From an uncultured Alcanivorax sp. (GTDB taxonomy: Bacteria > Pseudomonadota > Gammaproteobacteria > Pseudomonadales > Alcanivoracaceae), in assembly GCF_947258575.1 (NCBI RefSeq), contig NZ_CAMYIV010000003.1, forward strand, positions 186,001-250,000: a DNA stretch of 64,000 nt. Reading direction: 5' to 3'. The notes under the pieces were generated by a model. The model searched no databases, had not been told where the DNA came from, and saw only the letters and a program-made list of their open reading frames with translations. This document shows positions 1 through 64,000 of the stretch, piece by piece. A program made the translations under genes and the position numbers. Position 1 is the stretch's first letter. The number at the start of each line of letters is the position of its first letter.

Positions 1-414
1 TGTAGAAACACTGTCGGCATAGCTGGGCGGGTCCAGCAGCACCGTGTACTCACGCATCAGACGACCGGTGGGCCAGAGAAACTCCACCAGAAAATTCAGA
101 TAAGGTTCGCGAACCGGTTGATCCGTGGTGATATGCAGCAGCGCCTTGTCACCGGCCTGCAGCTCAACCGCAAAATCCATACGGTTGAGGAAATAGGCAC
201 GATCCACCCCAGCTGCGTCGAATTCGGCCTGCGACGCCAGGTTTACGAGGATTTCCTCTGCGGTCAGATCCCCAACCTCATGCAGGGAAATTTCCATATC
301 CAGGGGTTGATTCAGGTAGGAATTCAGCTCGTATTCCCCAACCCCTAAAGCCGCCGCAACGCCTGGTGACATGATTACCAGTGCGGTTAAGCCAAACCCA
401 AGTTTTCGAAGCAT
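1..414 (-). CDS. fimV: FimV-like pilus assembly/polar hub protein, N-terminal part (truncated by window edge)
   Basis: The gene begins with ATG at 414 and runs off the left edge, so only about 138 N-terminal residues are visible. They start with a signal-peptide-like hydrophobic stretch (residues 5-20), then the FimV N-terminal domain with the family pattern GEYELNSYLNQPLDMEI, a mid region that keeps ELQAGDKALLHITT, and the end FLVEFLWPTGRLMREYTVLLDPP, which is diagnostic of FimV. FimV is an inner-membrane peptidoglycan-binding (LysM) protein needed for type IV pili and polar organisation. The expected LysM and C-terminal TPR regions lie outside the window. Its position downstream of usg/asd matches the pseudomonad order asd-fimV-truA, which supports the call. 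Confidence 0.9.
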   Translation of the reverse strand, partial: MLRKLGFGLTALVIMSPGVAAALGVGEYELNSYLNQPLDMEISLHEVGDLTAEEILVNLASQAEFDAAGVDRAYFLNRMDFAVELQAGDKALLHITTDQPVREPYLNFLVEFLWPTGRLMREYTVLLDPPSYADSVST

Positions 415-578
415 GGTCGAACCCTTTATTTATTATGTTTCCCGCGCTCAGCCCGATCCCGCGGGCGCTACCGGACGAACCCGAGGCGGCAAGCAGTCCT
501 ATGACGCTGATCACACATTCTGCCCCAGGCTGGAGTCAAAACCTAGAAACCGCGTCACATAATGTCAGTAAGTATCCA

Positions 579-1592
579 TTACAGATAGTCTTTTAGCAAC
601 TTCTCGACCACCTTCACCGCGTTAAGAGCGGCCCCCCAACGGACATTGTCGGCGACGCTAAAATAGCTCAAACCGCCGCTGCCTTCCATGTCTTCCCGGG
701 TTCGGGAAATCCGCAGGCGCGGCTCCCCTTCCACCGATGCCACCGGGGACATTGCCTGGGGGTCGTCATTTTCCAGTACATCCAGATCATTCTGCCCCTC
801 CCAGACCGACAGCGCCTGCGCCATTGCCAGGGGCTGAATGCTACGAACCGACACACTCTGGCCGTGGCCGTAGAACACCGGCACCCGCACCGTGGTGACC
901 TGGACCGACAGGGGTTGGTCGGCCAGCACTCTGCGGGTTTCCAGCATCAGCTTGAGCTCTTCGCTGGTAAAACCGTTTTCCTGAGCTTGTCCGCTGACCG
1001 GCAGTACATTAAAGGCAATCTGGGCCTGGGCCGCCTCACTGGGCGACAAGCCATTGAGCAAGCGCACGCTCTGCTGGGCCAGTTGATCTACCCCGCTCCT
1101 GCCTGTTGCAGACACCGCCTGAAACTGTGTCACCACCACTTCCTGCAGCGGGGCCATATCAGCAAGAGGCTTGAGCGCCCGCACCAGCTGCACGGTGGCG
1201 GCATCCGCGCAGGCCACCAGATTGTTTTCCCGGGCCTGACCAAGCAGCTCATCATTAACATCGGCCACCAGCAGCGGCACACCAGAGTCGTAACGAAACG
1301 CCGGTGACAAATCCACCGCCACTGCACCTGCCTCGGCGGCACGGGGCGCCAATTGCTGACTCACAGTGGCACCGGCAGCAAACAACGCCACCTCCACTTG
1401 CGAAAAGTCGAAGTCCTCAGCTTTCTTGACGGTCAACGATTTGCCGCCGAAGGACACCTTGCCCCCGGCGCCGTTTTCAGATGCCAACACAAAAAGCTCG
1501 CCGACCGGGAATTGCCGATCTGCCAGCAGCTTGATAATAGCCTCGCCGACCAGTCCGGTTGCACCGACAATGGCAAGATTGATTGAACGCAT
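579..1592 (-). CDS. usg: USG-1-like paralogue of aspartate-semialdehyde dehydrogenase, catalytic Cys lost
   Basis: This 337-aa protein has the ASADH fold: an N-terminal Rossmann motif (VGATGLVGEAI, residues 9-19) and the family's C-terminal dimerisation domain. Where active ASADH has NPNCST, this protein reads CADAAT (about 128-133), so the catalytic cysteine is Ala131 and dehydrogenase chemistry is unlikely. That matches the USG-1 group of inactive paralogues found beside asd in pseudomonads. I chose the ATG at 1592 over an upstream in-frame start because GAGG lies 6 bases before it and the extra 11 residues do not fit the family. It lies directly downstream of asd on the same strand, separated by 126 bases that contain a strong hairpin. 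The function of USG-1 proteins is unknown. Confidence 0.88.
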   Translation of the reverse strand: MRSINLAIVGATGLVGEAIIKLLADRQFPVGELFVLASENGAGGKVSFGGKSLTVKKAEDFDFSQVEVALFAAGATVSQQLAPRAAEAGAVAVDLSPAFRYDSGVPLLVADVNDELLGQARENNLVACADAATVQLVRALKPLADMAPLQEVVVTQFQAVSATGRSGVDQLAQQSVRLLNGLSPSEAAQAQIAFNVLPVSGQAQENGFTSEELKLMLETRRVLADQPLSVQVTTVRVPVFYGHGQSVSVRSIQPLAMAQALSVWEGQNDLDVLENDDPQAMSPVASVEGEPRLRISRTREDMEGSGGLSYFSVADNVRWGAALNAVKVVEKLLKDYL

Positions 1593-1648
1593 AGAAACCT
1601 CGCTACAACGATGCGGCGGGAGCACGGATCACGCCCCCACAAATACGA

Positions 1649-1693
1649 ACGCGGGCACGGCCTTGATATCCCTCGGCCCTGCCCGCGTTTTTT
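1649..1693 (+). terminator. Strong GC-rich hairpin with plus-strand T run between asd and usg
   Basis: The arms ACGCGGGCA and TGCCCGCGT are followed by TTTTTT on the plus strand, which is the form of an intrinsic terminator for plus-strand transcription. No plus-strand gene precedes it. On the minus strand the same stem sits between asd and usg but has no T run after it. It may terminate antisense transcripts or attenuate usg expression. Confidence 0.5.
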
Positions 1694-1718
1694 ACACTTC
1701 CCAACTGTTAGCGGCTTA

Positions 1719-2831
1719 TCAGCGCTCCATAAGGATACGCAGCATGCGACGCAGCGGCTCCGCCGCGCCCCACAACAGCTGGTCGCCCACGGTAAAGGCG
1801 TTCAGGTACTCGCCGCCCATGTTGAGCTTGCGCAAGCGACCGACCGGGACACTCAGGGTGCCGGTCACCGCCGTGGGGGTCAGATCCCGCAGGGTGGCCT
1901 CTTTCTCGTTGGGCACCACTTTCACCCAGTCATTGGCCTTGCCGATGATGTCGTAGATTTCATCCAGCGGCACATCGCGGGTGAGCTTCACAGTCAGCGC
2001 CTGGGCGTGGCAACGCATGGCACCGATACGCACACAGGTGCCATCCAGAGCAATGGGATCCGCGCCTCGGCCCAGGATCTTGTTGGTTTCGGCCTGAGCC
2101 TTCCACTCTTCCTTGCTCTGACCGTTTTCCATTTCCTTGTCGATCCAGGGCAGCAGAGAGCCCGCCAGGGAATGACCGAAATGGTCCGTGGGCAGATCGC
2201 TACTGCGCATGGTCGCGGCTACCTGGCTATCAATATCCAGAATCGCACTGCCCGGGTCAGCCAGCTTGTCTGCCACATCGCCATGAATCTTGCCCATCTG
2301 GGCGATCAGCTCGCGCATGTTCTGGGCACCGGCGCCGGAGGCTGCCTGGTAAGTCTGGGCACTGGCCCATTCGACCAAACCTTCATTGAACAGGCCACCC
2401 AAGGCCATCAGCATCAGGCTGACGGTGCAGTTGCCACCCACATAATCCTTCACACCCTTATCCAGGGCATTGTCGATCACATTGCGGTTGACCGGGTCCA
2501 GCACGATAACGCTGTTGTCCGCCATGCGCAGCGCAGAAGCAGCATCAATCCAGTAACCGTCCCAGCCAGCTTCACGCAGCTTGGGATACACCTCATTGGT
2601 GTAATCGCCACCCTGACAGGTCACGATCACATCCAGGCTTTTCAGCTCATCAATGCTCTTGGCATCGCCCAGGGCAGGAATATCCTTGCCCACATCGGGG
2701 CCCGCCTGTCCGACCTGGGAGGTCGAGAAAAAGACCGGTTCGATATCTGCAAAATCATTTTCGGCAATCATGCGCTCCATCAGAACGGAACCCACCATGC
2801 CACGCCAGCCGACAAAACCGACTTTCTTCAT
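1719..2831 (-). CDS. asd: Aspartate-semialdehyde dehydrogenase
   Basis: The enzyme catalyses NADPH-dependent reduction of aspartyl phosphate to aspartate semialdehyde, the branch point to lysine/diaminopimelate, threonine and methionine. At 370 aa it has the usual length of the gammaproteobacterial type. The N-terminus has the nucleotide-binding motif GWRGMVGS (8-15), the catalytic cysteine is Cys135 in GGNCTVSL, and the substrate-binding SGAGA stretch is present. The start at 2831 is preceded by AGGAGACAG. It follows leuB by 62 bases on the same strand and precedes usg and fimV, the standard order in pseudomonads. Nothing suggests it is damaged. Confidence 0.97.
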
Positions 2832-2893
2832 TGGAAAACTGTCTCCTGAAAGGATTGCCCTTTCTATCTGTGAATAAACAGGTGAACGCGCTA

Positions 2894-3970
2894 TTACGCC
2901 TGGGCCAGAGCTTCAGCCACGGCGTTACCCATCTCTTCAGTGCCCACTTTGCGAGTGCCCTCGGTGTAGATGTCCGCAGTACGCAACCCCTGATCCAGTA
3001 CCCGCTCTACCGCAGCTTCAATGGCATCAGCCACATCGCCGCGCTCCAGGCTGTAACGCATCAGCATGGCCAGCGACATGATGGTCGCCAGCGGGTTGGC
3101 AATACCCTGGCCGGCAATATCCGGTGCCGAGCCGTGGCAGGGTTCGTACAAGCCCTTGCGGTTCTCGTCCAGGGACGCGGAGGGCAGCATTCCGATGGAG
3201 CCGGTGAGCATGGCGGCTTCATCGGAGAGAATGTCACCGAACAGGTTACCGGTGACAATCACATCAAACTGTTTCGGCGCACGCACTAACTGCATGGCCG
3301 CGTTGTCCACATACATATGAGACAACTCGATCTCCGGGTAGGCTTTGGCCTCCTCGGTGACCACTTCTTTCCAGAGTTCGGTGACTTCCAGCACGTTGGC
3401 CTTGTCCACCGAACAAACGCGCTTGTCACGTTTCATGGCAAGCTCGAAAGCGACCTTGGCGATACGGCGCATTTCCGATTCGGTGTACACGTAGGTATTG
3501 AAACCCACGCGCTCGCCGTTCTCTTCCTTGATACCGCGGGGCTGACCGAAGTAGATGCCGCCGGTCAGCTCACGCACAATCAGGATATCAAGGCCGGAAA
3601 CCACTTCGGGTTTCAGGCTTGAGGCATCCGCCAGCTGCGGAAACAGGATCGCCGGGCGCAGATTGGCAAACAGCCCCAGCGAGGAACGCAGGCGCAGCAG
3701 GCCGCGCTCCGGGCGCTTGTCCCGCTCGATGGTGTCCCACTTGGGGCCACCAATGGAGCCGAACAGGATCGCATCCGCAGCGCGAGCCTTCTCCAAAGTA
3801 CCTTCCGGCAGCGGATCACCTTCCGCATCCACCGCCGCGCCGCCCACAAGGGCCTCGTCCAGCTCTACATCGAGGCCAAACTTCTGTTTGGCGACATTCA
3901 GCACCTTCACCGCTTCATCCACGATTTCCGGGCCAATACCGTCACCGGGCAACACCAGTACCTTGTTCAT
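2894..3970 (-). CDS. leuB: 3-isopropylmalate dehydrogenase
   Basis: The enzyme oxidatively decarboxylates 3-isopropylmalate to 2-ketoisocaproate in leucine synthesis, using NAD+. The 358-aa protein shows the isocitrate/isopropylmalate dehydrogenase signature: [10 protein letters not shown] near the start, the substrate-binding arginines in [15 protein letters not shown], and the metal/NAD region [12 protein letters not shown] followed by [18 protein letters not shown]. It is the third leu gene of the run leuC-leuD-(lipoprotein)-leuB and is probably co-transcribed with asd downstream. The start is ATG at 3970, after the purine stretch AGGAAGCAGGTA. Confidence 0.97.
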
Positions 3971-4015
3971 TACCTGCTTCCTGTTACTACTTGATCCAAG
4001 TGTTTGATCGGTTGA

Positions 4016-4456
4016 TTAAAAGTTTTTGCTTACCAGCACATCGTCAGGTGCCGAGGCCTTGACCAGCTCCAGAGTGTAGTCACCCTTGTTGCCGGACGAC
4101 GGCTTCACCCGCACCTGGTAAATACCCTTTTCTTCAAAGGTATGGCGGAATTTGCCGAACCGCAGGATGCCGCCCTGGTCGGCAAACACTTCCACGGAAC
4201 GCTCGCCGGCATCAATGAATACCGACTCCACACCGCCCTGCTCGGAAATCCGGTCACCGTCGACCTTGAAAATTTCCGCCTTGGCTGAGCTGCTGGTGGG
4301 CATCTGCCAGCCACCACCGCCATCACCTTTTGCGGCTACGGAAAGCTGGTTGTCCATGCTCAGTTTGGCCGCACCACCCGCGTCCGGTTCGTTGTACATG
4401 CCGGTCGCACACCCGGCCAGAGTCAGTACTGACAGCAAAGATAAAATTCGCAACAT
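4016..4456 (-). CDS. Small putative outer-membrane lipoprotein within the leu operon
   Basis: The 146-aa protein begins with a short n-region, a hydrophobic stretch and a clear lipobox LAGC (Cys15), so it should be lipidated by Lgt/LspA. The residue after Cys is Ala, not Asp, consistent with Lol transport to the outer membrane. The mature part is beta-rich and ends in a module that carries GIYQVRVKPSSGNKGDYTLEL, resembling small periplasmic beta-sandwich lipoproteins. I do not recognise a named family. It sits between leuD (42 bases upstream) and leuB (45 bases downstream) on the same strand, so it is probably co-expressed with leucine genes. No metabolic link is apparent from the sequence. 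Confidence 0.75.
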   Translation of the reverse strand: MLRILSLLSVLTLAGCATGMYNEPDAGGAAKLSMDNQLSVAAKGDGGGGWQMPTSSSAKAEIFKVDGDRISEQGGVESVFIDAGERSVEVFADQGGILRFGKFRHTFEEKGIYQVRVKPSSGNKGDYTLELVKASAPDDVLVSKNF

Positions 4457-4498
4457 GTGTCGCCTCCTTGTTTTTTCTTTTAATGGTCCCGGACTCTG

Positions 4499-5137
4499 TT
4501 ACTGGAAAATCCAGGGTTCCCGCTCGGCGCGGCGTGCTTCATAGGCACGAATGGTATCTGCCTCGTTGAGCGTGAGGCCGATTTCATCCAGACCATTGAG
4601 CAGACAATGCTTGCGAAATTCATCAATCTCAAACGCCAGCGGCTCCCCGCTTTCCGGGATCACCTGCTGTTGCTCCAGATCAATGGTGATTCGCAAACCT
4701 TCCTTCCCTTCCACCGCTCTGAACAGGGCTTCCACGTTATCCTCAGACAACACAATGGGCAATAACCCGTTTTTGAAGCAGTTGTTGTAGAAGATATCCG
4801 CAAAACTCGGTGCGATGATGGCCTTGAAACCAAAATCCATCAGTGCCCAGGGCGCATGCTCACGGCTGGAGCCGCACCCGAAGTTACGACGGGTAAGCAA
4901 AATGCTGGCACCCTGATAACGGGGCTGGTTCAGCACAAAGCCCTCGTTTTTCGGGCGCTGGCTACTGTCCTGGCCAGGAAACCCTTCATCCAGATAGCGC
5001 CACTCATCAAACAGATTCGGCCCGAAACCGGTACGCTTGATGGACTTGAGAAATTGCTTGGGAATGATCTGGTCGGTGTCCACATTGGCACGATCCAACG
5101 GCGCGACCAGCCCTTCCTGACGAATAAACTTTTCCAT
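4499..5137 (-). CDS. leuD: 3-isopropylmalate dehydratase small subunit
   Basis: This 212-aa protein is the small subunit of isopropylmalate isomerase, which pairs with LeuC to convert 2- to 3-isopropylmalate. The family features are [19 protein letters not shown] near the start and [15 protein letters not shown] in the swivel domain. The ATG at 5137 was chosen because GAGGAGC lies just before it and the residues match the usual N-terminus; a longer frame adds 14 atypical residues that overlap the end of leuC. The gene follows leuC by 10 bases. Confidence 0.97.
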
Positions 5138-5147
5138 GATGTGCTCC

Positions 5148-6566
5148 TCAGGCCTGGTCGAGTTCGCGAATATCCACAAAATGGCCCGCCACCGCAGCGG
5201 CCGCGGCCATAGCCGGACTCACCAGATGCGTGCGACCGCCATTGCCCTGACGCCCCTCGAAATTACGGTTGGAGGTGGACGCACAGTGCTCACCGGCTTC
5301 CAGGCGGTCAGGATTCATGGCCAGACACATGGAGCAACCCGGCTCCCGCCATTCAAAACCTGCGGCAATAAAGACCTTGTCCAGACCTTCCTTCTCAGCT
5401 TGCTGCTTGACCAGGCCAGAGCCGGGCACCACCAGCACTTGCTTGACGGAATCCGCTTTGCGGCGACCCTTTGCCACCTCGGCGGCGGCTCGCAGGTCTT
5501 CAATACGGGAATTGGTGCAGGAGCCGATGAAGACCCGGTCCACCTGGATATCCGTGACCGGAATACCCGGTTTCAGCCCCATGTACTCGTAGGCGCGCTG
5601 CATGCCAGAGCGCTTCACCTCATCGCTCTCGGCCTGCGGGTCCGGCAACATGGCATCCACCGGCACCACCATCTCGGGGCTGGTGCCCCAGGACACCTGC
5701 GGGCGGATATCCGCCGCATCAATATTCACTTGCGCGTCGAACTCGGCATCTGCGTCGGACACCAGGGTACGCCAATAATCAACCGCCTTATCCCAATCCT
5801 CGCCTTTCGGCGCGAAGGGTCGGCCTTCCACGTAATCAATAGTGGTCTGATCCACGGCCACCATGCCAGCACGGGCGCCAGCCTCAATGGCCATGTTGCA
5901 AATGGTCATACGCCCTTCCAGTGACAAACCGCGAATGGCGCTGCCAGCAAATTCGATGGCGTAGCCGGTACCGCCAGCGGTGCCGATGATGCCGATGATA
6001 TGCAACACCACATCCTTGGCGGTGACACCGGGGCCCAGATCTCCTTCCACGGCCACGCGCATGTTCTGCATCTTCTTGGCCACCAGAGTCTGGGTGGCCA
6101 ACACATGCTCCACCTCACTGGTGCCGATACCATGGGCCAGACAGGCCAGCGCGCCATTGGTGGACGTATGGGAATCACCACAGACCACGGTCATGCCGGG
6201 CAGCACGGCGCCCTGCTCAGGGGCCATCACGTGGACGATGCCCTGGCGCACATCGCCGATGCCGAATTCGGTAATACCAAATTCACGGGTGTTATCCTGC
6301 AGAGTCTGCACCTGGATCCGCGAGGTCTGATCCACAATTTCAGCGGCAGACTTGAATGGCGTGGTCGGGACGTTGTGGTCGATGGTGGCCACGCTGGCCC
6401 CGGTGCGCCAGGGCTTGCGGCCAGCCAGGCGCAGGCCTTCAAACGCCTGGGGCGAGGTCACCTCATGGATGATCTGACGATCAATATAGATCAGCGCGGA
6501 GCCATCCTCACGTTCGGTGACGAGATGGGCGTCCCACAATTTGTCATAGAGGGTCTTGCCGGCCAT
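5148..6566 (-). CDS. leuC: 3-isopropylmalate dehydratase large subunit
   Basis: This 472-aa aconitase-family protein carries the 4Fe-4S cluster of isopropylmalate isomerase. The cluster cysteines are seen in [13 protein letters not shown] and in [11 protein letters not shown]. The DHNVPT and [10 protein letters not shown] motifs near the N-terminal third are typical of LeuC. The ATG at 6566 has the purine-rich GGGAGAG upstream; seven further upstream codons in frame are rejected. It is the first gene of the minus-strand leu operon and diverges from a LysR regulator with 159 bases between them. Confidence 0.97.
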
Positions 6567-6679
6567 GTTTCTCTCCCTGCGTCGCACTGCAGCAACTTCA
6601 TCATTGCGACTGGTTTGTCAATAACGATTAATGTAGGGTTCACCCACCAATAAATCCAATTCATATTTTTCATTTTTAA

Positions 6680-6696
6680 GATAACCAATTATTATC
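6680..6696. promoter_or_regulatory. Candidate LysR-type operator between leuC and the LysR gene
   Basis: GATAACCAATTATTATC is a perfect dyad (GATAA-N7-TTATC) that fits the T-N11-A form of LysR-family binding sites. It lies 30 bases before the regulator start and about 115 bases before leuC, in the AT-richest part of the divergent intergenic region. A role in autoregulation and leuC control is inferred. Confidence 0.5.
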
Positions 6697-6725
6697 TCGC
6701 AACCGAACAACTGGATGCCCCGGTA

Positions 6726-7601
6726 ATGATAGACACACCGACCCTGAGCGCCTTCATGGGAGTGGCTGAAACCGGCTCGTTTTCTGCCGCCGCAGAGCGC
6801 CTCTACATCACGCAGCCCGCCATCAGCAAACGCATCGCCTTGCTAGAACAGCAGCTTGGCGCCCGTCTGTTTGACCGGGTGGGTCGCCAGATTCAGCTTA
6901 CCGAAGCGGGCCGCTCCCTGCTGCCCCGGGCCCGACAGGTGTTGATGGACGTGGAAGACATGGCTCGGGCCATCCACGACCTGTCCGGCTCTGTCACCGG
7001 CAAATTGCGCATCGGCACCAGCCACCATATCGGCCTGCATCGTCTGCCACCGGTGCTGCGTCAGTTCTCACGGGACTACCCGCAAGTGGAACTGGACATC
7101 CATTTTATCGATTCGGAAGAAGCCTGGGAGGGGGTGCTGCACGGGGAGTTGGAAATGGGTGTAGTCACCCTGCCCCCGCAGCCGGATGAGCGCTTGCAAA
7201 GTGATGTGATCTGGCGCGATCCGCTGGTGTTCATGTGCGCACCGGAGCACCCGCTGGCCAAGGTGGACAATATCACCCTGGAAACCCTCACCGGCTACAG
7301 CGCTATCCTGCCGTCACCGGTTACCTTTACCCGTGGCATCGTGGAGCGGCTATTTGACGAGCACAATCTGAAGCTCAATATCGCCATGTCCACCAACTAT
7401 CTGGAAACCATTCACATGATGGTCTCCATCGGCCTGGGGTGGAGCGTACTCCCCGCCACCATGGTGGATGGATCAGTGGTGGAATTGGCCGTGGATGTGC
7501 CGTTGCCGGAGCGGGAGTTGGGCGTGGTAATCCACCCTGCACGCACTCGCTCCAATGCCGCCAGGGCGTTTTTGCAAGCGCTGGAAGCATCCGGTCTATA
7601 G
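6726..7601 (+). CDS. LysR-family transcriptional regulator divergent from leuC
   Basis: The 291-aa protein has the LysR layout: an N-terminal winged helix-turn-helix (residues 1-60, with SFSAAAERLYITQPAIS as the recognition region) and a substrate-binding effector domain from about residue 90. It is transcribed divergently from leuCD-leuB, an arrangement conserved in pseudomonads, so it probably controls the leucine genes, perhaps with a pathway intermediate as effector. The effector cannot be read from sequence. The stop lies 5 bases from the convergent MFS gene with no clear terminator between them. Confidence 0.9.
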   Translation: MIDTPTLSAFMGVAETGSFSAAAERLYITQPAISKRIALLEQQLGARLFDRVGRQIQLTEAGRSLLPRARQVLMDVEDMARAIHDLSGSVTGKLRIGTSHHIGLHRLPPVLRQFSRDYPQVELDIHFIDSEEAWEGVLHGELEMGVVTLPPQPDERLQSDVIWRDPLVFMCAPEHPLAKVDNITLETLTGYSAILPSPVTFTRGIVERLFDEHNLKLNIAMSTNYLETIHMMVSIGLGWSVLPATMVDGSVVELAVDVPLPERELGVVIHPARTRSNAARAFLQALEASGL

Positions 7602-7605
7602 TTGT

Positions 7606-8760
7606 TTAAGCGGCTGCATCCCGGGAACGGGTAACCCCGCCAACGACCAGCAAGATGGCCGCCAGCACGGCGGCCAGCGCGGCACCGAAAAACAGATTCG
7701 CCCCCCACTGCTGCCACAGCAACCCGGACAACCCGGCCCCCGCCGCCCAACCTGCGCCAAAGCCCAGGCTGGAATACAGGGCCTGCCCCTGACCCCCCAG
7801 TGACGCCCCGAACTGCTTGTGCACCCAGGCAATACTGGCCGCGTGAAAGCTGCCAAAACTGGCGGCGTGGAGCAGCTGGGCAAGTGCCAGCCATAACAAC
7901 GAATCGGCCACCACCCCAATCAGCAGCCAACGCAGGGCCGCCAACAGCAGACTGGCGACCAGAATCCAGGGAATGGAGAAACGCCGCATCAACCGATGCA
8001 TAACCAGAAACAGCCCCACTTCTGCCAGAACCCCCAGCGCCCACAGGCTACCCACCACAAACTTGCTGAAGCCCAGATCCTGCAGATAGATACTGTAGAA
8101 GGTGTAGTAAGGCCCGTGAGAGAGCTGCATCAGAAAGGCCGACACCAGAAACAGGGAAACGGCCGGGCGGCGCAACACACGCCACACCGATGGGCCACCC
8201 TCTTCCCGGTGACGCGCCCGCCCGTCACCCGCCGGCAAGGTCAGCGTACCCAGCCACAGCAGCCACAGCAGCGCGCTTAACACCCAGGGCAGCAGGTCAG
8301 TGCCGAGCCGGTCCAGCGCCTCGCCAAGCACCAGCACCGCCAGGATAAACCCCACCGACCCCCACAGGCGCACCAGACTGTAACGGTGAGACTGACGCCC
8401 CAGAGACTGCAGGGTCAGCACTTCAAACTGGGCCAGTACCGCATTCCAGAAGAAACTGAACGACACCAGCAGTGCCGCCATGGACCAAAACTGATCGACC
8501 CAGAACACCGGCAAGAACACGATCGCCGCCAGCAGGTTGCCAGTACGAATGATACGTAGCCGCTGGCCACTACGATCCGCCAGCCAGCCCCACAGGTTAG
8601 GCGCACCAATCTTGGTCAGCTGCGGAATGGCCATCAGCAGGCCGATAGCAGCAGCGCTGAAACCCAGGTCCTTCAGGTACAGGGACCAGTAAGGCACCAG
8701 GGTGCCCAGTAGTCCGAAATAGAGGAAATAGAAGCCTGACAGTCGCCAGTAATAGGGCAT
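7606..8760 (-). CDS. MFS transporter, HcaT/PPP (phenylpropionate permease-like) family
   Basis: The 384-aa polytopic protein has about 12 hydrophobic segments. The N-terminus YWRLSGFYFLYFGLLGTLVPYWSLYLKDLGFS is typical of the small MFS group that includes HcaT and the lactose-permease-like sugar/aromatic acid permeases. The loop GWLADRSGQRLRI between segments 2 and 3 is the MFS signature. I placed the start at ATG 8760, where the conserved N-terminus begins; 25 further in-frame residues upstream look non-coding. It follows aroC on the same strand after 109 bases. The substrate is unknown. Confidence 0.82.
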   Translation of the reverse strand: MPYYWRLSGFYFLYFGLLGTLVPYWSLYLKDLGFSAAAIGLLMAIPQLTKIGAPNLWGWLADRSGQRLRIIRTGNLLAAIVFLPVFWVDQFWSMAALLVSFSFFWNAVLAQFEVLTLQSLGRQSHRYSLVRLWGSVGFILAVLVLGEALDRLGTDLLPWVLSALLWLLWLGTLTLPAGDGRARHREEGGPSVWRVLRRPAVSLFLVSAFLMQLSHGPYYTFYSIYLQDLGFSKFVVGSLWALGVLAEVGLFLVMHRLMRRFSIPWILVASLLLAALRWLLIGVVADSLLWLALAQLLHAASFGSFHAASIAWVHKQFGASLGGQGQALYSSLGFGAGWAAGAGLSGLLWQQWGANLFFGAALAAVLAAILLVVGGVTRSRDAAA

Positions 8761-8869
8761 CAGAAAACACAGTCCTTTGCCAAAACCGGTACATGGAGAG
8801 CCAGAAGGATACGAACAACACCCTGTAACCTGCACAGGCTGGCGTTGGTATCCTCCATTGTCTGCTTAC

Positions 8870-9961
8870 TTACCCGGGAATCGGCGGGAAAGGCGGTTTC
8901 ACATCACCATTCTGGGCCCGGTGACGCAGGCAGTGATCCATCAGCACCAGCGCCAGCATGGCTTCGGCGATGGGGGTGGCACGCACACCCACGCAGGGAT
9001 CATGGCGCCCCTTGGTAACCACTTCCAGCGGATTGCCTTGCAGATCAATACTCTTGCCGGGAATCAGAATGCTGGAGGTGGGCTTGAGTGCCATGGCCAC
9101 ACGGATGGTCTGACCAGAGCTGATACCGCCGAGCACGCCGCCGGCGTGGTTGCTGAGAAACCCTTCCGGAGTCATCTCATCCCGGTGTTGCTCACCGCGC
9201 TGGTTGACCACCGCAAAGCCGTCACCCACTTCCACGCCCTTGACCGCATTGATGGACATCATCGCCTTGGCCAGGTCCGCGTCGATACGATCAAATACCG
9301 GCTCGCCCCAGCCCGGCGGTACGCCGTCGGCAAACACTTCCACCCGCGCGCCAATGGAAGAACCATCCTTGCGCAGGGCATTAATGAGCGCTTCCAGCTC
9401 CGGCACCTTCGCCGCATCCGGGAAGAAGAAGGGGTTGCTGTTCACCGTGCTCCAGTCGAGCTGCTCCGCTTTTACCTCACCGATCTGGGTACAGCCGCCA
9501 TAGATACGAATACCCAAGGTCTGCTCCAGATACTTGCGGGCAATGGCGCCGGCCGCCACGCGCATGGCGGTTTCCCGGGCGGAGGAGCGACCGCCACCCC
9601 GGTAATCGCGAAAGCCGTATTTCTGGGTGTAGGTATAGTCCGCATGCCCGGGCCGGAAGGTGGTAGCGATATCGGAATAGTCCTTGGACTTCTGATCCGT
9701 GTTTTCGATCAGCAGGCCGATGGAGGTGCCGGTGGTCTTGCCCTCGAACACCCCCGAGAGGATCTTCACCTGATCCGGCTCGCGACGCTGGGTGGTGTAG
9801 CGGCTGGTGCCGGGCTTGCGCCGGTCCAGCTCTATCTGCAGGTCCTCCTCGCTGATTTCCAGCCCCGGCGGGCAGCCATCAACGATGGCCCCCAGTGCCA
9901 GGCCATGACTCTCACCAAAGGTGGTGATGCGAAAACGTTCACCAAAACTGTTGCCGGACAT
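8870..9961 (-). CDS. aroC: Chorismate synthase
   Basis: The enzyme makes chorismate from 5-enolpyruvylshikimate 3-phosphate with reduced FMN, the last step of the common aromatic pathway. The 363-aa protein contains the family signatures [18 protein letters not shown] at the N-terminus, [18 protein letters not shown] in the middle and [10 protein letters not shown]-like [11 protein letters not shown] toward the C-terminus. The ATG at 9961 matches the usual N-terminus; an upstream in-frame ATG would add four residues. It is the second gene after prmB on the same strand, the prmB-aroC order also seen in pseudomonads and enterics. Confidence 0.97.
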
Positions 9962-10033
9962 GCGGATCCTCAAAAAAGCATTGGGCCAGTGCTTCCCCCC
10001 TTCACCTGCCCGGTAAAAGGAGGCATCAGCGGC

Positions 10034-10960
10034 TCAGGAAGAAAACTGTTCGCGGTATTCTAGCAGCTGTTGGCGGGTAAGCATGAATACCCCGTGACCA
10101 CCGCGCTCGAATTCGAACCAGAAGAAGGGCACCTGCGGCCACTGGTTGACCATGGCTTCCCAGCTATTGCCCACCTCCACGATCAATACCCCGTGTTCGG
10201 TAAGCTTATCCGGGGCCTCACGCAGCAGGCGGCGGGTAAAGTCCAGGCCGTCATCGCCGGAGGCCAGCGCCAGTTCCGGTTCGTGGCGGTATTCATCCGG
10301 CAGGCTGGCCATATCCTGTGCGTCCACATAGGGCGGATTGGAGACGATCAGGTCGTAGGGGCCATCCACCTGGGCCAGGCCATCAGAATGCAGAGCTCTC
10401 ACCTGCCCTTCCAGGCCATGGCGGCGAATATTGTCTTCGCATACCGCCAGCGCCTCTTCACTGATATCGCTGCCGTCCACCCTCGCCTGCTCAAACGCGT
10501 AGGCACAGGCAATGGCAATACAGCCGCTGCCAGTACACAGATCCAGTACCGCATGGACCTGCTCAGGCTCCACCCAGGGCGTGAAGGATTGCTCGATCAG
10601 CTCCGCCAACGGCGAGCGTGGAATCAGGACGCGCTCGTCCACGTAAAAAGGTAGCCCGCAGAACCAGGCTTCATGGGTCAGATAAGGCACTGGCACCCGA
10701 TCGTTCACCCGCCGACACAGCAGGTCCAGGTAGTCACTGACTTCAGAGGGCAACAAACGGGCATCGAGAATGCGGGGATCGCTATTCAGCGGTAGTGACA
10801 AGGTGTGCATCAACAAGGCCAGCGCCTCGTCCCAGGGATCATCATTGCCGTGGCCAAAGAAAACCTCGCCGGCACGCAGGGCACTCTCACCAAAACGCAG
10901 GCAATCCCTGACTGTCTGCAGGGCAATAACGGCTTCTTTATGTTGTTGCGGGCTAATCAC
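10034..10960 (-). CDS. prmB: Ribosomal protein uL3 N5-glutamine methyltransferase
   Basis: PrmB methylates a glutamine of ribosomal protein L3 using S-adenosylmethionine. The 308-aa protein has the HemK/PrmB arrangement: a helical N-terminal domain, the SAM motif VLDLCTGSGCIAIA and the catalytic NPPY in VSNPPYVDAQD. The start is GTG at 10960, preceded at the right distance by GAGGAGG. The much longer open frame to 11329 gives an implausible leader, whereas 308 aa is the family's normal length. It lies upstream of aroC with 72 bases between. Confidence 0.93.
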   Translation of the reverse strand: MISPQQHKEAVIALQTVRDCLRFGESALRAGEVFFGHGNDDPWDEALALLMHTLSLPLNSDPRILDARLLPSEVSDYLDLLCRRVNDRVPVPYLTHEAWFCGLPFYVDERVLIPRSPLAELIEQSFTPWVEPEQVHAVLDLCTGSGCIAIACAYAFEQARVDGSDISEEALAVCEDNIRRHGLEGQVRALHSDGLAQVDGPYDLIVSNPPYVDAQDMASLPDEYRHEPELALASGDDGLDFTRRLLREAPDKLTEHGVLIVEVGNSWEAMVNQWPQVPFFWFEFERGGHGVFMLTRQQLLEYREQFSS

Positions 10961-11255
10961 GGCATCCTCCTCGAGCAGGCGGCGAAGATTAGCATAGAAT
11001 CCGCCATGAAAGCCTGCCAGACGGTAACTTGTTGGCCAGGAGACAGGTATGCTCGTTATCCTGGAAATGGTGTCAGTTAGCCGCAATATCGACATGACAG
11101 AATCAAGTGCCATCATTTCAGCGACAACAGGATTGCGTATAAACTGCGGGCTACCCTGAATGCCCCGGCAGCACTCACAGAGCATAAAGGCGCAGCCTGC
11201 AGCGCACGCTGAGAACACAAGAGGCTTGCCAACAGCCCGAGATGAAAGGTTAAGC

Positions 11256-11636
11256 ATGACTGCAGCTACGGTGTCACAAGACGGCCCCTTCACCCTGGTG
11301 GATCTGAAAAACGGCACCCTGGTGGACATGCGTGTGGAATTGTCGATCTATCGCCAGCGACTGACCCTGTTCAACATGAATCGTCAGCGCAAACAGCTTG
11401 CGATCTATGTAGGTCGCATCTGCGGGCTGGACTTTACCGCTGCCCGGTACGCCTGCGGTGAAGACTTCGAGCAGATTACTGAGGCCAAGGTATTGGTGCT
11501 GGAAAGTGTCCTCAACCGTACCTTTGCCAACATGATGCTGTCCCTGAACAAACCACAATTCCCGGTCTACGTGTGTGGCAGCCTGGCACAGGCCAAGGCA
11601 TGCCTGCAGGAAAATCACCCCCGGGAGGAACAGTGA
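11256..11636 (+). CDS. Conserved hypothetical protein upstream of the EVE-domain gene
   Basis: The 126-aa soluble protein has no signal peptide or membrane segment and I do not recognise its family. It contains a mixed beta/alpha pattern (GPFTLVDLKNGTLVDMRVEL, then a helical middle with ALEDFEQ-type charged segments). The ATG at 11256 has GAAAGG before it; an upstream in-frame start at 11160 would add 32 residues of poor quality. Its stop overlaps the GTG start of the next gene in a GTGA junction, so the two are probably translationally coupled. The 295 bases upstream, back to prmB, hold no other gene I can support. Confidence 0.7.
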   Translation: MTAATVSQDGPFTLVDLKNGTLVDMRVELSIYRQRLTLFNMNRQRKQLAIYVGRICGLDFTAARYACGEDFEQITEAKVLVLESVLNRTFANMMLSLNKPQFPVYVCGSLAQAKACLQENHPREEQ

Positions 11637-12112
11637 GCGCGATCTGGTTACTGAAAACCGAACCCGACACCTTTTCCATTGATGACCTGCGTGCCTGCAC
11701 TGACGGCACCAGCGGCTGGGACGGCGTGCGCAATTACCAGGCGCGCAATCGTCTGCGCGACGAGATGCACGAAGGTGATTGCGTGCTGATCTATCACTCC
11801 AGTTGCGCGCAACCGGCCATTGTCGGCGAAGCCTGCGTGGTCAGTGCCCCCTACCCGGACCCCAGCCAGTTTGAAGAAGACTCAGCCGGGTTCGACAAGC
11901 GCAGCAGCCGCGAACAACCACGCTGGTATCAGGTGGATATCCGTTATCTGTGTACCTATCCGCAACCCCTGTCGCTGAAAACCCTTCGTCAGTACGCTGA
12001 ATTTGCTGATATGGAACTGGTTGTTCGCCCTCGCCTGTCGGTACAGAAAGTCACCGAACGTCAGTTTCAGCGAGTCCAGCAGCTCTGTATGCCGGAAAAC
12101 ATCAGCGCCTGA
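11633..12112 (+). CDS. EVE domain-containing protein
   Basis: This 159-aa protein is a single EVE domain (PUA-like fold) of the thymocyte nuclear protein 1 type. The hallmarks are the start IWLLKTEPDTFSIDDL, then WDGVRNYQARNRLRD, and GDCVLIYHSS. EVE domains bind modified bases in nucleic acid. The start is GTG at 11633, with GGGAGG seven bases before it, overlapping the preceding stop. The target modification is unknown, and no restriction or modification gene is near. Confidence 0.88.
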   Translation: MSAIWLLKTEPDTFSIDDLRACTDGTSGWDGVRNYQARNRLRDEMHEGDCVLIYHSSCAQPAIVGEACVVSAPYPDPSQFEEDSAGFDKRSSREQPRWYQVDIRYLCTYPQPLSLKTLRQYAEFADMELVVRPRLSVQKVTERQFQRVQQLCMPENISA

Positions 12113-12128
12113 CAGGCAAGCGAACCAG

Positions 12129-12147
12129 TGCGGTGCACAGTGCCGCA
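12129..12147. promoter_or_regulatory. Dyad upstream of the sigma-54 promoter, possible NtrC-type site
   Basis: TGCGG and CCGCA flank a 9-base GC-rich core, about 85 bases upstream of the -24 element of the amt promoter. The position suits an enhancer for NtrC, whose sites have GCAC/GTGC half-sites. The match is only partial. Confidence 0.35.
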
Positions 12148-12230
12148 CCATTGCAAGACTTCGCCCCAAAACCGCGCAGGCAGATACGAAAAAAGCACGA
12201 CATCACCGCGGATACCCTCTCTCACCGGCT

Positions 12231-12246
12231 TGGCACAACGGTTGCA
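12231..12246 (+). promoter_or_regulatory. Sigma-54 (-24/-12) promoter of the ammonium transporter gene
   Basis: TGGCAC-N5-TTGCA is an exact match to the sigma-54 consensus, ending 39 bases before the amt start. Nitrogen-limited, NtrC-activated transcription of an ammonium transporter from RpoN is well established in other proteobacteria, so the site fits the gene. Confidence 0.85.
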
Positions 12247-12285
12247 ATTGCCTCTTCGTCACTACTCACGAATGGGGTTCATACC

Positions 12286-13581
12286 ATGCCACAGCGCCGC
12301 TTACCCTGGTTTGCCTTACTGCTTCTCCCCGGCCTGGCCAGGGCGGATTCGCTCAGTGCCGTTGATACGGTCTGGATTGCCGTGGCTGCCGCCCTGGTGT
12401 TCTTCATGCAAGCGGGCTTCGCCCTGCTGGAAAGTGGCATGAGCCGCGCCAAGAATGCACTTAACGTGGTGATGAAAAACTACATGGACTTGTGCGTGGG
12501 CACCCTGGTGTTCTGGGCTGTGGGGTTTGGCGTGATGTTCGGCACCAGTAGCACCGGCTGGTTTGGTGAAGACCAGTTCATGCTCAGCCACGCCGACGGC
12601 AGCACCTGGGCCATGCTGCTGTTCCAGATCATGTTTGCTGCCACCGCCGCTACCATCGCCTCCGGCGCCATGGCAGAACGCACCCGTTACGTTGGCTACC
12701 TGTGCGGGGCCATTGTCATTACCGGGCTGATCTATCCGCTCTACGGCCACTGGGCCTGGAACAGTGAGGGTTGGCTGGCCAAACTCGGCTTTATTGATTT
12801 TGCCGGTTCTACGGTGGTGCACAGCATCGGCGGCTGGTGCGCCCTGGCCGGCGTGTTGGTGGTTGGCCCACGACTGGGCCGCTTTGACCGTCACGGCCAG
12901 CCCCGTACCATCCCGGGGCATAACCTGTCCTACGTGGCCCTGGGTGGTTTTATCCTCTGGTTCGGCTGGTTCGGTTTCAATGGCGGCTCCACCCTGGCTG
13001 CCAGCGTGGATATTGCCAAGGTGAACCTGAATACCCAACTTGCCGCCGCCGCCGGCGCGGTGGGCAGCGTGATCTACCGCATGGTCAGCCGCCGACCGAT
13101 TCTGTTGACGGAAACCGTTAACGGCAGCCTGGCTGGTCTGGTGGCAGTCACCGCCGGCTGCGCCGTGATGACCCCTGGCTTTGCTGTCCTCACCGGCCTG
13201 GTCGCCGGCGCGCTGGCAGCTTTCGGGGCGAGAATGTTGCTGGCGTTGCGTCTCGATGATGTGGTCGGCGCGGTGCCGGTACATGCCTTCGCCGGTGCCT
13301 GGGGCACCCTGGCCGCTGGCCTGTTCTATGATGGCGACCTGTTCAACCCGGAACGGATTACCGTGCAGCTGCTGGGCATCGTGGTGGCATTTGGCTGGGC
13401 CTTCTTCACTGCCCTGGTGATGTACATGCTGGTGTCGCTACTCACTGGCCTGCGGGCACCGGCCCTGCATGAACAACGTGGCCTGGACCTGAGCGAACAT
13501 GCGGAAAGCGGCTATCCGGAGTTCCCCCAGAACACGCTCTACAACAGTGAACTGACCCGCTCGGCGGAGTCTCGTCCATGA
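12286..13581 (+). CDS. amtB: Ammonium transporter, Amt/MEP/Rh family
   Basis: The 431-aa protein begins with a cleavable signal peptide (LLLLPGLARADS) and has the eleven-helix Amt pattern. FFMQAGFALLESG lies in helix 1, and the twin-histidine pore residues lie in STVVHSIGG and VPVHAFAGAWG. The ATG at 12286 was chosen because the signal peptide starts there; the longer frame adds 51 non-homologous residues. Unlike the usual arrangement, no glnK precedes it; the neighbours are an EVE gene and an unknown downstream gene that overlaps by four bases. The sigma-54 promoter upstream implies nitrogen control. Confidence 0.93.
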   Translation: MPQRRLPWFALLLLPGLARADSLSAVDTVWIAVAAALVFFMQAGFALLESGMSRAKNALNVVMKNYMDLCVGTLVFWAVGFGVMFGTSSTGWFGEDQFMLSHADGSTWAMLLFQIMFAATAATIASGAMAERTRYVGYLCGAIVITGLIYPLYGHWAWNSEGWLAKLGFIDFAGSTVVHSIGGWCALAGVLVVGPRLGRFDRHGQPRTIPGHNLSYVALGGFILWFGWFGFNGGSTLAASVDIAKVNLNTQLAAAAGAVGSVIYRMVSRRPILLTETVNGSLAGLVAVTAGCAVMTPGFAVLTGLVAGALAAFGARMLLALRLDDVVGAVPVHAFAGAWGTLAAGLFYDGDLFNPERITVQLLGIVVAFGWAFFTALVMYMLVSLLTGLRAPALHEQRGLDLSEHAESGYPEFPQNTLYNSELTRSAESRP

Positions 13582-14195
13582 GCCAGGAACTTCAACGTCG
13601 TCGGCGTGCCATCGCCACCGGGCTAACGCCCTACATGAACGAACCTCTGCTGCTGGAGGCAATCAGCCTCTGGCAACAAACCTATGCCGAACGCCCTCGT
13701 TTTTCCCTGCAGGGTTTTGTCAGTGAGCTGTGCCAGTTGTTCGACCTGGGTGAGCGCCGGCATCAGATCCATATGAGCCTGGTGCAGGCCATGACTCTGT
13801 CGGAACAGGAACTGGCCGACGATCCGCTGGCCGAAAGCGATGACAATCCCGCCCGGGAACACCCCTGCAGCCAGGCTTTCGAGCTGATCATGCGCGCGCT
13901 GTGGCAAGGCATCGGTGCCCGGGCCGCCAGCCAGTTACGCCTGGACCTGGCGGCCCAGCTTCGCAGCAACGAGATCGGCGCGGAAATTCGCCTGACCATG
14001 GAATACTGGTTGCAAGCTCCGGAACGCCCCCTGGCACCGCTGGCCCTGAACGCCCTGCGCGATCAACTGAATCGGACCTATGTACTCCTCTGCGAACGCC
14101 TTGGCCCGGTGGAAGCGGACCAGCACCTGAAAGCGGCTTACCAGGAAAGTCTGCGCACGGCGCCTAATCCGGCCGCCCTGCGCCAGCTGCTGTGA
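13578..14195 (+). CDS. Hypothetical protein translationally coupled to the ammonium transporter
   Basis: This 205-aa soluble, largely helical protein is of unknown family. Its ATG overlaps the amt stop (ATGA), so it is almost certainly co-translated. No signal peptide, membrane segment or DNA-binding motif is evident. An Asp/Glu-rich loop lies near residues 75-95 (about AESDDNPAREH). The position suggests a role tied to nitrogen supply, but nothing in the sequence proves this. Confidence 0.7.
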   Translation: MSQELQRRRRAIATGLTPYMNEPLLLEAISLWQQTYAERPRFSLQGFVSELCQLFDLGERRHQIHMSLVQAMTLSEQELADDPLAESDDNPAREHPCSQAFELIMRALWQGIGARAASQLRLDLAAQLRSNEIGAEIRLTMEYWLQAPERPLAPLALNALRDQLNRTYVLLCERLGPVEADQHLKAAYQESLRTAPNPAALRQLL

Positions 14196-14295
14196 CATTT
14201 TCCTGCCATTTCAGCCATGTGACACCAGAGAGGATCAGGTAGTCTTGTAACCCTGTTCGCGCGTTGAGTCATAACAACAGCCGATAGGGACGACC

Positions 14296-15624
14296 ATGAA
14301 ACTGCATCACCAGATCTTTATTGCCATGTTGGCCGGCGCCCTTGTCGGCAGTCTGACCGCTGAGACCAGCACCTTGTTCGGAGTACCGGTATTGGCCGGT
14401 TACGACCTGGTGGGCAGTCTGTTCATCAATGGCTTGAAAATGGTGGTCGTGCCCCTGATTGTCACCGCCATCATCAACGGCATGACCAGCGTCGGGGATG
14501 GCAAGAACCTGGGGCGCATGGGACTGAAGACGGTGGCTCTGTACATGACCACCACCGTGGTCGCGGTGACCATCGGGCTGATTGTCGTCAATCTGTTCAG
14601 CCCCGGAGTGATCGACGGCCAACCGGCCCGAGACCTACTGGGCCTGGCCAGTGATACCGAGGCCGTGCTGGCCGGCATCGAAGGGCGAGGCGCCGGGGAT
14701 TTCACCCAGATCCTGATGCAGATGCTGCCTCCCAACCTGATTGCTGCCGCTGCCGATGGGCAAATGCTTGGCCTTATCGTGTTCGCCCTGTTGTTCGGCT
14801 ATTTTCTACGTACCGAGCGTAATGATGCCGGCCGCAGTCTGCGTGATCTGATTGAGGGGATTTATCAGGTGGTGATGAAAATCACCATGCTGGTTATTCG
14901 CTTCACACCGTTGGGGGTGTTCGCCCTGATTGCCGCCACGGTGACCCGCACCGGCCTTGATGCCATTGAGCCGCTGGCCTGGTTTTTCGTTTCGGTGGTC
15001 GTCGCACTCACCCTGCATGCCTTTGTTTTTATGCCGGCACTGGTGTTTTTCCTGGCCCGACGCTCACCGTTTCGGCACATCCAGGCCATGACACCGGCCC
15101 TGCTCACCGCTTTTTCCTCGGCCAGCTCCGCAGCTACCCTGCCGTTGACCATGGAATGCGTGCAGAACCGTGCCGGGGTATCACAACGGAGCAGCAGCTT
15201 CGTGCTGCCACTGGGGGCTACCGTCAACATGGACGGCACCGCTCTCTATGAGTGCGTGGCAGCCATGTTTATCGCCCAGGCCTATGGCATGGACCTGTCC
15301 CTGGCAACACAATTCATGATCGTGATAACCGCAGTGCTCACCTCCATCGGCGTGGCCAGTATTCCGGCCGCTTCCCTGGTGGCAATCACCGTAATACTGG
15401 CCGCCATCGGTCTACCGGCGGAAGCCATCGGCCTGATTCTGGTCACCGACCGGCTACTGGACATGTTCCGCACCGCGGTCAACGTCTGGGGCGACAGTGT
15501 GGTCACCGTGGTGCTGGCACGCAGCGAAGGGGAAGAACAGGTGTTGCAGAGGCCGGTAGCCGACGCAGAGAGAATGGCGCAGGCGGCAAGCGCCCACGCC
15601 GGGCAAGGTCAAACTGACAGGTGA
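14296..15624 (+). CDS. Dicarboxylate/amino acid:cation symporter (DAACS, GltP-like)
   Basis: The 442-aa polytopic protein belongs to the SLC1/GltP family of sodium- or proton-coupled uptake systems for glutamate, aspartate or C4-dicarboxylates. Diagnostic parts are GLKMVVVPLIVTAIINGM, the serine-rich re-entrant loop TAFSSASSAATLPLTMEC, the NMDGTALYE motif in helix 7, and a second re-entrant loop near SIGVASIPAASLV. The C-terminal 30 residues are hydrophilic. The 3' end overlaps the convergent 69-aa gene by 16 bases. The exact substrate cannot be told from sequence. Confidence 0.92.
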   Translation: MKLHHQIFIAMLAGALVGSLTAETSTLFGVPVLAGYDLVGSLFINGLKMVVVPLIVTAIINGMTSVGDGKNLGRMGLKTVALYMTTTVVAVTIGLIVVNLFSPGVIDGQPARDLLGLASDTEAVLAGIEGRGAGDFTQILMQMLPPNLIAAAADGQMLGLIVFALLFGYFLRTERNDAGRSLRDLIEGIYQVVMKITMLVIRFTPLGVFALIAATVTRTGLDAIEPLAWFFVSVVVALTLHAFVFMPALVFFLARRSPFRHIQAMTPALLTAFSSASSAATLPLTMECVQNRAGVSQRSSSFVLPLGATVNMDGTALYECVAAMFIAQAYGMDLSLATQFMIVITAVLTSIGVASIPAASLVAITVILAAIGLPAEAIGLILVTDRLLDMFRTAVNVWGDSVVTVVLARSEGEEQVLQRPVADAERMAQAASAHAGQGQTDR

Positions 15625-15818
15625 TGGTCGCGGTTGTCCCAGTCACGCTTGATGGCCACCGCCGCACTGCCAACGACCGGCACCATGGCGGCAAACGCCA
15701 GCATGGCCGGGAACAGATTTTTCCCCTGATCGGCCAGACCGGCTACCATCAGCACGGTGAACAGAACAGCCACAACCAGAGCGAAAATGTCTTTACTGAT
15801 ACGAGAGATAGTAGTCAT
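15609..15818 (-). CDS. 69-aa two-helix inner-membrane protein of unknown function
   Basis: The protein has a basic N-terminus (MTTISRISKDIF), two hydrophobic helices (about 12-28 and 36-55) separated by a short polar loop, and a charged C-terminus. A strong ribosome-binding site, GAGGAGCG, precedes the ATG at 15818. Its 3' end overlaps the convergent symporter gene by 16 bases. It diverges from the SDR gene and shares the two palindromic operators between them. Confidence 0.72.
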   Translation of the reverse strand: MTTISRISKDIFALVVAVLFTVLMVAGLADQGKNLFPAMLAFAAMVPVVGSAAVAIKRDWDNRDHHLSV

Positions 15819-15844
15819 GGGAAACGCTCCTCTTAAATTGTTTT

Positions 15845-15862
15845 AGTGAACACATGTTAACT
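15845..15862. promoter_or_regulatory. Palindromic operator 1, DesT/FabR-like
   Basis: AGTGAACACATGTTAACT is an imperfect palindrome with the form AGTGAAC-N4-GTTnACT. This is the form reported for the TetR-family fatty-acid regulator DesT of Pseudomonas aeruginosa. It lies 26 bases from the start codon of the 69-aa membrane protein gene. Confidence 0.65.
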
Positions 15863-15875
15863 CACAAGAATAGAA

Positions 15876-15893
15876 AGTCAACACCTGTTCACT
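15876..15893. promoter_or_regulatory. Palindromic operator 2, DesT/FabR-like
   Basis: AGTCAACACCTGTTCACT reads AGTGAAC-N4-GTTGACT on the other strand, an exact fit to the DesT half-sites. Its centre is 31 bases from that of operator 1, close to three helical turns. It lies 26 bases from the TTG start of the SDR gene, mirroring operator 1. Confidence 0.68.
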
Positions 15894-15919
15894 TTCAGTG
15901 ATTATTTCCCGGAGATCCC

Positions 15920-16720
15920 TTGAAACATCAGCCTACCCTGCTTATCAGCAATGCCTGCTCCGAACTTGGTCAGGCCCTGGTCAGTGACGCTGCCGAGCAT
16001 TTTCGGGTGGCCCTGGCAGACGCTGATGGGCAGCTCGGAAACCAGCTGTGTGCCAACCTGCACGGCGCTGGTCGAGAAGCCCTTTTTCTGGATTGTCTTC
16101 CCGGCAGTGCCCGCGACCGTCAACGGGGTGTAGAACGAGTGCTACGTCGCTGGCAACAGTTGGATACCGTGATCAGCTTGCCCGCACCACTGACCCTCGG
16201 CCCTTTCGAGGCGACCCAGACAGCACACTGGCAGCGGGTGCTGGACGAGCAACTAATGGATACGGTGAACTTGTGCCAGAGCGCGATCAGCGCCATGCAC
16301 CGCCAGGAACAAGGGGGCCGGATTCTCAATGTGGTGCCGGAATACGGCATCCTGCCAGGGCCTTTGGCTAGCGCCCAGAGCGCTGCCAGCGCCGCCATCG
16401 TGGCCCTGGGAGAAAGCCTGCACAGTGAGTTGCACAGTAGTTGTATCAGGGTGACCACCCTGGTGATCCCCCTGTATCAGGAGCAGGCCAGCAGCCTGTG
16501 CGCCACCGACCCGCTTAGCGACGCCCGCTTCCAGCGCAAGATTGCTCGCAGCCCGGTCAGCCGAGAGGAGCTCAGCCAGCAAATCCTGAATGCCCTGGAC
16601 AGTGATAACGCTCTGCACATCGCCTCCGGCTATACCCGGGCCAAATGGCGCCGCAAACGCTGGTTCAGAAAGCGCTGGGAGCGAGCCTTGCGGGAGTTAG
16701 GGGCGAGGTATCGGCGTTAA
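15920..16720 (+). CDS. SDR-family protein with degenerate active site
   Basis: The 266-aa protein has the length and secondary structure of a classical short-chain dehydrogenase/reductase. The cofactor glycine motif TGxxxGxG is replaced by SNACSELG, and the region around GGRILNVVPEYG followed by SAQSAASAAIVALGESL shows Gln and Ser where the catalytic Tyr and Lys (YxxxK) should be. It may therefore bind a ligand or act as a pseudoenzyme. The C-terminus is very basic (AKWRRKRWFRKRWERAL), suggesting membrane-surface or nucleic acid contact. The start is TTG at 15920, supported by GGAG eight bases upstream. It shares a divergent regulatory region with the 69-aa membrane protein. Confidence 0.72.
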   Translation: MKHQPTLLISNACSELGQALVSDAAEHFRVALADADGQLGNQLCANLHGAGREALFLDCLPGSARDRQRGVERVLRRWQQLDTVISLPAPLTLGPFEATQTAHWQRVLDEQLMDTVNLCQSAISAMHRQEQGGRILNVVPEYGILPGPLASAQSAASAAIVALGESLHSELHSSCIRVTTLVIPLYQEQASSLCATDPLSDARFQRKIARSPVSREELSQQILNALDSDNALHIASGYTRAKWRRKRWFRKRWERALRELGARYRR

Positions 16721-16734
16721 GAGCGAAAGACTGG

Positions 16735-16875
16735 TTTCACCACAGAGGGCACAGGGGGCACTGAGAAAGATCAACAGCCCTGCCCGTCCCTCGCCGCTTT
16801 CCACTTTGCCCGCGATAACATCGCAGTCATAGCTCGATTTTCACTCAGTGTTCCCTGTGCCCTCTGTGGTAAAAA
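16735..16875. repeat. Inverted-repeat element with 9-bp periodic CACAGAGGG arms, copy 1
   Basis: The left arm (16736-16768) reads CACAGAGGG CACAGGGGG CACTGAGAA. The right arm (16838-16875) is its inverse: CTCAGTGTT CCCTGTGCC CTCTGTGGT. The arms are three imperfect 9-bp units each, around about 70 bases of unique sequence. A second copy lies at 46533-46703. It fills the gap between the SDR and DUF2505 genes, which converge. Confidence 0.85.
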
Positions 16876-16889
16876 CTATTACAGCCACA

Positions 16890-17399
16890 TCAGGCAAACT
16901 GCTCTACGTAACGCAGCGTATGCCGGTAATCGCCTGCCAGAGCATCGTCGATTTTCGGCGCTACCAGATCCACCAGTTTCCTGCCCACCAGGGGAACCGA
17001 TGAGGTAATTTCCACCTGGGTTTGCTGGATGGACTGGGACTCACCGTCGGCCTCGAGCCGCATGGTGCCACTGATTTTCATCGGCACATTGCCAAGTTGA
17101 AAGCGATAGCGGGCCTGATAGCAACCCGCCCGGCCGGTGGCTTGCCACAGGAATTCCGTCAACAGGTCAGCCTGACTGGGCAGCAAACGCCGCGCAAATG
17201 ACGGCACCTTGTCGGTGCGAATCTGTATCGGCTGCACGATCTGTATCAGCAGACCTTCTCCCGTCTCCTGGAAGGCCTGGAAACTGTAGTCATTTACTTT
17301 GCCCCATTCGAACCGTTGTTCGAAATAAGCCTTGCTGGTGAGAATCTCATAAAGCCGGTCCACGCCGACGGGAAATTCCCGGTCAACCATTACCTTCAT
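16890..17399 (-). CDS. DUF2505 (SRPBCC-like) family protein
   Basis: This 169-aa protein matches the DUF2505 pattern, a START/SRPBCC-like fold: FPVGVDRLYEILTSKAYFEQR at the start, the central beta strands and VPLVGRKLVDLVAPKIDDALAGDY at the end. The fold binds hydrophobic ligands; no function is established for the family. Its ATG overlaps the stop of the response-regulator gene upstream (ATGA), so it is the third gene of a coupled unit: hydrolase, regulator, DUF2505. Confidence 0.78.
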   Translation of the reverse strand: MKVMVDREFPVGVDRLYEILTSKAYFEQRFEWGKVNDYSFQAFQETGEGLLIQIVQPIQIRTDKVPSFARRLLPSQADLLTEFLWQATGRAGCYQARYRFQLGNVPMKISGTMRLEADGESQSIQQTQVEITSSVPLVGRKLVDLVAPKIDDALAGDYRHTLRYVEQFA

Positions 17400-18484
17400 G
17401 CTGTCTCCTGACCCGCCGGCGTCTGCTTAATCAATTTCAACAGGGGCGCCAGCTGGCGTTTCAATTCCGGCAATGCATTCACCACCACACGGGGCTTGCC
17501 TGCCCGCAACAGGGTGAGTGCCTGCTCTATGGTTATCGAGGGCGCCGCCTGGGCGGTGGCCAGAGGCTCATCGGGGCCATCTCTGACCACCGCCCCTGGC
17601 CCGGCCAGCCGCGCCTTGCTCATCTGTTCATCCAATACCGCCTGTACCTGGCGGGGCATCAGGCCGGTATGCGCGGTGGGCGTATGAATGACCACCGACA
17701 GCGGCAATTGCTGTGCCTGGCCGCGAAATTGAAACGCCAGCTTTTCGCTGACCTTCAACGCCCGCTCGACAAAACGCTGGGCGCCATTGGCACCGGCACT
17801 GGGCAGCAGAATGGTAAATTGGGCTACGCTGCTTCTTGCCAGCGAATCCTCCTTGCGTACCACTCCCCGCATCAATTGCGCCATTTTCATCAGCACCATA
17901 TCGGTTCTGCGTTTACCGAGCTGTACGAAAAGTTGATTGAATTGGTAAATCTCCAGTTGCACAACCGATAACGGGATCTGCTGACGACTGGCCAGCGCCA
18001 GCTCCTGGCGCAGGCGATGCTGCAGATAACGACGGTTACCCAGTCGGGTGAGCGGATCGATCATGGCCTGGCGAGCCAGCTCCTTGCGCTCACGCTGGTA
18101 GTGGGCATGGGCACGAGCACGGGCCAGAAGATCGGTGGAATTGAACGGTTTGCTGATGAAGTCGGTGCCGCCCAGACGCAGGGCTTCGCTGCGTGTTTCC
18201 TCATCGTTCTCGGCACCGGTAACGATGATCACCGGCAGGCCGGCAATGCCGTCATCCTCACTGGTGCGTATTTTTTTCAGTAACGTAAAGCCATCCATTT
18301 CCGGCATGGCCAGGTCGGAAAAGACCACGCTGATGGTCGGGTTGTGGCAGATCATTTCCCAGGCTTCGACGCCGTTTTCCGCGACTTCCACACGGAATTC
18401 CCTGCCCAGCATTTTGTCTGCGGCAAGACGCATCACCTTCGAGTCATCGACAAACAACAACACCGGCTTGTTTTTGTTATCCAT
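17396..18484 (-). CDS. Response regulator with receiver and degenerate GGDEF domain
   Basis: The 362-aa protein has an N-terminal receiver (residues about 7-125; acidic pair VDDS, phospho-acceptor Asp in VFSDLAMPEMDG, conserved Thr in IVTGA, Lys in FISKPF). A GGDEF-like domain follows (about 140-290) with DPLTRLGNRRYL intact at its start. The signature itself reads SSVAQF in place of GGDEF, so diguanylate cyclase activity is unlikely. About 70 C-terminal residues are of unknown type (TIEQALTLLRAGKPRVVVNALPELK). It overlaps its neighbours by 8 and 4 bases, so the three genes form an operon. Confidence 0.9.
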   Translation of the reverse strand: MDNKNKPVLLFVDDSKVMRLAADKMLGREFRVEVAENGVEAWEMICHNPTISVVFSDLAMPEMDGFTLLKKIRTSEDDGIAGLPVIIVTGAENDEETRSEALRLGGTDFISKPFNSTDLLARARAHAHYQRERKELARQAMIDPLTRLGNRRYLQHRLRQELALASRQQIPLSVVQLEIYQFNQLFVQLGKRRTDMVLMKMAQLMRGVVRKEDSLARSSVAQFTILLPSAGANGAQRFVERALKVSEKLAFQFRGQAQQLPLSVVIHTPTAHTGLMPRQVQAVLDEQMSKARLAGPGAVVRDGPDEPLATAQAAPSITIEQALTLLRAGKPRVVVNALPELKRQLAPLLKLIKQTPAGQETA

Positions 18485-19430
18485 GTGGCTTCATTCCCTT
18501 TTTTACCACGGACAGCGCCCCTTTCGGGCCGGGCTCTCGCCCTCGCACATACCCGTAAAGCCGGGAGCTACGCTGACAAAAATCCCCGCGCGCAATGGCA
18601 GGTAAATAATGTTCGTTGAGAAGATGCCCGGGGCGGTCGGCCAGGCAATAGACGGTGCCGGCGGTGCTGTCCAGATGGGAAAGGATGCCGATCTGCGCCA
18701 AATAATCACGCCCGTTGGCAAAGTGTTCCACATAGGGCACCGGGTGACCGGCCGCAAGCGTAAGCTGCGGATCGATTTCCAGGCTATCAGCCACCCCACC
18801 GATACAATAGATTTCCAGCTTTTTGACCAGCTGCCGGGCGCTCGGGTGACGTAACAGCTTGCGCACGATATAGCTGGCCACAATGGTGCCCTGGGAATGG
18901 CAGACCAGTACCACCTGATCATTATTTTCAAGCGCTTCCATCAGGATATTCAACGCCGGGCGCGACAGCTTGCCGTCCTTGCGAAGGGTGCGTGCGGTAA
19001 TCGACTCGGCCAGATCGCGGATCAGTCCCCAGGTAGGGGTATGAATCAGGTGCACAGGGCGGCGAAAAATCCGTGCGATCTCGCTGGCATTGAGCAGTGC
19101 CACTGGCCCGGCCGTTCCCATGCCATTGATGAAGAACCAGCGCGAAGAGCGCGCTTCATGGGTGGCCCGCGGAGGATGGCAGACCAGGGTGCCCTGGCTG
19201 ATGGATTCCCGGGTGGCCGGCACCAGCAACTGCAAGAGCGAGAACAGGGCCTCACCACGGCTGGAGTAGGATGACCAGGCCAGTTCCGAGCGAACACCTG
19301 GCTCCCGGCCCAATGGCAGAACCATGCGGGGAATATCCGCTGCATGGGTCAGGCTAAGGCGAAGATCACGTCGGATGGCAGAACGGTTATCTACCAGACG
19401 GCGAAGCCATTGTCGGGGACGGTGCAACAT
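18477..19430 (-). CDS. Alpha/beta-hydrolase-fold protein (lipase-like)
   Basis: The 317-aa protein has no signal peptide. The middle contains a cap-like region, FFINGMGTAGPVALLNA, an oxyanion-type strand, and the nucleophile elbow VVLVCHSQGTIVASYIV (Ser in HSQGT). Downstream strands such as YCIGGVADSLEIDP and candidate His residues near VEHFANG complete the triad in principle. It is the first gene of the unit with the receiver/GGDEF-like and DUF2505 genes. The start at 19430 is weakly supported (a poor purine tract upstream). The substrate is unknown. Confidence 0.7.
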   Translation of the reverse strand: MLHRPRQWLRRLVDNRSAIRRDLRLSLTHAADIPRMVLPLGREPGVRSELAWSSYSSRGEALFSLLQLLVPATRESISQGTLVCHPPRATHEARSSRWFFINGMGTAGPVALLNASEIARIFRRPVHLIHTPTWGLIRDLAESITARTLRKDGKLSRPALNILMEALENNDQVVLVCHSQGTIVASYIVRKLLRHPSARQLVKKLEIYCIGGVADSLEIDPQLTLAAGHPVPYVEHFANGRDYLAQIGILSHLDSTAGTVYCLADRPGHLLNEHYLPAIARGDFCQRSSRLYGYVRGREPGPKGALSVVKKGMKPHG

Positions 19431-19641
19431 TGGGAAGCCCTGATACGGGGTGATGACAAATTCGCTCTAATACGAAAGTTCCCCCGTACAGTACGTCGAA
19501 ATGCGGTATTTTGCCAGCAGCAATAACGGCCAGCACAACAACTCAACTTGAGCCAAATCAGCAGCTTATTTGATCAACCTTGTGTAGAACCCGAACTTTC
19601 AAGGCTCATGGCGGTTATCTCTGAAGAGCAAGATGTGCGAT

Positions 19642-19679
19642 AAAAAAACAGGCCTGCCGTGCACAAAACGACAGACCTG
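19642..19679 (-). terminator. Intrinsic terminator downstream of the MaoC gene
   Basis: On the minus strand an 11-bp stem (CAGGTCTGTCG / CGGCAGGCCTG, with two G-U pairs) is followed by seven T residues. It lies 52 bases past the stop of the MaoC-like gene. The remaining 19431-19641 stretch holds no gene I can support. Confidence 0.85.
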
Positions 19680-19730
19680 ACCAGGAGACCTTGTGATTCT
19701 CTCAACAGGCTCTTTATGGCGCTATTTGTC

Positions 19731-20192
19731 TCAAACGAAGTACATCAGCAACCATTCGGCAACCAGTGCCGGCTTATCCTCTCCTTCGATTTCCACAGTA
19801 AAGGCGAATTTCAGCAACCACTGCCCTTCCCGCTTTTCTGTGGCATCCAGCAAGGTGGCCACCGCTCGAACCCGCTTTCCCTGTTTTACCGGCGCCATGA
19901 ATCGCAGCTTGTCGAAGCCGTAATTCATGGCCATTTTCATGCCTTTGGGCATCAAGAACCCATCAATGGAAGCTTGCAGATAAGGCAGCAGAGACAGAGT
20001 CAGATAACCGTGTGCAATGGTGGTGCCGAAAGGGGTGTTCTTGGCCTGATCCGGATCCACATGAATGAACTGATGATCCAGGGTCGCGTCAGCAAAAGCG
20101 TCAATCCTGTCCTGATTTATCTGGAACCAGTCGGAGGCTCCCAGTTCCTTGCCTACGTAATCGGTCAGCGAGGCTACCTCAACCACTTTCAT
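19731..20192 (-). CDS. MaoC-family (R)-specific enoyl-CoA hydratase-like protein
   Basis: This 153-aa single hot-dog domain protein shows hydratase 2 features: FADATLDHQFIHVDPDQA with the catalytic Asp and His, followed by GTTIAHGYLTLSL. Such enzymes hydrate enoyl-CoA in fatty acid oxidation or polyhydroxyalkanoate supply. The ATG at 20192 has AAGGAGC upstream. A longer frame adds 19 residues with no family match. An intrinsic terminator follows, so it may be monocistronic. Confidence 0.88.
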   Translation of the reverse strand: MKVVEVASLTDYVGKELGASDWFQINQDRIDAFADATLDHQFIHVDPDQAKNTPFGTTIAHGYLTLSLLPYLQASIDGFLMPKGMKMAMNYGFDKLRFMAPVKQGKRVRAVATLLDATEKREGQWLLKFAFTVEIEGEDKPALVAEWLLMYFV

Positions 20193-20300
20193 CGTAACGC
20201 GCTCCTTGAATACATTTTTTCTGAAGCTTAGCGAGCCTGAGCAAGGCAATACATGACCCTTTCAGGCACTGGCCCGGGCAGGTCTGGTGCTTTTGGTCAG

Positions 20301-21149
20301 TCAGCGGTTATTGCCATCAAGAAAGGTATTCATTGCCTCTGCCACGGCCTCCGGCGCTTCCATATGCAAATGATGCCGCCCCGCTAACCGCACCACGGTG
20401 GCGTCCGGCAACCAGTCCAGTCGGTGATCGAACATGCCGTTGCCGCCCATGCCCTGCTCACCGAGAATCAGGCAAACCGGTGCCTGAATGGCACGAACAA
20501 AGCCCTCCACCTGTTCTTCAGTGAGCCGCAACGACGAGGTCAGCCGCAGGCGGCTGTCCGCCCGCCAGGTCCAGCCATCGTTCACCGGCATCAGGCCACG
20601 CTCACTCAGCAACGCAGACGCCTCACGGCTGAGGCCACCGAAACCGCGGGTGCGTGCCTCAACCGCGTCGGCAATGTCCGCGTACACCGGCTTACGCTTG
20701 TCTGCCAGCGCCATCATGTCATCCAGCGCCTTGCGCAAGGTGCTGGCCACGTCCTTACCGGGCGTGCTGGGCGGGCCCAATCCTTCAATCAGGACCAGCC
20801 GGGAGACCCGATCCGGAAACGCTGCCGCAAACAGGCAGGCAATCCCCGCCCCCATTGAGTGGCCAACCAGTGTAAAGCGTTGCCAGCCGAGCTGATCTGC
20901 CACCGCCAGCACATCACGCACATGATCCACCAGGTGGGTTACCACACCGTCCGGGCGATGATCGGAATGACCATGGCCGGAAAAATCCAGCGCCACCATG
21001 GGACGTTGCCATTGCGCTGCCAGCGGAATATAGGAAGCGGCATTGTCCAGCCAGCCATGCAGAGCCAACACCGGCTCGCCCTCACCGTCCCAGCTGAGGG
21101 CGGCCAGGGTCTGTCCGAAAACGTGAAATTGTTTCTCTTTTGCGGCCAT
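20301..21149 (-). CDS. Alpha/beta hydrolase (second gene of a hydrolase pair)
   Basis: The 282-aa protein has the classic fold: LALHGWLDNAASY with the HG oxyanion motif, LVGHSMGAGIACLFAAAFP with the GHSMG nucleophile elbow, and a C-terminal AGRHHLHMEAPEAVA region carrying the catalytic His. It resembles esterases/epoxide-hydrolase-like proteins common in pseudomonads. The start codon shares one base with the preceding stop (TAATG), and GGAGGCGAG is the ribosome-binding site. The substrate is unknown. Confidence 0.85.
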   Translation of the reverse strand: MAAKEKQFHVFGQTLAALSWDGEGEPVLALHGWLDNAASYIPLAAQWQRPMVALDFSGHGHSDHRPDGVVTHLVDHVRDVLAVADQLGWQRFTLVGHSMGAGIACLFAAAFPDRVSRLVLIEGLGPPSTPGKDVASTLRKALDDMMALADKRKPVYADIADAVEARTRGFGGLSREASALLSERGLMPVNDGWTWRADSRLRLTSSLRLTEEQVEGFVRAIQAPVCLILGEQGMGGNGMFDHRLDWLPDATVVRLAGRHHLHMEAPEAVAEAMNTFLDGNNR

Positions 21150-21961
21150 TAACTCGCCTCCCCCTGTTGCAGCGTTTGCAGGGTTTCGCGGAACAGGGCC
21201 AGGGTCTGTTCAGGCTTCTCCAGTGGATACATGTGCGACCCATCAGCAAGGCGGTGAAGCATGCCGTGGCGGCGCACATGGCGGCGTGCGCTATCGAGAA
21301 ACGGGGACGGCGACCCCTTGCCGGTAATAATCGCCCCCGGCACTTTCAGCCTGGGCATGCGTGTGGCGGCCGTGGGCGTATGCCGAAAAATATCCACTTC
21401 CACCTCCGGGCGAAAACGCAATCGCCAGCCGCCCTCCCAGGGCTCCAGACCCGCGCGCAGATAATCTGCCAGGCAACGTGGATCAAAGGCCCTGAACAGG
21501 CCGCGTGAGGAAAAGTAGCTCTCCACGGCGTCCCAGTTCGGCCAGTAATCCAGCCGCCCCTTGCTCTTGCCCGCCGGTGTCACGCGGTCAATCATGCCGG
21601 TCAGCTTCGCGGCGTGCATCATCACTCCGTGCCAACCATTCATCATTGGCGGGTCCAGCATGATCAGCGCGGAAAACCATTGCGGGCGCCGTTGCGCCAC
21701 CAGGTACATGACGACCGACCCCAGCGAATGTCCGGCTCCAACCAGCGGCTTGGGCAGGGATTCGAGCCTGGCTTCCAGCTCCAGGCTGAGGCTGTGCCAG
21801 TCCGCATCCACCGGGTAAGCCGGGTTGTGGCCCAGACGGTCAATGATGATGACATCGAACTCGTCCGCCAGGGGCGCCAGAAAGGTGTCATAGCTATGGC
21901 CGGGAATGCCGTTGGCGTGGGCAAAGACCAGCGTCTGGCGACCGGCAGAAATTGCTGACAT
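21149..21961 (-). CDS. Alpha/beta hydrolase (first gene of a hydrolase pair)
   Basis: The 270-aa protein has the strand-nucleophile arrangement VFAHANGIPGHSYDTFLAPL with GAGHSLGSVVMYLVAQRRP (Ser in GHSLG) and a C-terminal His in DGSHMYPLEKPEQTL. It lacks a signal peptide. The ATG at 21961 is backed by GGGAGACACC; an upstream frame adds 13 atypical residues. It is directly coupled to the next hydrolase gene, so the pair probably arose by duplication or works on related esters. No specific substrate can be given. Confidence 0.85.
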   Translation of the reverse strand: MSAISAGRQTLVFAHANGIPGHSYDTFLAPLADEFDVIIIDRLGHNPAYPVDADWHSLSLELEARLESLPKPLVGAGHSLGSVVMYLVAQRRPQWFSALIMLDPPMMNGWHGVMMHAAKLTGMIDRVTPAGKSKGRLDYWPNWDAVESYFSSRGLFRAFDPRCLADYLRAGLEPWEGGWRLRFRPEVEVDIFRHTPTAATRMPRLKVPGAIITGKGSPSPFLDSARRHVRRHGMLHRLADGSHMYPLEKPEQTLALFRETLQTLQQGEAS

Positions 21962-22235
21962 GGTGTCTCCCTGAATTGGGCACGAAAACAAAAGAGACAT
22001 GATAGCCGCAACTGTTCACCCCGGACCATGTCCGATAACGCCACAGAGTGGTCTGCCAGTGGTTCATTCGGGAAGCTGTGTGACAAAGGAGCAAAACCAA
22101 AGTGTTCAGATCAAGGCGAGAAAGCGCAGGACTAGTGGGCTAATTCAAGCTTTCTCAACACAGAGCTGGGCACTTTGGCGACGCGAACTGTTACAGAGCA
22201 TTCCGGATGAACCGCTAGGTCATCTTTTGTTGGTG

Positions 22236-22241
22236 TACAAT
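22236..22241 (+). promoter_or_regulatory. Probable -10 element upstream of xthA
   Basis: TACAAT lies 20 bases before the xthA start. No good -35 hexamer is found at 16-18 bases, so the assignment is weak. The remaining 22001-22235 stretch holds nothing else recognisable. Confidence 0.35.
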
Positions 22242-22261
22242 GCCCGCACAAAGGAGGCTCC

Positions 22262-23077
22262 ATGACCCTGATTTCATTCAACATCAATGGTATTCGCGCC
22301 CGTTTGCACCAGTTGCAGGCAGTCATCGATAAATATCAGCCGGCTCTGATCGGCCTGCAGGAAACCAAGGTCCATGACCCGGAGTTTCCCGAGCAGGCGG
22401 TTCGTGACATGGGCTACCACCCCTACTATTTTGGCCAGAAAGGCCACTATGGCGTGGCACTGATTACCCGCGAACCGCTGGAATCGGTTCAGTACGGCTT
22501 TCCCACCGATGATGAAGACGCCCAGCGACGCATGATCATCGGCACCCTGCGTCATACCGATGGCTCTGCCATCACCGTTCTCAACGGCTATTTTCCCCAG
22601 GGCGAAAACCGCGAGCACCCGCTGAAATTTCCTGCCAAGGAAAAGTTTTATCAGGATCTGCAGAGCTACCTGGATAACCACCAGCAACCCGACCAGCAGG
22701 TGGCCGTCATGGGAGATTTCAATATTTCCTCCACCGATCTCGACATCGGCATCGGCGAAGCCAATCGCAAACGCTGGCTGCGCGAAGGCAAAACCAGCTT
22801 TCTGCCGGAAGAACGGGAATGGTGGCAACGCCTGATCGACTGGGGGCTAACCGATACCTTCCGGCACCAGAATCCAGACACTGATGACATCTTTTCCTGG
22901 TTTGACTACCGCTCCCGTGGCTTCGAGCGCGAGCCACGCCGGGGCCTGCGCATCGATACCGTACTGGCCACAGCCCCGCTGCTGGAAAAGCTCGATACCA
23001 CCGGCGTGGACTATGACCTGCGCGGCATGGAAAAACCGTCCGACCACTGCCCAGTATGGGCCAGGTTTCGCGGCTAA
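22262..23077 (+). CDS. xthA: Exodeoxyribonuclease III (AP endonuclease)
   Basis: The 271-aa enzyme removes 3' blocking groups and cleaves at abasic sites in base excision repair. It shows the Exo III features: [14 protein letters not shown] at the start, LQETKVHD with the metal-binding Glu, VMGDFNIS with the Asp-Asn pair, and the C-terminal RIDTVLAT and KPSDHCPV with catalytic Asp and His. Length and motifs match the E. coli type. AAAGGAGG lies just before the ATG. The stop is three bases before the next gene, so both are probably in one transcript. Confidence 0.97.
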
Positions 23078-23080
23078 GCC

Positions 23081-24106
23081 ATGAAGATCAAACTGCACCC
23101 GGAAAAGCTAAAGCTCAATCTGGACACGGTCGGTTTTGTTATCGATCTGTTGATGATTGCCCTGGTCATCCTCAACCTTGGCCTGATCCTGTTCGACTGG
23201 CTTTTCCAGGTGCCGCCGGTACAAGGGTTTCTGGCCGATATGACGCCGGCATTCCATGCCTTCTACCGGGATACCATCCACAGCAATTTTCTGTTTTATG
23301 ACCTCTGTTTCGTCGCTGTCTACCTGACCGAGTTCGTGATCCGCTGGATTGTCGCCATTGCCCGTAGCACCTACCACCGGTGGTTCTTCTACCCCTTTGC
23401 CCACTGGTATGACCTGCTCGGCTGTATTCCGGTGGGCAGTTTCCGCTGGTTGCGGATTCTACGTGTGGTTGGCCTGGTCATGCGTCTGCAGCGCATGGGC
23501 ATTATCGACCTGTCACAAACCTGGCTGGGCCAGACTATCCTCAAGTATTACGGCATCGTGGTAGAGGAAGTCTCCGACCGGGTGGTGATCAATGTATTAA
23601 GCGGTGCCCAGCGAGAGATCGGTGGCGGCAGCCCGCTACTGCATCGTATCGAAACCCAGGTACTGGCACCGCGTCAGGAGAAGCTGGTGAGTTTTATCGC
23701 TACCCGGATCGCCGACGCCACCCAGAAAAGCCACGGCCAGTATCGCGATCAACTGGCGGAATATTTCGCCCACCTGACCGACGAATCGCTCACCCGCACC
23801 CAGGCCGGTAAACGCCTGGCGGCCATCCCCGTGGCCGGGCCACGGGCTATCGCCCTGCTCGGCGACGCCGTGCGCGAGACCGGTACCGCTTTCGTGGATC
23901 AATTGGTGGATGACCTGGCGTCACCCGCCAACCGACCCCAGCTGGAGCAACTTCTCCACGATCTGATCGGTGCCGCCAAGGGAGAAGGCGAGCAGCTCGA
24001 CCAGCTGATCCGCGACACCTTGCTGGATGTGCTGGAACAGGTAAAAGCGCAGATGGCCGTGCAACAATGGAAGCTGGAAGAGCAAGACGGCCCCGAAAAA
24101 AGTTGA
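23081..24106 (+). CDS. Voltage-sensor-like membrane protein without pore domain
   Basis: The 341-aa protein has four hydrophobic segments near residues 17-43, 70-92, 103-117 and 118-138. The second keeps an acidic/basic pattern (TEFVIRW), the third contains HWYDLLGCIPV, and the fourth carries arginines at three-residue spacing (RWLRILRVVGLVMRLQR) as in S4 voltage sensors. No S5-pore-S6 follows. Instead there are about 200 residues of soluble, helix-rich sequence with no recognised domain. It is annotated in relatives as an ion transporter, but a channel pore is not visible. It starts 3 bases after xthA and is probably co-transcribed. Confidence 0.75.
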   Translation: MKIKLHPEKLKLNLDTVGFVIDLLMIALVILNLGLILFDWLFQVPPVQGFLADMTPAFHAFYRDTIHSNFLFYDLCFVAVYLTEFVIRWIVAIARSTYHRWFFYPFAHWYDLLGCIPVGSFRWLRILRVVGLVMRLQRMGIIDLSQTWLGQTILKYYGIVVEEVSDRVVINVLSGAQREIGGGSPLLHRIETQVLAPRQEKLVSFIATRIADATQKSHGQYRDQLAEYFAHLTDESLTRTQAGKRLAAIPVAGPRAIALLGDAVRETGTAFVDQLVDDLASPANRPQLEQLLHDLIGAAKGEGEQLDQLIRDTLLDVLEQVKAQMAVQQWKLEEQDGPEKS

Positions 24107-24157
24107 TAACATCGAGTAAGACTAAAGTCTCAGCGACTACGCCAACCGGATCACATC

Positions 24158-24661
24158 ATGAGTACCACTGCCGACTCCAGTGACGACAATTTGCAGCTAC
24201 CTCGCTCCCGTATCCTGCTGGTGGATGACACGCCACAGAATCTGGTAGCACTCGAGGTGGTACTGGAAGACATGGACTGTGATCTGGACAGCGTGACCAG
24301 CGGCAATGCGGCCCTGGCCAAGCTCCTCAAGGAAGATTACGCCCTGGTCCTGCTGGACGTTCAAATGCCGGAAATGGACGGTTTCGAAGTAGCCGGCATC
24401 ATGCGCTCCCATCAGCGCACCCAGAATGTGCCTATCATTTTTGTGACTGCGATCTCGAAAGAAACCCGCTTTGTGCAACAAGGTTATCGCAGTGGTGCCG
24501 TAGACTATCTGTTCAAGCCCATTGATCCGCAACTGTTGCAGAGCAAGGTCAGCTTCTTCCTCAGCCTCGATCAACAGAAGAAGCGACTGGAAGCGAAACT
24601 GGCCCAGGCCCGTCGCTCAGAAGCCGAAATGAAGGCGCTTTACGGTGAACCGCCCGAGTAA
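24158..24661 (+). CDS. Single-domain response regulator with coiled C-terminal tail
   Basis: The 167-aa protein is a CheY-like receiver (residues about 18-135) with the acidic pair in LLVDDT, the phospho-acceptor in LVLLDVQMPEMDG, Thr in IIFVTA and Lys in YLFKPI. Beyond it lies a short helical tail (QQKKRLEAKLAQARRSEAEMKAL) and no output domain. It overlaps the kinase gene, suggesting that the two act together. Confidence 0.92.
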   Translation: MSTTADSSDDNLQLPRSRILLVDDTPQNLVALEVVLEDMDCDLDSVTSGNAALAKLLKEDYALVLLDVQMPEMDGFEVAGIMRSHQRTQNVPIIFVTAISKETRFVQQGYRSGAVDYLFKPIDPQLLQSKVSFFLSLDQQKKRLEAKLAQARRSEAEMKALYGEPPE

Positions 24662-25928
24662 ATGCCCACCGGGCCCGACAACAATAATCGGTCAGGACGA
24701 CCTCGATAACAGCATGCCCATCAGACTTCCCGGATACCGTATTACCGAACGCCTTGGCAAGGGCGGCATGGCGCATGTCTTTCTCGCCACCCAGCATTCC
24801 TTTGAGCGTCAGGTTGCGATCAAGATACTCACCCCCTCCCTCGCCCTGGAACCACGCTTTGCCGAACGCTTTATGCAGGAAGCCCGCACTGTGGCCAGCC
24901 TCAATCATCCCCATATCGTACCGGTGTACGACGTCGGCGAGCACGAGGGTTACTATTACCTGAGTATGGAGTACGTGACCGGGGGCAGCCTGAAACAACG
25001 CATTCGCGATGGCATGGAGCCCAGGGACGCAGAAAACGTGCTGCGGCAATTGGCCGGCGCCCTGGACTACGCCGGCTTGCATGGCTTCATCCACCGGGAC
25101 GTAAAGCCGGACAATGTGTTGTTCCGTGCCGACGGGTCTGCGCTGTTGATGGACTTCGGCATCGCCGCCAACATGCTGAGCGATACCAGCGTCACCGGCA
25201 CTAACAGCGTCATGGGCACCCCCAAATACATGAGCCCGGAACAGCACCGCTCCCAGCCGCTGACACCACAATCCGACCTTTATTCCCTGGGCTGTGTGTT
25301 CTACGAAATGCTCACTGGCCAGCCGCCCTATCAGGGCGACGATGCCAGCACTATGGCCTTGGCCCACCTGCGTGAGCCGATACCCTTGTTGCCTGTCACA
25401 CTCCGCCATTATCAGCCATTGCTGCGCCAGTTGCTGGCCAAGGCCCCGGCAGATCGCCCGGAAAGCGGCGCCGCTCTGGTTGACGCCCTCGACCACCTGG
25501 AATCCCCGGAGCATTACACCCGTGAACGGGCCCGCTACCGCCCACGGGAAGCCGGCATCAACGGTACCCTGGCACCACGGCTGCGGCTCAAGGAAACCAA
25601 GGCAGGAATGAGCTGGCGAGGCAATCTCTACCAGTACGACATTTATCTGGTGGCCGACGACTTCGAGCAGTTCCAGTCCCACTTTCCGGTACTGCGCTCT
25701 GCTCTGCAGGACTGGCACCGGCAAAGGGGCTCGCGCTGCAAGGGTGTCACCATCAAGGCGACCCTGCACCCGTGGATCAGTGGCCGGGTAAAGCAGTATC
25801 TCAAAGAGCTTCGTCAGTCAGAGGGGCTGGAATTTCTCGGTGGTCTGCCAATTCTGCTCAACCTGGTGGCCGCCGATGGTCAGCCCATTGAACGGTTAGC
25901 CTGGGAACCGGATTCTGAATCCAGTTAA
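24645..25928 (+). CDS. Serine/threonine protein kinase with novel C-terminal domain
   Basis: The protein is 427 aa if started at GTG 24645 (AAGG upstream; coupled to the receiver gene); an alternative ATG at 24714 removes 23 residues. The kinase domain is intact: G-loop LGKGGMAHV (residues 37-45), Lys60 in VAIKI, HRDVKPDN catalytic loop, DFG in LLMDFGIA, and GTPKYMSPEQ. From about residue 315 to the end lies a domain I cannot name (MSWRGNLYQYDIYLVADDFEQF, then KGVTIKATLHPW). No transmembrane segment is seen, so it is probably cytoplasmic. The C-terminal domain could be a substrate- or stimulus-binding part. Confidence 0.9.
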   Translation: MNRPSKCPPGPTTIIGQDDLDNSMPIRLPGYRITERLGKGGMAHVFLATQHSFERQVAIKILTPSLALEPRFAERFMQEARTVASLNHPHIVPVYDVGEHEGYYYLSMEYVTGGSLKQRIRDGMEPRDAENVLRQLAGALDYAGLHGFIHRDVKPDNVLFRADGSALLMDFGIAANMLSDTSVTGTNSVMGTPKYMSPEQHRSQPLTPQSDLYSLGCVFYEMLTGQPPYQGDDASTMALAHLREPIPLLPVTLRHYQPLLRQLLAKAPADRPESGAALVDALDHLESPEHYTRERARYRPREAGINGTLAPRLRLKETKAGMSWRGNLYQYDIYLVADDFEQFQSHFPVLRSALQDWHRQRGSRCKGVTIKATLHPWISGRVKQYLKELRQSEGLEFLGGLPILLNLVAADGQPIERLAWEPDSESS

Positions 25929-26035
25929 AACCCAGTATCCACAATTTCACAAAGTAAAACCGTGTCATTACCCCTCGCGAACTCACTGTGAAAACAGGGT
26001 TTCTGCCGGGATAGCGATCGCCGAATAACAGACAT

Positions 26036-26062
26036 AAAAAAAGCACCAACATAGGTTGGTGC
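26036..26062 (-). terminator. Intrinsic terminator downstream of sixA
   Basis: The stem GCACCAAC / GTTGGTGC is followed by seven T residues on the minus strand. It lies about 200 bases past the sixA stop, farther than usual, so it could instead end an unannotated transcript that begins in 26063-26258. That stretch has no supported gene. Confidence 0.8.
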
Positions 26063-26258
26063 TCGAGGATCTGCCTAAGTTGATGTGATGCAAGGAGACA
26101 TCACATTCCCCCCCTTAGGGTGGTACCGATGACACCGTTCAGGAGTCTGCCATGCGTTCCAGTGTCATCAAGGTCAGGTTAGGGCAATCGCAAACAACCT
26201 GACCAGCGCCTATCGGCGAAAGGTACGCAACGCGTTATCAAGGGTAGGGTTTTCCGGA

Positions 26259-26735
26259 TTAGCGGCCAGAAACGGCCTCGCCAGGGCTGCGTAACCACAA
26301 CAGGCGGGCACCGGCTGCAGCGGCCACCTCCACATCCAGACAGGCCACGGTCCCCACATTGAAACCAATACGCTCGACCGAACCGGTCCAGCTTGCGGTC
26401 AACTGGGCCACCAACGGCATATGACTCACCAGCACGGCGTTATCTGCGGGCGGGTTGGCAAGCAACCAGTCAAAAAGCGCTTGCGGGTTGGCATCCGGCA
26501 CTAGTTGCTCGCAGGTTTGTCGGGGCAAGCCACCATAGACCTGATCGATACAATCTGCGGTCTGCTGGGCGCGCACAAAAGGGCTTGCGATCAGCGCCGA
26601 TACGGCGATTCCGCTGTCCCGCATGCCTTGCCAGTGGGCAAGCAGCGCCGCCCTGCCCGTCTCGGTCAATGGGCGCTGCGCATCGGTAGGAGCCCGGGAA
26701 ACAGCCTGACCGTGGCGGCTGAGATAAAGCTTCAT
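26259..26735 (-). CDS. sixA: Phosphohistidine phosphatase SixA
   Basis: This 158-aa histidine phosphatase has the phosphate-binding motif LSRHGQA at residues 4-10, the second conserved histidine in LVSHMPLVAQL, and the SixA-type length. In E. coli SixA dephosphorylates phosphohistidine on NPr of the nitrogen phosphotransferase system. It overlaps the upstream gpsA by 4 bases, the gpsA-sixA order of pseudomonads. Confidence 0.9.
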   Translation of the reverse strand: MKLYLSRHGQAVSRAPTDAQRPLTETGRAALLAHWQGMRDSGIAVSALIASPFVRAQQTADCIDQVYGGLPRQTCEQLVPDANPQALFDWLLANPPADNAVLVSHMPLVAQLTASWTGSVERIGFNVGTVACLDVEVAAAAGARLLWLRSPGEAVSGR

Positions 26736-27763
26736 GCACTGGCTCCAGCGAGCTGGAATTCCACATCGTGCTTGTATTCCCCGCTCATCAACTGCTGGAT
26801 AACCAGCTCCAGCGGCTGGCCATGGTAAACGATCTGATACAGGGCCGTAGCCAGGGGCATATAGACGTCCAGCTCCGCGGCCTTGTCCGCCACCAGCTTG
26901 ATAGTGTTGATACCTTCAGCCGTTTGCCCCAGGCTTTCCACCGCCTCCTCAAGGCTCTTCCCCTGGCCTAGCTGGAAGCCCACCTGATAGTTGCGCGACA
27001 ACGACGAACTACAGGTGGCGATCAGATCCCCCACCCCGGACAGTCCCAGGAATGTCATCGGGTTGGCACCCAACTCCACCGCAAAACGGCTCATTTCCGC
27101 CAGGGAACGGGTAATCATGAAGCTGCGGCTGTTTTCACCCACTCCGATGGCCGCGGCCATGCCGGAGGCCACCGCGTAAATATTTTTCAGGGCACCGCCC
27201 AGTTCCACGCCGTAGACGTCCGGGTTGTCATAGACGCGGAAGTAATCGCAGCTAAGTGCCGTCTGCACCACCTGGCACAACTCCTCATCGGGGCTGGCTA
27301 CCACGGTGCCGCTAAATTTCTGCTCGACGATTTCCTTGGCCAGATTAGGGCCACTGAGCGCACCGATACGGGCGTGCGGCCACTCCTGCTGCAACACTTC
27401 GCTCATCAGCAGAAAGCCTTCGGAATAAATCCCCTTGGTACAGCTGATCACCATGGTGCCAGCTGGCACCCATTCCCTGGCCTGACGAAGAACGTCCACA
27501 AACGCCTTGCTGGGAATCGCCACAAACACCAGGGATGCCTGATCCAGTGCCTCTTCCAGACTGTCTGTGGCATTCACTCCCGCAGGCAATTCAGCACCGG
27601 GCAGATAGCGGCTGTTTTCCCGATCCAGATTGATCGCCGCAGCTGTTTCCGGGTCACGCACCCAGATATTCACCCGGTGGCCATTGGCGGCCAAAATGCT
27701 GGCCATGGCGGTGCCAAAACTGCCACCGCCCAGAATTGTTGCGTTATGTCTTTCCTGCTCCAT
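26732..27763 (-). CDS. gpsA: Glycerol-3-phosphate dehydrogenase [NAD(P)+]
   Basis: The enzyme reduces dihydroxyacetone phosphate to sn-glycerol 3-phosphate for phospholipid synthesis. The 343-aa protein has ILGGGSFGTAMA as NAD-binding motif, the active-site lysine in GGALKNIYAVASG, and AEGINTIKLV toward the end. The ATG at 27763 fits the N-terminus of the family; an upstream in-frame start adds 12 residues without support. It is coupled to sixA. Confidence 0.96.
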   Translation of the reverse strand: MEQERHNATILGGGSFGTAMASILAANGHRVNIWVRDPETAAAINLDRENSRYLPGAELPAGVNATDSLEEALDQASLVFVAIPSKAFVDVLRQAREWVPAGTMVISCTKGIYSEGFLLMSEVLQQEWPHARIGALSGPNLAKEIVEQKFSGTVVASPDEELCQVVQTALSCDYFRVYDNPDVYGVELGGALKNIYAVASGMAAAIGVGENSRSFMITRSLAEMSRFAVELGANPMTFLGLSGVGDLIATCSSSLSRNYQVGFQLGQGKSLEEAVESLGQTAEGINTIKLVADKAAELDVYMPLATALYQIVYHGQPLELVIQQLMSGEYKHDVEFQLAGASA

Positions 27764-27832
27764 ACGGAACGCCTTGTATAGCAGCTTTTGAGGCATCATA
27801 AGCGCCCCCCGTCAGGGATACAACGCGGCAGA

Positions 27833-27982
27833 GCAGTTAACAGTGAACCGTGAATCGTTAACCGCTGCACGGAGAATTATTGTCATATCAGAACCGCAAG
27901 AGGCCGCGCCCATATCCTGGGCGCGGCCTCTTGCGGTTGGAAATAAGCTACCCTGATCGGGTCGCTGTTAACTGTTCACTGC
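27833..27982. repeat. Heptad-repeat element (AGTTAAC type), copy 1, overlapping the htpG stop
   Basis: The left arm reads AGTTAAC AGTGAAC CGTGAAT CGTTAAC. The centre is an 18-bp perfect hairpin (CCGCAAGAGGCCGCGCCC and its inverse, about 27894-27937), and the right arm is the shorter inverse of the left end. It is homologous to 62194-62358 (same TIR, same GAGGCCGCGCCC hairpin core). The htpG stop codon and its last four or five codons lie inside the right arm. The hairpin may serve as the htpG terminator, although no T run follows. Confidence 0.88.
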
Positions 27983-29821
27983 CTTCACCAGCATTTCCTG
28001 CAGGCGTCGCGCGGTGGCCGCCGGATCTTTAGGCAACTGCCCTTCTGCCAACATAGCCTGATCGAGCAGCAGCGCGGCCAGGTCGTCGAACCGATCGCCC
28101 TCTTCCATCCCGGCCAACGCCTGCAACAAACCGTGGCTCAGATTCACTTCCAGCACCGGCTTATTCTCCGGCGCCGGTTGCCCTGCCGCTTCCAGCATGC
28201 GGCGCATCTGTGGTCCCAACTGATCTTCGGCCAACACCAGACACGCCGGGGAATCCACCAGACGGGAGGTCGCCCGCACAGTTTCTACCCGTTCTGCCAG
28301 TATGCTGCCAAGACGGCCAATCAGCGGATTATCGTTATCAGCCTTGTCTGTCTCTTCACCCAGGTCCAGCTCGCCACGAGCCGCATTGACCAGCTTCACA
28401 TCCTTGTAGCTATCCAGGTAGCTGACCATCCACTCGTCCACCGGATCGCTGAGCAACAGCACCTCGATGCCCTTCTTGCGGAAGACTTCCAGATGGGGGC
28501 TGTTCTCTGCCGCTGACGGACTGTCAGCCAACAGATAATAAATCTTGTCCTGGTCAGCCGGCTTGTTCTCCAGGTACTGATCCAGCGACGTGGCCACCTT
28601 CCCCGGCTGATTGCTACTGGCAAAGCGCAACAGGGCGGCAACCGCTTCCTGATTGTCCCGGTCTTCGCCGATACCTTCCTTGATCACCTGACCAAACTGG
28701 GACCAGAAGGTGGCGTATTTTTCCTCATCATTGCCCAATTTCTTGAGCATCTGCAGCACCCGTTTGGTCAGCGCTGCACGGATTTTCTGTACCGGGCCAT
28801 AGTCCTGCAACAGCTCGCGGCTTACGTTCAGAGGCAAGTTCGGGGCATCAATCACACCCTTGATAAAACGCAGGTACTGGGGCAGAAACTGCTGCGCATC
28901 GTCCATGATAAAGACACGCTGCACATAGAGCTTAAGACCACGATTGGCTTCACGGTGATACAGATCAAAAGGTGCCCGGGCCGGTATGTAAAGCAGGCTG
29001 GTATATTCCAGCTTGCCCTCAACCTTGTTGTGACTCCAACTCAGCGCATCCTGAAAATCGTGGCTGATATGCTTGTAGAAATTCTGATATTCCTCGTCAC
29101 TGATCTCCTGACGGGGCCGCTGCCAGAGGGCCGTGGCGGAATTGAGGGTTTCTGTTTTTTCCTCCTCGTCGCCGTCTGCCGGGGTGACAAGCGTGATCGG
29201 AAAGGCGACGTGATCCGAATACTGGTTCACCACCTGACGCACCTTGAAGTCATCCAGAAACTCCCCGGCATCCTTGCGCAGATGCAGAATCACCGCCGTG
29301 CCCTGCTCTGTCCGGTCAATGGTCTCCACGGTAAACTCACCCTGGCCATCGCTTTCCCAGCGTACACCGGCGGAGACATCGGTACCGGCCTTGCGGCTTT
29401 CCACAGTTACCCTATCCGCGACAATGAATGCGGAATAGAAACCCACACCAAACTGACCGATCAGCTGGGCGTCCTTTTTCTGATCACCACTGAGCGAAGC
29501 GAGGAATTTTTCGGTGCCGGAACGGGCGATGGTGCCCAGGTTCTCGATCACCTCTTCCTCGTTCATGCCAATGCCGTTATCGGCGATGGTGAGGGTGCCC
29601 GCTTCCTTGTCTATCCGCAGGCTGATGGCCGGGTCGTTCCCTGACTCCAGTAACGACGGCTCATCCAGTGCCTTGAAACGCAGCTTGTCGCAGGCATCGG
29701 ACGCGTTGGAGATTAATTCACGAAGAAAGATTTCCCGGTTGCTATACAGGGAATGAATCATCAGGTGCAGCAGGCGGGATACTTCCGCCTGAAAACCATG
29801 GGTTTGTTTTTCTGCAGACAC
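27968..29821 (-). CDS. htpG: Molecular chaperone HtpG (Hsp90)
   Basis: This 617-aa ATP-dependent chaperone has the GHKL ATPase motifs: LISNASDACDKLRF, ADNGIGM and GQFGVGFYSAF. The middle domain with VFIMDDAQQFLPQYLRF and the C-terminal dimerisation domain follow. The start is GTG at 29821 with AGAGGAG six bases before it. The last codons (KAVNS and stop) are encoded by the arm of a heptad repeat element, which may have replaced the native C-terminus. Length is only slightly below the usual 624-640 aa. Confidence 0.96.
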   Translation of the reverse strand: MSAEKQTHGFQAEVSRLLHLMIHSLYSNREIFLRELISNASDACDKLRFKALDEPSLLESGNDPAISLRIDKEAGTLTIADNGIGMNEEEVIENLGTIARSGTEKFLASLSGDQKKDAQLIGQFGVGFYSAFIVADRVTVESRKAGTDVSAGVRWESDGQGEFTVETIDRTEQGTAVILHLRKDAGEFLDDFKVRQVVNQYSDHVAFPITLVTPADGDEEEKTETLNSATALWQRPRQEISDEEYQNFYKHISHDFQDALSWSHNKVEGKLEYTSLLYIPARAPFDLYHREANRGLKLYVQRVFIMDDAQQFLPQYLRFIKGVIDAPNLPLNVSRELLQDYGPVQKIRAALTKRVLQMLKKLGNDEEKYATFWSQFGQVIKEGIGEDRDNQEAVAALLRFASSNQPGKVATSLDQYLENKPADQDKIYYLLADSPSAAENSPHLEVFRKKGIEVLLLSDPVDEWMVSYLDSYKDVKLVNAARGELDLGEETDKADNDNPLIGRLGSILAERVETVRATSRLVDSPACLVLAEDQLGPQMRRMLEAAGQPAPENKPVLEVNLSHGLLQALAGMEEGDRFDDLAALLLDQAMLAEGQLPKDPAATARRLQEMLVKAVNS

Positions 29822-29893
29822 GGCTGACTCCTCTGGGTTTAATCACCCGGGAGTAATAGGGGCAGCCGTGTTTTTTTCAAGGGGGAACAGGGA

Positions 29894-30796
29894 TCAGCGC
29901 TTGATCTGATGAGCCAGGGCCGATCTCAGATCCGGAAAGCGGAACACGAAACCCTGTTGTTCCAGGCGCCGTGGGTAGACCCGCTGCCCGCCCAACAGGA
30001 TCTCTGACTGCTCGCCCAGGCCGGCTCGCAGGGCCACTGAGGGCACTCGCAGAAAAGCCGGACGCTTGACCGCACTTGCCAGGGATCGATGGAACTCACG
30101 CTGGGTAACAGGTGCCGGTGCCGTGGCATTGAACACTCCATCAATCCCCGGGGTTTCCACAGCCCGGACCAGAATCGCCACCATGTCGTCGATGTGGATC
30201 CAGCTCAACCACTGACTACCATCGCCGAGCATGGCACCAAACCCGAGCCGGTAAACCGGTAGCAGCTTGCCAAGCATGCCGCCATCACGGCCCAACACAA
30301 TACCGGTGCGCACCAGACACAACCGCACTCCCTGCCGGGACACTGGCCGTGCCGATTGCTCCCAGGCATCGCAGAGCAAGTAACCGAAATCACGCTTGCG
30401 GGCAGAGCTGTCTTCCGTCAGCTCCGCATTACCGGCATCCCCGTAGAAGCCCACCGCAGAGCCGGACACCATCACCGCCGGCTTGCGTTGCAATCTGGAG
30501 ACCAGTGCCACCAGACCCTGGGTAACACCTATACGGGAATCAAACAGCACCTTTTTGCGACGCTCCGTCCAGCGCCCGGCAAACAGGCTTTCGCCGGCCA
30601 GGTTGATAATGCCGTCGATAGGATCATCATCGGCAATATCATCCAGGGACGACACGATACGGGTTTCCTCCGGCAACAGCTTGGCGACCCGTCTCGGACG
30701 ACGACTGAGCACAACAAGATCGTGCCCATGGGCCGCCAGTCTCCGGCATAGGTGCTGGCCAATAAATCCACTGCCTCCGGTAATCAGTATCTTCAA
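29894..30796 (-). CDS. TIGR01777-family NAD-dependent epimerase (YfcH-like)
   Basis: The 300-aa extended SDR starts with ILITGGSGFIGQHLC and contains INLAGESLFAGRWTERRKKVLFDSRI and the SGSAVGFYGD segment diagnostic of the YfcH/SulA-like TIGR01777 group. The biochemical role of this group is unsettled. The start at 30796 overlaps the upstream membrane-protein gene (ATGA), so they are co-translated. Confidence 0.9.
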   Translation of the reverse strand: MKILITGGSGFIGQHLCRRLAAHGHDLVVLSRRPRRVAKLLPEETRIVSSLDDIADDDPIDGIINLAGESLFAGRWTERRKKVLFDSRIGVTQGLVALVSRLQRKPAVMVSGSAVGFYGDAGNAELTEDSSARKRDFGYLLCDAWEQSARPVSRQGVRLCLVRTGIVLGRDGGMLGKLLPVYRLGFGAMLGDGSQWLSWIHIDDMVAILVRAVETPGIDGVFNATAPAPVTQREFHRSLASAVKRPAFLRVPSVALRAGLGEQSEILLGGQRVYPRRLEQQGFVFRFPDLRSALAHQIKR

Positions 30797-32418
30797 CGTG
30801 CTGCCTCAACCTTTTGAATGCTGTTCATGTCATAGAAGTATTCGATGTTGCCTGCTCCCATCGCCACACTCAAGGTCAAATGATCCTCGGTGACCGCCTG
30901 CAAAATTCCTGTACGGGTGGCGACGCCACTGGCGGTGATAGTGACGGATTTACCCACCAGGGCACGGAGCTCCTTCAGTTTCGCAGAAATTTCCTCAACA
31001 GGCTCCTCTGCCTTACTGACCTGCTGCGACGGTTGTTCAACCCGAGGGTCATTGTCGTAGACAACCTCCGCCTCCCCGTTGCCGTCGCCTTCTGATACCA
31101 GATCAACCCGTTGCCCATTGGACAACGTCAGTGATTTGAGCTCCTCTGCGGACACACTGCGCTCCACATTACCGCTACCCACATTCATGACCAGCCATAA
31201 GCGGTCTCCGCTGACACGGCGCAGCACCCCTTCCAGCTCACGGCCACTGCGAGTTTCCAGCAGTACCTTTCTGTCCATATAGGCAACAAGCTCCGGAAAG
31301 GTCTTCTCCACGGGCGGCACGGCCTGTACCTGTTCTGAGGGCGACGTTTCGAAAACGGGGGATCTCAGGGTTGCGCTGCCCTCCCGCGGCGGAGTAATCA
31401 CCCGTGTTTCCATTGAGCCCGGGACCACGGCCCAACCCACTTCGCTCTTCTCCAGGCGCACATGCCGTTGTTCCACCGCACCGCTGGTCAAGACTACCTG
31501 GGACATTACCTGCCCAGTGGCCTCGGCGCGACGCAGCTGCACATGCTCCGCCTGCACGGATTCCAGCATCCCTTCCGGGAACTGGGTCGCCAGATACTCC
31601 TCTGCCACATAGGCGAGGGTGTCATCGTGGTCAAAATGCAAATCCACATTGCCATTACGATAGCGAAGATGATTGGAATACGCCGTGAAGTCACCGACCA
31701 GATAGCTTTTAAAGCTGTCCGGCATGACCAGCACCATGGAACCAGAAAGCTGATCAGTATCCAGCGGTGCCAACGCCAGCTCCAGACGGTAGCCACCGGA
31801 GAAAATGCGGGTTTCCGGATAGTCCTGCCCCTCCGGTTTCCAGGACAAATGCACCACCGGGGCCCCTTCATCGGATGGGTTCACCAGCATTGAACGGCGC
31901 TCGGTGATTGCTTCAGGGTCCCAACCCAGAAGAACGCGTACTTCCAGTTCCGGCAGGAAGCCTTTTCCCTGGCTGGCTGTCAGGACTCCGTCTATCAGCG
32001 CCACCCGGTCATAACGGAATTTTTTTCCATGCAAACGGCCAGACAGGGCTTTTCCCTGACCTTCTACAACCAGCAGCGCGGCCTCCTCAGAAGTCACAAA
32101 TGCAGTACTGGTGGCCATATTATCGCCCCGCAAAACCTGGCCCGCCTGCCCCGCCAGGTTTTGTCGGGGAGCCTGTTCCAGCGGGCTCTGCCCGGTTGCC
32201 AGAAACAGCGCTACCCCTACCGCCGCCGTCAGCAAAGACGCTACTCGCCCCAGCGCCCACCAGCGATATTCTTCCCAGTGCTGCTGCACCTGACCCAGGC
32301 TTGCCAGGGGTAACAGGAAAAACAAGGCACTGTGTCCCCGGCTACCCGCCTCGTGCATCAGGCCAAGGGTGCTGATGATGAAGCCACTTACCCCAATAAT
32401 GATCAGCAGTTCTGCCAT
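30793..32418 (-). CDS. Large membrane-anchored protein with two C-terminal Sm-like repeats, unknown function
   Basis: The 541-aa protein has two or three hydrophobic segments near the N-terminus (about 2-20, 31-45 and 58-75) and a long hydrophilic region that is probably periplasmic or cytoplasmic. The C-terminus contains two similar blocks of about 55 residues. One begins DRKVLLETRSGRELEGVLRR and the other GKSVTITASGVATRTGILQA; each is followed by DxLwL/TLS and NVGSGN/AMGAGN. These beta-rich repeats resemble small Sm/KOW-like barrels. A Pro/Glu-rich linker separates them. The gene overlaps the epimerase gene by 4 bases. I know no family name. Confidence 0.75.
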   Translation of the reverse strand: MAELLIIIGVSGFIISTLGLMHEAGSRGHSALFFLLPLASLGQVQQHWEEYRWWALGRVASLLTAAVGVALFLATGQSPLEQAPRQNLAGQAGQVLRGDNMATSTAFVTSEEAALLVVEGQGKALSGRLHGKKFRYDRVALIDGVLTASQGKGFLPELEVRVLLGWDPEAITERRSMLVNPSDEGAPVVHLSWKPEGQDYPETRIFSGGYRLELALAPLDTDQLSGSMVLVMPDSFKSYLVGDFTAYSNHLRYRNGNVDLHFDHDDTLAYVAEEYLATQFPEGMLESVQAEHVQLRRAEATGQVMSQVVLTSGAVEQRHVRLEKSEVGWAVVPGSMETRVITPPREGSATLRSPVFETSPSEQVQAVPPVEKTFPELVAYMDRKVLLETRSGRELEGVLRRVSGDRLWLVMNVGSGNVERSVSAEELKSLTLSNGQRVDLVSEGDGNGEAEVVYDNDPRVEQPSQQVSKAEEPVEEISAKLKELRALVGKSVTITASGVATRTGILQAVTEDHLTLSVAMGAGNIEYFYDMNSIQKVEAAR

Positions 32419-32917
32419 CTTCTTATTCTCTCAACAGATGATTCTCTCAACGGAGCGTTGAATACGCTTCCGTGAAGCGTTGTTGGCGCTTTTGCCCTGC
32501 TAGCCAGCAATACGCATATGGCCTCTGCAGATTCTCGGCCAAGGTAACCGGGTGGCTGCACAAGCCGCCCTGCGGGACACGCCGGAACAGGCTCTGCAGG
32601 CTCCAGACGGAAAGGTCATCCCGATGCCTCCACTTTACAAAGCCGGGGCCGGGCATTCCAGCACTTAAGTGACTGATTTTTCTATCCAGTGGCCAGGCAT
32701 GATCTCCATCACACTCCGCCCTGCGGCAGCCGGCCAGATCCGCTTGCTGCGCCGTCAGGTGCTCCAGCCACCACCACTTATCATCGGAAATAAAAAAAAA
32801 CTTGTAAGCGGGAAAATCTGGAGATATACAGGCGCTGAGGACGTTAGGAAACCGGTGCCCCGGACCTGACTAGCCGATTAACAGGTTGTTTGAGGAGGTC
32901 AGACACAGGAGGCCACC
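32419..32917. other. 500-base gap without supportable gene
   Basis: The stretch has short open frames on both strands (the longest about 69 codons, minus strand, 32447-32656) with no recognisable family and poor ribosome-binding sites. An A-rich tract lies at about 32789-32801. The last 45 bases hold the leader of the PA3496-like gene, with GGAGG before its start. A transcript on either strand is possible but not shown. Confidence 0.5.
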
Positions 32918-33154
32918 ATGAGTAACCATCGTAATGAGCAAGACCTTGATTCGGAAGATCTGCTGATGAACGAAGATTTCGATATCCTGGATGACGACGT
33001 GGACGATGAAGAACAAGAGGAACGCAGCGCGCGCTCCCGTGCGTTCAACATGGACATGCGTCATCGCATCGAAGATCGTCTGGAGGCCCGTCGCCTGAAA
33101 AAGGAACTCAACGAGTACGAGTTCTTCGATCTGGACGACGATATTCTCCACTGA
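32918..33154 (+). CDS. PA3496-family acidic small protein
   Basis: The 78-aa protein is very rich in Asp and Glu in its first half (for example DFDILDDDVDDEEQEE). It carries the family's C-terminal helix MRHRIEDRLEARRLKKELNEYEFFDLD, typical of the PA3496 family described as putative envelope-integrity proteins. GGAGG precedes the ATG. It stands alone, upstream of an inverted repeat and a bidirectional terminator. Confidence 0.85.
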   Translation: MSNHRNEQDLDSEDLLMNEDFDILDDDVDDEEQEERSARSRAFNMDMRHRIEDRLEARRLKKELNEYEFFDLDDDILH

Positions 33155-33165
33155 AGGGCGCTGCT

Positions 33166-33256
33166 CACACTATTTCTATGGCCCCTGTGGAGGGTTCAAA
33201 CCGGGAGGAAAAGGCTGACCCCTTTTCCCACTGCCAGAGACTATAGAAATAGTGTG
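33166..33256. repeat. 91-base inverted repeat, perfect 14-bp arms with inner hairpin
   Basis: The arms CACACTATTTCTAT and ATAGAAATAGTGTG are perfect complements at each end. Inside, GGAAAAGG and CCTTTTCC form a second stem around a CTGACC loop. No transposase is near and no other copy is seen in the window. It could be a small mobile repeat or a structured 3' end of the PA3496-like transcript. Confidence 0.75.
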
Positions 33257-33268
33257 GGCAAACCCCAC

Positions 33269-33299
33269 AAAAAAGGCCGGCGAAATGCCGGCCTTTTTT
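33269..33299. terminator. Bidirectional intrinsic terminator between the PA3496-like gene and sucD
   Basis: AAAAAAGGCCGGC and GCCGGCCTTTTTT surround a 5-base loop, giving T runs on both strands. It can serve the PA3496-like gene and the sucCD end alike. Confidence 0.92.
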
Positions 33300-33320
33300 G
33301 TGTATCAGCGAAGGATTGTA

Positions 33321-34196
33321 TTACCAGCCAGTCGCTTCTTTCACGGCCTTACCAATTTCCGCAGGGTTACGTACGGTTTTCACACCGGCCGCTTCCAGGG
33401 CGGCAAACTTCTCGTCCGCCGTGCCTTTGCCGCCGGCAATGATAGCGCCGGCATGGCCCATACGCTTGCCCGGAGGCGCGGTCACACCGGCGATATAGCT
33501 CACTACCGGCTTGGTCACGTGCTCCTTGATATAGGCAGCCGCTTCGTCTTCCGCGGTGCCACCGATCTCGCCGACCATGACAATGGCTTCGGTCTGCGGA
33601 TCGTTCTGGAACAGTTCCAGAGCATCAATAAAGGTGGTGCCGGGGATCGGATCGCCGCCAATACCGATACAGGTAGACTGGCCAAAACCCAGTTTGGTGG
33701 TCTGATTGACCGCCTCATAGGTCAGGGTGCCTGAACGCGATACGATGCCCACTTTGCCCGGCTGGTGGATATGCCCCGGCATGATGCCGATCTTGCACTC
33801 ACCCGGGGTAATCACGCCAGGACAGTTGGGGCCGATCAGACGCACACCGCCCTTGCGGGTGATGTATTCCTTCACGTACAACATATCCAGCGCCGGGACA
33901 CCCTCGGTGATGCAGACGATCAGTTCGATGCCAGCATCGGCAGCTTCGAGAATGGAGTCCTTGCAGAACGGTGCCGGCACATAGATCACACTGGCAGTGG
34001 CGCCGGTTTCGGCAACCGCCTCGGCCACGGTGTTGAACACCGGCAGGCCCAAATGCGTCTGGCCGCCCTTACCCGGGGTCACACCACCCACCATCTTGGT
34101 GCCGTATTCGATAGCCTGCTCGGAGTGGAAGGTGCCCTGGCTGCCGGTGAAACCCTGGCAGATCACTTTGGTGTTCTTGTCGATCAGTACGCTCAT
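33321..34196 (-). CDS. sucD: Succinyl-CoA synthetase alpha subunit
   Basis: The 291-aa subunit carries the CoA-binding domain ([19 protein letters not shown]) and the phosphohistidine site in [17 protein letters not shown]. With SucC it makes ATP or GTP from succinyl-CoA in the TCA cycle. It overlaps sucC by 4 bases and is the last gene of the suc block, followed by a terminator. Confidence 0.97.
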
Positions 34197-35362
34197 GCGG
34201 CACCTCCCACTGCTTTTACTACCTGCTCGGCAGCATCATCAAAACTTTGCGCGGCGATAATGTTCATGCCGCTTTCCGCCAGCTTCTGGGAGCCCAGCTC
34301 CGCGTTGTTACCTTCCAGACGAACGACCACCGGCACGGTGACACCCACCTCTTCCACGGCACCAATGATGCCCTCGGCAATCAGGTCGCAACGAACAATA
34401 CCGCCGAAGATGTTCACCAGCACGCCTTTCACCTGATCATCGGAGAGAATGATCTTGAAGGCTTCGGTAACTCGCTCCTTGGTGGCACCGCCGCCCACGT
34501 CCAGGAAGTTGGCCGGCGCACCGCCTTTCAGCTTCACCAGGTCCATGGTGCCCATGGCCAGGCCAGCACCATTGACCATGCAACCGATGTTGCCGTCCAG
34601 TGCCACGTAGTTCAGATCCCACTCGGCCGCACGACGCTCACGCTCGTCTTCCTGACTGGGATCTTCCAGGGCCTTGATATCCGGGTGGCGGTACAGCGCA
34701 GAGCCATCCACGTTGATCTTGGCGTCCAGGCAATGCAGATCGCCCTGGTCCGTGATCACCAGCGGATTGACTTCGATCAGCGCCAGATCCTTGTCCTCAA
34801 ACAATTTCGCCAGGCCAACAAAGATCTTTGCGAACTGCCCAACCTGTTTCCCTTCCAGGCCAAGCTTGAAAGCAATGTCACGGGCCTGATAGGGCTGCGC
34901 ACCGACCAGCGGATCGATTTCCGCACGCAGGATTTTTTCCGGGGTTTCTTCGGCAACGGTTTCAATGTCCACGCCACCTTCAGTGGAGGCCATGAACACA
35001 ACGCGCCGGGAGGCACGGTCAAACACCGCACTCAGGTACAGTTCCTTGGCGATGTCGGTGCAGGTTTCCACCAGGATCTTGGACACCGGCTGACCATGCT
35101 CATCGGTCTGGAATGTGACCAGGTTTTTACCCAGCCACTTTTTGGCAAACTCCGCCGCTTCTTCCGGGCTGTTCACCAGTTTCACGCCACCGGCCTTACC
35201 CCGGCCACCGGCGTGTACCTGGGCTTTTACCACCCACTTTTCACCACCAATTTCTTTGGTTTTGGCTGCGACCTCTTCCGGAGTATCGCAGGCGAAACCG
35301 GTAGAAACTGGCAGACCATAATCAGCAAAAAGCTGCTTTGACTGATATTCATGGAGATTCAT
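34193..35362 (-). CDS. sucC: Succinyl-CoA synthetase beta subunit
   Basis: The 389-aa subunit has the ATP-grasp domain ([16 protein letters not shown]) and the C-terminal ligase part with [13 protein letters not shown] and [12 protein letters not shown]. It pairs with SucD directly downstream (4-base overlap). Upstream is lpd, 71 bases away; no terminator is seen, so co-transcription with the 2-oxoglutarate dehydrogenase genes is likely. Confidence 0.97.
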
Positions 35363-35433
35363 GCCAATACTTCCATATCAATGAATGAGTGGCGCCCGTC
35401 TGGACGCCGTCACTTCGCGACCGTTCTGCGGCG

Positions 35434-36876
<1,443 letters not shown>

Positions 36877-36891
36877 CTATTCCTTCAATCG

Positions 36892-36958
36892 CTGGCACGC
36901 TTCACGCAACACGCTGGCACGCCCTTAGCGTGGTTGCGTGCCAACGTGATGCGTGCAG
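36892..36958. repeat. Short heptad-periodic inverted repeat between sucB and lpdG
   Basis: The left half contains CACGC at 7-8-base spacing (CACGCTT CACGCAA CACGCTGG CACGCCC). The right half is its inverse (GCGTGGT TGCGTGC and so on), so a hairpin forms across 67 bases inside the operon. It resembles the other heptad elements of the window in period but is shorter. It may modulate the sucB/lpdG transcript ratio. Confidence 0.7.
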
Positions 36959-36966
36959 GCATACAT

Positions 36967-38226
36967 TCAGATATCCAGCAGCAAACGCGCCGGATCTTCG
37001 ATAAAGTTCTTCACTGCCACCAGGAACTGCACCGCTTCCTTGCCATCGATCAAACGGTGGTCGTAGGACAGCGCCAGGTACATCATCGGCAGGATTTCCA
37101 CCTTGCCGTCCACCGCCATGGGGCGCTCCTGGATTTTGTGCATGCCAAGGATGGCCGTCTGCGGCGGGTTGAGGATCGGTGTGGAAATCAGTGACCCAAA
37201 TACCCCGCCATTGGAAATGGTGAAGGTGCCACCGGTCATTTCCTCGATGGAGAGCTTGCCCTTCTGAGCTTTCTGGCCGTACTCGATGATCTGGGATTCC
37301 ACTTCCGCCAGACCGCGCTGGTCTGCATCACGAATCACCGGAACCACCAGACCTCGCTCGGTGGACACCGCCACACCCACGTCGTAGTAACCGTGGTAGA
37401 CAATGTCCTCGCCATCGATGGACGCATTCACTGCCGGGAACCGTTTCAACGCTTCCACACAGGCACGGGTGAAGAAGCCCATGAAGCCCAGGCGCACGTT
37501 GTGGGCCTTTTCAAATTCCGGCTGGTAATGCTTGCGCATATCCATGATCGGTTTCATGTTGACCTCGTTGAAGGTGGTCAACATGGCGGAGTTCTGCTGG
37601 GCAGACACCAGTCGCTCGGCGATACGCTTGCGCAGACGGGTCATGGGAACCCGACGCTCTTCGCGTTCACCCGGCGTTGCCGGTACATCCAGGGTAGCCG
37701 GCTGCTGCGGTGCCGGTTGACTGGCCCGCTTCTCTTCCTTGTCGCTGATGGTTTTTTCCACGTCCGCCTTGGTGATGCGGCCGCCTTTGCCGGTGCCGGT
37801 CACTTGGGCAGCGGCAACGCCATGTTCGGTCATCAGCTTGCGCGCCGCCGGGCCGGCCTGGTCCGACGCGCTGTCGTCGTCGCTGGCTGCCTCATTGGCG
37901 GGCGCCTTTTCTGCTGTCGAAGCCTCTTCTTTCTGCTCCGCCGGAGCCGAATCGGCCTTGTCACCACCAGATGACGCCGAACCGCTGGCGCCCTCTTCGA
38001 AATGACCCAGCACTTGCTGGCTCTCAACGGTATCGCCTTCAGCTGCGAGAATCTTGCTGACTACACCGTCAGCCGGTGCCACTACTTCCAGCACCACCTT
38101 GTCGGTTTCGATGTCCACCAGCAGCTCATCACGCTTGACCGCTTCGCCTTCCTGTTTGTGCCAGGTGGCTACGGTGCCGTCCGCTACTGATTCGGGAAAC
38201 TGCGGAGCTTTGATATCAGTCGCCAT
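36967..38226 (-). CDS. sucB: 2-oxoglutarate dehydrogenase E2, dihydrolipoyllysine succinyltransferase
   Basis: The 419-aa protein has one lipoyl domain (residues 1-77, lipoyl lysine in ETDKVVLEV), an Ala/Glu/Ser-rich linker, the peripheral subunit-binding domain ([10 protein letters not shown] with [12 protein letters not shown]) and the catalytic domain ending [16 protein letters not shown], with the catalytic His. It is the core of the 2-oxoglutarate dehydrogenase complex. sucA lies 13 bases upstream. Confidence 0.97.
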
Positions 38227-38239
38227 GCCTAATCCTTAT

Positions 38240-41074
38240 TTACTTGATCTCGAAGGCGTCCTGGACCAGACGCTGCTGTTGTTCCACATGAAGGGCCATG
38301 GAGCCAGCTGCCGGCGCGGCAGCCATATCACGGCCAGCGTAATGCACCCGCAGGTCTCCGACCTCGCGGGCCACCCGGTACATATGGTGCTGCGAGCAAT
38401 ACCAGGCGCCCTGGTTCATGGGCTCCTCCTGACACCACACCAGGTTCTCCAGATTGGGGTAACCCTCCAGCACTTCCTGCAAGCGCTGCTCCGGGAACGG
38501 ATAGAGCTGCTCGACGCGAATCAGCGCGGTGTCGATCAACTCATCGCTGTCGCGCTTCTCGAGCAGGTCGTAGTACACCTTGCCGGAGCACATCACTACC
38601 CGTTTCACCTTGTCGCGATCCAGCTCTGCCGGGTCATCCAGCACGGTACGGAAAATACCGTCAGCCAGATCTTCCAGGGTGGAAATCGCTTTTTTATGCC
38701 GCAGCAAACTCTTGGGACTCATGATCACCAATGGCTTGCGCAGCGGGCGAACCGCCTGGCGGCGCAACAGGTGATAAATCTGGGCCGGGGTGCTGGGAAC
38801 GCAGATCTGCATGTTGTGCTCGGCGCACAATTGCAGGAAGCGTTCCAGCCGGGCGGAGGAGTGCTCCGGGCCCTGCCCTTCATAGCCATGGGGCAACAGC
38901 ATGGTCAGCCCACACAGGCGACCCCACTTGGCCTCCCCGGAGGAAATGAACTGATCGATCACCACCTGGGCGCCGTTGGCAAAGTCGCCGAACTGCGCTT
39001 CCCAGATCACCAGCGTCTTGGGCGTGGTAGTGGCGTAACCGTACTCGTAGCCAAGCACCGCCTCTTCGGACAGCAACGAATCATAAATATCGAAACGTGG
39101 CTGACCCTCATAGAGATGCTGCAGCGGCACATACTGCTCACCGTCTTTCTGGTTGTGCAGCACCGAATGACGGTGAGAGAAAGTGCCGCGGCCGGAATCC
39201 TGCCCGGTGAGACGCACATGGAAGCCTTGATCGATCAGGGTGGCGTAGGCCAGGGTTTCACCGTACCCCCAGTTCAACGGCAAGGCACCGGCGGTCATCT
39301 TGCGGCGATCTTCGAGAATCTTTTTCACCTGACGCTGAACGACAAGACCTTCAGGCGGCGTTTCCAGGCGAGTGGCAAGATCCTGCAACTTTTTCAGCGG
39401 ATAGCTGGTATCCCAGTCATCTTCCACCTGATGGCCGATGTAGGGTGACCAGTCCACGAACAGGGACTTGTTGGGTTCACGCACCAGGGATTTCACCACG
39501 TGGTCGCCCGCATCCAGCATGTTGCGGTAATCGTCAGCAGTTTTCTGTGCTGCCTGCTCACTGACCACGCCCTCACTGACCAGACGCTCCGCATAAAGCG
39601 TTCGCGTAGTCGGGTGGGACTTGATCTTCTTGTACATCAGCGGCTGGGTGGAAGATGGCTCATCCGCCTCGTTATGACCCAGGCGGCGATAGCAGATCAG
39701 GTCAATCACCACATCCTTCTTGAACTGCATGCGGTAGTCCACCGCCAGCTGAGTGACGAAGTACACCGCTTCCGGATCATCTGCATTGACGTGGAAAATG
39801 GGGGCCTGCACCATTTTTGCCACGTCGGTGCAGTACTCGGTGGAGCGCGCATCATCACGACGGCTGGTCGTAAAGCCGACCTGGTTGTTGATGATCACGT
39901 GCAGGGTACCACCGGTATAGAAGCCCCGGGTCTGGGACATCTGGAAGGTTTCCATTACCACGCCCTGACCGGCGAAGGCGGCATCGCCGTGCAGCAGGAT
40001 CGGTACGACCTGTTCGCCTTCATGGTCTTCCCGGCGATCCTGGCGGGCCCGCACCGAGCCCTCCACAACCGGGGAGACGATTTCCAGATGCGATGGGTTG
40101 AACGCCATGGCCAGGTGGACTTCACCGCCGGAGGTCTGCACATTGGAGGAAAAGCCCTGGTGATACTTCACATCACCGGAGCCGGTTTCGATAAAGCTCT
40201 TGCCATCGAATTCCTCGAACAGATCCTTGGGACTCTTGCCCAGGGTGTTGACCAGCACATTCAGACGACCCCGGTGGGCCATGCCGATGACCAGTTCCTT
40301 GGCCCCGTAGCTGCCCACCCGCTGAATGATCTCGTCCATCAGCGGAATCAGGGATTCGCCCCCCTCCAGACCGAAACGCTTGGTACCCGGGTACTTGCTG
40401 CCCAGATATTTCTCCAGACCTTCCGCGGCGGACAGACGCTCGAGAATATGTTTTTTGACGTCTTCACCGTACTCCGGATGGCTGCGCACGCCTTCCATGC
40501 GCTGCTGGAGCCAGCGTTTTTCCGCGGTGTTGACGATATGCATGTATTCGGCACCCACACTGGAACAATAGGTGCCCTGCAAACAGTCAACGATCTCACG
40601 GAGAGTGGCTTCGGGCTTGCCGATAAACAGATTACCGGTCTGGAATACGGTATCCAGGTCCGCGGGGCTTAACCCGTGGTGAGACAACTCCAAATCCGGT
40701 ACTGCTTCGCGCTCCATGATCCCCAGTGGATCCAGCTTCGCCACCTGATGACCCCGGTTGCGGTACGCCGCAATCAGGTGCAGCACTCGCACCTGGCGTC
40801 GCTCGTGCTCGGTGCTGACAGCACTGGCACCGAACTTTTGCACCCGGGAACGATTCTTGGCCTGCAACAGGAAATATTCACGAACAGCCGCATGGGGAAC
40901 GTCAGATTCGACGGCGGCATCAACACTGGGGAGTTTTTCGAAGTAGACGCGCCAGTCTTCCGGCACAGAATTGGGGTCAGTCAGATAGGATTCGTACAGT
41001 TCGTCGACATAGGCGGCGTTGGCTCCTCCGATATGGGAGGACTGCCATTGGCGCTGCATGGAACTGTCTTGCAT
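38240..41074 (-). CDS. sucA: 2-oxoglutarate dehydrogenase E1 component
   Basis: The 944-aa thiamine diphosphate enzyme decarboxylates 2-oxoglutarate. Characteristic stretches are GMAHRGRLNVLVNTLGK, GDAAFAGQGVVMET, CYRRLGHNEADEPSSTQP and ILPHGYEGQGPEHSSAR-type LLPHGYEGQGPEHSS near residue 730. The N-terminal E2-binding segment (LYESYLTDPNSV) is present. AAGGA precedes the ATG at 41074. The 395 bases up to sdhB hold the sdh terminator and presumably a suc promoter. Confidence 0.98.
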   Translation of the reverse strand: MQDSSMQRQWQSSHIGGANAAYVDELYESYLTDPNSVPEDWRVYFEKLPSVDAAVESDVPHAAVREYFLLQAKNRSRVQKFGASAVSTEHERRQVRVLHLIAAYRNRGHQVAKLDPLGIMEREAVPDLELSHHGLSPADLDTVFQTGNLFIGKPEATLREIVDCLQGTYCSSVGAEYMHIVNTAEKRWLQQRMEGVRSHPEYGEDVKKHILERLSAAEGLEKYLGSKYPGTKRFGLEGGESLIPLMDEIIQRVGSYGAKELVIGMAHRGRLNVLVNTLGKSPKDLFEEFDGKSFIETGSGDVKYHQGFSSNVQTSGGEVHLAMAFNPSHLEIVSPVVEGSVRARQDRREDHEGEQVVPILLHGDAAFAGQGVVMETFQMSQTRGFYTGGTLHVIINNQVGFTTSRRDDARSTEYCTDVAKMVQAPIFHVNADDPEAVYFVTQLAVDYRMQFKKDVVIDLICYRRLGHNEADEPSSTQPLMYKKIKSHPTTRTLYAERLVSEGVVSEQAAQKTADDYRNMLDAGDHVVKSLVREPNKSLFVDWSPYIGHQVEDDWDTSYPLKKLQDLATRLETPPEGLVVQRQVKKILEDRRKMTAGALPLNWGYGETLAYATLIDQGFHVRLTGQDSGRGTFSHRHSVLHNQKDGEQYVPLQHLYEGQPRFDIYDSLLSEEAVLGYEYGYATTTPKTLVIWEAQFGDFANGAQVVIDQFISSGEAKWGRLCGLTMLLPHGYEGQGPEHSSARLERFLQLCAEHNMQICVPSTPAQIYHLLRRQAVRPLRKPLVIMSPKSLLRHKKAISTLEDLADGIFRTVLDDPAELDRDKVKRVVMCSGKVYYDLLEKRDSDELIDTALIRVEQLYPFPEQRLQEVLEGYPNLENLVWCQEEPMNQGAWYCSQHHMYRVAREVGDLRVHYAGRDMAAAPAAGSMALHVEQQQRLVQDAFEIK

Positions 41075-41431
41075 GTCAGCTCGTTCCTTCAGCGGGAGGT
41101 GTCACACTCTGTGGTAGGTGGTGTCACTGCGACCACAGGGGGGCGACCCTGTTCCCGTACGCTTTGTATTGTCCGGGACAGCGCCTTTTAAGCCCTGCCC
41201 CACCCATGAGATGAAACAAAACCACTCATCGTCACCGGGTGGGGTGAGGGTGAGTGTTCTGTCACGTCTCGACGAGGGATTACCTCGAATCGCCGTCTAG
41301 TGTAGCCCTTTTATTTCGGTTTTGTTAGACGCCGATTTGATAAAACAACTTAACACTTTTTCTATCCATTACGGCACTGGCAAAACGTCGAATAGACACC
41401 ATTCAACGACACTTTCTACGGTAACAGATAC
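41075..41431. other. Non-coding leader region upstream of sucA
   Basis: These 357 bases between the sucA start and the sdh terminator contain no supportable gene. They should hold the suc promoter, since a terminator ends the sdh transcript. I see one possible minus-strand -10 (TACACT near 41298-41303) but no convincing -35. A hairpin with CACCC/GGGTG arms lies near 41200-41250 in the presumptive leader. Confidence 0.5.
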
Positions 41432-41457
41432 AAAAAAGGCGGCCATATGGCCGCCTT
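41432..41457 (-). terminator. Intrinsic terminator of the sdh operon
   Basis: The palindrome AAGGCGGCCATATGGCCGCCTT is followed by T residues on the minus strand, 12 bases past the sdhB stop. It separates sdhCDAB from sucAB transcription. Confidence 0.9.
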
Positions 41458-41468
41458 CTTCGTTCGGG

Positions 41469-42185
41469 TCAGATGCCCCGTTCCAGCAACATGGAACGGA
41501 TATGGCCAATGGCCCGGGTCGGGTTGAGCCCTTTCGGACACACGCTGACACAGTTCATGATGCCGTGGCAACGGAACAGGCTGAAGGGGTCATCCAGCTT
41601 GCTCAGTCGCTCTTCGGTAGCCGTATCGCGGCTGTCCGCCAGGAAGCGGTAGCTCTGCAACAGGGCCGCCGGGCCCAGGAACTTGTCCGGGTTCCACCAG
41701 AAGCTCGGGCAGCTGGTAGAGCAGCAGGCACACAGAATGCACTCGTACAGGCCATCCAGCTTGGCACGATCTTCTGGAGTCTGCAGGCGCTCAATAGCCG
41801 GCGCCGGGCTGGTATTCTGCAGGAACGGCTGCACCTTCTCGTACTGGTTGTAGAACATACCCATGTCCACCACCAGGTCGCGAATGACCGGCAACCCCGG
41901 CAACGGGCGCAGGATCAGCGGCTTCTTGCCTTCCAGTACCCCCGGTGCCACTTGGGACAACGGAGTAATACAAGCCAAGCCGTTCTTGCCGTTGATGTTC
42001 ATGCCGTCAGAGCCACATACACCCTCACGACAGGAGCGACGGTAGGACATGGAGGAATCCTGCTCTTTCACCAGAGCAAGGATGTCCAGCACCATGAGGT
42101 CTTTACCCTGGGTATCAACCTCATACTCCTTCATGCTCGGCTCGCGGTCCGTTTCCGGATTGTAGCGATAGATACTAACTTTCAT
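41469..42185 (-). CDS. sdhB: Succinate dehydrogenase iron-sulfur subunit
   Basis: The 238-aa subunit carries three clusters: 2Fe-2S ligands in SCREGVCGSDGMNING, then CILCACCSTSCPS and CHGIMNCVSVCPKGL for the 4Fe-4S and 3Fe-4S clusters. It transfers electrons from SdhA to ubiquinone. It follows sdhA by 14 bases. Confidence 0.98.
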   Translation of the reverse strand: MKVSIYRYNPETDREPSMKEYEVDTQGKDLMVLDILALVKEQDSSMSYRRSCREGVCGSDGMNINGKNGLACITPLSQVAPGVLEGKKPLILRPLPGLPVIRDLVVDMGMFYNQYEKVQPFLQNTSPAPAIERLQTPEDRAKLDGLYECILCACCSTSCPSFWWNPDKFLGPAALLQSYRFLADSRDTATEERLSKLDDPFSLFRCHGIMNCVSVCPKGLNPTRAIGHIRSMLLERGI

Positions 42186-42199
42186 CGTATTACTCTCCG

Positions 42200-43975
42200 T
42201 TAGTAGGTCCGAGCCTTGGGCTGGAAGGTGTCGACAGTCTTCGGCTTGAAGTTCACGTCACGCTTGCCCAGCTTCTTGGCTTTCGGGTCGAAGATGGAGT
42301 GGCACAACCAGTTCTCATCGTCACGATCAGGGAAATCGTAGCGGGAATGGGCACCACGGCTCTCGGTACGACCTTCTGCTGCAATGGCAGTGGCTTCCGC
42401 CACTTCCAGCAAGTTCTCCAGCTCAAGTGCTTCGATACGCGCGGTGTTGAACGGCTTGCTCTTGTCATCAAGATGCGCCTTACCAATGCGCTCGCGCAAA
42501 TCCGCAAGCTTGGCTACACCTTCCGCCATCAGATCACCTTTGCGGAATACGCCGAAGTGATTCTGCATCACACTCTGCAGCTCTTTGCGCAGGGCCGGAA
42601 TGGATTCGCCACTGGTAGACTCATCCCAACGACGCAGGCGCGCCATGGCTTCGTCGATGTTGGCATCGGTGGGCTCGTACTGGGTCATGCCCTGACGTAG
42701 CTGATCCTCGATATAAAGGCCTGCAGCCCGACCAAACACCACAAGATCCAGCAGCGAGTTACCGCCCAGGCGGTTTGCACCGTGTACAGATACACAGGCT
42801 ACTTCGCCCACTGCGAAGAGACCGTTGACGAACTGCTCTTCACCTTCATGGCCGCCAGACAGCTTGATGGCCTGACCGTGAACGTTAGTGGGGATACCAC
42901 CCATCATGTAATGACAGGTCGGCACAACCGGGATCGGTTCCTTCACAGGATCAGTCTGCGCGAAAGTAATGGCCAGTTCACAGATACCCGGCAGGCGGCT
43001 GTGCAGCACTTCTTCACCCAGGTGATCGAGCTTGAGGAATACGTGGTCGCCGTCCGGACCAGCGCCTCGGCCGTCCAGGATCTCCATCATCATGGAACGG
43101 GCAACAACATCACGGGAGGCCAGATCTTTGGCGTTTGGCGCATAACGCTCCATGAAACGCTCGCCATCCTTGTTGATCAGATAGCCACCCTCGCCCCGAC
43201 AACCCTCGGTAACCAGTGTGCCCGCACCGGCAATACCGGTGGGATGGAACTGCCACATTTCGATGTCTTGTACCGGCAGGCCAGCACGCAAAGCCATGCC
43301 AACACCGTCACCGGTATTGATCAGGGCGTTGGTGGTAGACGCGTAGATACGACCGGCACCGCCGGTAGCAAAGACGGTTGCCTTGGCCTTGAAGAACACG
43401 GTCTCGCCGGACTCGATATCGATGGCGATCACGCCACAGACATTACCTTCGTCGTCCTTGACCAGTTCGGAGGCATACCACTCGTTGTAGAACTGGGTGC
43501 CGTTCTTCAGGTTCTGCTGGTAAAGGGTATGCAGCAGCGCATGACCGGTACGGTCAGCGGCCGCACAGGTACGGGCCGCCTGGCCGCCTTCACCGAAGTT
43601 CTTGGACTGACCACCGAACGGACGCTGGTAGATACGGCCTTCTTCGGTACGGGAGAACGGCAGACCCATGTGGTCCAGTTCAAATACCGCTTCCGGGCCC
43701 ACATTACACATGTATTCGATCGCGTCCTGGTCACCGATATAGTCGGAGCCTTTGACGGTATCGTACATGTGCCAGCGCCAATCATCGTTGGGATCAGCAG
43801 ACGCGATGGCACAGGTAATGCCGCCCTGGGCGGACACGGTGTGCGACCGGGTCGGGAATACTTTGGAAATCAGCGCAGTCTTGAAACCGGACTGGGCCAT
43901 TTGCAGTGAGGCGCGCATACCGGCACCACCACCACCTACGACGATAGCGTCAAACGTAATAGTGCGAATGGACAT
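42200..43975 (-). CDS. sdhA: Succinate dehydrogenase flavoprotein subunit
   Basis: The 591-aa flavoprotein oxidises succinate to fumarate. FAD binding is shown by [14 protein letters not shown], the covalent FAD histidine lies in SHTVSAQGG, and the catalytic region [23 protein letters not shown] is intact. It starts with ATG three bases after sdhD. Confidence 0.98.
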
Positions 43976-43978
43976 GGA

Positions 43979-44350
43979 TTACGCCCCTCCCCAAATAACA
44001 ACCAGACCCCACAACAGGTACACCACCAGTGCCAGTGCAATTGCCAGCTGGGCAATCAGGCGAACGCCGGTGGCAGCTTTACCCAGGGTCATGCCGGTCA
44101 GGTAGTCGGTGGTTACGCCCCACAGGCCTACCCAGGTATGTGCAGCAACGGAAACTACCAGCAGGGTGTTGGCAATCTGCATGCAGACAGAGCTCATCAG
44201 AGCTTTCCAGCTGCCATAGTCCAGGTCACCGGACAGCATCAGGTAGCCCAGCATGCCGATCATGTACACACCAATGATAGCGGCAGACACACGTTGAATG
44301 AGCCAGTCATACAGGCCGTTCCGGCCCAGGCTCGTCACACTGGTTACCAT
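43979..44350 (-). CDS. sdhD: Succinate dehydrogenase membrane anchor subunit
   Basis: The 123-aa protein has three membrane helices and the family pattern: WLIQRVSAAIIGVYMI, then HTWVGLWGVTTDYL with the heme-ligand histidine region. It overlaps sdhC by 7 bases. With SdhC it anchors the complex and binds heme b and ubiquinone. Confidence 0.95.
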   Translation of the reverse strand: MVTSVTSLGRNGLYDWLIQRVSAAIIGVYMIGMLGYLMLSGDLDYGSWKALMSSVCMQIANTLLVVSVAAHTWVGLWGVTTDYLTGMTLGKAATGVRLIAQLAIALALVVYLLWGLVVIWGGA

Positions 44351-44718
44351 ATCCAGCCTCCTACCAGCAGAATCAGTACTACAGAGATGATGAACACCAG
44401 TTTGGCGCCGCGCTGGCCGCCTTCCAGGGTCTCACCCACTCCAGCATCCATAATAAGGTGGCGAATACCTGCCACCAGGTGATACAGCAGTACAGCCAGA
44501 ATGGCCCATACCACCAACTTCACCAGCGGGGAGGTCATCAGTTCTTTCAGGTCCGCAAAGCTCTCGGGAGACGCCAGGGAGCGATCCAGCATCCACAACA
44601 GAATCGGCAACGCCAGGAAAATGGCAACGCCGGTTACACGGTGGGTGATAGATGCTATAGCCGTGACCGGGAACTTGATCGTGCTCAGATCGAGGTTAAC
44701 GGGTCGCTTATCGTTCAC
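44344..44718 (-). CDS. sdhC: Succinate dehydrogenase cytochrome b556 subunit
   Basis: The 124-aa subunit begins NDKRPVNLDLSTIKFPVTAIASITHRVTG, the SdhC signature, and has three helices with the heme histidine in LYHLVAGIRHLIMD. The start codon is GTG at 44718 with AGG a few bases upstream. It is first in the sdhCDAB operon, behind the promoter at 44874-44902. Confidence 0.95.
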   Translation of the reverse strand: MNDKRPVNLDLSTIKFPVTAIASITHRVTGVAIFLALPILLWMLDRSLASPESFADLKELMTSPLVKLVVWAILAVLLYHLVAGIRHLIMDAGVGETLEGGQRGAKLVFIISVVLILLVGGWIW

Positions 44719-44873
44719 GGTAGCCTACTTATAGCCGGGCCCCAGGTTGGGGCGGTTGTCGGGAACTTTGGCAAAGTTGTTGAGATCAAAACGTGAAGTC
44801 TGATCTTAACAACCTCGCCTGGGCCGGGGTGGGCCCACACAAAACCCCCAGTCAGAGGTTTCTGCCGGGCGGC

Positions 44874-44902
44874 AGTATATCGCTGCGCCCTGAGCAAAAC
44901 AA
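44874..44902 (-). promoter_or_regulatory. Sigma-70-type promoter of sdhCDAB
   Basis: On the minus strand TTGTTT and TATACT are separated by 17 bases, giving a leader of about 150 bases before sdhC. No other comparably good pair is seen in this half of the divergent region. Confidence 0.6.
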
Positions 44903-45075
44903 ACGCTGCGCACCATTCAAACACAGTATCTTTCCTCTAACGCCTTGATTTACAATGGCGCACCGGATGTGAGCGCCCTAAAAAGAGCTTGCCCCAGCCT
45001 GATGCAAAATGCGGTTATTGCTGTAACAGGCTGTTTACCCTACAAAAGTCTGACCCACCGGTTCCCGGGTTCGCG

Positions 45076-45104
45076 TTGACAAAGGTGTGTCAAAACTTTA
45101 CCTT
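45076..45104 (+). promoter_or_regulatory. Sigma-70-type promoter of gltA
   Basis: TTGACA and TACCTT are separated by 17 bases, 68 bases before the gltA start. The -35 is perfect consensus. Confidence 0.7.
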
Positions 45105-45172
45105 CCCCCGCGCTTTGGAGGACCTTCCTTGCCTTGAGGAACGTTCCCTCGTCCGCCAATGGAGAGATTCCC

Positions 45173-46456
45173 ATGACCGAGAAGAAAGCCACTCTCAAGG
45201 TAGATGGTAAGGACCTGGACCTGCCGATCTACACCCCGACCCTGGGCCGCGATGTTATTGACGTGTCCAAACTGGTAGCCAACGGTGTCTTCACCTTCGA
45301 CCCGGGCTTCACCTCCACCGCCTCCTGTGAATCCAAGATCACCTTTATTGATGGTGAAGTGGGCAAGCTGCTGCATCGCGGCTACTCCATCGAGGAACTG
45401 GCCGGCAAGTCCGACTACCTGGAAGTGTGTTACACCCTGCTTTACGGCGAACTGCCCACCGCAGAACAGCGTGATCAATTCATCAGCACCGTGAAGAATC
45501 ACACCATGGTGCACGAGCAAATCCGCAACTTCTTCAACGGTTTCCGCCGCGATGCCCACCCGATGGCCATCATGTGTGGCGTAGTTGGCGCGCTGTCTGC
45601 CTTCTACCACGACTCTCTGGACATCAATAATCCCGAGCACCGTGAAATCACCGCGTACCGCCTGATCGCCAAGATGCCCACCATCGCGGCCATGTGCTAC
45701 AAGTACGCGCTCGGCCAGCCCTTCATGTACCCGCGCAACGACCTGGGTTACGCAGAAAACTTCCTGCACATGATGTTCGGCAACCCTTGTGAAGAATCCA
45801 AGATCAGCCCGACCCTGGCCAAGGCCATGGATCGCATCTTCATCCTGCATGCGGATCACGAGCAGAACGCCTCCACCTCTACCGTGCGTCTGGCTGGCTC
45901 CTCCGGTGCCAACCCGTTCGCCTGTATCGCTGCTGGCATCTCTGCCTTGTGGGGCCCGGCACACGGCGGCGCCAACGAAGCCGTGCTGAACATGCTGGAC
46001 GAAATCGGCTCGCTGGATAACATCGACGCCTACATCGCCAAAGCCAAGGACAAGAACGACCCGTTCAAGCTGATGGGCTTCGGTCACCGCGTTTACAAGA
46101 ACTACGATCCGCGTGCCACCGTGATGCGCGAATCCTGCCACGATGTTCTGGCCGAACTGGGTGTCAACGATCCGCAGCTGGAACTGGCCATGAAGCTGGA
46201 AGAAATCGCCCTGAGCGACCCCTACTTCAAAGAGAAGAAGCTGTTCCCGAACGTGGATTTCTACTCCGGGATCATCCTCAAGGCGATCGGCATTCCGACC
46301 TCCATGTTCACCGTGATCTTCGCTCTGTCCCGTACCGTGGGCTGGATCGCACACTGGAACGAAATGATCTCCAACCCGTACAAAATTGGCCGCCCTCGCC
46401 AGTTGTACACCGGCGAGACCGAACGCGAGTTCGTACCGGTCAACGAGCGCAAATAA
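45173..46456 (+). CDS. gltA: Citrate synthase, hexameric type II
   Basis: The 427-aa enzyme condenses oxaloacetate with acetyl-CoA. It has the N-terminal beta domain of the gram-negative type II form, [15 protein letters not shown] with the catalytic His, [12 protein letters not shown], and [14 protein letters not shown] with further active-site residues. The ATG at 45173 has GGAGAG upstream; an in-frame upstream start adds 13 residues without support. The type II form is normally NADH-inhibited. It diverges from sdhC and is followed by a strong terminator. Confidence 0.98.
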
Positions 46457-46476
46457 CCGCCTCGTTAGCGCCACAC

Positions 46477-46504
46477 AAAAAAACCGCCTCCGGGCGGTTT
46501 TTTT
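46477..46504 (+). terminator. Intrinsic terminator of gltA
   Basis: AAACCGCC-TCCG-GGCGGTTT is followed by a run of T, about 20 bases after the gltA stop. Confidence 0.93.
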
Positions 46505-46532
46505 GTGCCTGCTGCCTGTTAAGTTCAAAGGC

Positions 46533-46703
46533 TTTTTACCACAGAGGGCACAGAGCTCACTGAGTAAAACCTTTTCTTTTCAGAGGCAAAAGAGTACTGC
46601 TTGCCATGGCGAATTAATTAGCTATTTGTATAACGTTTTTCCAGAAAACCTGCAGCTGTAATATCTTTTCCTCAGTGAACTCTGTGCTCTCTGTGAAAAA
46701 ACA
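46533..46703. repeat. Inverted-repeat element with 9-bp periodic CACAGAGGG arms, copy 2
   Basis: The left arm reads CACAGAGGG CACAGAGCT CACTGAGTA; the right arm reads CTCAGTGAA CTCTGTGCT CTCTGTGAA. The interior of about 95 bases is AT-rich and unlike that of copy 1 (16735-16875), so only the arms are conserved. Confidence 0.85.
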
Positions 46704-46822
46704 GATTTTGCCTTTCTCGCCTACCCAACCATGCTCATCCGCAATGATTAGCACCCTGCATTTGCGTGACCGCGCCCTCCATGCAAGCATCGACGTTCCG
46801 TTAACCGATTTTCCGGATTCCA

Positions 46823-47935
46823 ATGATAAAAAACATTGCACTGCTGATTCTCATCATTCTGGTTGGCTACCTGTTGTTCTGGCCGGTATCCATTGATCCA
46901 GTGGCCTGGCAGGCACCGGAAGCACCCGCGCTTGAAGGCCCCTATGCCAGCAACTCCGCCCTGGCGCAAAGCCGCTCTCTGGCCGTTGACGACGGCACCG
47001 GCCCGGAAGATGTGGCTATCGATAGTGACGGTTTTCTCTATGTGGGCTACGTGGACGGCCGCATCGTCCGCTTCAACCCGGATGGCAGCAACCCGGACCT
47101 GATTGCCGACACCAAGGGGCGACCGCTGGGCCTGGATTTTGACCCGCAAGGCAATCTGATCGTGGCCGATGGCTACAAGGGGCTGCTCAGCATCAGCCCG
47201 TCCGGGGCCATTGCCGCGCTTTCCCAGCGGGCCAACGGTGTGGATTACAAATTCACCGACGATGTGGATGCGGACAGCAACGGTGTTATCTACTTCACCG
47301 ATGCGTCCAGCAAGTTCGGCCCCGCCCTGCACGCCCGCGATGACATTCTCGAACACGGAGGCCACGGCCGTCTGCTGCGTTACGACCCGGCCAGCGATCA
47401 GACCCAGGTCCTGCTGGATGGCCTGCAATTCGCCAACGGCGTGGCCCTGTCCCGGGACGAAGACTTTGTCCTGGTCAATGAAACCGGCAGTTACCGGATT
47501 GTTCGTTACTGGCTGAAAGGCGACAAAGCCGGCAGCCATGATGTTTTCTTCGACAACCTGCCCGGTATTCCGGACGGCATCTCCAGCAACGGTAACGGCA
47601 CCTTTTGGGTCGCCCTGTTCAGCCCGCGTAATGCCATGCTGGACGCCATGTCCGACAAGCCCCTGCTGCGCAAGGTGGCCTTCCGGTTGCCCTCATTCCT
47701 GCAGCCCCAGCCTGCCCACCACGGTTTCGTACTGGGTCTGAACGAACAGGGGGAAGTCACTCACAACCTGCAGGACACCAGCGCCGACGCCTTCGCCCCC
47801 ATCACCAGCGTAGAACAACACGGCAATACCCTGTATCTGGGCAGCCTCACCGCCCCCCGGTTTGCCACCTACCCGCTACCGGCCAATGACCCCGCAACGG
47901 TTTCCGAGCAGGACCCCAGCAATGCCACAAATTAA
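46823..47935 (+). CDS. SMP-30/strictosidine-synthase-like beta-propeller protein, membrane-anchored
   Basis: The 370-aa protein starts with one hydrophobic helix (residues 4-20, ALLILIILVGYLLFWPV), followed by a six-bladed propeller of the SMP-30/gluconolactonase/APMAP type. Repeated blade patterns are GPEDVAIDSDGFLYVG, GLDFDPQGNLIVAD, FTDDVDADSNGVIYFTDAS and FANGVALSRDEDFVLV. Such proteins are lactonases or esterases in the periplasm; the substrate is unknown. The next gene starts inside its 3' end (14-base overlap). Confidence 0.85.
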   Translation: MIKNIALLILIILVGYLLFWPVSIDPVAWQAPEAPALEGPYASNSALAQSRSLAVDDGTGPEDVAIDSDGFLYVGYVDGRIVRFNPDGSNPDLIADTKGRPLGLDFDPQGNLIVADGYKGLLSISPSGAIAALSQRANGVDYKFTDDVDADSNGVIYFTDASSKFGPALHARDDILEHGGHGRLLRYDPASDQTQVLLDGLQFANGVALSRDEDFVLVNETGSYRIVRYWLKGDKAGSHDVFFDNLPGIPDGISSNGNGTFWVALFSPRNAMLDAMSDKPLLRKVAFRLPSFLQPQPAHHGFVLGLNEQGEVTHNLQDTSADAFAPITSVEQHGNTLYLGSLTAPRFATYPLPANDPATVSEQDPSNATN

Positions 47936-48800
47936 CGCCGCGTTTATCGGACTTGGCACCATGGGCTATCCCATGGCCGGCCACCTGGCCGAAGCCGGGC
48001 TGTCCATGACCGTCTACAACCGCACCGCCAGCCGCGCTCACCAGTGGGCCCGGGATTTCAATGGCCGTACCGCTGCCTCCCCCGCAGAGGCCGCTGCAGG
48101 CGCCGCCATGGTGTTCGTCTGCGTGGGCAATGACGATGACCTGCGCCAGGTCACTCTGGGCCCCGGCGGCGTACTGGAAACTCTCAGCGAACGCGCCCTG
48201 CTGGTGGATCACACCACCGCCAGCGCCGCAGTGGCCCGGGAGCTGGATGCCGCCTGCCGGGATCGCCAGGCAGACTTTATCGATGCGCCGGTGTCAGGCG
48301 GCCAGCAGGGAGCCGAAAACGGCCAGCTTTCGATCATGTGTGGCGGCGATGATTCTGCCTACCAGCGCACGGTTCCCGTGCTGAACCACTATGCCAAAGC
48401 GGTCAATCTGATGGGCCCTGCAGGCAGCGGGCAGCTCACCAAAATGGTCAACCAGATCTGCGTAGCAGGCCTGGTGGAAGCCTTGGCCGAAGGCGTCGCC
48501 TTCGCCCAGAATGCCGGCCTGGATGCCGGCAAAGTGTTCGAGACCATCCAGCATGGCGCCGCTGGCTCCTGGCAAATGAGCCATCGCCACCAGACCATGA
48601 TCAACGACCAGTATGAACACGGCTTTGCCGTGGACTGGATGCGCAAAGATCTGGATATCTGCCTGGCAGAAGCCGCTCGCAACGGCACCCTCTTGCCGGT
48701 GACGGCGCAGGTAAATGATTTTTATCGAGAGATTCAGACCATGGGCGGCGGACGCTGGGATACTTCCGCCCTGCTGCGCCGGCTACAAAAGCCGCAGTAA
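47922..48800 (+). CDS. NAD(P)-dependent beta-hydroxyacid dehydrogenase (HIBADH family)
   Basis: The 292-aa protein has the family's Rossmann motif FIGLGTMGYPMAGHL, the substrate signature DAPVSGGQQGAENGQL and the catalytic lysine region GSGQLTKMVNQI. Members oxidise 3-hydroxyisobutyrate, tartronate semialdehyde or similar acids. The ATG at 47922 has AGGA upstream and overlaps the propeller gene, so both belong to one transcript ending at the terminator 48811-48849. Confidence 0.92.
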   Translation: MPQINAAFIGLGTMGYPMAGHLAEAGLSMTVYNRTASRAHQWARDFNGRTAASPAEAAAGAAMVFVCVGNDDDLRQVTLGPGGVLETLSERALLVDHTTASAAVARELDAACRDRQADFIDAPVSGGQQGAENGQLSIMCGGDDSAYQRTVPVLNHYAKAVNLMGPAGSGQLTKMVNQICVAGLVEALAEGVAFAQNAGLDAGKVFETIQHGAAGSWQMSHRHQTMINDQYEHGFAVDWMRKDLDICLAEAARNGTLLPVTAQVNDFYREIQTMGGGRWDTSALLRRLQKPQ

Positions 48801-48810
48801 CCCCTCCTGC

Positions 48811-48849
48811 CCCCGTTGTTTTATTCCAGCGAGATAACAGCGGGGTTTT
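48811..48849 (+). terminator. Intrinsic terminator after the hydroxyacid dehydrogenase gene
   Basis: CCCCGTTGTT and AACAGCGGGG pair (one G-U) and are followed by TTTT. It starts 10 bases after the stop. Confidence 0.75.
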
Positions 48850-49205
48850 CCGATGCCCCTTAATCTTTCCGTTATTGCGCACCCTTTTCGGGCGCAAGCC
48901 CTGCATCACTGCCATTTCACCCATGCTCTGCCATTTTTTGGGGCAGGAAATTGGCAATCATTCATCAGACATTTGGCAACACGAACCGGCATAAAGCCCG
49001 CGTAGCCACTATCAGTGTCCGCGCCTACCTCTATGCAGCCCGGCACCGATTTACCTCACCTCTCTGTGCTCGATGCCAGAAAACAGGACAATCGACTCAA
49101 GCAACCGGCCTCCTTCCTAAGCAGAGTCATGGCCTGCCCATAAATCCACATATAGACAAAAAACACAAAAAGGATCATTATTGAACCATCAAGTCAGGAG
49201 GCACC
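48850..49205. other. 356-base gap upstream of the Xre-RES module
   Basis: No gene is supported. The last 60 bases are AT-rich (TATAGACAAAAAACACAAAAAGG region) and probably hold the promoter and operator of the toxin-antitoxin operon, with AGGAGG before the antitoxin start. Confidence 0.5.
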
Positions 49206-49613
49206 ATGGAAGCAGTCAGACAACAGCCCCCTCAGGCACTGGACGACGGCGCCCGCCATGCAGCCCTGCGCGCCGTACTCAAGCTGCTGGAGCACTGGCA
49301 GTGCAGTGAGAAGGAAAAGATGGCCCTGCTCGGCGTGGGCCGCTCCACCCTGCACAAGTACCAGAGCCAGCCGGACAGCGCCCGGGTCGGCAACGACCTG
49401 CTGGAACGTCTCAGCTACTTGCTGAATATCCACCAGGCGCTGCGCACCCTGTTCGGTAACCGGGAAAACGTTTACGGCTTCGTGCGCATGGCCAACCACA
49501 ACCCGTTCTTCAACGGCGCCACCCCCATGGACATCATGAGCAACGGCCGCGTGGCCAGCCTCTACGAAGTACACCGTCAGCTGGACAGCCTGCGGGGCGG
49601 GCAATGGGGATAA
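49206..49613 (+). CDS. Xre/MbcA-type antitoxin with DUF2384 toxin-binding domain
   Basis: The 135-aa protein has an N-terminal helix-turn-helix-like region (ALLGVGRSTLHKYQSQ) and a C-terminal MbcA/ParS/Xre toxin-binding domain (ERLSYLLNIHQALRTLFGN, then PMDIMSNGRVASLYEVHRQLD). Such antitoxins bind and neutralise RES-domain toxins and repress their own operon. AGGAGG lies upstream, and the toxin start overlaps its end by 10 bases. Confidence 0.92.
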   Translation: MEAVRQQPPQALDDGARHAALRAVLKLLEHWQCSEKEKMALLGVGRSTLHKYQSQPDSARVGNDLLERLSYLLNIHQALRTLFGNRENVYGFVRMANHNPFFNGATPMDIMSNGRVASLYEVHRQLDSLRGGQWG

Positions 49614-50311
49614 CGCAAACCGATATACAGGCCCTGCCCCGACAGACTTTTCCCTCGCAGATTGCTTACCGGCTGATCAACGGCAAATATCCGCCCATCG
49701 CCATTTTTGACGATGTGGCAGATCAGGCCGACTTCGATGTCCTGTTTGCCGTGCAGGCCCTGACCAACCCGCGCCTGCAGAACGAAGTGGGTGACCTGAA
49801 CCGGGTACCCCCCGCAGAGCGCCCCTGGGGTATTCCCGGTTGCAACTATGCCCTGGGACCCTTTGTCCACGTAAACCCCGCCGGCTCCCGCTTTTCTGAT
49901 GGTGCCTACGGCGTCTTCTACTGCGCGGATCGCATGGCAACGGCCCTTGCCGAAACCCGTTACCACCAACAACGTTATTTCCAGCAGGTAGAAGGCCTGA
50001 AATACGACCGCATTGTCATGCGTGGCCTCAAGGTCCACTTCTCGGCCACCCTGTGCGATATCACCCCGGCCAGCCGGCATCCGCGCTGGCATGCTCCGGA
50101 CAGTTACCAAGCCCCACAACAGCTCGGCCAGCAGCTGTATCAGCTACGCGAAACCGGCCTTCACTACGAATCCGTCCGTGCCCCCGGCAGCCACTGCTAT
50201 GCCCTGTTCTCCCCCCTGCCGGTGGAGGCCATCACCCCCAGCGCGCATTACGAGTACATCTGGGATGGCGAGAAAATTGCCCACACGCTGACCATTCGCC
50301 GCTTGAGCTGA
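49604..50311 (+). CDS. RES-domain toxin (NAD+-degrading)
   Basis: The 235-aa protein carries the RES fold: IAYRLINGKYPP with the conserved Arg, RFSDGAYGVFYCADRMATALAETRYHQ with the conserved Tyr/Glu region, and a Ser-containing C-terminal part near APGSHCYALFSP. RES toxins deplete NAD+ by phosphorolysis or hydrolysis. All conserved positions appear present, so it is likely active. The order antitoxin-toxin is the typical one. NAD salvage genes follow directly (see 50384-53155). Confidence 0.9.
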   Translation: MGITQTDIQALPRQTFPSQIAYRLINGKYPPIAIFDDVADQADFDVLFAVQALTNPRLQNEVGDLNRVPPAERPWGIPGCNYALGPFVHVNPAGSRFSDGAYGVFYCADRMATALAETRYHQQRYFQQVEGLKYDRIVMRGLKVHFSATLCDITPASRHPRWHAPDSYQAPQQLGQQLYQLRETGLHYESVRAPGSHCYALFSPLPVEAITPSAHYEYIWDGEKIAHTLTIRRLS

Positions 50312-50383
50312 CCACACCGCCACGCCTATGCTCTGAGTAGAGCCTGATTTCCCGCCATACACAGGCTCTCACGGAGGAGTGCT

Positions 50384-51160
50384 ATGCCGCTGCATGCCAT
50401 CTGCCTGGACCTGGCCGGCGTGTTCTACCAGGGGCCGCGCCTGCTACCCGGCGCCCAGTACGCCCTTCAACGCCTGCGCGCCACCGGTCTGCCCCTGCGC
50501 TTTGTCACCAATACCTCCCAGCGCAACCGCAACCAGATACTCAATGACCTGGCCAGTCTGAACCTGGCGGTTGATGAGTCAGAACTGTTCACCGCGCCAC
50601 AAGCCGCCCACGACTACCTGACTCGCCGAGGGCTAACGCCCTTCTGCCTGTTCCACCCCAACCTGAAAGAAGAGTTTTCTGACCTGGAAGGCAAGCAACC
50701 CGATGCCGTACTGATCGGCGATGCCGGCAGGAAATTCAGCTACGAGCATCTGGACCAGGCATTCCGCTTGTTGCACGACGGGGCACCGCTGATTGCCATC
50801 GGCGAAAACCGTTACTACCAGCTGGATGACGGCCTGCATCTGGATGCCGGCCCCTTTGTCAGGGCATTGGAATATGCCGCCGACTGCCAGGCCATCATTA
50901 CCGGCAAACCCTCCACCGCCTTCTTTGAACAGGTTTTGGCCGACCTGGGAACCAGCCCCGAACATACCCTGATGGTCGGAGACGATATCCATGGCGATGT
51001 GGAAGGGGCACTGAACAGCGGCATGCAGGCCTGCCTGGTGCAAACCGGGAAATACCGGACCGGTGACGAGCAGGCCATCAGCGGAAAATTCCAGCTGGAA
51101 AGCGACATAGGCACCGTCGCAGAGCGCGTCGTCAGTCTGCTCGAACCGCCCACCCCTTGA
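50384..51160 (+). CDS. HAD-superfamily phosphatase, TIGR01458/LHPP-like
   Basis: The 258-aa protein has the LHPP-type motif I (LDLAGVFY, with the nucleophile Asp9 and Ala where most HADs have the second Asp), motif II RFVTNTS and the C-terminal VGDDIHGDVEGA metal-binding motif. The family's Ser or Ala at that position is normal for LHPP-like proteins. Substrates proposed for relatives are pyrophosphate, phospholysine and phosphohistidine. GGAGG-like AGGAG precedes the start. The next gene lies 59 bases beyond its stop. Confidence 0.87.
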   Translation: MPLHAICLDLAGVFYQGPRLLPGAQYALQRLRATGLPLRFVTNTSQRNRNQILNDLASLNLAVDESELFTAPQAAHDYLTRRGLTPFCLFHPNLKEEFSDLEGKQPDAVLIGDAGRKFSYEHLDQAFRLLHDGAPLIAIGENRYYQLDDGLHLDAGPFVRALEYAADCQAIITGKPSTAFFEQVLADLGTSPEHTLMVGDDIHGDVEGALNSGMQACLVQTGKYRTGDEQAISGKFQLESDIGTVAERVVSLLEPPTP

Positions 51161-51219
51161 ATCACTGCCATCAGGCTCCGACACTGGAAGTCGCCACAAG
51201 CAACAAAGGACTGGCAACC

Positions 51220-51789
51220 ATGGGACATCTTCCCCTGAAGGCCGGCGATGCTGTGCTGGCCGTGGATATCCAGAATGATTTCTGCCCCGGTGGCGCCCTG
51301 GCCGTGCCCGATGGCGATCAGGTAGTCCCCGTAATGAACGTCTGGATGAACGCCGCCGCCGACGCCAACTTGCCGGTGATCGCCTCCCGCGACTGGCACA
51401 CCGTGGACCACTGCTCCTTCCAGGCTCAGGGCGGCCCCTGGCCACCTCACTGCATTCAGGACACGCCGGGCGCCGCCTTTCACCCGGATCTGTCCCTGCC
51501 CGCAGGCACGGTCATCGTCAGCAAGGGTACCGCCTTTGACAAGGATGCCTACTCCGCCTTTGATGGCACCGGCCTGACGGGCTGGTTACGGCAACGGGGC
51601 GTTAAACGGCTCTGGGTCGGCGGACTGGCTGAAGACGTCTGCGTCTTTCATACCGTCAGGGATGCCTGCGCCGAAGGCCTTCAAGTTCACCTGCTTTGCA
51701 GCGCCACCCGCCCGGTTTTCCCGGATCAGGAAGGCCCGACTCTGAAAGCCCTCCAGGAAGCCGGCGCCCAACTGGAAGATATCCCCTGA
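51220..51789 (+). CDS. pncA: Nicotinamidase
   Basis: The 189-aa enzyme hydrolyses nicotinamide to nicotinate in NAD salvage. The catalytic triad is visible: Asp16 in VDIQNDF, Lys in VSKGTAFDK and Cys141 in EDVCVF. The metal site is Asp58, His60 and His77. The ATG at 51220 is preceded by AAAGGA; a longer in-frame TTG start at 51157 overlaps the HAD stop but adds residues unlike the family. The next gene starts 2 bases after the stop. Confidence 0.94.
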   Translation: MGHLPLKAGDAVLAVDIQNDFCPGGALAVPDGDQVVPVMNVWMNAAADANLPVIASRDWHTVDHCSFQAQGGPWPPHCIQDTPGAAFHPDLSLPAGTVIVSKGTAFDKDAYSAFDGTGLTGWLRQRGVKRLWVGGLAEDVCVFHTVRDACAEGLQVHLLCSATRPVFPDQEGPTLKALQEAGAQLEDIP

Positions 51790-51790
51790 T

Positions 51791-53155
51791 ATGGATCTTT
51801 CTGCTGACAATGATGCGCAGGGCCTGCTGACCGATCTCTACGAACTGACCATGCTGCAGGCCTACTGGCATGAAGGCATGAATGACACAGCGACCTTCAG
51901 CCTGTTTTATCGGGAAATGCCAGAACAACGTAACGTCATGCTGGCCTGCGGGCAGGAGTACGCCGCCCGACAGGTCAGCCAACTGCACTTCCCCTCCCGG
52001 CAGGTTAACCGGCTCAAGACGCTGGACCTGTTTCAGGATGGTTTTCTGCAATGGCTGCAGGACTTCCGCTTTAGTGGCGAGATCCACTGTCTGCCGGAAG
52101 GGACCCCGGTATTCCCCCAGGAGCCCCTGCTGGAAATCACCGCCCCGCTGATGGAAGCGCAGCTACTGGAAAGCCTGCTGATGAATTATGTGCATCTGGA
52201 GACCGTGCTGGCCTCCAAGGCGTTGCGCATGGTCCTCGCCGCCGATGGCCGGCCAGTGGTGGATTTCGGCATGCGTCGCATGCATGGCAGCGACGCTGCC
52301 CTGCGCGGGGTGCGCGCCTACCGCGCCGCCGGCCTGGCCGGCACCAGCAATGTGCTGGGCGGCTTGCAGCACGGGCTGCCCTTACGCGGCACCATGGCCC
52401 ATTCCTATATCCAGGCCCATGACAGCGAGATGGCGGCATTGCGGACTTACGCCCAGCTGTATCCCGGCACCACCCTGCTAGTGGATACCTACGACAGCCA
52501 GGCAGGCGTGGAGAAAGTGGTCCGACTGGTACGCGATGAAGGCCTAGACGTGGGAGCCATCCGTCTGGACTCTGGCGACCTTTCACAGCAAGCCAAAGAC
52601 GCCCGTCGGCAACTGGATGCTGCAGGGCTGCAGCAGGTTCGCATCCTGGTCAGCGGTGGTCTGGATGAATACCGCATTGCCGGCCTGATGGCCGCAGGGG
52701 CACCCATCGACGGCTTTGGTGTGGGCACCAGCATGGGCGCCGCCAGCGATGCCCCCACCCTGGATCTGGCCTATAAACTCACCGACTATGCGGGCCGTCC
52801 CAGGCTGAAAAACTCCCCCGGCAAGCAACTGCACCCGGGCCGTAAGCAGGTATGGCGACAAACCGATGAGCAGGGACATTATCAACAGGACCGGATTACC
52901 GCCCGGGACGAGCAAAGTGAAGGCGAACCGCTGTTACAGCCCATTATCCAGGGCGGCGAGCCCTGCCGCGAGGCGCCGGATTTGGCGGTTACCCGGGAGA
53001 ACGTGGCCAGGCATCTGAGAAAGCTACCCGAAGCTCTGCTCAGCCTGCATCCCGCGCAATCGAGCTACCCGGTGGAATTCAGTCAACGGCTGATGGCCCT
53101 GCGAGAAACGGTGCTGGAGGAACTGGAAGGTGCATCGCTGCATTCCGGGACGTAG
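51791..53155 (+). CDS. pncB: Nicotinate phosphoribosyltransferase
   Basis: The 454-aa enzyme makes nicotinate mononucleotide from nicotinate and PRPP. It shows LLTDLYELTMLQAY at the N-terminus, DFGMRRMHGSDAALRGVRA with the active-site region, AHSYIQAHDSEMAALR, and DSGDLSQQAKDARRQLD, all typical of the long bacterial PncB type. Together with PncA it converts nicotinamide back to NAD precursors. The stop codon TAG is the first part of a downstream inverted repeat. Confidence 0.95.
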   Translation: MDLSADNDAQGLLTDLYELTMLQAYWHEGMNDTATFSLFYREMPEQRNVMLACGQEYAARQVSQLHFPSRQVNRLKTLDLFQDGFLQWLQDFRFSGEIHCLPEGTPVFPQEPLLEITAPLMEAQLLESLLMNYVHLETVLASKALRMVLAADGRPVVDFGMRRMHGSDAALRGVRAYRAAGLAGTSNVLGGLQHGLPLRGTMAHSYIQAHDSEMAALRTYAQLYPGTTLLVDTYDSQAGVEKVVRLVRDEGLDVGAIRLDSGDLSQQAKDARRQLDAAGLQQVRILVSGGLDEYRIAGLMAAGAPIDGFGVGTSMGAASDAPTLDLAYKLTDYAGRPRLKNSPGKQLHPGRKQVWRQTDEQGHYQQDRITARDEQSEGEPLLQPIIQGGEPCREAPDLAVTRENVARHLRKLPEALLSLHPAQSSYPVEFSQRLMALRETVLEELEGASLHSGT

Positions 53156-53233
53156 GGTGCACTGAGCCTAAGGCGAACTGCACCATCAAACGCCGGATCG
53201 GTGCAGTTCGCCTTGGGCTCAGTGCACCCTACA
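53152..53233. repeat. Long inverted repeat (GTAGGGTGCACTGAG...), overlapping the pncB stop
   Basis: Arms of about 33 bases (starting GTAGGGTGCACTGAGCC) pair with few mismatches around a 15-base loop. Similar GTAGGGTGC palindromes occur between genes in many proteobacteria. The TAG stop of pncB lies in the left end. It can form a transcript-ending hairpin, but no T run follows. Confidence 0.85.
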
Positions 53234-53331
53234 CAATCATCGGCTATGGGGCAGATTTACGGTTCTATCATCCATATCGGGCATCCAGCTCCGCCAACTG
53301 GCAGGTTGCGCGATCCGCGATGCCCACAAAT

Positions 53332-53363
53332 AAAAAAGCCCCACTCTTTCGAGCAGGGCTTTT
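53332..53363 (-). terminator. Intrinsic terminator of the tRNA-Ala/tRNA-Glu transcript
   Basis: AAAGCCCTGCTC and GAGTGGGGCTTTTTT (minus strand, one mismatch) form a stem followed by T residues, 5 bases beyond the tRNA-Glu 3' end. Confidence 0.85.
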
Positions 53364-53368
53364 CTATA

Positions 53369-53444
53369 TGGCGTCCCCTAGGGGAGTCGAACCCCTGTTA
53401 CCGCCGTGAAAGGGCGGTGTCCTGGGCCACTAGACGAAGGGGAC
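53369..53444 (-). tRNA. tRNA-Glu (anticodon TTC)
   Basis: The 76-base cloverleaf begins GTCCCCTTCGTCTAG and has the anticodon loop CTTTCA (TTC anticodon), the T loop GGTTCGAC and an encoded CCA end. It is nearly identical to the E. coli tRNA-Glu. It lies downstream of gltX and tRNA-Ala in the same direction. Confidence 0.97.
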
Positions 53445-53449
53445 GTATT

Positions 53450-53525
53450 TGGTGGAGCCAGGCGGGATCGAACCGCCGACCTCAACACTGCCAGTGTTGC
53501 GCTCTCCCAGCTGAGCTATGGCCCC
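53450..53525 (-). tRNA. tRNA-Ala (anticodon GGC)
   Basis: The 76-base cloverleaf begins GGGGCCATAGCTCAGC. The anticodon loop CTGGCAG gives anticodon GGC, followed by the T loop GGTTCGATC and an encoded CCA. Five bases separate it from tRNA-Glu. Confidence 0.97.
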
Positions 53526-53675
53526 AAATACGACAATCGGGACAAAGTACGTCCCGGTTGGTGCGGCGTATTCTACCCAGCCCCCCTACTCTGTCAAGCG
53601 CTGGCCTGGTGTTTTTTTCAGAATGAAGTCCGTTTGGCTACATCCTGAACAAGCTGCTGAAAATACATCCAGATA

Positions 53676-53832
53676 CTAGCTTCTAGCTTCTAGCTTCTAG
53701 CTTCTAGCTTCTAGCTTCTAGCTTCTAGCTTCTAGCTTCTAGCTTTCAGGATGATGCCCCTCCCCGGAAGGGGCACAAGCTCATCAGCACGCTTTCTGTT
53801 TTCTGGTAGCTAGCAGCTAGAAGCTCGCAGCT
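53676..53832. repeat. Heptad-repeat element (CTAGCTT type) with ten perfect tandem units and central hairpin
   Basis: Ten perfect copies of CTAGCTT run from 53676 to 53745. The centre contains TGCCCCT / AGGGGCA hairpin arms (53755-53775). On the minus strand the right arm reads AGCTGCG AGCTTCT AGCTGCT AGCTACC, four inverted heptads (53805-53832). The gltX stop TAG and its last codons lie inside that arm. The ten-copy array is prone to slippage. Confidence 0.93.
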
Positions 53833-55304
53833 ATCTCCCGGTAAGCCTTCTCCAGCTTCTTCATCTGCTTCTTGGACACCCCGCCCAGCACCTCGATAGC
53901 GTTACGCAGGCGGGCGCGGCTCAGGTCGGCGCCGATGATTTCCATGGAATCCACCACCGAGAAGCTGGCGCTGGTGCCGGCAATGGCAACGAAGGCCGGG
54001 AACAGGAAATCCTTGATCTTCACTTCCAGGGCATCGGCAATGGCCTTGGCATCCGCAAACAGGCCGTCACGGTTCCAGTCACTGCGGGCTTCATAGGTCC
54101 ACAGCAGGTACTGCAGCCACACCTTCATGTCCTCGGCACCGTACTGCTTGTGCTCGAAACTGGCCTCGCTGATCGCCGGCATGCCGTTGAAACAGAAGGC
54201 CGCCTTGTCCGCCACGTCCGACAAGGTTTCCACCCGCTGGCGCAGGTGAGGGATGATCTTCATGGCGTAATCGCGGTTGTAGGCCCAGTCCAACAAGGTA
54301 TCCAGGAACTGCTCGTCACTCTGCTCACGCAGCCATTGCCCGTTCAGCCAGCTCAGCTTTTCCACATCAAAGACCGGGCCGCCCAGGGACACCCGGTTGA
54401 TATCGAAGGCGTCCTGCATTTGTGCCAGGGTGAATTTCTCACTCTCGTCCGGCATGGACCAGCCCATCCGCCCCAGGTAATTCACCAGCGCTTCCGGCAG
54501 GTAGCCCATGCGCTGATAGAACAGGATGCTGGTGGGGTTCTTGCGCTTGCTGAGCTTGGATTTGTCCGGGTTGCGCAGCAGCGGCATATGGCAGAGCACC
54601 GGCATCTCCCAACCGAAATACTCGTACAGCAGCTTGTGCTTGGGCGCGGAGTTCAGCCATTCCTCACCACGGATCACGTGGGTGATCTCCATCAGGTGAT
54701 CGTCGACGATATTGGCCAGATGATACGTAGGCATGCCGTCGGACTTGAGCAGGATCTGCGCATCCACCAGCGCCCAGTCCAGCTCCACGGTACCGCGCAG
54801 CATGTCCTCGATTTCACAGCGACCATCGGTGGGCACACGCATGCGGATCACGTAGGGCGCCCCTTCCGCTTCCCGCTTTGCCTGCTCTTCGGCGGGTAGC
54901 TCCAGATCCATCGGCTTCAGCGCCCGGTTCTCGCCCTGCTCTTTCAGCTCGGCACGCAGGGTGTCCAGCTCTTCACTGGTGCGGTAGCACTTGAAGGCAT
55001 GGCCCTTCCCAATCAGCGCCTGCGCATACTCCGCATACATATGCTTGCGTTCGCTCTGCCGATACGGGCCATGGGGGCCGCCCACATCCGGGCCTTCATC
55101 CCAGCTCAGCCCCAGCCACTTGAGCGAATCCAGAATCATCTGCTCGGACTGATCAGTGGAGCGGGTCTGGTCCGTATCTTCAATACGCAGAATGAACTGG
55201 CCACCGTGCTGGTGGGCAAAGCAGCGATTGAACAGGGCGATATAGGCGGTGCCTACGTGGGGGTCACCGGTGGGCGACGGCGCTACGCGAGTACGGACGG
55301 TCAT
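53817..55304 (-). CDS. gltX: Glutamyl-tRNA synthetase
   Basis: The 495-aa class I synthetase has the HIGH-like motif in [12 protein letters not shown] and KLSKR as its KMSKS counterpart. It contains the zinc-free connective peptide region and the C-terminal anticodon-binding part. The protein ends YREIAASF; the last few residues fall in the arm of the CTAGCTT-type heptad element. It is followed on the same strand by tRNA-Ala and tRNA-Glu. The start at 55304 is preceded by AGTCAGC, with weak ribosome-binding match. Confidence 0.96.
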
Positions 55305-55466
55305 GCTGACTCCAATAAGGCAAACTGGCGCGGATTATACCTGCCAAAGCGTGATCCATATAGACATCCACCTGCGCCTTTCTGCTAAGGTTGAACGCAA
55401 CTCATTCTTCTGCCGGCACACCGCCTGCAGACTTCATCAACGCGACAGGAAGAAAAGGAAGAGACC

Positions 55467-56027
55467 ATGCGTATTCCCTTTCAACATTCTCTACTAGTGG
55501 CCATGATTGCCGGCGCCACCCTCCTGCAGGGCTGCTCTGACAACAACGAAGAACCCATGGCCGAAGCCCCGGCAACTGAAGCGCCCGCCACTGAAAGCCA
55601 GGCTGACTCCACCATGGCCGAAGACACCAATGCCAACGATGCCACCAGCAATAGCGGCATGACCCGCAGCAGCGCCCCGGAAGGTGCCACAGCCACCATT
55701 CTCAGCCCCGCCGATGGTGCGACTGTGACCAGCCCCGTAACGGTGGAATTCGGCCTGGAAGGCATGGACGTGGTGCCCGCCGGTACTGAGCAGGAGCATG
55801 CCGGTCATCACCATCTGCTGATCGATCTGGACAAGGATTCCATGCCTGCCATGGACTTCCCGCTGCCGGCCAACGACAACGTGGTGCACTTCGGCAAGGG
55901 CCAGACCCAGACCGAGCTGGAACTGGAACCGGGCACCCATACCCTGCAATTGCTGCTGGGTGACCACATGCACGTGCCCCATCAACCGCCGGTGATGTCC
56001 GAAAAGATCACTATTACGGTTGAGTAA
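55467..56027 (+). CDS. DUF4399-domain lipoprotein
   Basis: The 186-aa protein starts with a signal peptide ending in lipobox LLQGC (Cys23). An Ala/Thr/Glu-rich low-complexity linker follows (to about residue 70), then a DUF4399 domain with the strand ATILSPADGATVTSPVTVEFGLEGM and the signature HAGHHHLLIDLD, and DHMHVPHQPPVMS near the end. The HHH and HMH clusters might bind metal, but this is inference. AAGGAAGAGA precedes the ATG. Confidence 0.87.
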   Translation: MRIPFQHSLLVAMIAGATLLQGCSDNNEEPMAEAPATEAPATESQADSTMAEDTNANDATSNSGMTRSSAPEGATATILSPADGATVTSPVTVEFGLEGMDVVPAGTEQEHAGHHHLLIDLDKDSMPAMDFPLPANDNVVHFGKGQTQTELELEPGTHTLQLLLGDHMHVPHQPPVMSEKITITVE

Positions 56028-56030
56028 GCA

Positions 56031-56107
56031 TCAAACGCCGGACGTCGGACGTCGGACGCTAGAAGGATTTGTCTTTCCGCGTCAAACGTCCGGCCAAGCC
56101 TCAGGCG
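56031..56107. repeat. Heptad-repeat element (CGGACGT type) between convergent genes
   Basis: Three heptads CGGACGT CGGACGT CGGACGC follow the stop of the DUF4399 gene. The other side has the inverted segment GTCAAACGTCCGGC and ends GGCGTT, abutting the ynfA stop TAA. About 77 bases lie between the two convergent genes, so it may act as a bidirectional terminator. Confidence 0.72.
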
Positions 56108-56443
56108 TTATCCTATCTGCCGAGGCGCAAGCATGATGATCGCCATCCCCGTCAGCGCCACCAGCGACCCGACAATATCCCAGCCCGTGGGACGAATACC
56201 GTCAACGCCCCACAACCAGAGAATGGCCACGAAAATATACACGCCTCCATAGGCCGCATAGACCCGCCCCGCCGCTGTGGGGTGCAAAGACAGCAGCCAG
56301 GCAAAGGCCGCCAGACTCAACGCAGCTGGAATCAACAGCCAGACGGATTTCCCCTCACGAAGCCACAGATAAGGCAAATAACAGCCCACGATCTCGGCAA
56401 CCGCCGTGATCAGAAACAACCCCAGAATCTTCAACTCCGGCAA
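56108..56443 (-). CDS. ynfA: YnfA/UPF0060-family membrane protein
   Basis: The 111-aa protein has four membrane helices and the family signature [20 protein letters not shown], then [22 protein letters not shown]. Relatives belong to the small drug/metabolite transporter group. The start is TTG at 56443 with GGGAGG six bases before it; the longer frame adds 39 residues that overlap the DksA-like gene region. Confidence 0.92.
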
Positions 56444-56538
56444 GGAGACCTCCCGATATATCGTCAGATCAACACACCGCAACGCACCAGCGGAGCAAAG
56501 CATGTAGAGAGTACAAAGAGTGAACCGAAAGCTCAGGC

Positions 56539-56883
56539 CTATTCGCGGGCACTGGCGCACTCAAGGCAGAACAGGGTGGCGGGATCAATCTCGAGACGTC
56601 TGGGATTGACAGGCTTGCCGCAATCCTCGCAGTAGCCGTAATCATCCTCATCAATACGGCGAAGGGCGGCAACAAGCTGGCGCATCCGCTGTTGCTGACG
56701 CTGGCGGGTTGCCAGGGCCATGGCCTGGCCCTGCATGGCATCCATCCGCGACAGACGCCCGACGCTTTGCTGATCCAGCTCCACCGGTTTGGTGGCTGAA
56801 TCGGCCTCATCATTCTTTTCGCCTAATGCCTGTTTCTCTTCCAGCAATTTCAGGCGAAAACGTTCCTGTTCTGCCTGCTCCAT
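56539..56883 (-). CDS. DksA/TraR-type C4 zinc-finger protein
   Basis: The 114-aa protein has a helical N-terminal half and the C4 zinc finger [26 protein letters not shown] near the end. The coiled-coil tip lacks the two acidic residues arrangement of DksA and reads [10 protein letters not shown], so RNA polymerase action may differ. The ATG at 56883 has GGGGGAG before it. Its position next to uspA fits a stress role. Confidence 0.85.
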
Positions 56884-56939
56884 TTGGCTCCCCCAGGGGA
56901 CAAGAACCCCGGCGCAATCAACCTCGCCGGGGTACATGC

Positions 56940-57788
56940 TTATCGCAGCAACAAATGCGGTACCGTGGCGTTCTTGATCATCTTGCTGGTGGTGCTGCCC
57001 ACGAAGAACTCGCGGATACGGGAATGGCCGTAGGCCCCCATCACCACCATATCAATGCCGTTATCCTGCTGGTATTCATGCAAGGCGGGCTCCACGTCAC
57101 CTTCCAGTTGCGCCACTTCCACCTCGTGACCGGATTTCTCCAGGGTGTCGCGAGCCCAGGCCAGATCCTCGCTCAGCTGTTTGTCCTTGCCTACGGCAAC
57201 CAGGTGACAAGGCAAGCCCAGGAACAGCGGGCTGGCGGCCAGCATTTTCACGCCGTCACGGCAGGTTGGGCTGCCATCGAAGGCCAGCATGATTTTGCCG
57301 GGCTCGGTAAAATCGGACGGCACCACCAGAATCGGCTTGTGCATGGTGCGAATCACCTGCTCCACGTGGTCGCCCACCTGCTCAGCCTCGCCGGTGTGTT
57401 CCTCTCCCAGTTTGCCGATCACCAGGATGCGGGTTTCTTCCTGCATACCCGCCAGGGTCTCCACCAGACCGCCGTGACGCTGGCGCTGCTTGGGTTCGCT
57501 CACCCCTTTTTCGATGGCGCGACCGGCAGCAGCTTCCAGCATCAGCTTGCCCTGCTCCAGGGCCAGCTTGTTGCGTTTGGCATCCAGTTCGGACAGTTCG
57601 GTGAGCAGGGATTCGCGGCCACCCAGCAACAGGTTACCGCTCAAATCACTTTCCACCGGGTAGCGGGAATGGTCCAGCACATGCAGCAGGGTCAGCGGTG
57701 CATTCAAACGCTGCACCGCCCAGACCGCATAATCACAAACCCGGGCCGCGGCCGGAGAGCCATCAATACAGGCAATAACATCACTCAT
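56940..57788 (-). CDS. Tandem universal stress protein
   Basis: The 282-aa protein has two Usp domains (about 1-155 and 160-282). The second keeps GAYGHSRIREFFVGSTTSKMI with the nucleotide-binding G2XG9GS pattern; the first is more diverged. It lies 12 bases downstream of the sulP transporter gene on the same strand, a pairing also seen in other marine bacteria. Confidence 0.9.
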   Translation of the reverse strand: MSDVIACIDGSPAAARVCDYAVWAVQRLNAPLTLLHVLDHSRYPVESDLSGNLLLGGRESLLTELSELDAKRNKLALEQGKLMLEAAAGRAIEKGVSEPKQRQRHGGLVETLAGMQEETRILVIGKLGEEHTGEAEQVGDHVEQVIRTMHKPILVVPSDFTEPGKIMLAFDGSPTCRDGVKMLAASPLFLGLPCHLVAVGKDKQLSEDLAWARDTLEKSGHEVEVAQLEGDVEPALHEYQQDNGIDMVVMGAYGHSRIREFFVGSTTSKMIKNATVPHLLLR

Positions 57789-57800
57789 TGTTCTTCTCCT

Positions 57801-59285
57801 TTAGTGGCCGCCCATGAGTTTTTCGACCGCCTCGGGCTTGTCGTGCACGGCAAATTTATCCACCAGGGTGGCACTGGCCTCGTTCAGGCCGATCAGCTCC
57901 ACCTCAGTACCTTCACGGCGGAACTTGATGATCACCTTGTCCAGCGCACCAATGGCAGTGATATCCCAGAAATGGGAACGGTGCACATCGATAGTCACTT
58001 TATCCAGTGCTTCCTTGAAATCAAAGGAGGCAATGAACTGATCTGCGGAGGTGAAAAATACCTGCCCCAGGACCTCGTAGCGGCGGTGGCTGCTGTCAGT
58101 TTCATCAAGATCCGAGCGCACATAGAAAACGCGCCCCACCTTGTTTGCATAGAACAGCGCACTCAGTACCACCCCGATGCCAACACCAATGGCCAGGTTA
58201 TGGGTCGCCACGGTGGCCGACACCGTAGCCAGCATCACCACGGTGCTGCTCGCCGGATGCTTGGCCATGTTGGTAATGGACTCCCAGCTGAAGGTACCAA
58301 TGGACACCATGATCATCACCGCCACCAGCGCGGCCATGGGAATCCGGGACACCCATTCACCCAGGAACACCACCAGCACCAGCAGGAAGCAACCGGCAAA
58401 CAAGGTGGACAGGCGCTTGCGGCCACCGGATTTCACGTTGATCACGGACTGGCCGATCATGGCACACCCGGCCATCCCCCCCAGGAACCCGGAGAAAATG
58501 TTGGCCACGCCCTGCCCTTTGCATTCGCGGTTCTTGTCGCTATCGGTATCGGTTAGATCATCCACGATGGTTGCCGTCATCATGGATTCCAGCAAGCCCA
58601 CCACCGCCAGAGCCAATGAGTACGGCAGAATGATCTTGAGGGTTTCCAGATTCAGTGGAATATCCGGCAGCAGGAACATAGGCAAGCTATCCGGCAAATC
58701 GCCCTTATCCCCTACCGTGGGCACATCCAGGCCCAGATACATGGCAATACCGGTAATCACGACAATACAGATCAGCGGGGATGGCACGGCAGTGGTCAGC
58801 AGCGGCAGCAAATAAATGATCCCCAGACCAGCGACCACCATGGCATACACATGCCAGGTTACCCCGGCCAGCTCCGGCAGCTGGGCCATGAAGATGAGAA
58901 TCGCCAGCGCATTCACAAACCCGGTCACCACGGACCGGGAGACAAAACGCATGAGATTCCCGAGCTGCAGAAAGCCAGCAACAATCTGCAACACACCGGT
59001 CAACACCGTTGCCGCCAGCAGATATTGCAGGCCATGGTCTTTCACCAGGGTCACCATCACCAGCGCCATGGCCCCGGTTGCCGCCGAAACCATCCCCGGG
59101 CGACCGCCCACAAAAGCAATAACAACGGCGATACAGAACGACGCGTACAACCCCACCTTGGGGTCCACACCGGCAATGATGGAAAAGGCAATCGCCTCGG
59201 GAATCAGGGCCAGGGCAACAACGGAACCAGCCAGCAAATCACCACGGATATTGCTGAACCATTCCTGCTGAATAGATCGAAGCAT
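57801..59285 (-). CDS. SulP-family anion transporter with STAS domain
   Basis: The 494-aa protein has the SulP membrane domain ([37 protein letters not shown], then [20 protein letters not shown]) and a C-terminal STAS domain ([15 protein letters not shown]). Relatives include bicarbonate and sulfate transporters. The length and N-terminus resemble the BicA-like/SulP-1 type, which suggests bicarbonate uptake. The ATG at 59285 has AGGA upstream; longer frames add 29 unlikely residues. Co-transcribed with the Usp gene. Confidence 0.9.
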
Positions 59286-59569
59286 GAAGAACAATCCTGT
59301 TTTGGAAATACGACAGACAAAGAGGCTGCGCGCGGGCAGCAGAACACGGGATGACATGGCGCGGGGCACCATACGGCAAAGCCGGAGACGGGCTGTCTAC
59401 TAGGGCGGACTCAGCCGAGGGAGGGTCATGAACAGTCTCGAGTGATTCGGAAAGGCGCGGAGTCTAGCAGAGCTCGCACAGCTTTGACAGGCAACGCCGC
59501 CGCTCACCCTACGCCGCAGCGCCGCAACATGCGACAATAGCTGCCCCAATGCCCCTGCTATCGCCTTGC

Positions 59570-60568
59570 ATGAATGACTCTCTGATCCAAACAGCCCCGT
59601 TGTCACAACCAGACCGACGCCTGTCCGTGGCACCGATGATGGACTGGACCACCCGGGACTACCGGTTTCTGGCCCGGCTGATTACCCGCCACACCCTGCT
59701 CTACACCGAAATGGTGGTGGCCCAGGCGATTCTGCGCGGCGATCGTGACCGTTTTCTTGCCTTCAATGACGAAGAACATCCGGTGGCGCTTCAACTGGGC
59801 GGCTGCGAGCCGCAGGATCTGGCGGAAGCGGCCCGGATCGCCGAGCAATACGGGTACGACGAGATCAATCTCAATGTGGGCTGCCCGTCGGATCGGGTAC
59901 AGCAGGGCAAGATCGGCGCCATTCTGATGGCCGAGCCGGAATTGGTGGGCCAGTGCGTGGAGGCCATGCAGGCGACGGTCCGCGTGCCGGTGACGGTGAA
60001 AACCCGCATCGGCATTGATGACCAGGATGATTACGACTTTCTCTACCGGTTTGTGGCCCGCATGGAACAGGCCGGTTGTACCAGCCTCACCATCCATGCC
60101 CGCAAGGCCATCCTGTCCGGGCTGTCACCCAAGGAGAACCGGGAGATTCCACCGCTGATCTACCAGCGGGCCTACGCCATCAAACAGGCCTTTGCCCATA
60201 TGGAGATCATTCTCAACGGCGGCGTGAAGACACTGGATGAGGTGCACGAACACATGGGCGACGTGGATGGCGTGATGATTGGTCGCGAGGCCTACCAGAA
60301 CCCCTATTTCCTGGCCGATGCGGATCGCATCGTGTTCGCGGATGAGCACCCCGTGCCAACCCGACGGGAAATCGCCGAACAGTTTATGCCCTATGTGGAA
60401 CGCCGTTACGCGCTGGGCCATGCCCCCAAGCATTCCCTGCGCCATATCCTCAACCTGTTTCAGGGCGAACCGGGCGCCCGCCGCTTCCGCCGCCACCTGA
60501 GCGAAAACATGCACAAGCCGGACACCACGCCGCAAGTGCTCATGGACGCTTTGGCACAACTGCCTTAG
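59570..60568 (+). CDS. dusA: tRNA-dihydrouridine(20/20a) synthase
   Basis: The 332-aa flavoprotein reduces U20/U20a of tRNA. It has RLSVAPMMDWTTRDYRF near the start, NLNVGCPSDRVQQGKIGA with the catalytic Cys, and VMIGREAYQNPY for FMN binding. Two in-frame ATGs (59549 and 59570) lack a clear ribosome-binding site; I took the second. It stands alone and is followed by a repeat element. Confidence 0.93.
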   Translation: MNDSLIQTAPLSQPDRRLSVAPMMDWTTRDYRFLARLITRHTLLYTEMVVAQAILRGDRDRFLAFNDEEHPVALQLGGCEPQDLAEAARIAEQYGYDEINLNVGCPSDRVQQGKIGAILMAEPELVGQCVEAMQATVRVPVTVKTRIGIDDQDDYDFLYRFVARMEQAGCTSLTIHARKAILSGLSPKENREIPPLIYQRAYAIKQAFAHMEIILNGGVKTLDEVHEHMGDVDGVMIGREAYQNPYFLADADRIVFADEHPVPTRREIAEQFMPYVERRYALGHAPKHSLRHILNLFQGEPGARRFRRHLSENMHKPDTTPQVLMDALAQLP

Positions 60569-60590
60569 CCTGTGGGTATCTATATACGTT

Positions 60591-60751
60591 GTAGGAGCGG
60601 CGCTCGAGCCGCGAATAAAACAGTTTCGAGTTACGAGTAGCGAGTTTCGAAAGGCAAAACCGATGTGGGTTTTCGCAACTCGTAACTCGCTCCTCGTAAC
60701 TTGGAAAATTCGCCGCTCATACCCGCAGGGCACAGAGAACGCCGCTCCTAC
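60591..60751. repeat. Composite repeat: GTAGGAGCGGCG terminal inverted repeats around CGAGTTA heptad arms and a central hairpin
   Basis: The outer 12-bp arms GTAGGAGCGGCG and CGCCGCTCCTAC are perfect complements. Inside lie the heptads CGAGTTA CGAGTAG CGAGTTT (60627-60647) and their inverse GTAACTC-type units (60674-60703), flanking AAAACC / GGGTTTT. The outer arms resemble the CGCTCCTAC ends of Pseudomonas REP sequences. The element is 161 bases long. Confidence 0.88.
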
Positions 60752-60823
60752 GGCACAGAAAGCCCCCTGTCATAGTTGGCCTTTACCCTGTCGCCAGCCA
60801 TGACACTGAAAGGAACGGATACC

Positions 60824-61774
60824 GTGAACAAACGCGAACAGCTAGCCCAATGGACCTCCCTGGTAGCCGATACCGGTGATCTGGACATGATCGCCGAACT
60901 GGCGCCGGAGGATGCCACCACGAACCCTTCCCTGCTGCTGGCAGCGGCCCGTGACGAGCGTTACCGGCCCATGCTGCAACAGGCAGCGGACCTGTGCCGC
61001 GCCCTGGGTCATGGCGGCGAGATGGACTGGCTGACGGACTGCTATGCCTGCCTGGCCGGTCAGGCCATCCTTGAGCGGGTGCCGGGCCTGGTTTCCAGTG
61101 AAGTGGACGCGCGCCTGTCTTTCGATACCCGCGCCACCGTGGAAAAAGCGCGTCGGCTGATGGCCATCTACCGGGAACTGGACGTGGACCCGGCACGCAT
61201 CCTTATCAAGACGGCGGCCACCTGGGAAGGCATCCGCGCGGTGGAAGTGCTGGAAGAAGAAGGCACCCGCTGCAACGTGACCCTGGTCTTCAACCAGACC
61301 CAGGGCCTGGCCGCTGCGGAAGCCGGCGCCACGCTGATCTCTCCCTTTGTGGGCCGCATCTTCGATTGGCACCGCAAACAGGGCATGAACATCGCCACCC
61401 CGGATGACGACCCGGGCGTACAGTCGGTTCGCCAGATCTACCGCACCTTCAAGGCGCGCGGCCTGGAGACCATCGTGATGGGCGCCAGCTTTCGCAACGC
61501 CGGCCAGATCGAAGCCCTGGCCGGCTGCGACAAGCTCACTATCAGCCCGGCCCTGCTGGGGGAACTGGCCGCCGATACCGGTAGTCTGACTCAAGTACTG
61601 GATGCGGAGCTGGTGGCCCCGGAAGACGATTGGCACGCCGTCACCGAGGCCGCCTTCCGCTGGCAACTCAATGATGATGCCATGGCCAGTGACCTGCTTG
61701 CCGATGGCATCCGCCGCTTCGCCAAAGACCAAGTGGCGCTGGAAACCCTATTGCAGGAGGAAGGTGTAATTTGA
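60824..61774 (+). CDS. tal: Transaldolase
   Basis: The 316-aa enzyme transfers dihydroxyacetone units in the pentose phosphate pathway. It shows PEDATTNPSLLLAA at the N-terminus and the Schiff-base lysine in ILIKTAATWEG (about Lys129). The start is GTG at 60824, with AAAGGA nine bases before it; other in-frame starts upstream are weaker. The stop overlaps the TTG start of the TerB-like gene. Confidence 0.95.
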   Translation: MNKREQLAQWTSLVADTGDLDMIAELAPEDATTNPSLLLAAARDERYRPMLQQAADLCRALGHGGEMDWLTDCYACLAGQAILERVPGLVSSEVDARLSFDTRATVEKARRLMAIYRELDVDPARILIKTAATWEGIRAVEVLEEEGTRCNVTLVFNQTQGLAAAEAGATLISPFVGRIFDWHRKQGMNIATPDDDPGVQSVRQIYRTFKARGLETIVMGASFRNAGQIEALAGCDKLTISPALLGELAADTGSLTQVLDAELVAPEDDWHAVTEAAFRWQLNDDAMASDLLADGIRRFAKDQVALETLLQEEGVI

Positions 61775-62208
61775 ATTGGTTGAACCGACTCTTTCGCCCC
61801 GATCAGCCTCAACAGCAGACCAGCGAGCACGACCTGCACCGGGCGGCCGCCGCCCTGCTGCTGGAGGTGGCACGCACCGACGGCACGGTGGACCCGACAG
61901 AGTCACAACGTCTGATCCAGGCGGTGGAAAAACGCTGGCACCTGGACCGACAGGAAATGGATGACATCCTCACAGAACTGGAAAACCGCGTGGACGAAGC
62001 CACCGATCTGTTCGAGTTCACCCGCCCGCTGCGCGATCACTGGGGACCGGAACCGAGAGTCACCTTGATCGAGGAAATGTGGGCCATGGCCGCCGCCGAC
62101 GGCCACGCCGATGTCCACGAAGAACACCTGATCCGCCGTGTCAGCGACCTGCTGTATGTGTCGCATGGGGACTATATTCGGGCGAAACTGAAAGCAGTGA
62201 ACAGTTAA
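61771..62208 (+). CDS. TerB-like protein
   Basis: The 145-aa protein has the TerB-type helical pattern LHRAAAALLLEVARTDGTVDPTESQRL and a second helix block with EEMWAMAAADGHADVHEEHLIRRVSDLL. Acidic residues in both blocks could bind metal. The start is TTG at 61771, overlapping the tal stop, with GGAGG upstream. The last codons (KAVNS) and the stop are supplied by the arm of the repeat element at 62194-62358, so the native C-terminus may have been replaced. Confidence 0.87.
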   Translation: MNWLNRLFRPDQPQQQTSEHDLHRAAAALLLEVARTDGTVDPTESQRLIQAVEKRWHLDRQEMDDILTELENRVDEATDLFEFTRPLRDHWGPEPRVTLIEEMWAMAAADGHADVHEEHLIRRVSDLLYVSHGDYIRAKLKAVNS

Positions 62209-62358
62209 CAGTGAATAGTTAACGGCTGCGCGAGTAGAGTTTGTCTTTATTTTCATGCAATGAGGCCGCGCCCAACTGATGGGCGCGGCCTCATACGTTT
62301 AAAACCTGAAACACGCCTGACGCGCGCTGTTCACTGTTAACTATTCACTGTTAACTGC
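62194..62358. repeat. Heptad-repeat element (AGTTAAC type), copy 2, overlapping the terB-like stop and abutting the mlaA stop
   Basis: The left arm has AGTGAAC AGTTAAC AGTGAAT AGTTAAC; the right arm is the inverse. The central hairpin is GAGGCCGCGCCCA ... TGGGCGCGGCCTC. The 5' part GTTAACgGCTGC matches GTTAACcGCTGC of copy 1 (27833-27982). It lies between two convergent genes: the terB-like stop is inside, the mlaA stop two bases outside. Confidence 0.9.
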
Positions 62359-62360
62359 TT

Positions 62361-63149
62361 TCACCACCCTTCATCCTCATACTCGTCTTCCAGCTCGGAA
62401 TCCCGCTGTTCTATATCCGGGAAACGCAGAGAAGGCGCATCGCCGGATTCAAAGCGACGGCGCTGCAGGTAGGCATTGCGCAGGAAGGTGTAGCGGTCAC
62501 CAACAATATTTCGCTCCAGATCCAGCAAATCAGCACGCAAATCCACCACATAGGTGGCGGTCACGCTGTAGCGGGTCAGGTCATGCTCGATGTAATGCCG
62601 CAGACGCATGTAATCTTCCGGGATAATGGACGCCGCATCACGCACGGTGGACGGACCCCAGAATGGCAGCACCAGGTAATTGCCTTCCGGAATTCCCCAG
62701 CGAGCGAACGTCAGGCCCAGATCGGTGTTGTGCTTGTCCAGGTCGACCTTGCTGGCCACATCAAACAGGCCACCAATGCCAAGGGTACTGTTGACCGTAA
62801 AACGGCCAAAGTTATGGCCGGCATGGCCCCACCGCCACTGCAGCACACTGTTCAGGCCGCTACGAAAATCCCGCAGGTTCTCGAAAACACGGGTCACGGT
62901 GTCATCGAACCAGCCGGGAGTCGCCTTGCGATAGCCCTTGGCGGCGGGCTTGAGGGCGTACTTGTCGAGGGTTTCGTTGAAGGCAAAGATCTTGCGGTTG
63001 ATGTCTTCCCAGGGGTCATCATCCTTTGGCTCGCTGCCTTTCGGAGCATCGAAGGGAGACGAGGCATCACCCCAGTCTTCACCTTCCGCGCCAGCGACGG
63101 CGCAGGAAACACTCAGCAATACAGTCAGTAGGAAATAACGCACGGTCAC
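62361..63149 (-). CDS. mlaA: MlaA/VacJ family phospholipid transport protein
   Basis: The 262-aa protein belongs to the MlaA family, which removes phospholipids from the outer leaflet of the outer membrane. Family motifs are DPWEDINRKIFAFNETLDKYALKP, FFENLRDF-type VFENLRDFRSGLNSVLQWR, FTVNSTLGIGGLFDVA and GTPEGNYLVLPFWGPSTVRDA-like IPEGNYLVLPFWGPSTVRDA. The signal peptide has a Cys16 but a poor lipobox (SVSC), and an AVA-GA peptidase I site follows it, so lipidation is uncertain. The start GTG at 63149 has no clear ribosome-binding site; another GTG lies at 63143. Confidence 0.9.
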   Translation of the reverse strand: MTVRYFLLTVLLSVSCAVAGAEGEDWGDASSPFDAPKGSEPKDDDPWEDINRKIFAFNETLDKYALKPAAKGYRKATPGWFDDTVTRVFENLRDFRSGLNSVLQWRWGHAGHNFGRFTVNSTLGIGGLFDVASKVDLDKHNTDLGLTFARWGIPEGNYLVLPFWGPSTVRDAASIIPEDYMRLRHYIEHDLTRYSVTATYVVDLRADLLDLERNIVGDRYTFLRNAYLQRRRFESGDAPSLRFPDIEQRDSELEDEYEDEGW

Positions 63150-63186
63150 CCCGAAAAGTCATAGACGCAGCATTATAGCGACCCTG

Positions 63187-63210
63187 TCGCCCCCCCGAAC
63201 AGGGGGGCGA
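63187..63210. other. GC-rich hairpin upstream of mlaA
   Basis: TCGCCCCCC and GGGGGGCGA form a perfect stem between the DoxX-like gene stop and the mlaA start. No T run follows on the minus strand, so it may slow or partly stop read-through from the DoxX-like operon. Confidence 0.6.
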
Positions 63211-63234
63211 GCAATCTACAATGCTATCGCTCCC

Positions 63235-63885
63235 TTAAGCCGGCCGGGACAGGCGGCGAGCGAACCAATAATCCAGGCTCAGATATCGGCCAGCCCCGTA
63301 AAAGAACAGCACCAGAAGCATGATGAAATAGGTAGCAGCGAATTCGATGCCATTGTTAAGAATGACCAAGTTGCCCTTTTCCGTCAGCCAGGGGTAATTA
63401 CCATGCTCACGCAGAATCCTCTTGGCTCGTGTCAGCCGCTCACCGACAGCCTCACTGTTCTCAAGGCTGGCCTGAGCCCCGGGAAAGCCCACCTGGGCCA
63501 ACGGTAATGCCGTGCTGGTAGCAGGGTCAGAGGGTGCGATTGCAAACCAGCCGTGCTGCCAATGCACCGTTGCCATGGCAATAAGCATGGTAAACATAAG
63601 CGGCAATGTGATGTACCGGGTTAGTAGCCCCAGTAGTAAAAGCATCCCACCCAACAGCTCTGTCGCAGTAGCCAAAAAAGCCAATAACGCCGGGAAGGGC
63701 AAGCCCAACCCCCATTCCTGGTTTCCGAACCAGGCGACCGTGCTGTCGAAACTCACCGCTTTGTTGTATCCGGCACTGATCATTACCGGAGCCAGATACA
63801 AGCGCAGCGCCAGAGGCGCCAGAAAATCCAGGGACCGGGTACGGTTCAGCAGATCATGAATAGAAACCAAAAACGCATTGCTCAT
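63235..63885 (-). CDS. DoxX-family membrane protein, HvfX-like
   Basis: The 216-aa protein has a DoxX-type membrane domain with four helices (about 20-40, 63-90, 95-110, 183-200) and the typical GYNKAVSF...LELLGGMLLLLG regions. It is longer than simple DoxX proteins because of an inserted segment (about 118-175, with a charged helix ERLTRAKRILREHGNYPWL) as found in the HvfX proteins of MNIO-type copper-binding RiPP clusters. AAGGA precedes the ATG. The upstream gene ends 9 bases before it. Confidence 0.82.
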   Translation of the reverse strand: MSNAFLVSIHDLLNRTRSLDFLAPLALRLYLAPVMISAGYNKAVSFDSTVAWFGNQEWGLGLPFPALLAFLATATELLGGMLLLLGLLTRYITLPLMFTMLIAMATVHWQHGWFAIAPSDPATSTALPLAQVGFPGAQASLENSEAVGERLTRAKRILREHGNYPWLTEKGNLVILNNGIEFAATYFIMLLVLFFYGAGRYLSLDYWFARRLSRPA

Positions 63886-63894
63886 CAGGAATCC

Positions 63895-64000
63895 TTACAG
63901 GCTGCTTAGTGTCGTCCCAATAAGGATGTCTCGCTCACGCATTTGTTGCAGAATTTCCAGGGAAAAGGTCGCCAATTTGCTCACATCCGCAAATTGCATC
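63895..64000 (-). CDS. 3' end of a gene upstream of the DoxX-like gene, possibly BufC/HvfC (DUF2063)
   Basis: Only 34 C-terminal residues are visible (MQFADVSKLATFSLEILQQMRERDILIGTTLSSL). In MNIO-type RiPP clusters the DoxX gene follows the DUF2063 partner gene, and the end of this protein is compatible with that family. The identification rests on context, not on a decisive motif. Confidence 0.45.
   Translation of the reverse strand, partial: MQFADVSKLATFSLEILQQMRERDILIGTTLSSL

Follow-up and report, generated by a model that had tools for sequence, protein, structure and literature searches.

Results

Heptad elements in the window

The stretch of uncultured Alcanivorax DNA analysed here (the window, 64,000 nucleotides) was originally predicted to have six places with tandem 7-bp units, four of them (27833, 53676, 60591 and 62194) with the layout heptad arm, hairpin, inverted heptad arm. 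The features at these places are as follows, where F1 and F2 are our names for element families and gene names are those that we presume from the sequence.

27835..27980, unstranded: F1 element with core hairpin at 27900-27930, between presumed htpG (27968-29821, minus) and the next gene (26732-27799, minus)
36892..36958, unstranded: degenerate CACGCNN heptads, inverted, between same-strand genes 35434-36873 (minus) and 36967-38226 (minus)
53676..53832, unstranded: F2 element, with CTAGCTT ten times (53676-53745), a hairpin at about 53756-53774 and a short mixed inverted arm to 53832; neighbours are presumed gltX (53817-55304, minus) and two tRNA genes (53372-53525, minus)
56031..56107, unstranded: CGGACGT array, heptads at 56035-56058, with a weak inverted partner
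60588..60757, unstranded: REPIN, formed by a pair of GTAGGAGCGGCG REP sequences in inverted orientation whose spacer contains a CGAGTNN heptad palindrome
60627..60701, unstranded: CGAGTNN arms (left 60627-60649, right 60674-60701) and hairpin within the REPIN
62196..62356, unstranded: F1 element with core hairpin at 62262-62292, between convergent genes, presumably for a TerB-like protein (61771-62208, plus) and an MlaA/VacJ-like lipoprotein (62361-63149, minus); inverted relative to genome G005
62196..62223, plus: left arm of this element, four AGTKAAY heptads, which gives the left gene its stop codon
62329..62356, minus: right arm of this element, four heptads, inverted

When the window was scanned at lag 7 without bias, arrays were found at 27830, 53666/53791, 56026, 60621 and 62185/62322, which recovers five of the six places; the array at 36892 lay under the threshold in the window and over it at the same site in genomes G011 and G007. 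The four predicted arm-hairpin-inverted arm layouts were visible, that at 27833 with just two intact heptads in its right arm, and the three elements that were folded gave z-scores of -11.0 (62194), -4.0 (53676) and -9.6 (60591). At 56031 the heptads held up and a clear inverted partner did not, as there was a single clear arm whose best partner scored 11 against a cut-off of 14. At 60591 the heptad palindrome was likewise present, and the outer limits of the element proved to be the GTAGGAGCGGCG REP sequences of a REPIN around it, with GTAGGAGCG at either end; similar GTAGGAGCG sequences flank Y1 genes at loci L138, L142, L148 and others (six genomes). The same site in A. jadensis has the REP pair and no heptads. 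At the gltX site, the window and DP30 have the right arm in common, the interior is less alike (70 of 100 aligned bases; 52 of 121 columns in a reverse-complement control), and the left arms are each homogeneous, with CTAGCTT ten times in the window vs a CTTCGAG unit about seven times in DP30.

In 464 kb of the same genome (the window and 20 stretches of 20 kb), period 7 was the dominant tandem period, with 34 regions at ≥16 of 21 matches compared to 1 in one order-2 Markov shuffle. Lags 14 and 21 gave 24 and 9 regions and lags 4, 5, 8, 10, 11 and 13 gave 0-1 each; lags 6, 9, 12, 15 and 18 gave 6, 11, 12, 6 and 5, since coding DNA is expected to give multiples of three. An inverted partner lay near 23 of the 34 lag-7 arrays, and a direct partner near 0 of 34. 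Other units also form inverted heptad pairs, as found in ten genomes that belong to nine further gammaproteobacterial families; some arrays were two blocks of different units, some were long and homogeneous, and several lay at contig ends. A genome search with CGGACGT gave a weak signal (9 places, compared to 3 for its reversed control), and a search with GGGANTN was unspecific (pattern in 11 of 369 genomes, reversed control in 17, by our own count). At gathering scores the elements matched no Rfam family, the matches in the window being the two tRNAs only.

Architecture and variation of the F1 family

F1 is represented in the window at 27833 and 62194. This genome carries at least 65 copies that share arms or hairpin, and the two elements of the window are therefore related, contrary to the predicted lack of common ancestry; the common process that had been proposed is likely for the period itself, because unlike units share it and other families have inverted heptad pairs. 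Each element runs from an arm (usually four AGTKAAY heptads) through a CGCG box and a spacer to a GAGGCCGCG core hairpin, with T-rich tails on either side, and then through the mirror image, and an alignment of 23 F1 sequences displayed the heptad arms, the CGCG box and one central hairpin. Among 312 units chosen by loose consensus match, variation was mostly at positions 4 (T/G) and 7 (C/T). The order of unit variants in the left and right arms of one element was shared no more than in random pairs (33 vs 32.4 expected, P 0.48, 18 elements). Conservation therefore does not act on base-by-base pairing between the arms, and unit-by-unit copying from arm to arm is unsupported. In the core hairpin, 3 of 15 predicted pairs were changed on both sides, and the covariation term was small. 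At the htpG site, the left-arm unit order was common to seven genomes (L162-L168) with flanks 80-85% identical where measured; genome G004 was without the element there, about 15 bp of the gene end differed too, and no target-site duplication was seen by eye.

These data bear on two other readings of the heptads. They could be pure by-products of slippage with no function, such that hairpins at gene ends stall the polymerase, seven-base slips follow and template switching copies units across arms. The occurrence of period 7 in other families with dissimilar units, the two-block arrays and the long homogeneous arrays would all fit, as would the report of Mrazek 2007, as relayed in PMC4679880 and PMC4692102, that in most genomes heptads outnumber the other categories of long simple repeats, with an idea of polymerase contact. 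However, slippage alone leaves unexplained at least 65 copies with a common unit, CGCG box and hairpin sequence, the focus of variation on two of seven positions and the unit order kept at htpG, and we consider this reading unlikely. Alternatively, the heptads could be protein-binding iterons, that is, unspaced 7-bp sites for, e.g., a ribbon-helix-helix (RHH) or single-stranded DNA-binding protein, in elements that serve as chromosome-organising or recombination sites and are flipped by a dedicated recombinase. The omega protein of pSM19035, an RHH protein, reads tandem unspaced heptads, and the frequency of four units per arm, together with the conservation of most positions and the two states at each of the other two, independent of the partner arm, is what such binding might produce. 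Yet a single genus, and even a single site, has many heptad types, for which many proteins would be required, and we consider iterons very improbable.

Across 17 genomes of the genus, F1 hits did not correlate with contig number (rho -0.18, P 0.50). One MAG had a run of N across the 62194 site, and low F1 counts in some fragmented genomes may reflect assembly loss. The 12-mer GTTAACAGTGAA occurred in five papers of the open PMC literature, which from their titles and the opening of their abstracts all treat unrelated subjects. Integron attC sites and DNA uptake sequences were also weighed as candidates and provisionally set aside.

Stop codons and hairpin tails at gene ends

The 26 F1 elements whose neighbourhoods were read lay at 15 convergent, 10 tandem and 1 divergent sites, the last figure being 4 by automatic ORF calls and 1 after manual reading. 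In 39 of 40 flanking gene ends the stop codon lay no further than 20 bp inside or 12 bp outside the edge of the element; the htpG frame, for example, closes within the arm of the 27833 element (...KAVNS*). Read inwards, the 28-bp arm closed all three frames in 61 of 83 F1 arms, compared to 0 of 83 read outwards, 16% of shuffled arms and 0.4% of genomic 28-mers. The CGGACGT, CGAGCTA, CGAGTTA and Xanthomonas GGGAATC units closed no frame inwards, and all-frame stops are thus not general among heptads. After the stem, 56 F1 cores had 4.59 T per 9 bases, counting both strands, compared to 2.33 in spacers. A strict terminator scan of 46-64 kb did not call the 62194 hairpin, and terminator-like sites there were not more common than in shuffles (12 vs 15.9).

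Inversion of F1 elements between species

Orientation was called from local alignment scores of element pairs between collinear flanks, since a fixed trim misread pairs with indels; the sites covered were mostly those at which the relative has F1 too. Compared to the sister genome G005, 5 elements of this genome were inverted, 17 had the same orientation and 4 were unrelated (n = 26; 5 of 22 resolved pairs inverted); the stricter fixed-window rule gave 15 same, 4 inverted and 7 unrelated. The five inverted pairs scored 107-128 reversed and 19-35 forward, and 435 control pairs of different elements of this genome reached at most 72 forward and 68 reversed. In the printed alignments both arms were turned as well and homology stopped at about the outer arm edge; at 62194, the right-arm order of unit variants was the left-arm order in G005. 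Inversion was also found in 1 of 3 resolved pairs between this genome and G010, 1 of 9 between G011 and G007 and 1 of 2 between G007 and G008. Judged by these alignments, whole F1 elements, arms included, have been inverted between species. Exact arm matches in the flipped pairs were 10-31 bp, and their means (18 and 20.6 bp, n = 5) were not clearly longer than those of unflipped pairs (16 and 16 bp, n = 17).

At larger distances the site usually held an unrelated element (7 of 8 sites in G011 and 8 of 9 in G007, compared to this genome), and the persistence of one element by descent is therefore limited. At some other sites the element or its heptad type was exchanged between species. Presence, heptad type and orientation thus differ between species, and the cases are not all ancestral and fixed, as they could have been under the original prediction's own counter-test. 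Several same-orientation elements were closer to each other than their flanks (e.g., 0 mismatches in 120 with flanks at 93%), which simple neutral cassettes do not predict.

Opposite orientations could also arise if F1 were, like REPINs, a non-autonomous element that a Y1 (RAYT) transposase mobilises in trans, with an independent insertion each time. Y1 transposase matches occurred in 70 of 94 genomes searched (two in this genome, one of them under the family cut-off), and G015, the sole genome of the genus without one, had no F1 triplets; CGAGTNN palindromes do lie inside REPINs, some of them beside RAYT genes (L142, L148), so that the RAYT involvement suggested at the outset fits the 60591 element. 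For F1, however, heptads at the scan threshold lay within about 1.5 kb of 0 of 23 Y1-transposase loci in six genomes, the GTAG tag (the one tag counted) was found ≤15 bp outside 1 of 52 ends, and F1 and Y1 counts gave a Spearman correlation of 0.42 (P 0.09, 17 genomes of the genus), by which a link is possible. Moreover, the members of an inverted F1 pair are homologous throughout and share both neighbouring genes; had they been inserted independently, identical sequence would have had to hit one place twice. RAYT as the mover of F1 is thus unsupported, and we rate it as less probable still than slippage by-products.

Discussion

We favour, as probably correct, an explanation in which F1 elements are orientation-neutral gene-end cassettes that combine stop codons with a two-way terminator-like hairpin and whose inverted arms let them flip. 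Judging from the stop codons, the first arm met when reading inwards from a neighbouring gene would close its reading frame, in most arms any frame, and the central hairpin with its T-rich tails may end transcription from either direction. The two halves would do the same job, and turning the cassette would then change little for its neighbours. The inverted heptad arms would permit this turning, and the comparison between species shows that whole elements do flip in place. The most likely route is strand exchange or template switching from one arm to the other while the palindrome is single-stranded; several of the exact arm matches in the flipped pairs are below the length that homologous recombination usually needs. 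Replication slippage, with period 7 favoured, would add, remove and homogenise heptads, as the differing homogeneous left arms at the gltX site suggest, and two cases suggest that elements are sometimes swapped between strains by homologous recombination. The first genome-wide spread of F1 would have been an old event, for which we assume some mobiliser.

Intergenic heptad repeats include the STRRs of cyanobacteria. Our starting supposition that paired arms around hairpins are not a described class was partly wrong: in Rehm et al. 2015 (PMC4692102), the Xanthomonas GGGAATC repeats are mostly intergenic tandem heptads, most often of four units that are heterogeneous but keep conserved positions. 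Their mean distance from the ORF on their 5' side is 28 nt, 7-8% lie between divergent genes, and 70 and 75 close convergent (inverted) pairs are given for two genomes; the neighbouring genes are mostly the same in two species, while sequence and length vary. F1 shares with these the tandem 7-bp units, the intergenic and dispersed location and the frequent four units. That study ties the preference for four units to G-quadruplexes, whereas an F1 unit contains one or two isolated G and no G-tract, and three consecutive G occur in none of AGTKAAY, CTAGCTT and CGAGTNN; the recurrence of a four-unit inverted layout without G-tracts argues against G-quadruplexes as a general reason. A core hairpin, overlap with stop codons and element inversion are features of F1 that we did not find described for Xanthomonas in the sections consulted, and the term "inversion" has 0 occurrences in the text of PMC4692102. 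In MacGregor 2015 (PMC4679880), the intergenic TAACTGA heptads of Beggiatoaceae and cyanobacteria resemble AGTTAAC read on the other strand; they are mostly direct repeats just before start codons, with a single indirect case, in contrast to the inverted F1 pairs at gene ends.

Likeness to other element classes was similarly partial. REPINs and GTAG-tagged REPs (PMC3116915, PMC3733652) are extragenic with inverted conserved ends around a hairpin-forming spacer, as is F1, and the 60591 element contains a REPIN of this type; F1, unlike these, is usually without the GTAG tag and does not have a REP palindrome at either end, and it was absent from the surroundings of the RAYT genes scanned. The BrickBuilt MITE of Porphyromonas gingivalis (PMC4596501) also has a tandem repeat in a small intergenic inverted-repeat element, but its array of 23-nt units lies between leader and tail subunits, whereas the F1 arrays are themselves the inverted arms. 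Invertons (PMC5903667) are short intergenic segments that invert between short inverted-repeat bounds, and F1 segments with such bounds were found in both orientations at one site between species; invertons are recombinase-catalysed and affect the transcription or translation of their neighbours, whereas F1 elements are many, symmetrical and at the ends of housekeeping genes. In the simulations of PMC5903667, a 100-bp inversion with 150-bp reads gave no detected reads, and such elements may have been missed for that reason.

It is conceivable, if doubtful, that bacteria in general use paired heptad arms to make gene-end hairpins into orientation-neutral cassettes that invert freely and that a dedicated recombinase may read, that thousands of small inversions in Gammaproteobacteria have been missed for being about as long as a read, and that the cassettes also mark the limits of imported tracts. 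Bacterial heptameric repeats are a long-standing observation without an agreed function. Inverted heptad pairs were already known from Xanthomonas (PMC4692102), and our search of the open PMC literature found no earlier description of the inversion of such elements. In-place inversion is a concrete, testable behaviour for heptad elements; frequent flipping would make tens of small palindromes at the ends of housekeeping genes structurally unstable in ways that short-read surveys may not report.

Period-7 arrays and their inverted layout

The host genome (3.5 Mb, 13 contigs) has Alcanivorax species as its nearest named relatives, with A. jadensis T9 at 95% in a search with one window protein. 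A lag-7 scan covering 464 kb (the window and 20 further stretches, each of 20 kb) found 34 arrays compared to 1 in one shuffle; lags divisible by neither 3 nor 7 gave 0–2 arrays in the same scan. Whole-genome pattern searches agreed with the scan: CAGTTAACAGTGAA occurred at 43 places (0 in the reversed control), CTAGCTTCTAGCTT gave 89 overlapping matches with ≤1 mismatch (0 in the reversed control) and CGAGTTACGAGTTACGAG gave 116 with ≤3 mismatches (1 in the control). CGGACGT was found at just 9 places, cf. 3 in the control. The CGAGTTACGAGTTACGAG search also surfaced long arrays of CGAGCTA, many of them located at contig ends. CTAGCTT- or CGAGCTA-type heptads were carried by contig ends C1, C5, C6, C8, C9, C10 and C11, and because contigs start or stop within them, these arrays probably exceed the read length and break the assembly. 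Heptad units would change by replication slippage.

Arrays were arranged mainly as inverted pairs. Searching for partners ≤260 bp away with a score ≥14, we found an inverted partner for 23 of the 34 arrays, with no direct and no reversed-control partners; in 469 kb from relatives the counts were 51/62 inverted, 2/62 direct and 0/62 reversed-control. The complement control also scored in 22 arrays of the relatives' DNA, probably due to near-symmetrical GTTYAAA-type units. Partnerless arrays included long homogeneous CTAGCTT/CGAGCTA-type arrays and one-armed copies of the main heptad family, F1.

Distribution outside Alcanivorax and prior work

Outside the genus, 52 arrays from 17 genomes were sampled at a few loci each; at a partner score ≥16, an inverted partner was found for 24 arrays, a direct partner for 12 and a reversed-control partner for 2. 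Inverted partners occurred in ten genomes (G422, G168, G338, G177, G300, G216, G457, G285, G360 and G378), so the inverted layout is not peculiar to Alcanivorax; direct arrays are common outside it. At that score, inverted partners were absent from the inspected loci of G129, G193, G292, G424, G214, G366 and G238, the last of which had a visible inverted pair in another locus, below the threshold of that scan. Two loci (L204 and L197) of G366, a highly reduced 0.4-Mb AT-rich genome, held many period-7 arrays with varied units, as direct rather than inverted neighbours. Triplets of the F1 unit, AGTKAAY, were found in 23 of 94 genomes and 2 of 54 genera, with 0–368 hits within the genus. AAGCTNN ×4 was present in 7 of 369 gammaproteobacterial genomes including the host (reversed control 1/369). 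GGGANTN ×4 was present in 11/369 genomes compared to 17/369, by our own count, for its reversed control, and this search therefore shows just the recurrence of G-rich heptads in either reading.

The Xanthomonas GGGAATC repeats are described by Rehm et al. 2015 (PMC4692102) as convergent pairs, most repeats having four units, which lie close to ORF ends and are under-represented between divergent genes; the authors leave their function open. A polymerase-contact idea for period 7 is reported by MacGregor 2015 (PMC4679880). The REP tags and the link to RAYTs (REP-associated Y1 transposases) by which membership of REPINs (inverted REP pairs) was judged are those of the REPIN papers (PMC3116915, PMC3733652). 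In relative G007, a Y1 transposase gene adjoined an array with six or more GTAGGAGCGGTCG REP units (locus L156, ~700–1300), and another heptad unit, CGGAGCC × ~12, lay close to a Y1 transposase gene (locus L155, 240–342).

The F1 family at gene ends

DNA at hand from the host genome contained 68 F1 elements, 56 identified by their core hairpin and 12 by paired arms (65 in total with another redundancy filter); the window copies are those at 27833 and 62194. In an alignment of 23, the layout was GGC-(AGTKAAY)4-AGC-CGCG, a variable spacer of ~25 bp, the hairpin AAACGCAAGAGGCCGCGYCC with its complement, and the mirror image. The core hairpin pattern matched at 59 places, each on both strands, with 0 in the control. 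Anchoring succeeded for 83 of 112 arms, giving 332 units; 20 matched AGTKAAY at fewer than 5/7 positions and were omitted from the position statistics. Among the other 312, loosely matched at ≥5/7, positions 1, 3, 5 and 6 were 96–99% fixed, position 2 was G in 93%, and the variable positions were 4 (T or G) and 7 (C or T). Many of the 26 paired-arm elements had four intact units in an arm and others two or three. Other heptads occurred in 3 of 25 core elements of a first set: AATTAAT-like units in L120 and L128 and CAAGCTN in L129; both arms agreed in L120 and L129, and those of L128 were short and degenerate.

F1 elements lay at stop codons. By ORF calls, with four sites re-read by hand, the 26 elements with both flanks lay between 15 convergent, 10 tandem and 1 divergent gene pairs, cf. 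43, 69 and 38 among sample-wide pairs with gaps ≥120 bp under the same crude calls. The sole divergent site adjoins what we take to be an rluC-like gene. The stop codon lay no further than 20 bp inside or 12 bp outside the element edge at 39 of 40 flanking gene ends; the remaining one was 345 bp away. In the window, HtpG and the TerB-like protein both end in ...KAVNS, encoded by the arm. Read inwards, towards the core hairpin, 61/83 arms closed all three frames, compared to 0/83 read outwards, 16% of shuffled arms and 0.4% of genomic 28-mers; F1 arms may thus function as translational stops. Inward closure was also true of CTAGCTT and AATTGAT arms but not of several other heptads, and is therefore no general property of heptad arms.

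The core hairpin is a likely two-way terminator. A T-rich tail (TTGCGTTT) followed the stem on both strands, with 4.59 T per 9 bases cf. 2.33 in spacers (56 cores). RNAalifold predicted 27 pairs, of which the core hairpin accounted for 15; two-sided changes were found in 7 pairs (3 in the core), with a small covariation term. The 62194 element had folding z-scores of -11.0 as RNA and -11.7 as DNA. A strict terminator scan did not call the 62194 hairpin.

Exchange of elements at fixed sites

At the level of sequence comparison, heptad type was exchanged at fixed sites. Across species, the 62194 site, between the TerB-like and MlaA/VacJ-like genes, carried AGTKAAY, AGTKGAY, AATTGAT or AATTAAT heptads, and the gltX end carried CTAGCTT, CTTCGAG, GTTYAAA or CAAGTTA heptads or else a REPIN containing CGAGTTG. 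At the htpG site (27833), 10 of 17 genomes had an F1-type element; G002, G010 and G012 had REP-type sequence, G004 and G015 lacked F1, the arrangement in G013 was unclear and the G016 contig stops there.

Identity shifted at the element in two cases. Loci L086 and L087 shared ~98% identity as far as the 62194 site, 73–95% per 250 bp (~85%) beyond it over 5 kb, and then ~98% again. At the 27833 site, A. jadensis matched the window at 100% in one flank and at 93% in the opposite flank, and REP-type sequence stood in place of F1. Element exchange via homologous import would explain both; two cases make no rule. The ~85% tract (at about 10.4–15.3 kb) starts at the heptad element and resembles a recombination import with its breakpoint there. 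No array is present at ~46700 of the window; in G011, G007 and G008 the site holds a long array of TAGC-type heptads, arranged in two of the three as blocks of two unit kinds.

Inversion between sister species

Flanks of host elements were matched to fetched relative loci and the intervening stretch was aligned in both orientations; these loci were mostly picked for F1 hits, so element losses are not countable. Judging by these alignments, elements were inverted between species. Against the sister genome G005 (flanks 82–97% identical), 26 pairs comprised 17 in the same orientation, 5 inverted and 4 unrelated. Comparison with G010 gave 2 same, 1 inverted, 1 near-symmetrical and 2 unrelated (6 pairs), and with G002 4 same and 4 unrelated (8 pairs); both G009 pairs fell below the threshold of 63, one reaching 58 forward. 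The inverted G005 pairs scored 107–128 reversed vs 19–35 forward, and the inverted G010 pair 108 vs 30. Among 435 control pairs of different host elements the maximum was 72 forward and 68 reversed. In the inverted pairs, arms and interior were inverted together. A second run used a threshold of 68 (see table); pairs at larger distances were mostly unrelated, so a recognisable common element is gone at most such sites.

Table. Element orientation between genomes at threshold 68 (host, the window's genome; G numbers, relatives).
Host–G005 (n = 25): 16 same, 5 inverted, 4 unrelated
G011–G007: 8 same, 1 inverted, 1 unrelated
G007–G008: 1 same, 1 inverted (81 vs 43), 1 unrelated
G011–G008: 1 same, 2 unrelated
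G005–G010: 2 same, 1 ambiguous, 2 unrelated
G005–G002: 2 same, 1 inverted (site of host locus L121), 3 unrelated
Host–G011: 1 inverted, 7 unrelated
Host–G007: 1 inverted, 8 unrelated
G005–G011: 2 same, 4 unrelated
G005–G007: 1 same, 5 unrelated

Four same-orientation elements (L222, L220, L241 and L003) had 0–4 mismatches per 120 relative to G005, with flanks 86–93% identical, and were conserved beyond the neighbouring DNA. A survey of invertible sites reports that simulated 100-bp inversions were missed with 150-bp reads (PMC5903667).

At the 62194 site, the host element was inverted with respect to G005 (score 128); inversion with respect to G007 (78) and G011 (72) was less strongly marked. 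Since these three share one orientation, the flip most likely arose in the lineage of the host genome. In a separate comparison of named species at this site, identity between A. jadensis and strain DP30 was 88% reversed and 71% forward, with flanking genes 67–81% identical; the 325 reversed comparisons among host interiors all gave <79%. Such flips would be caused by strand exchange or template switching.
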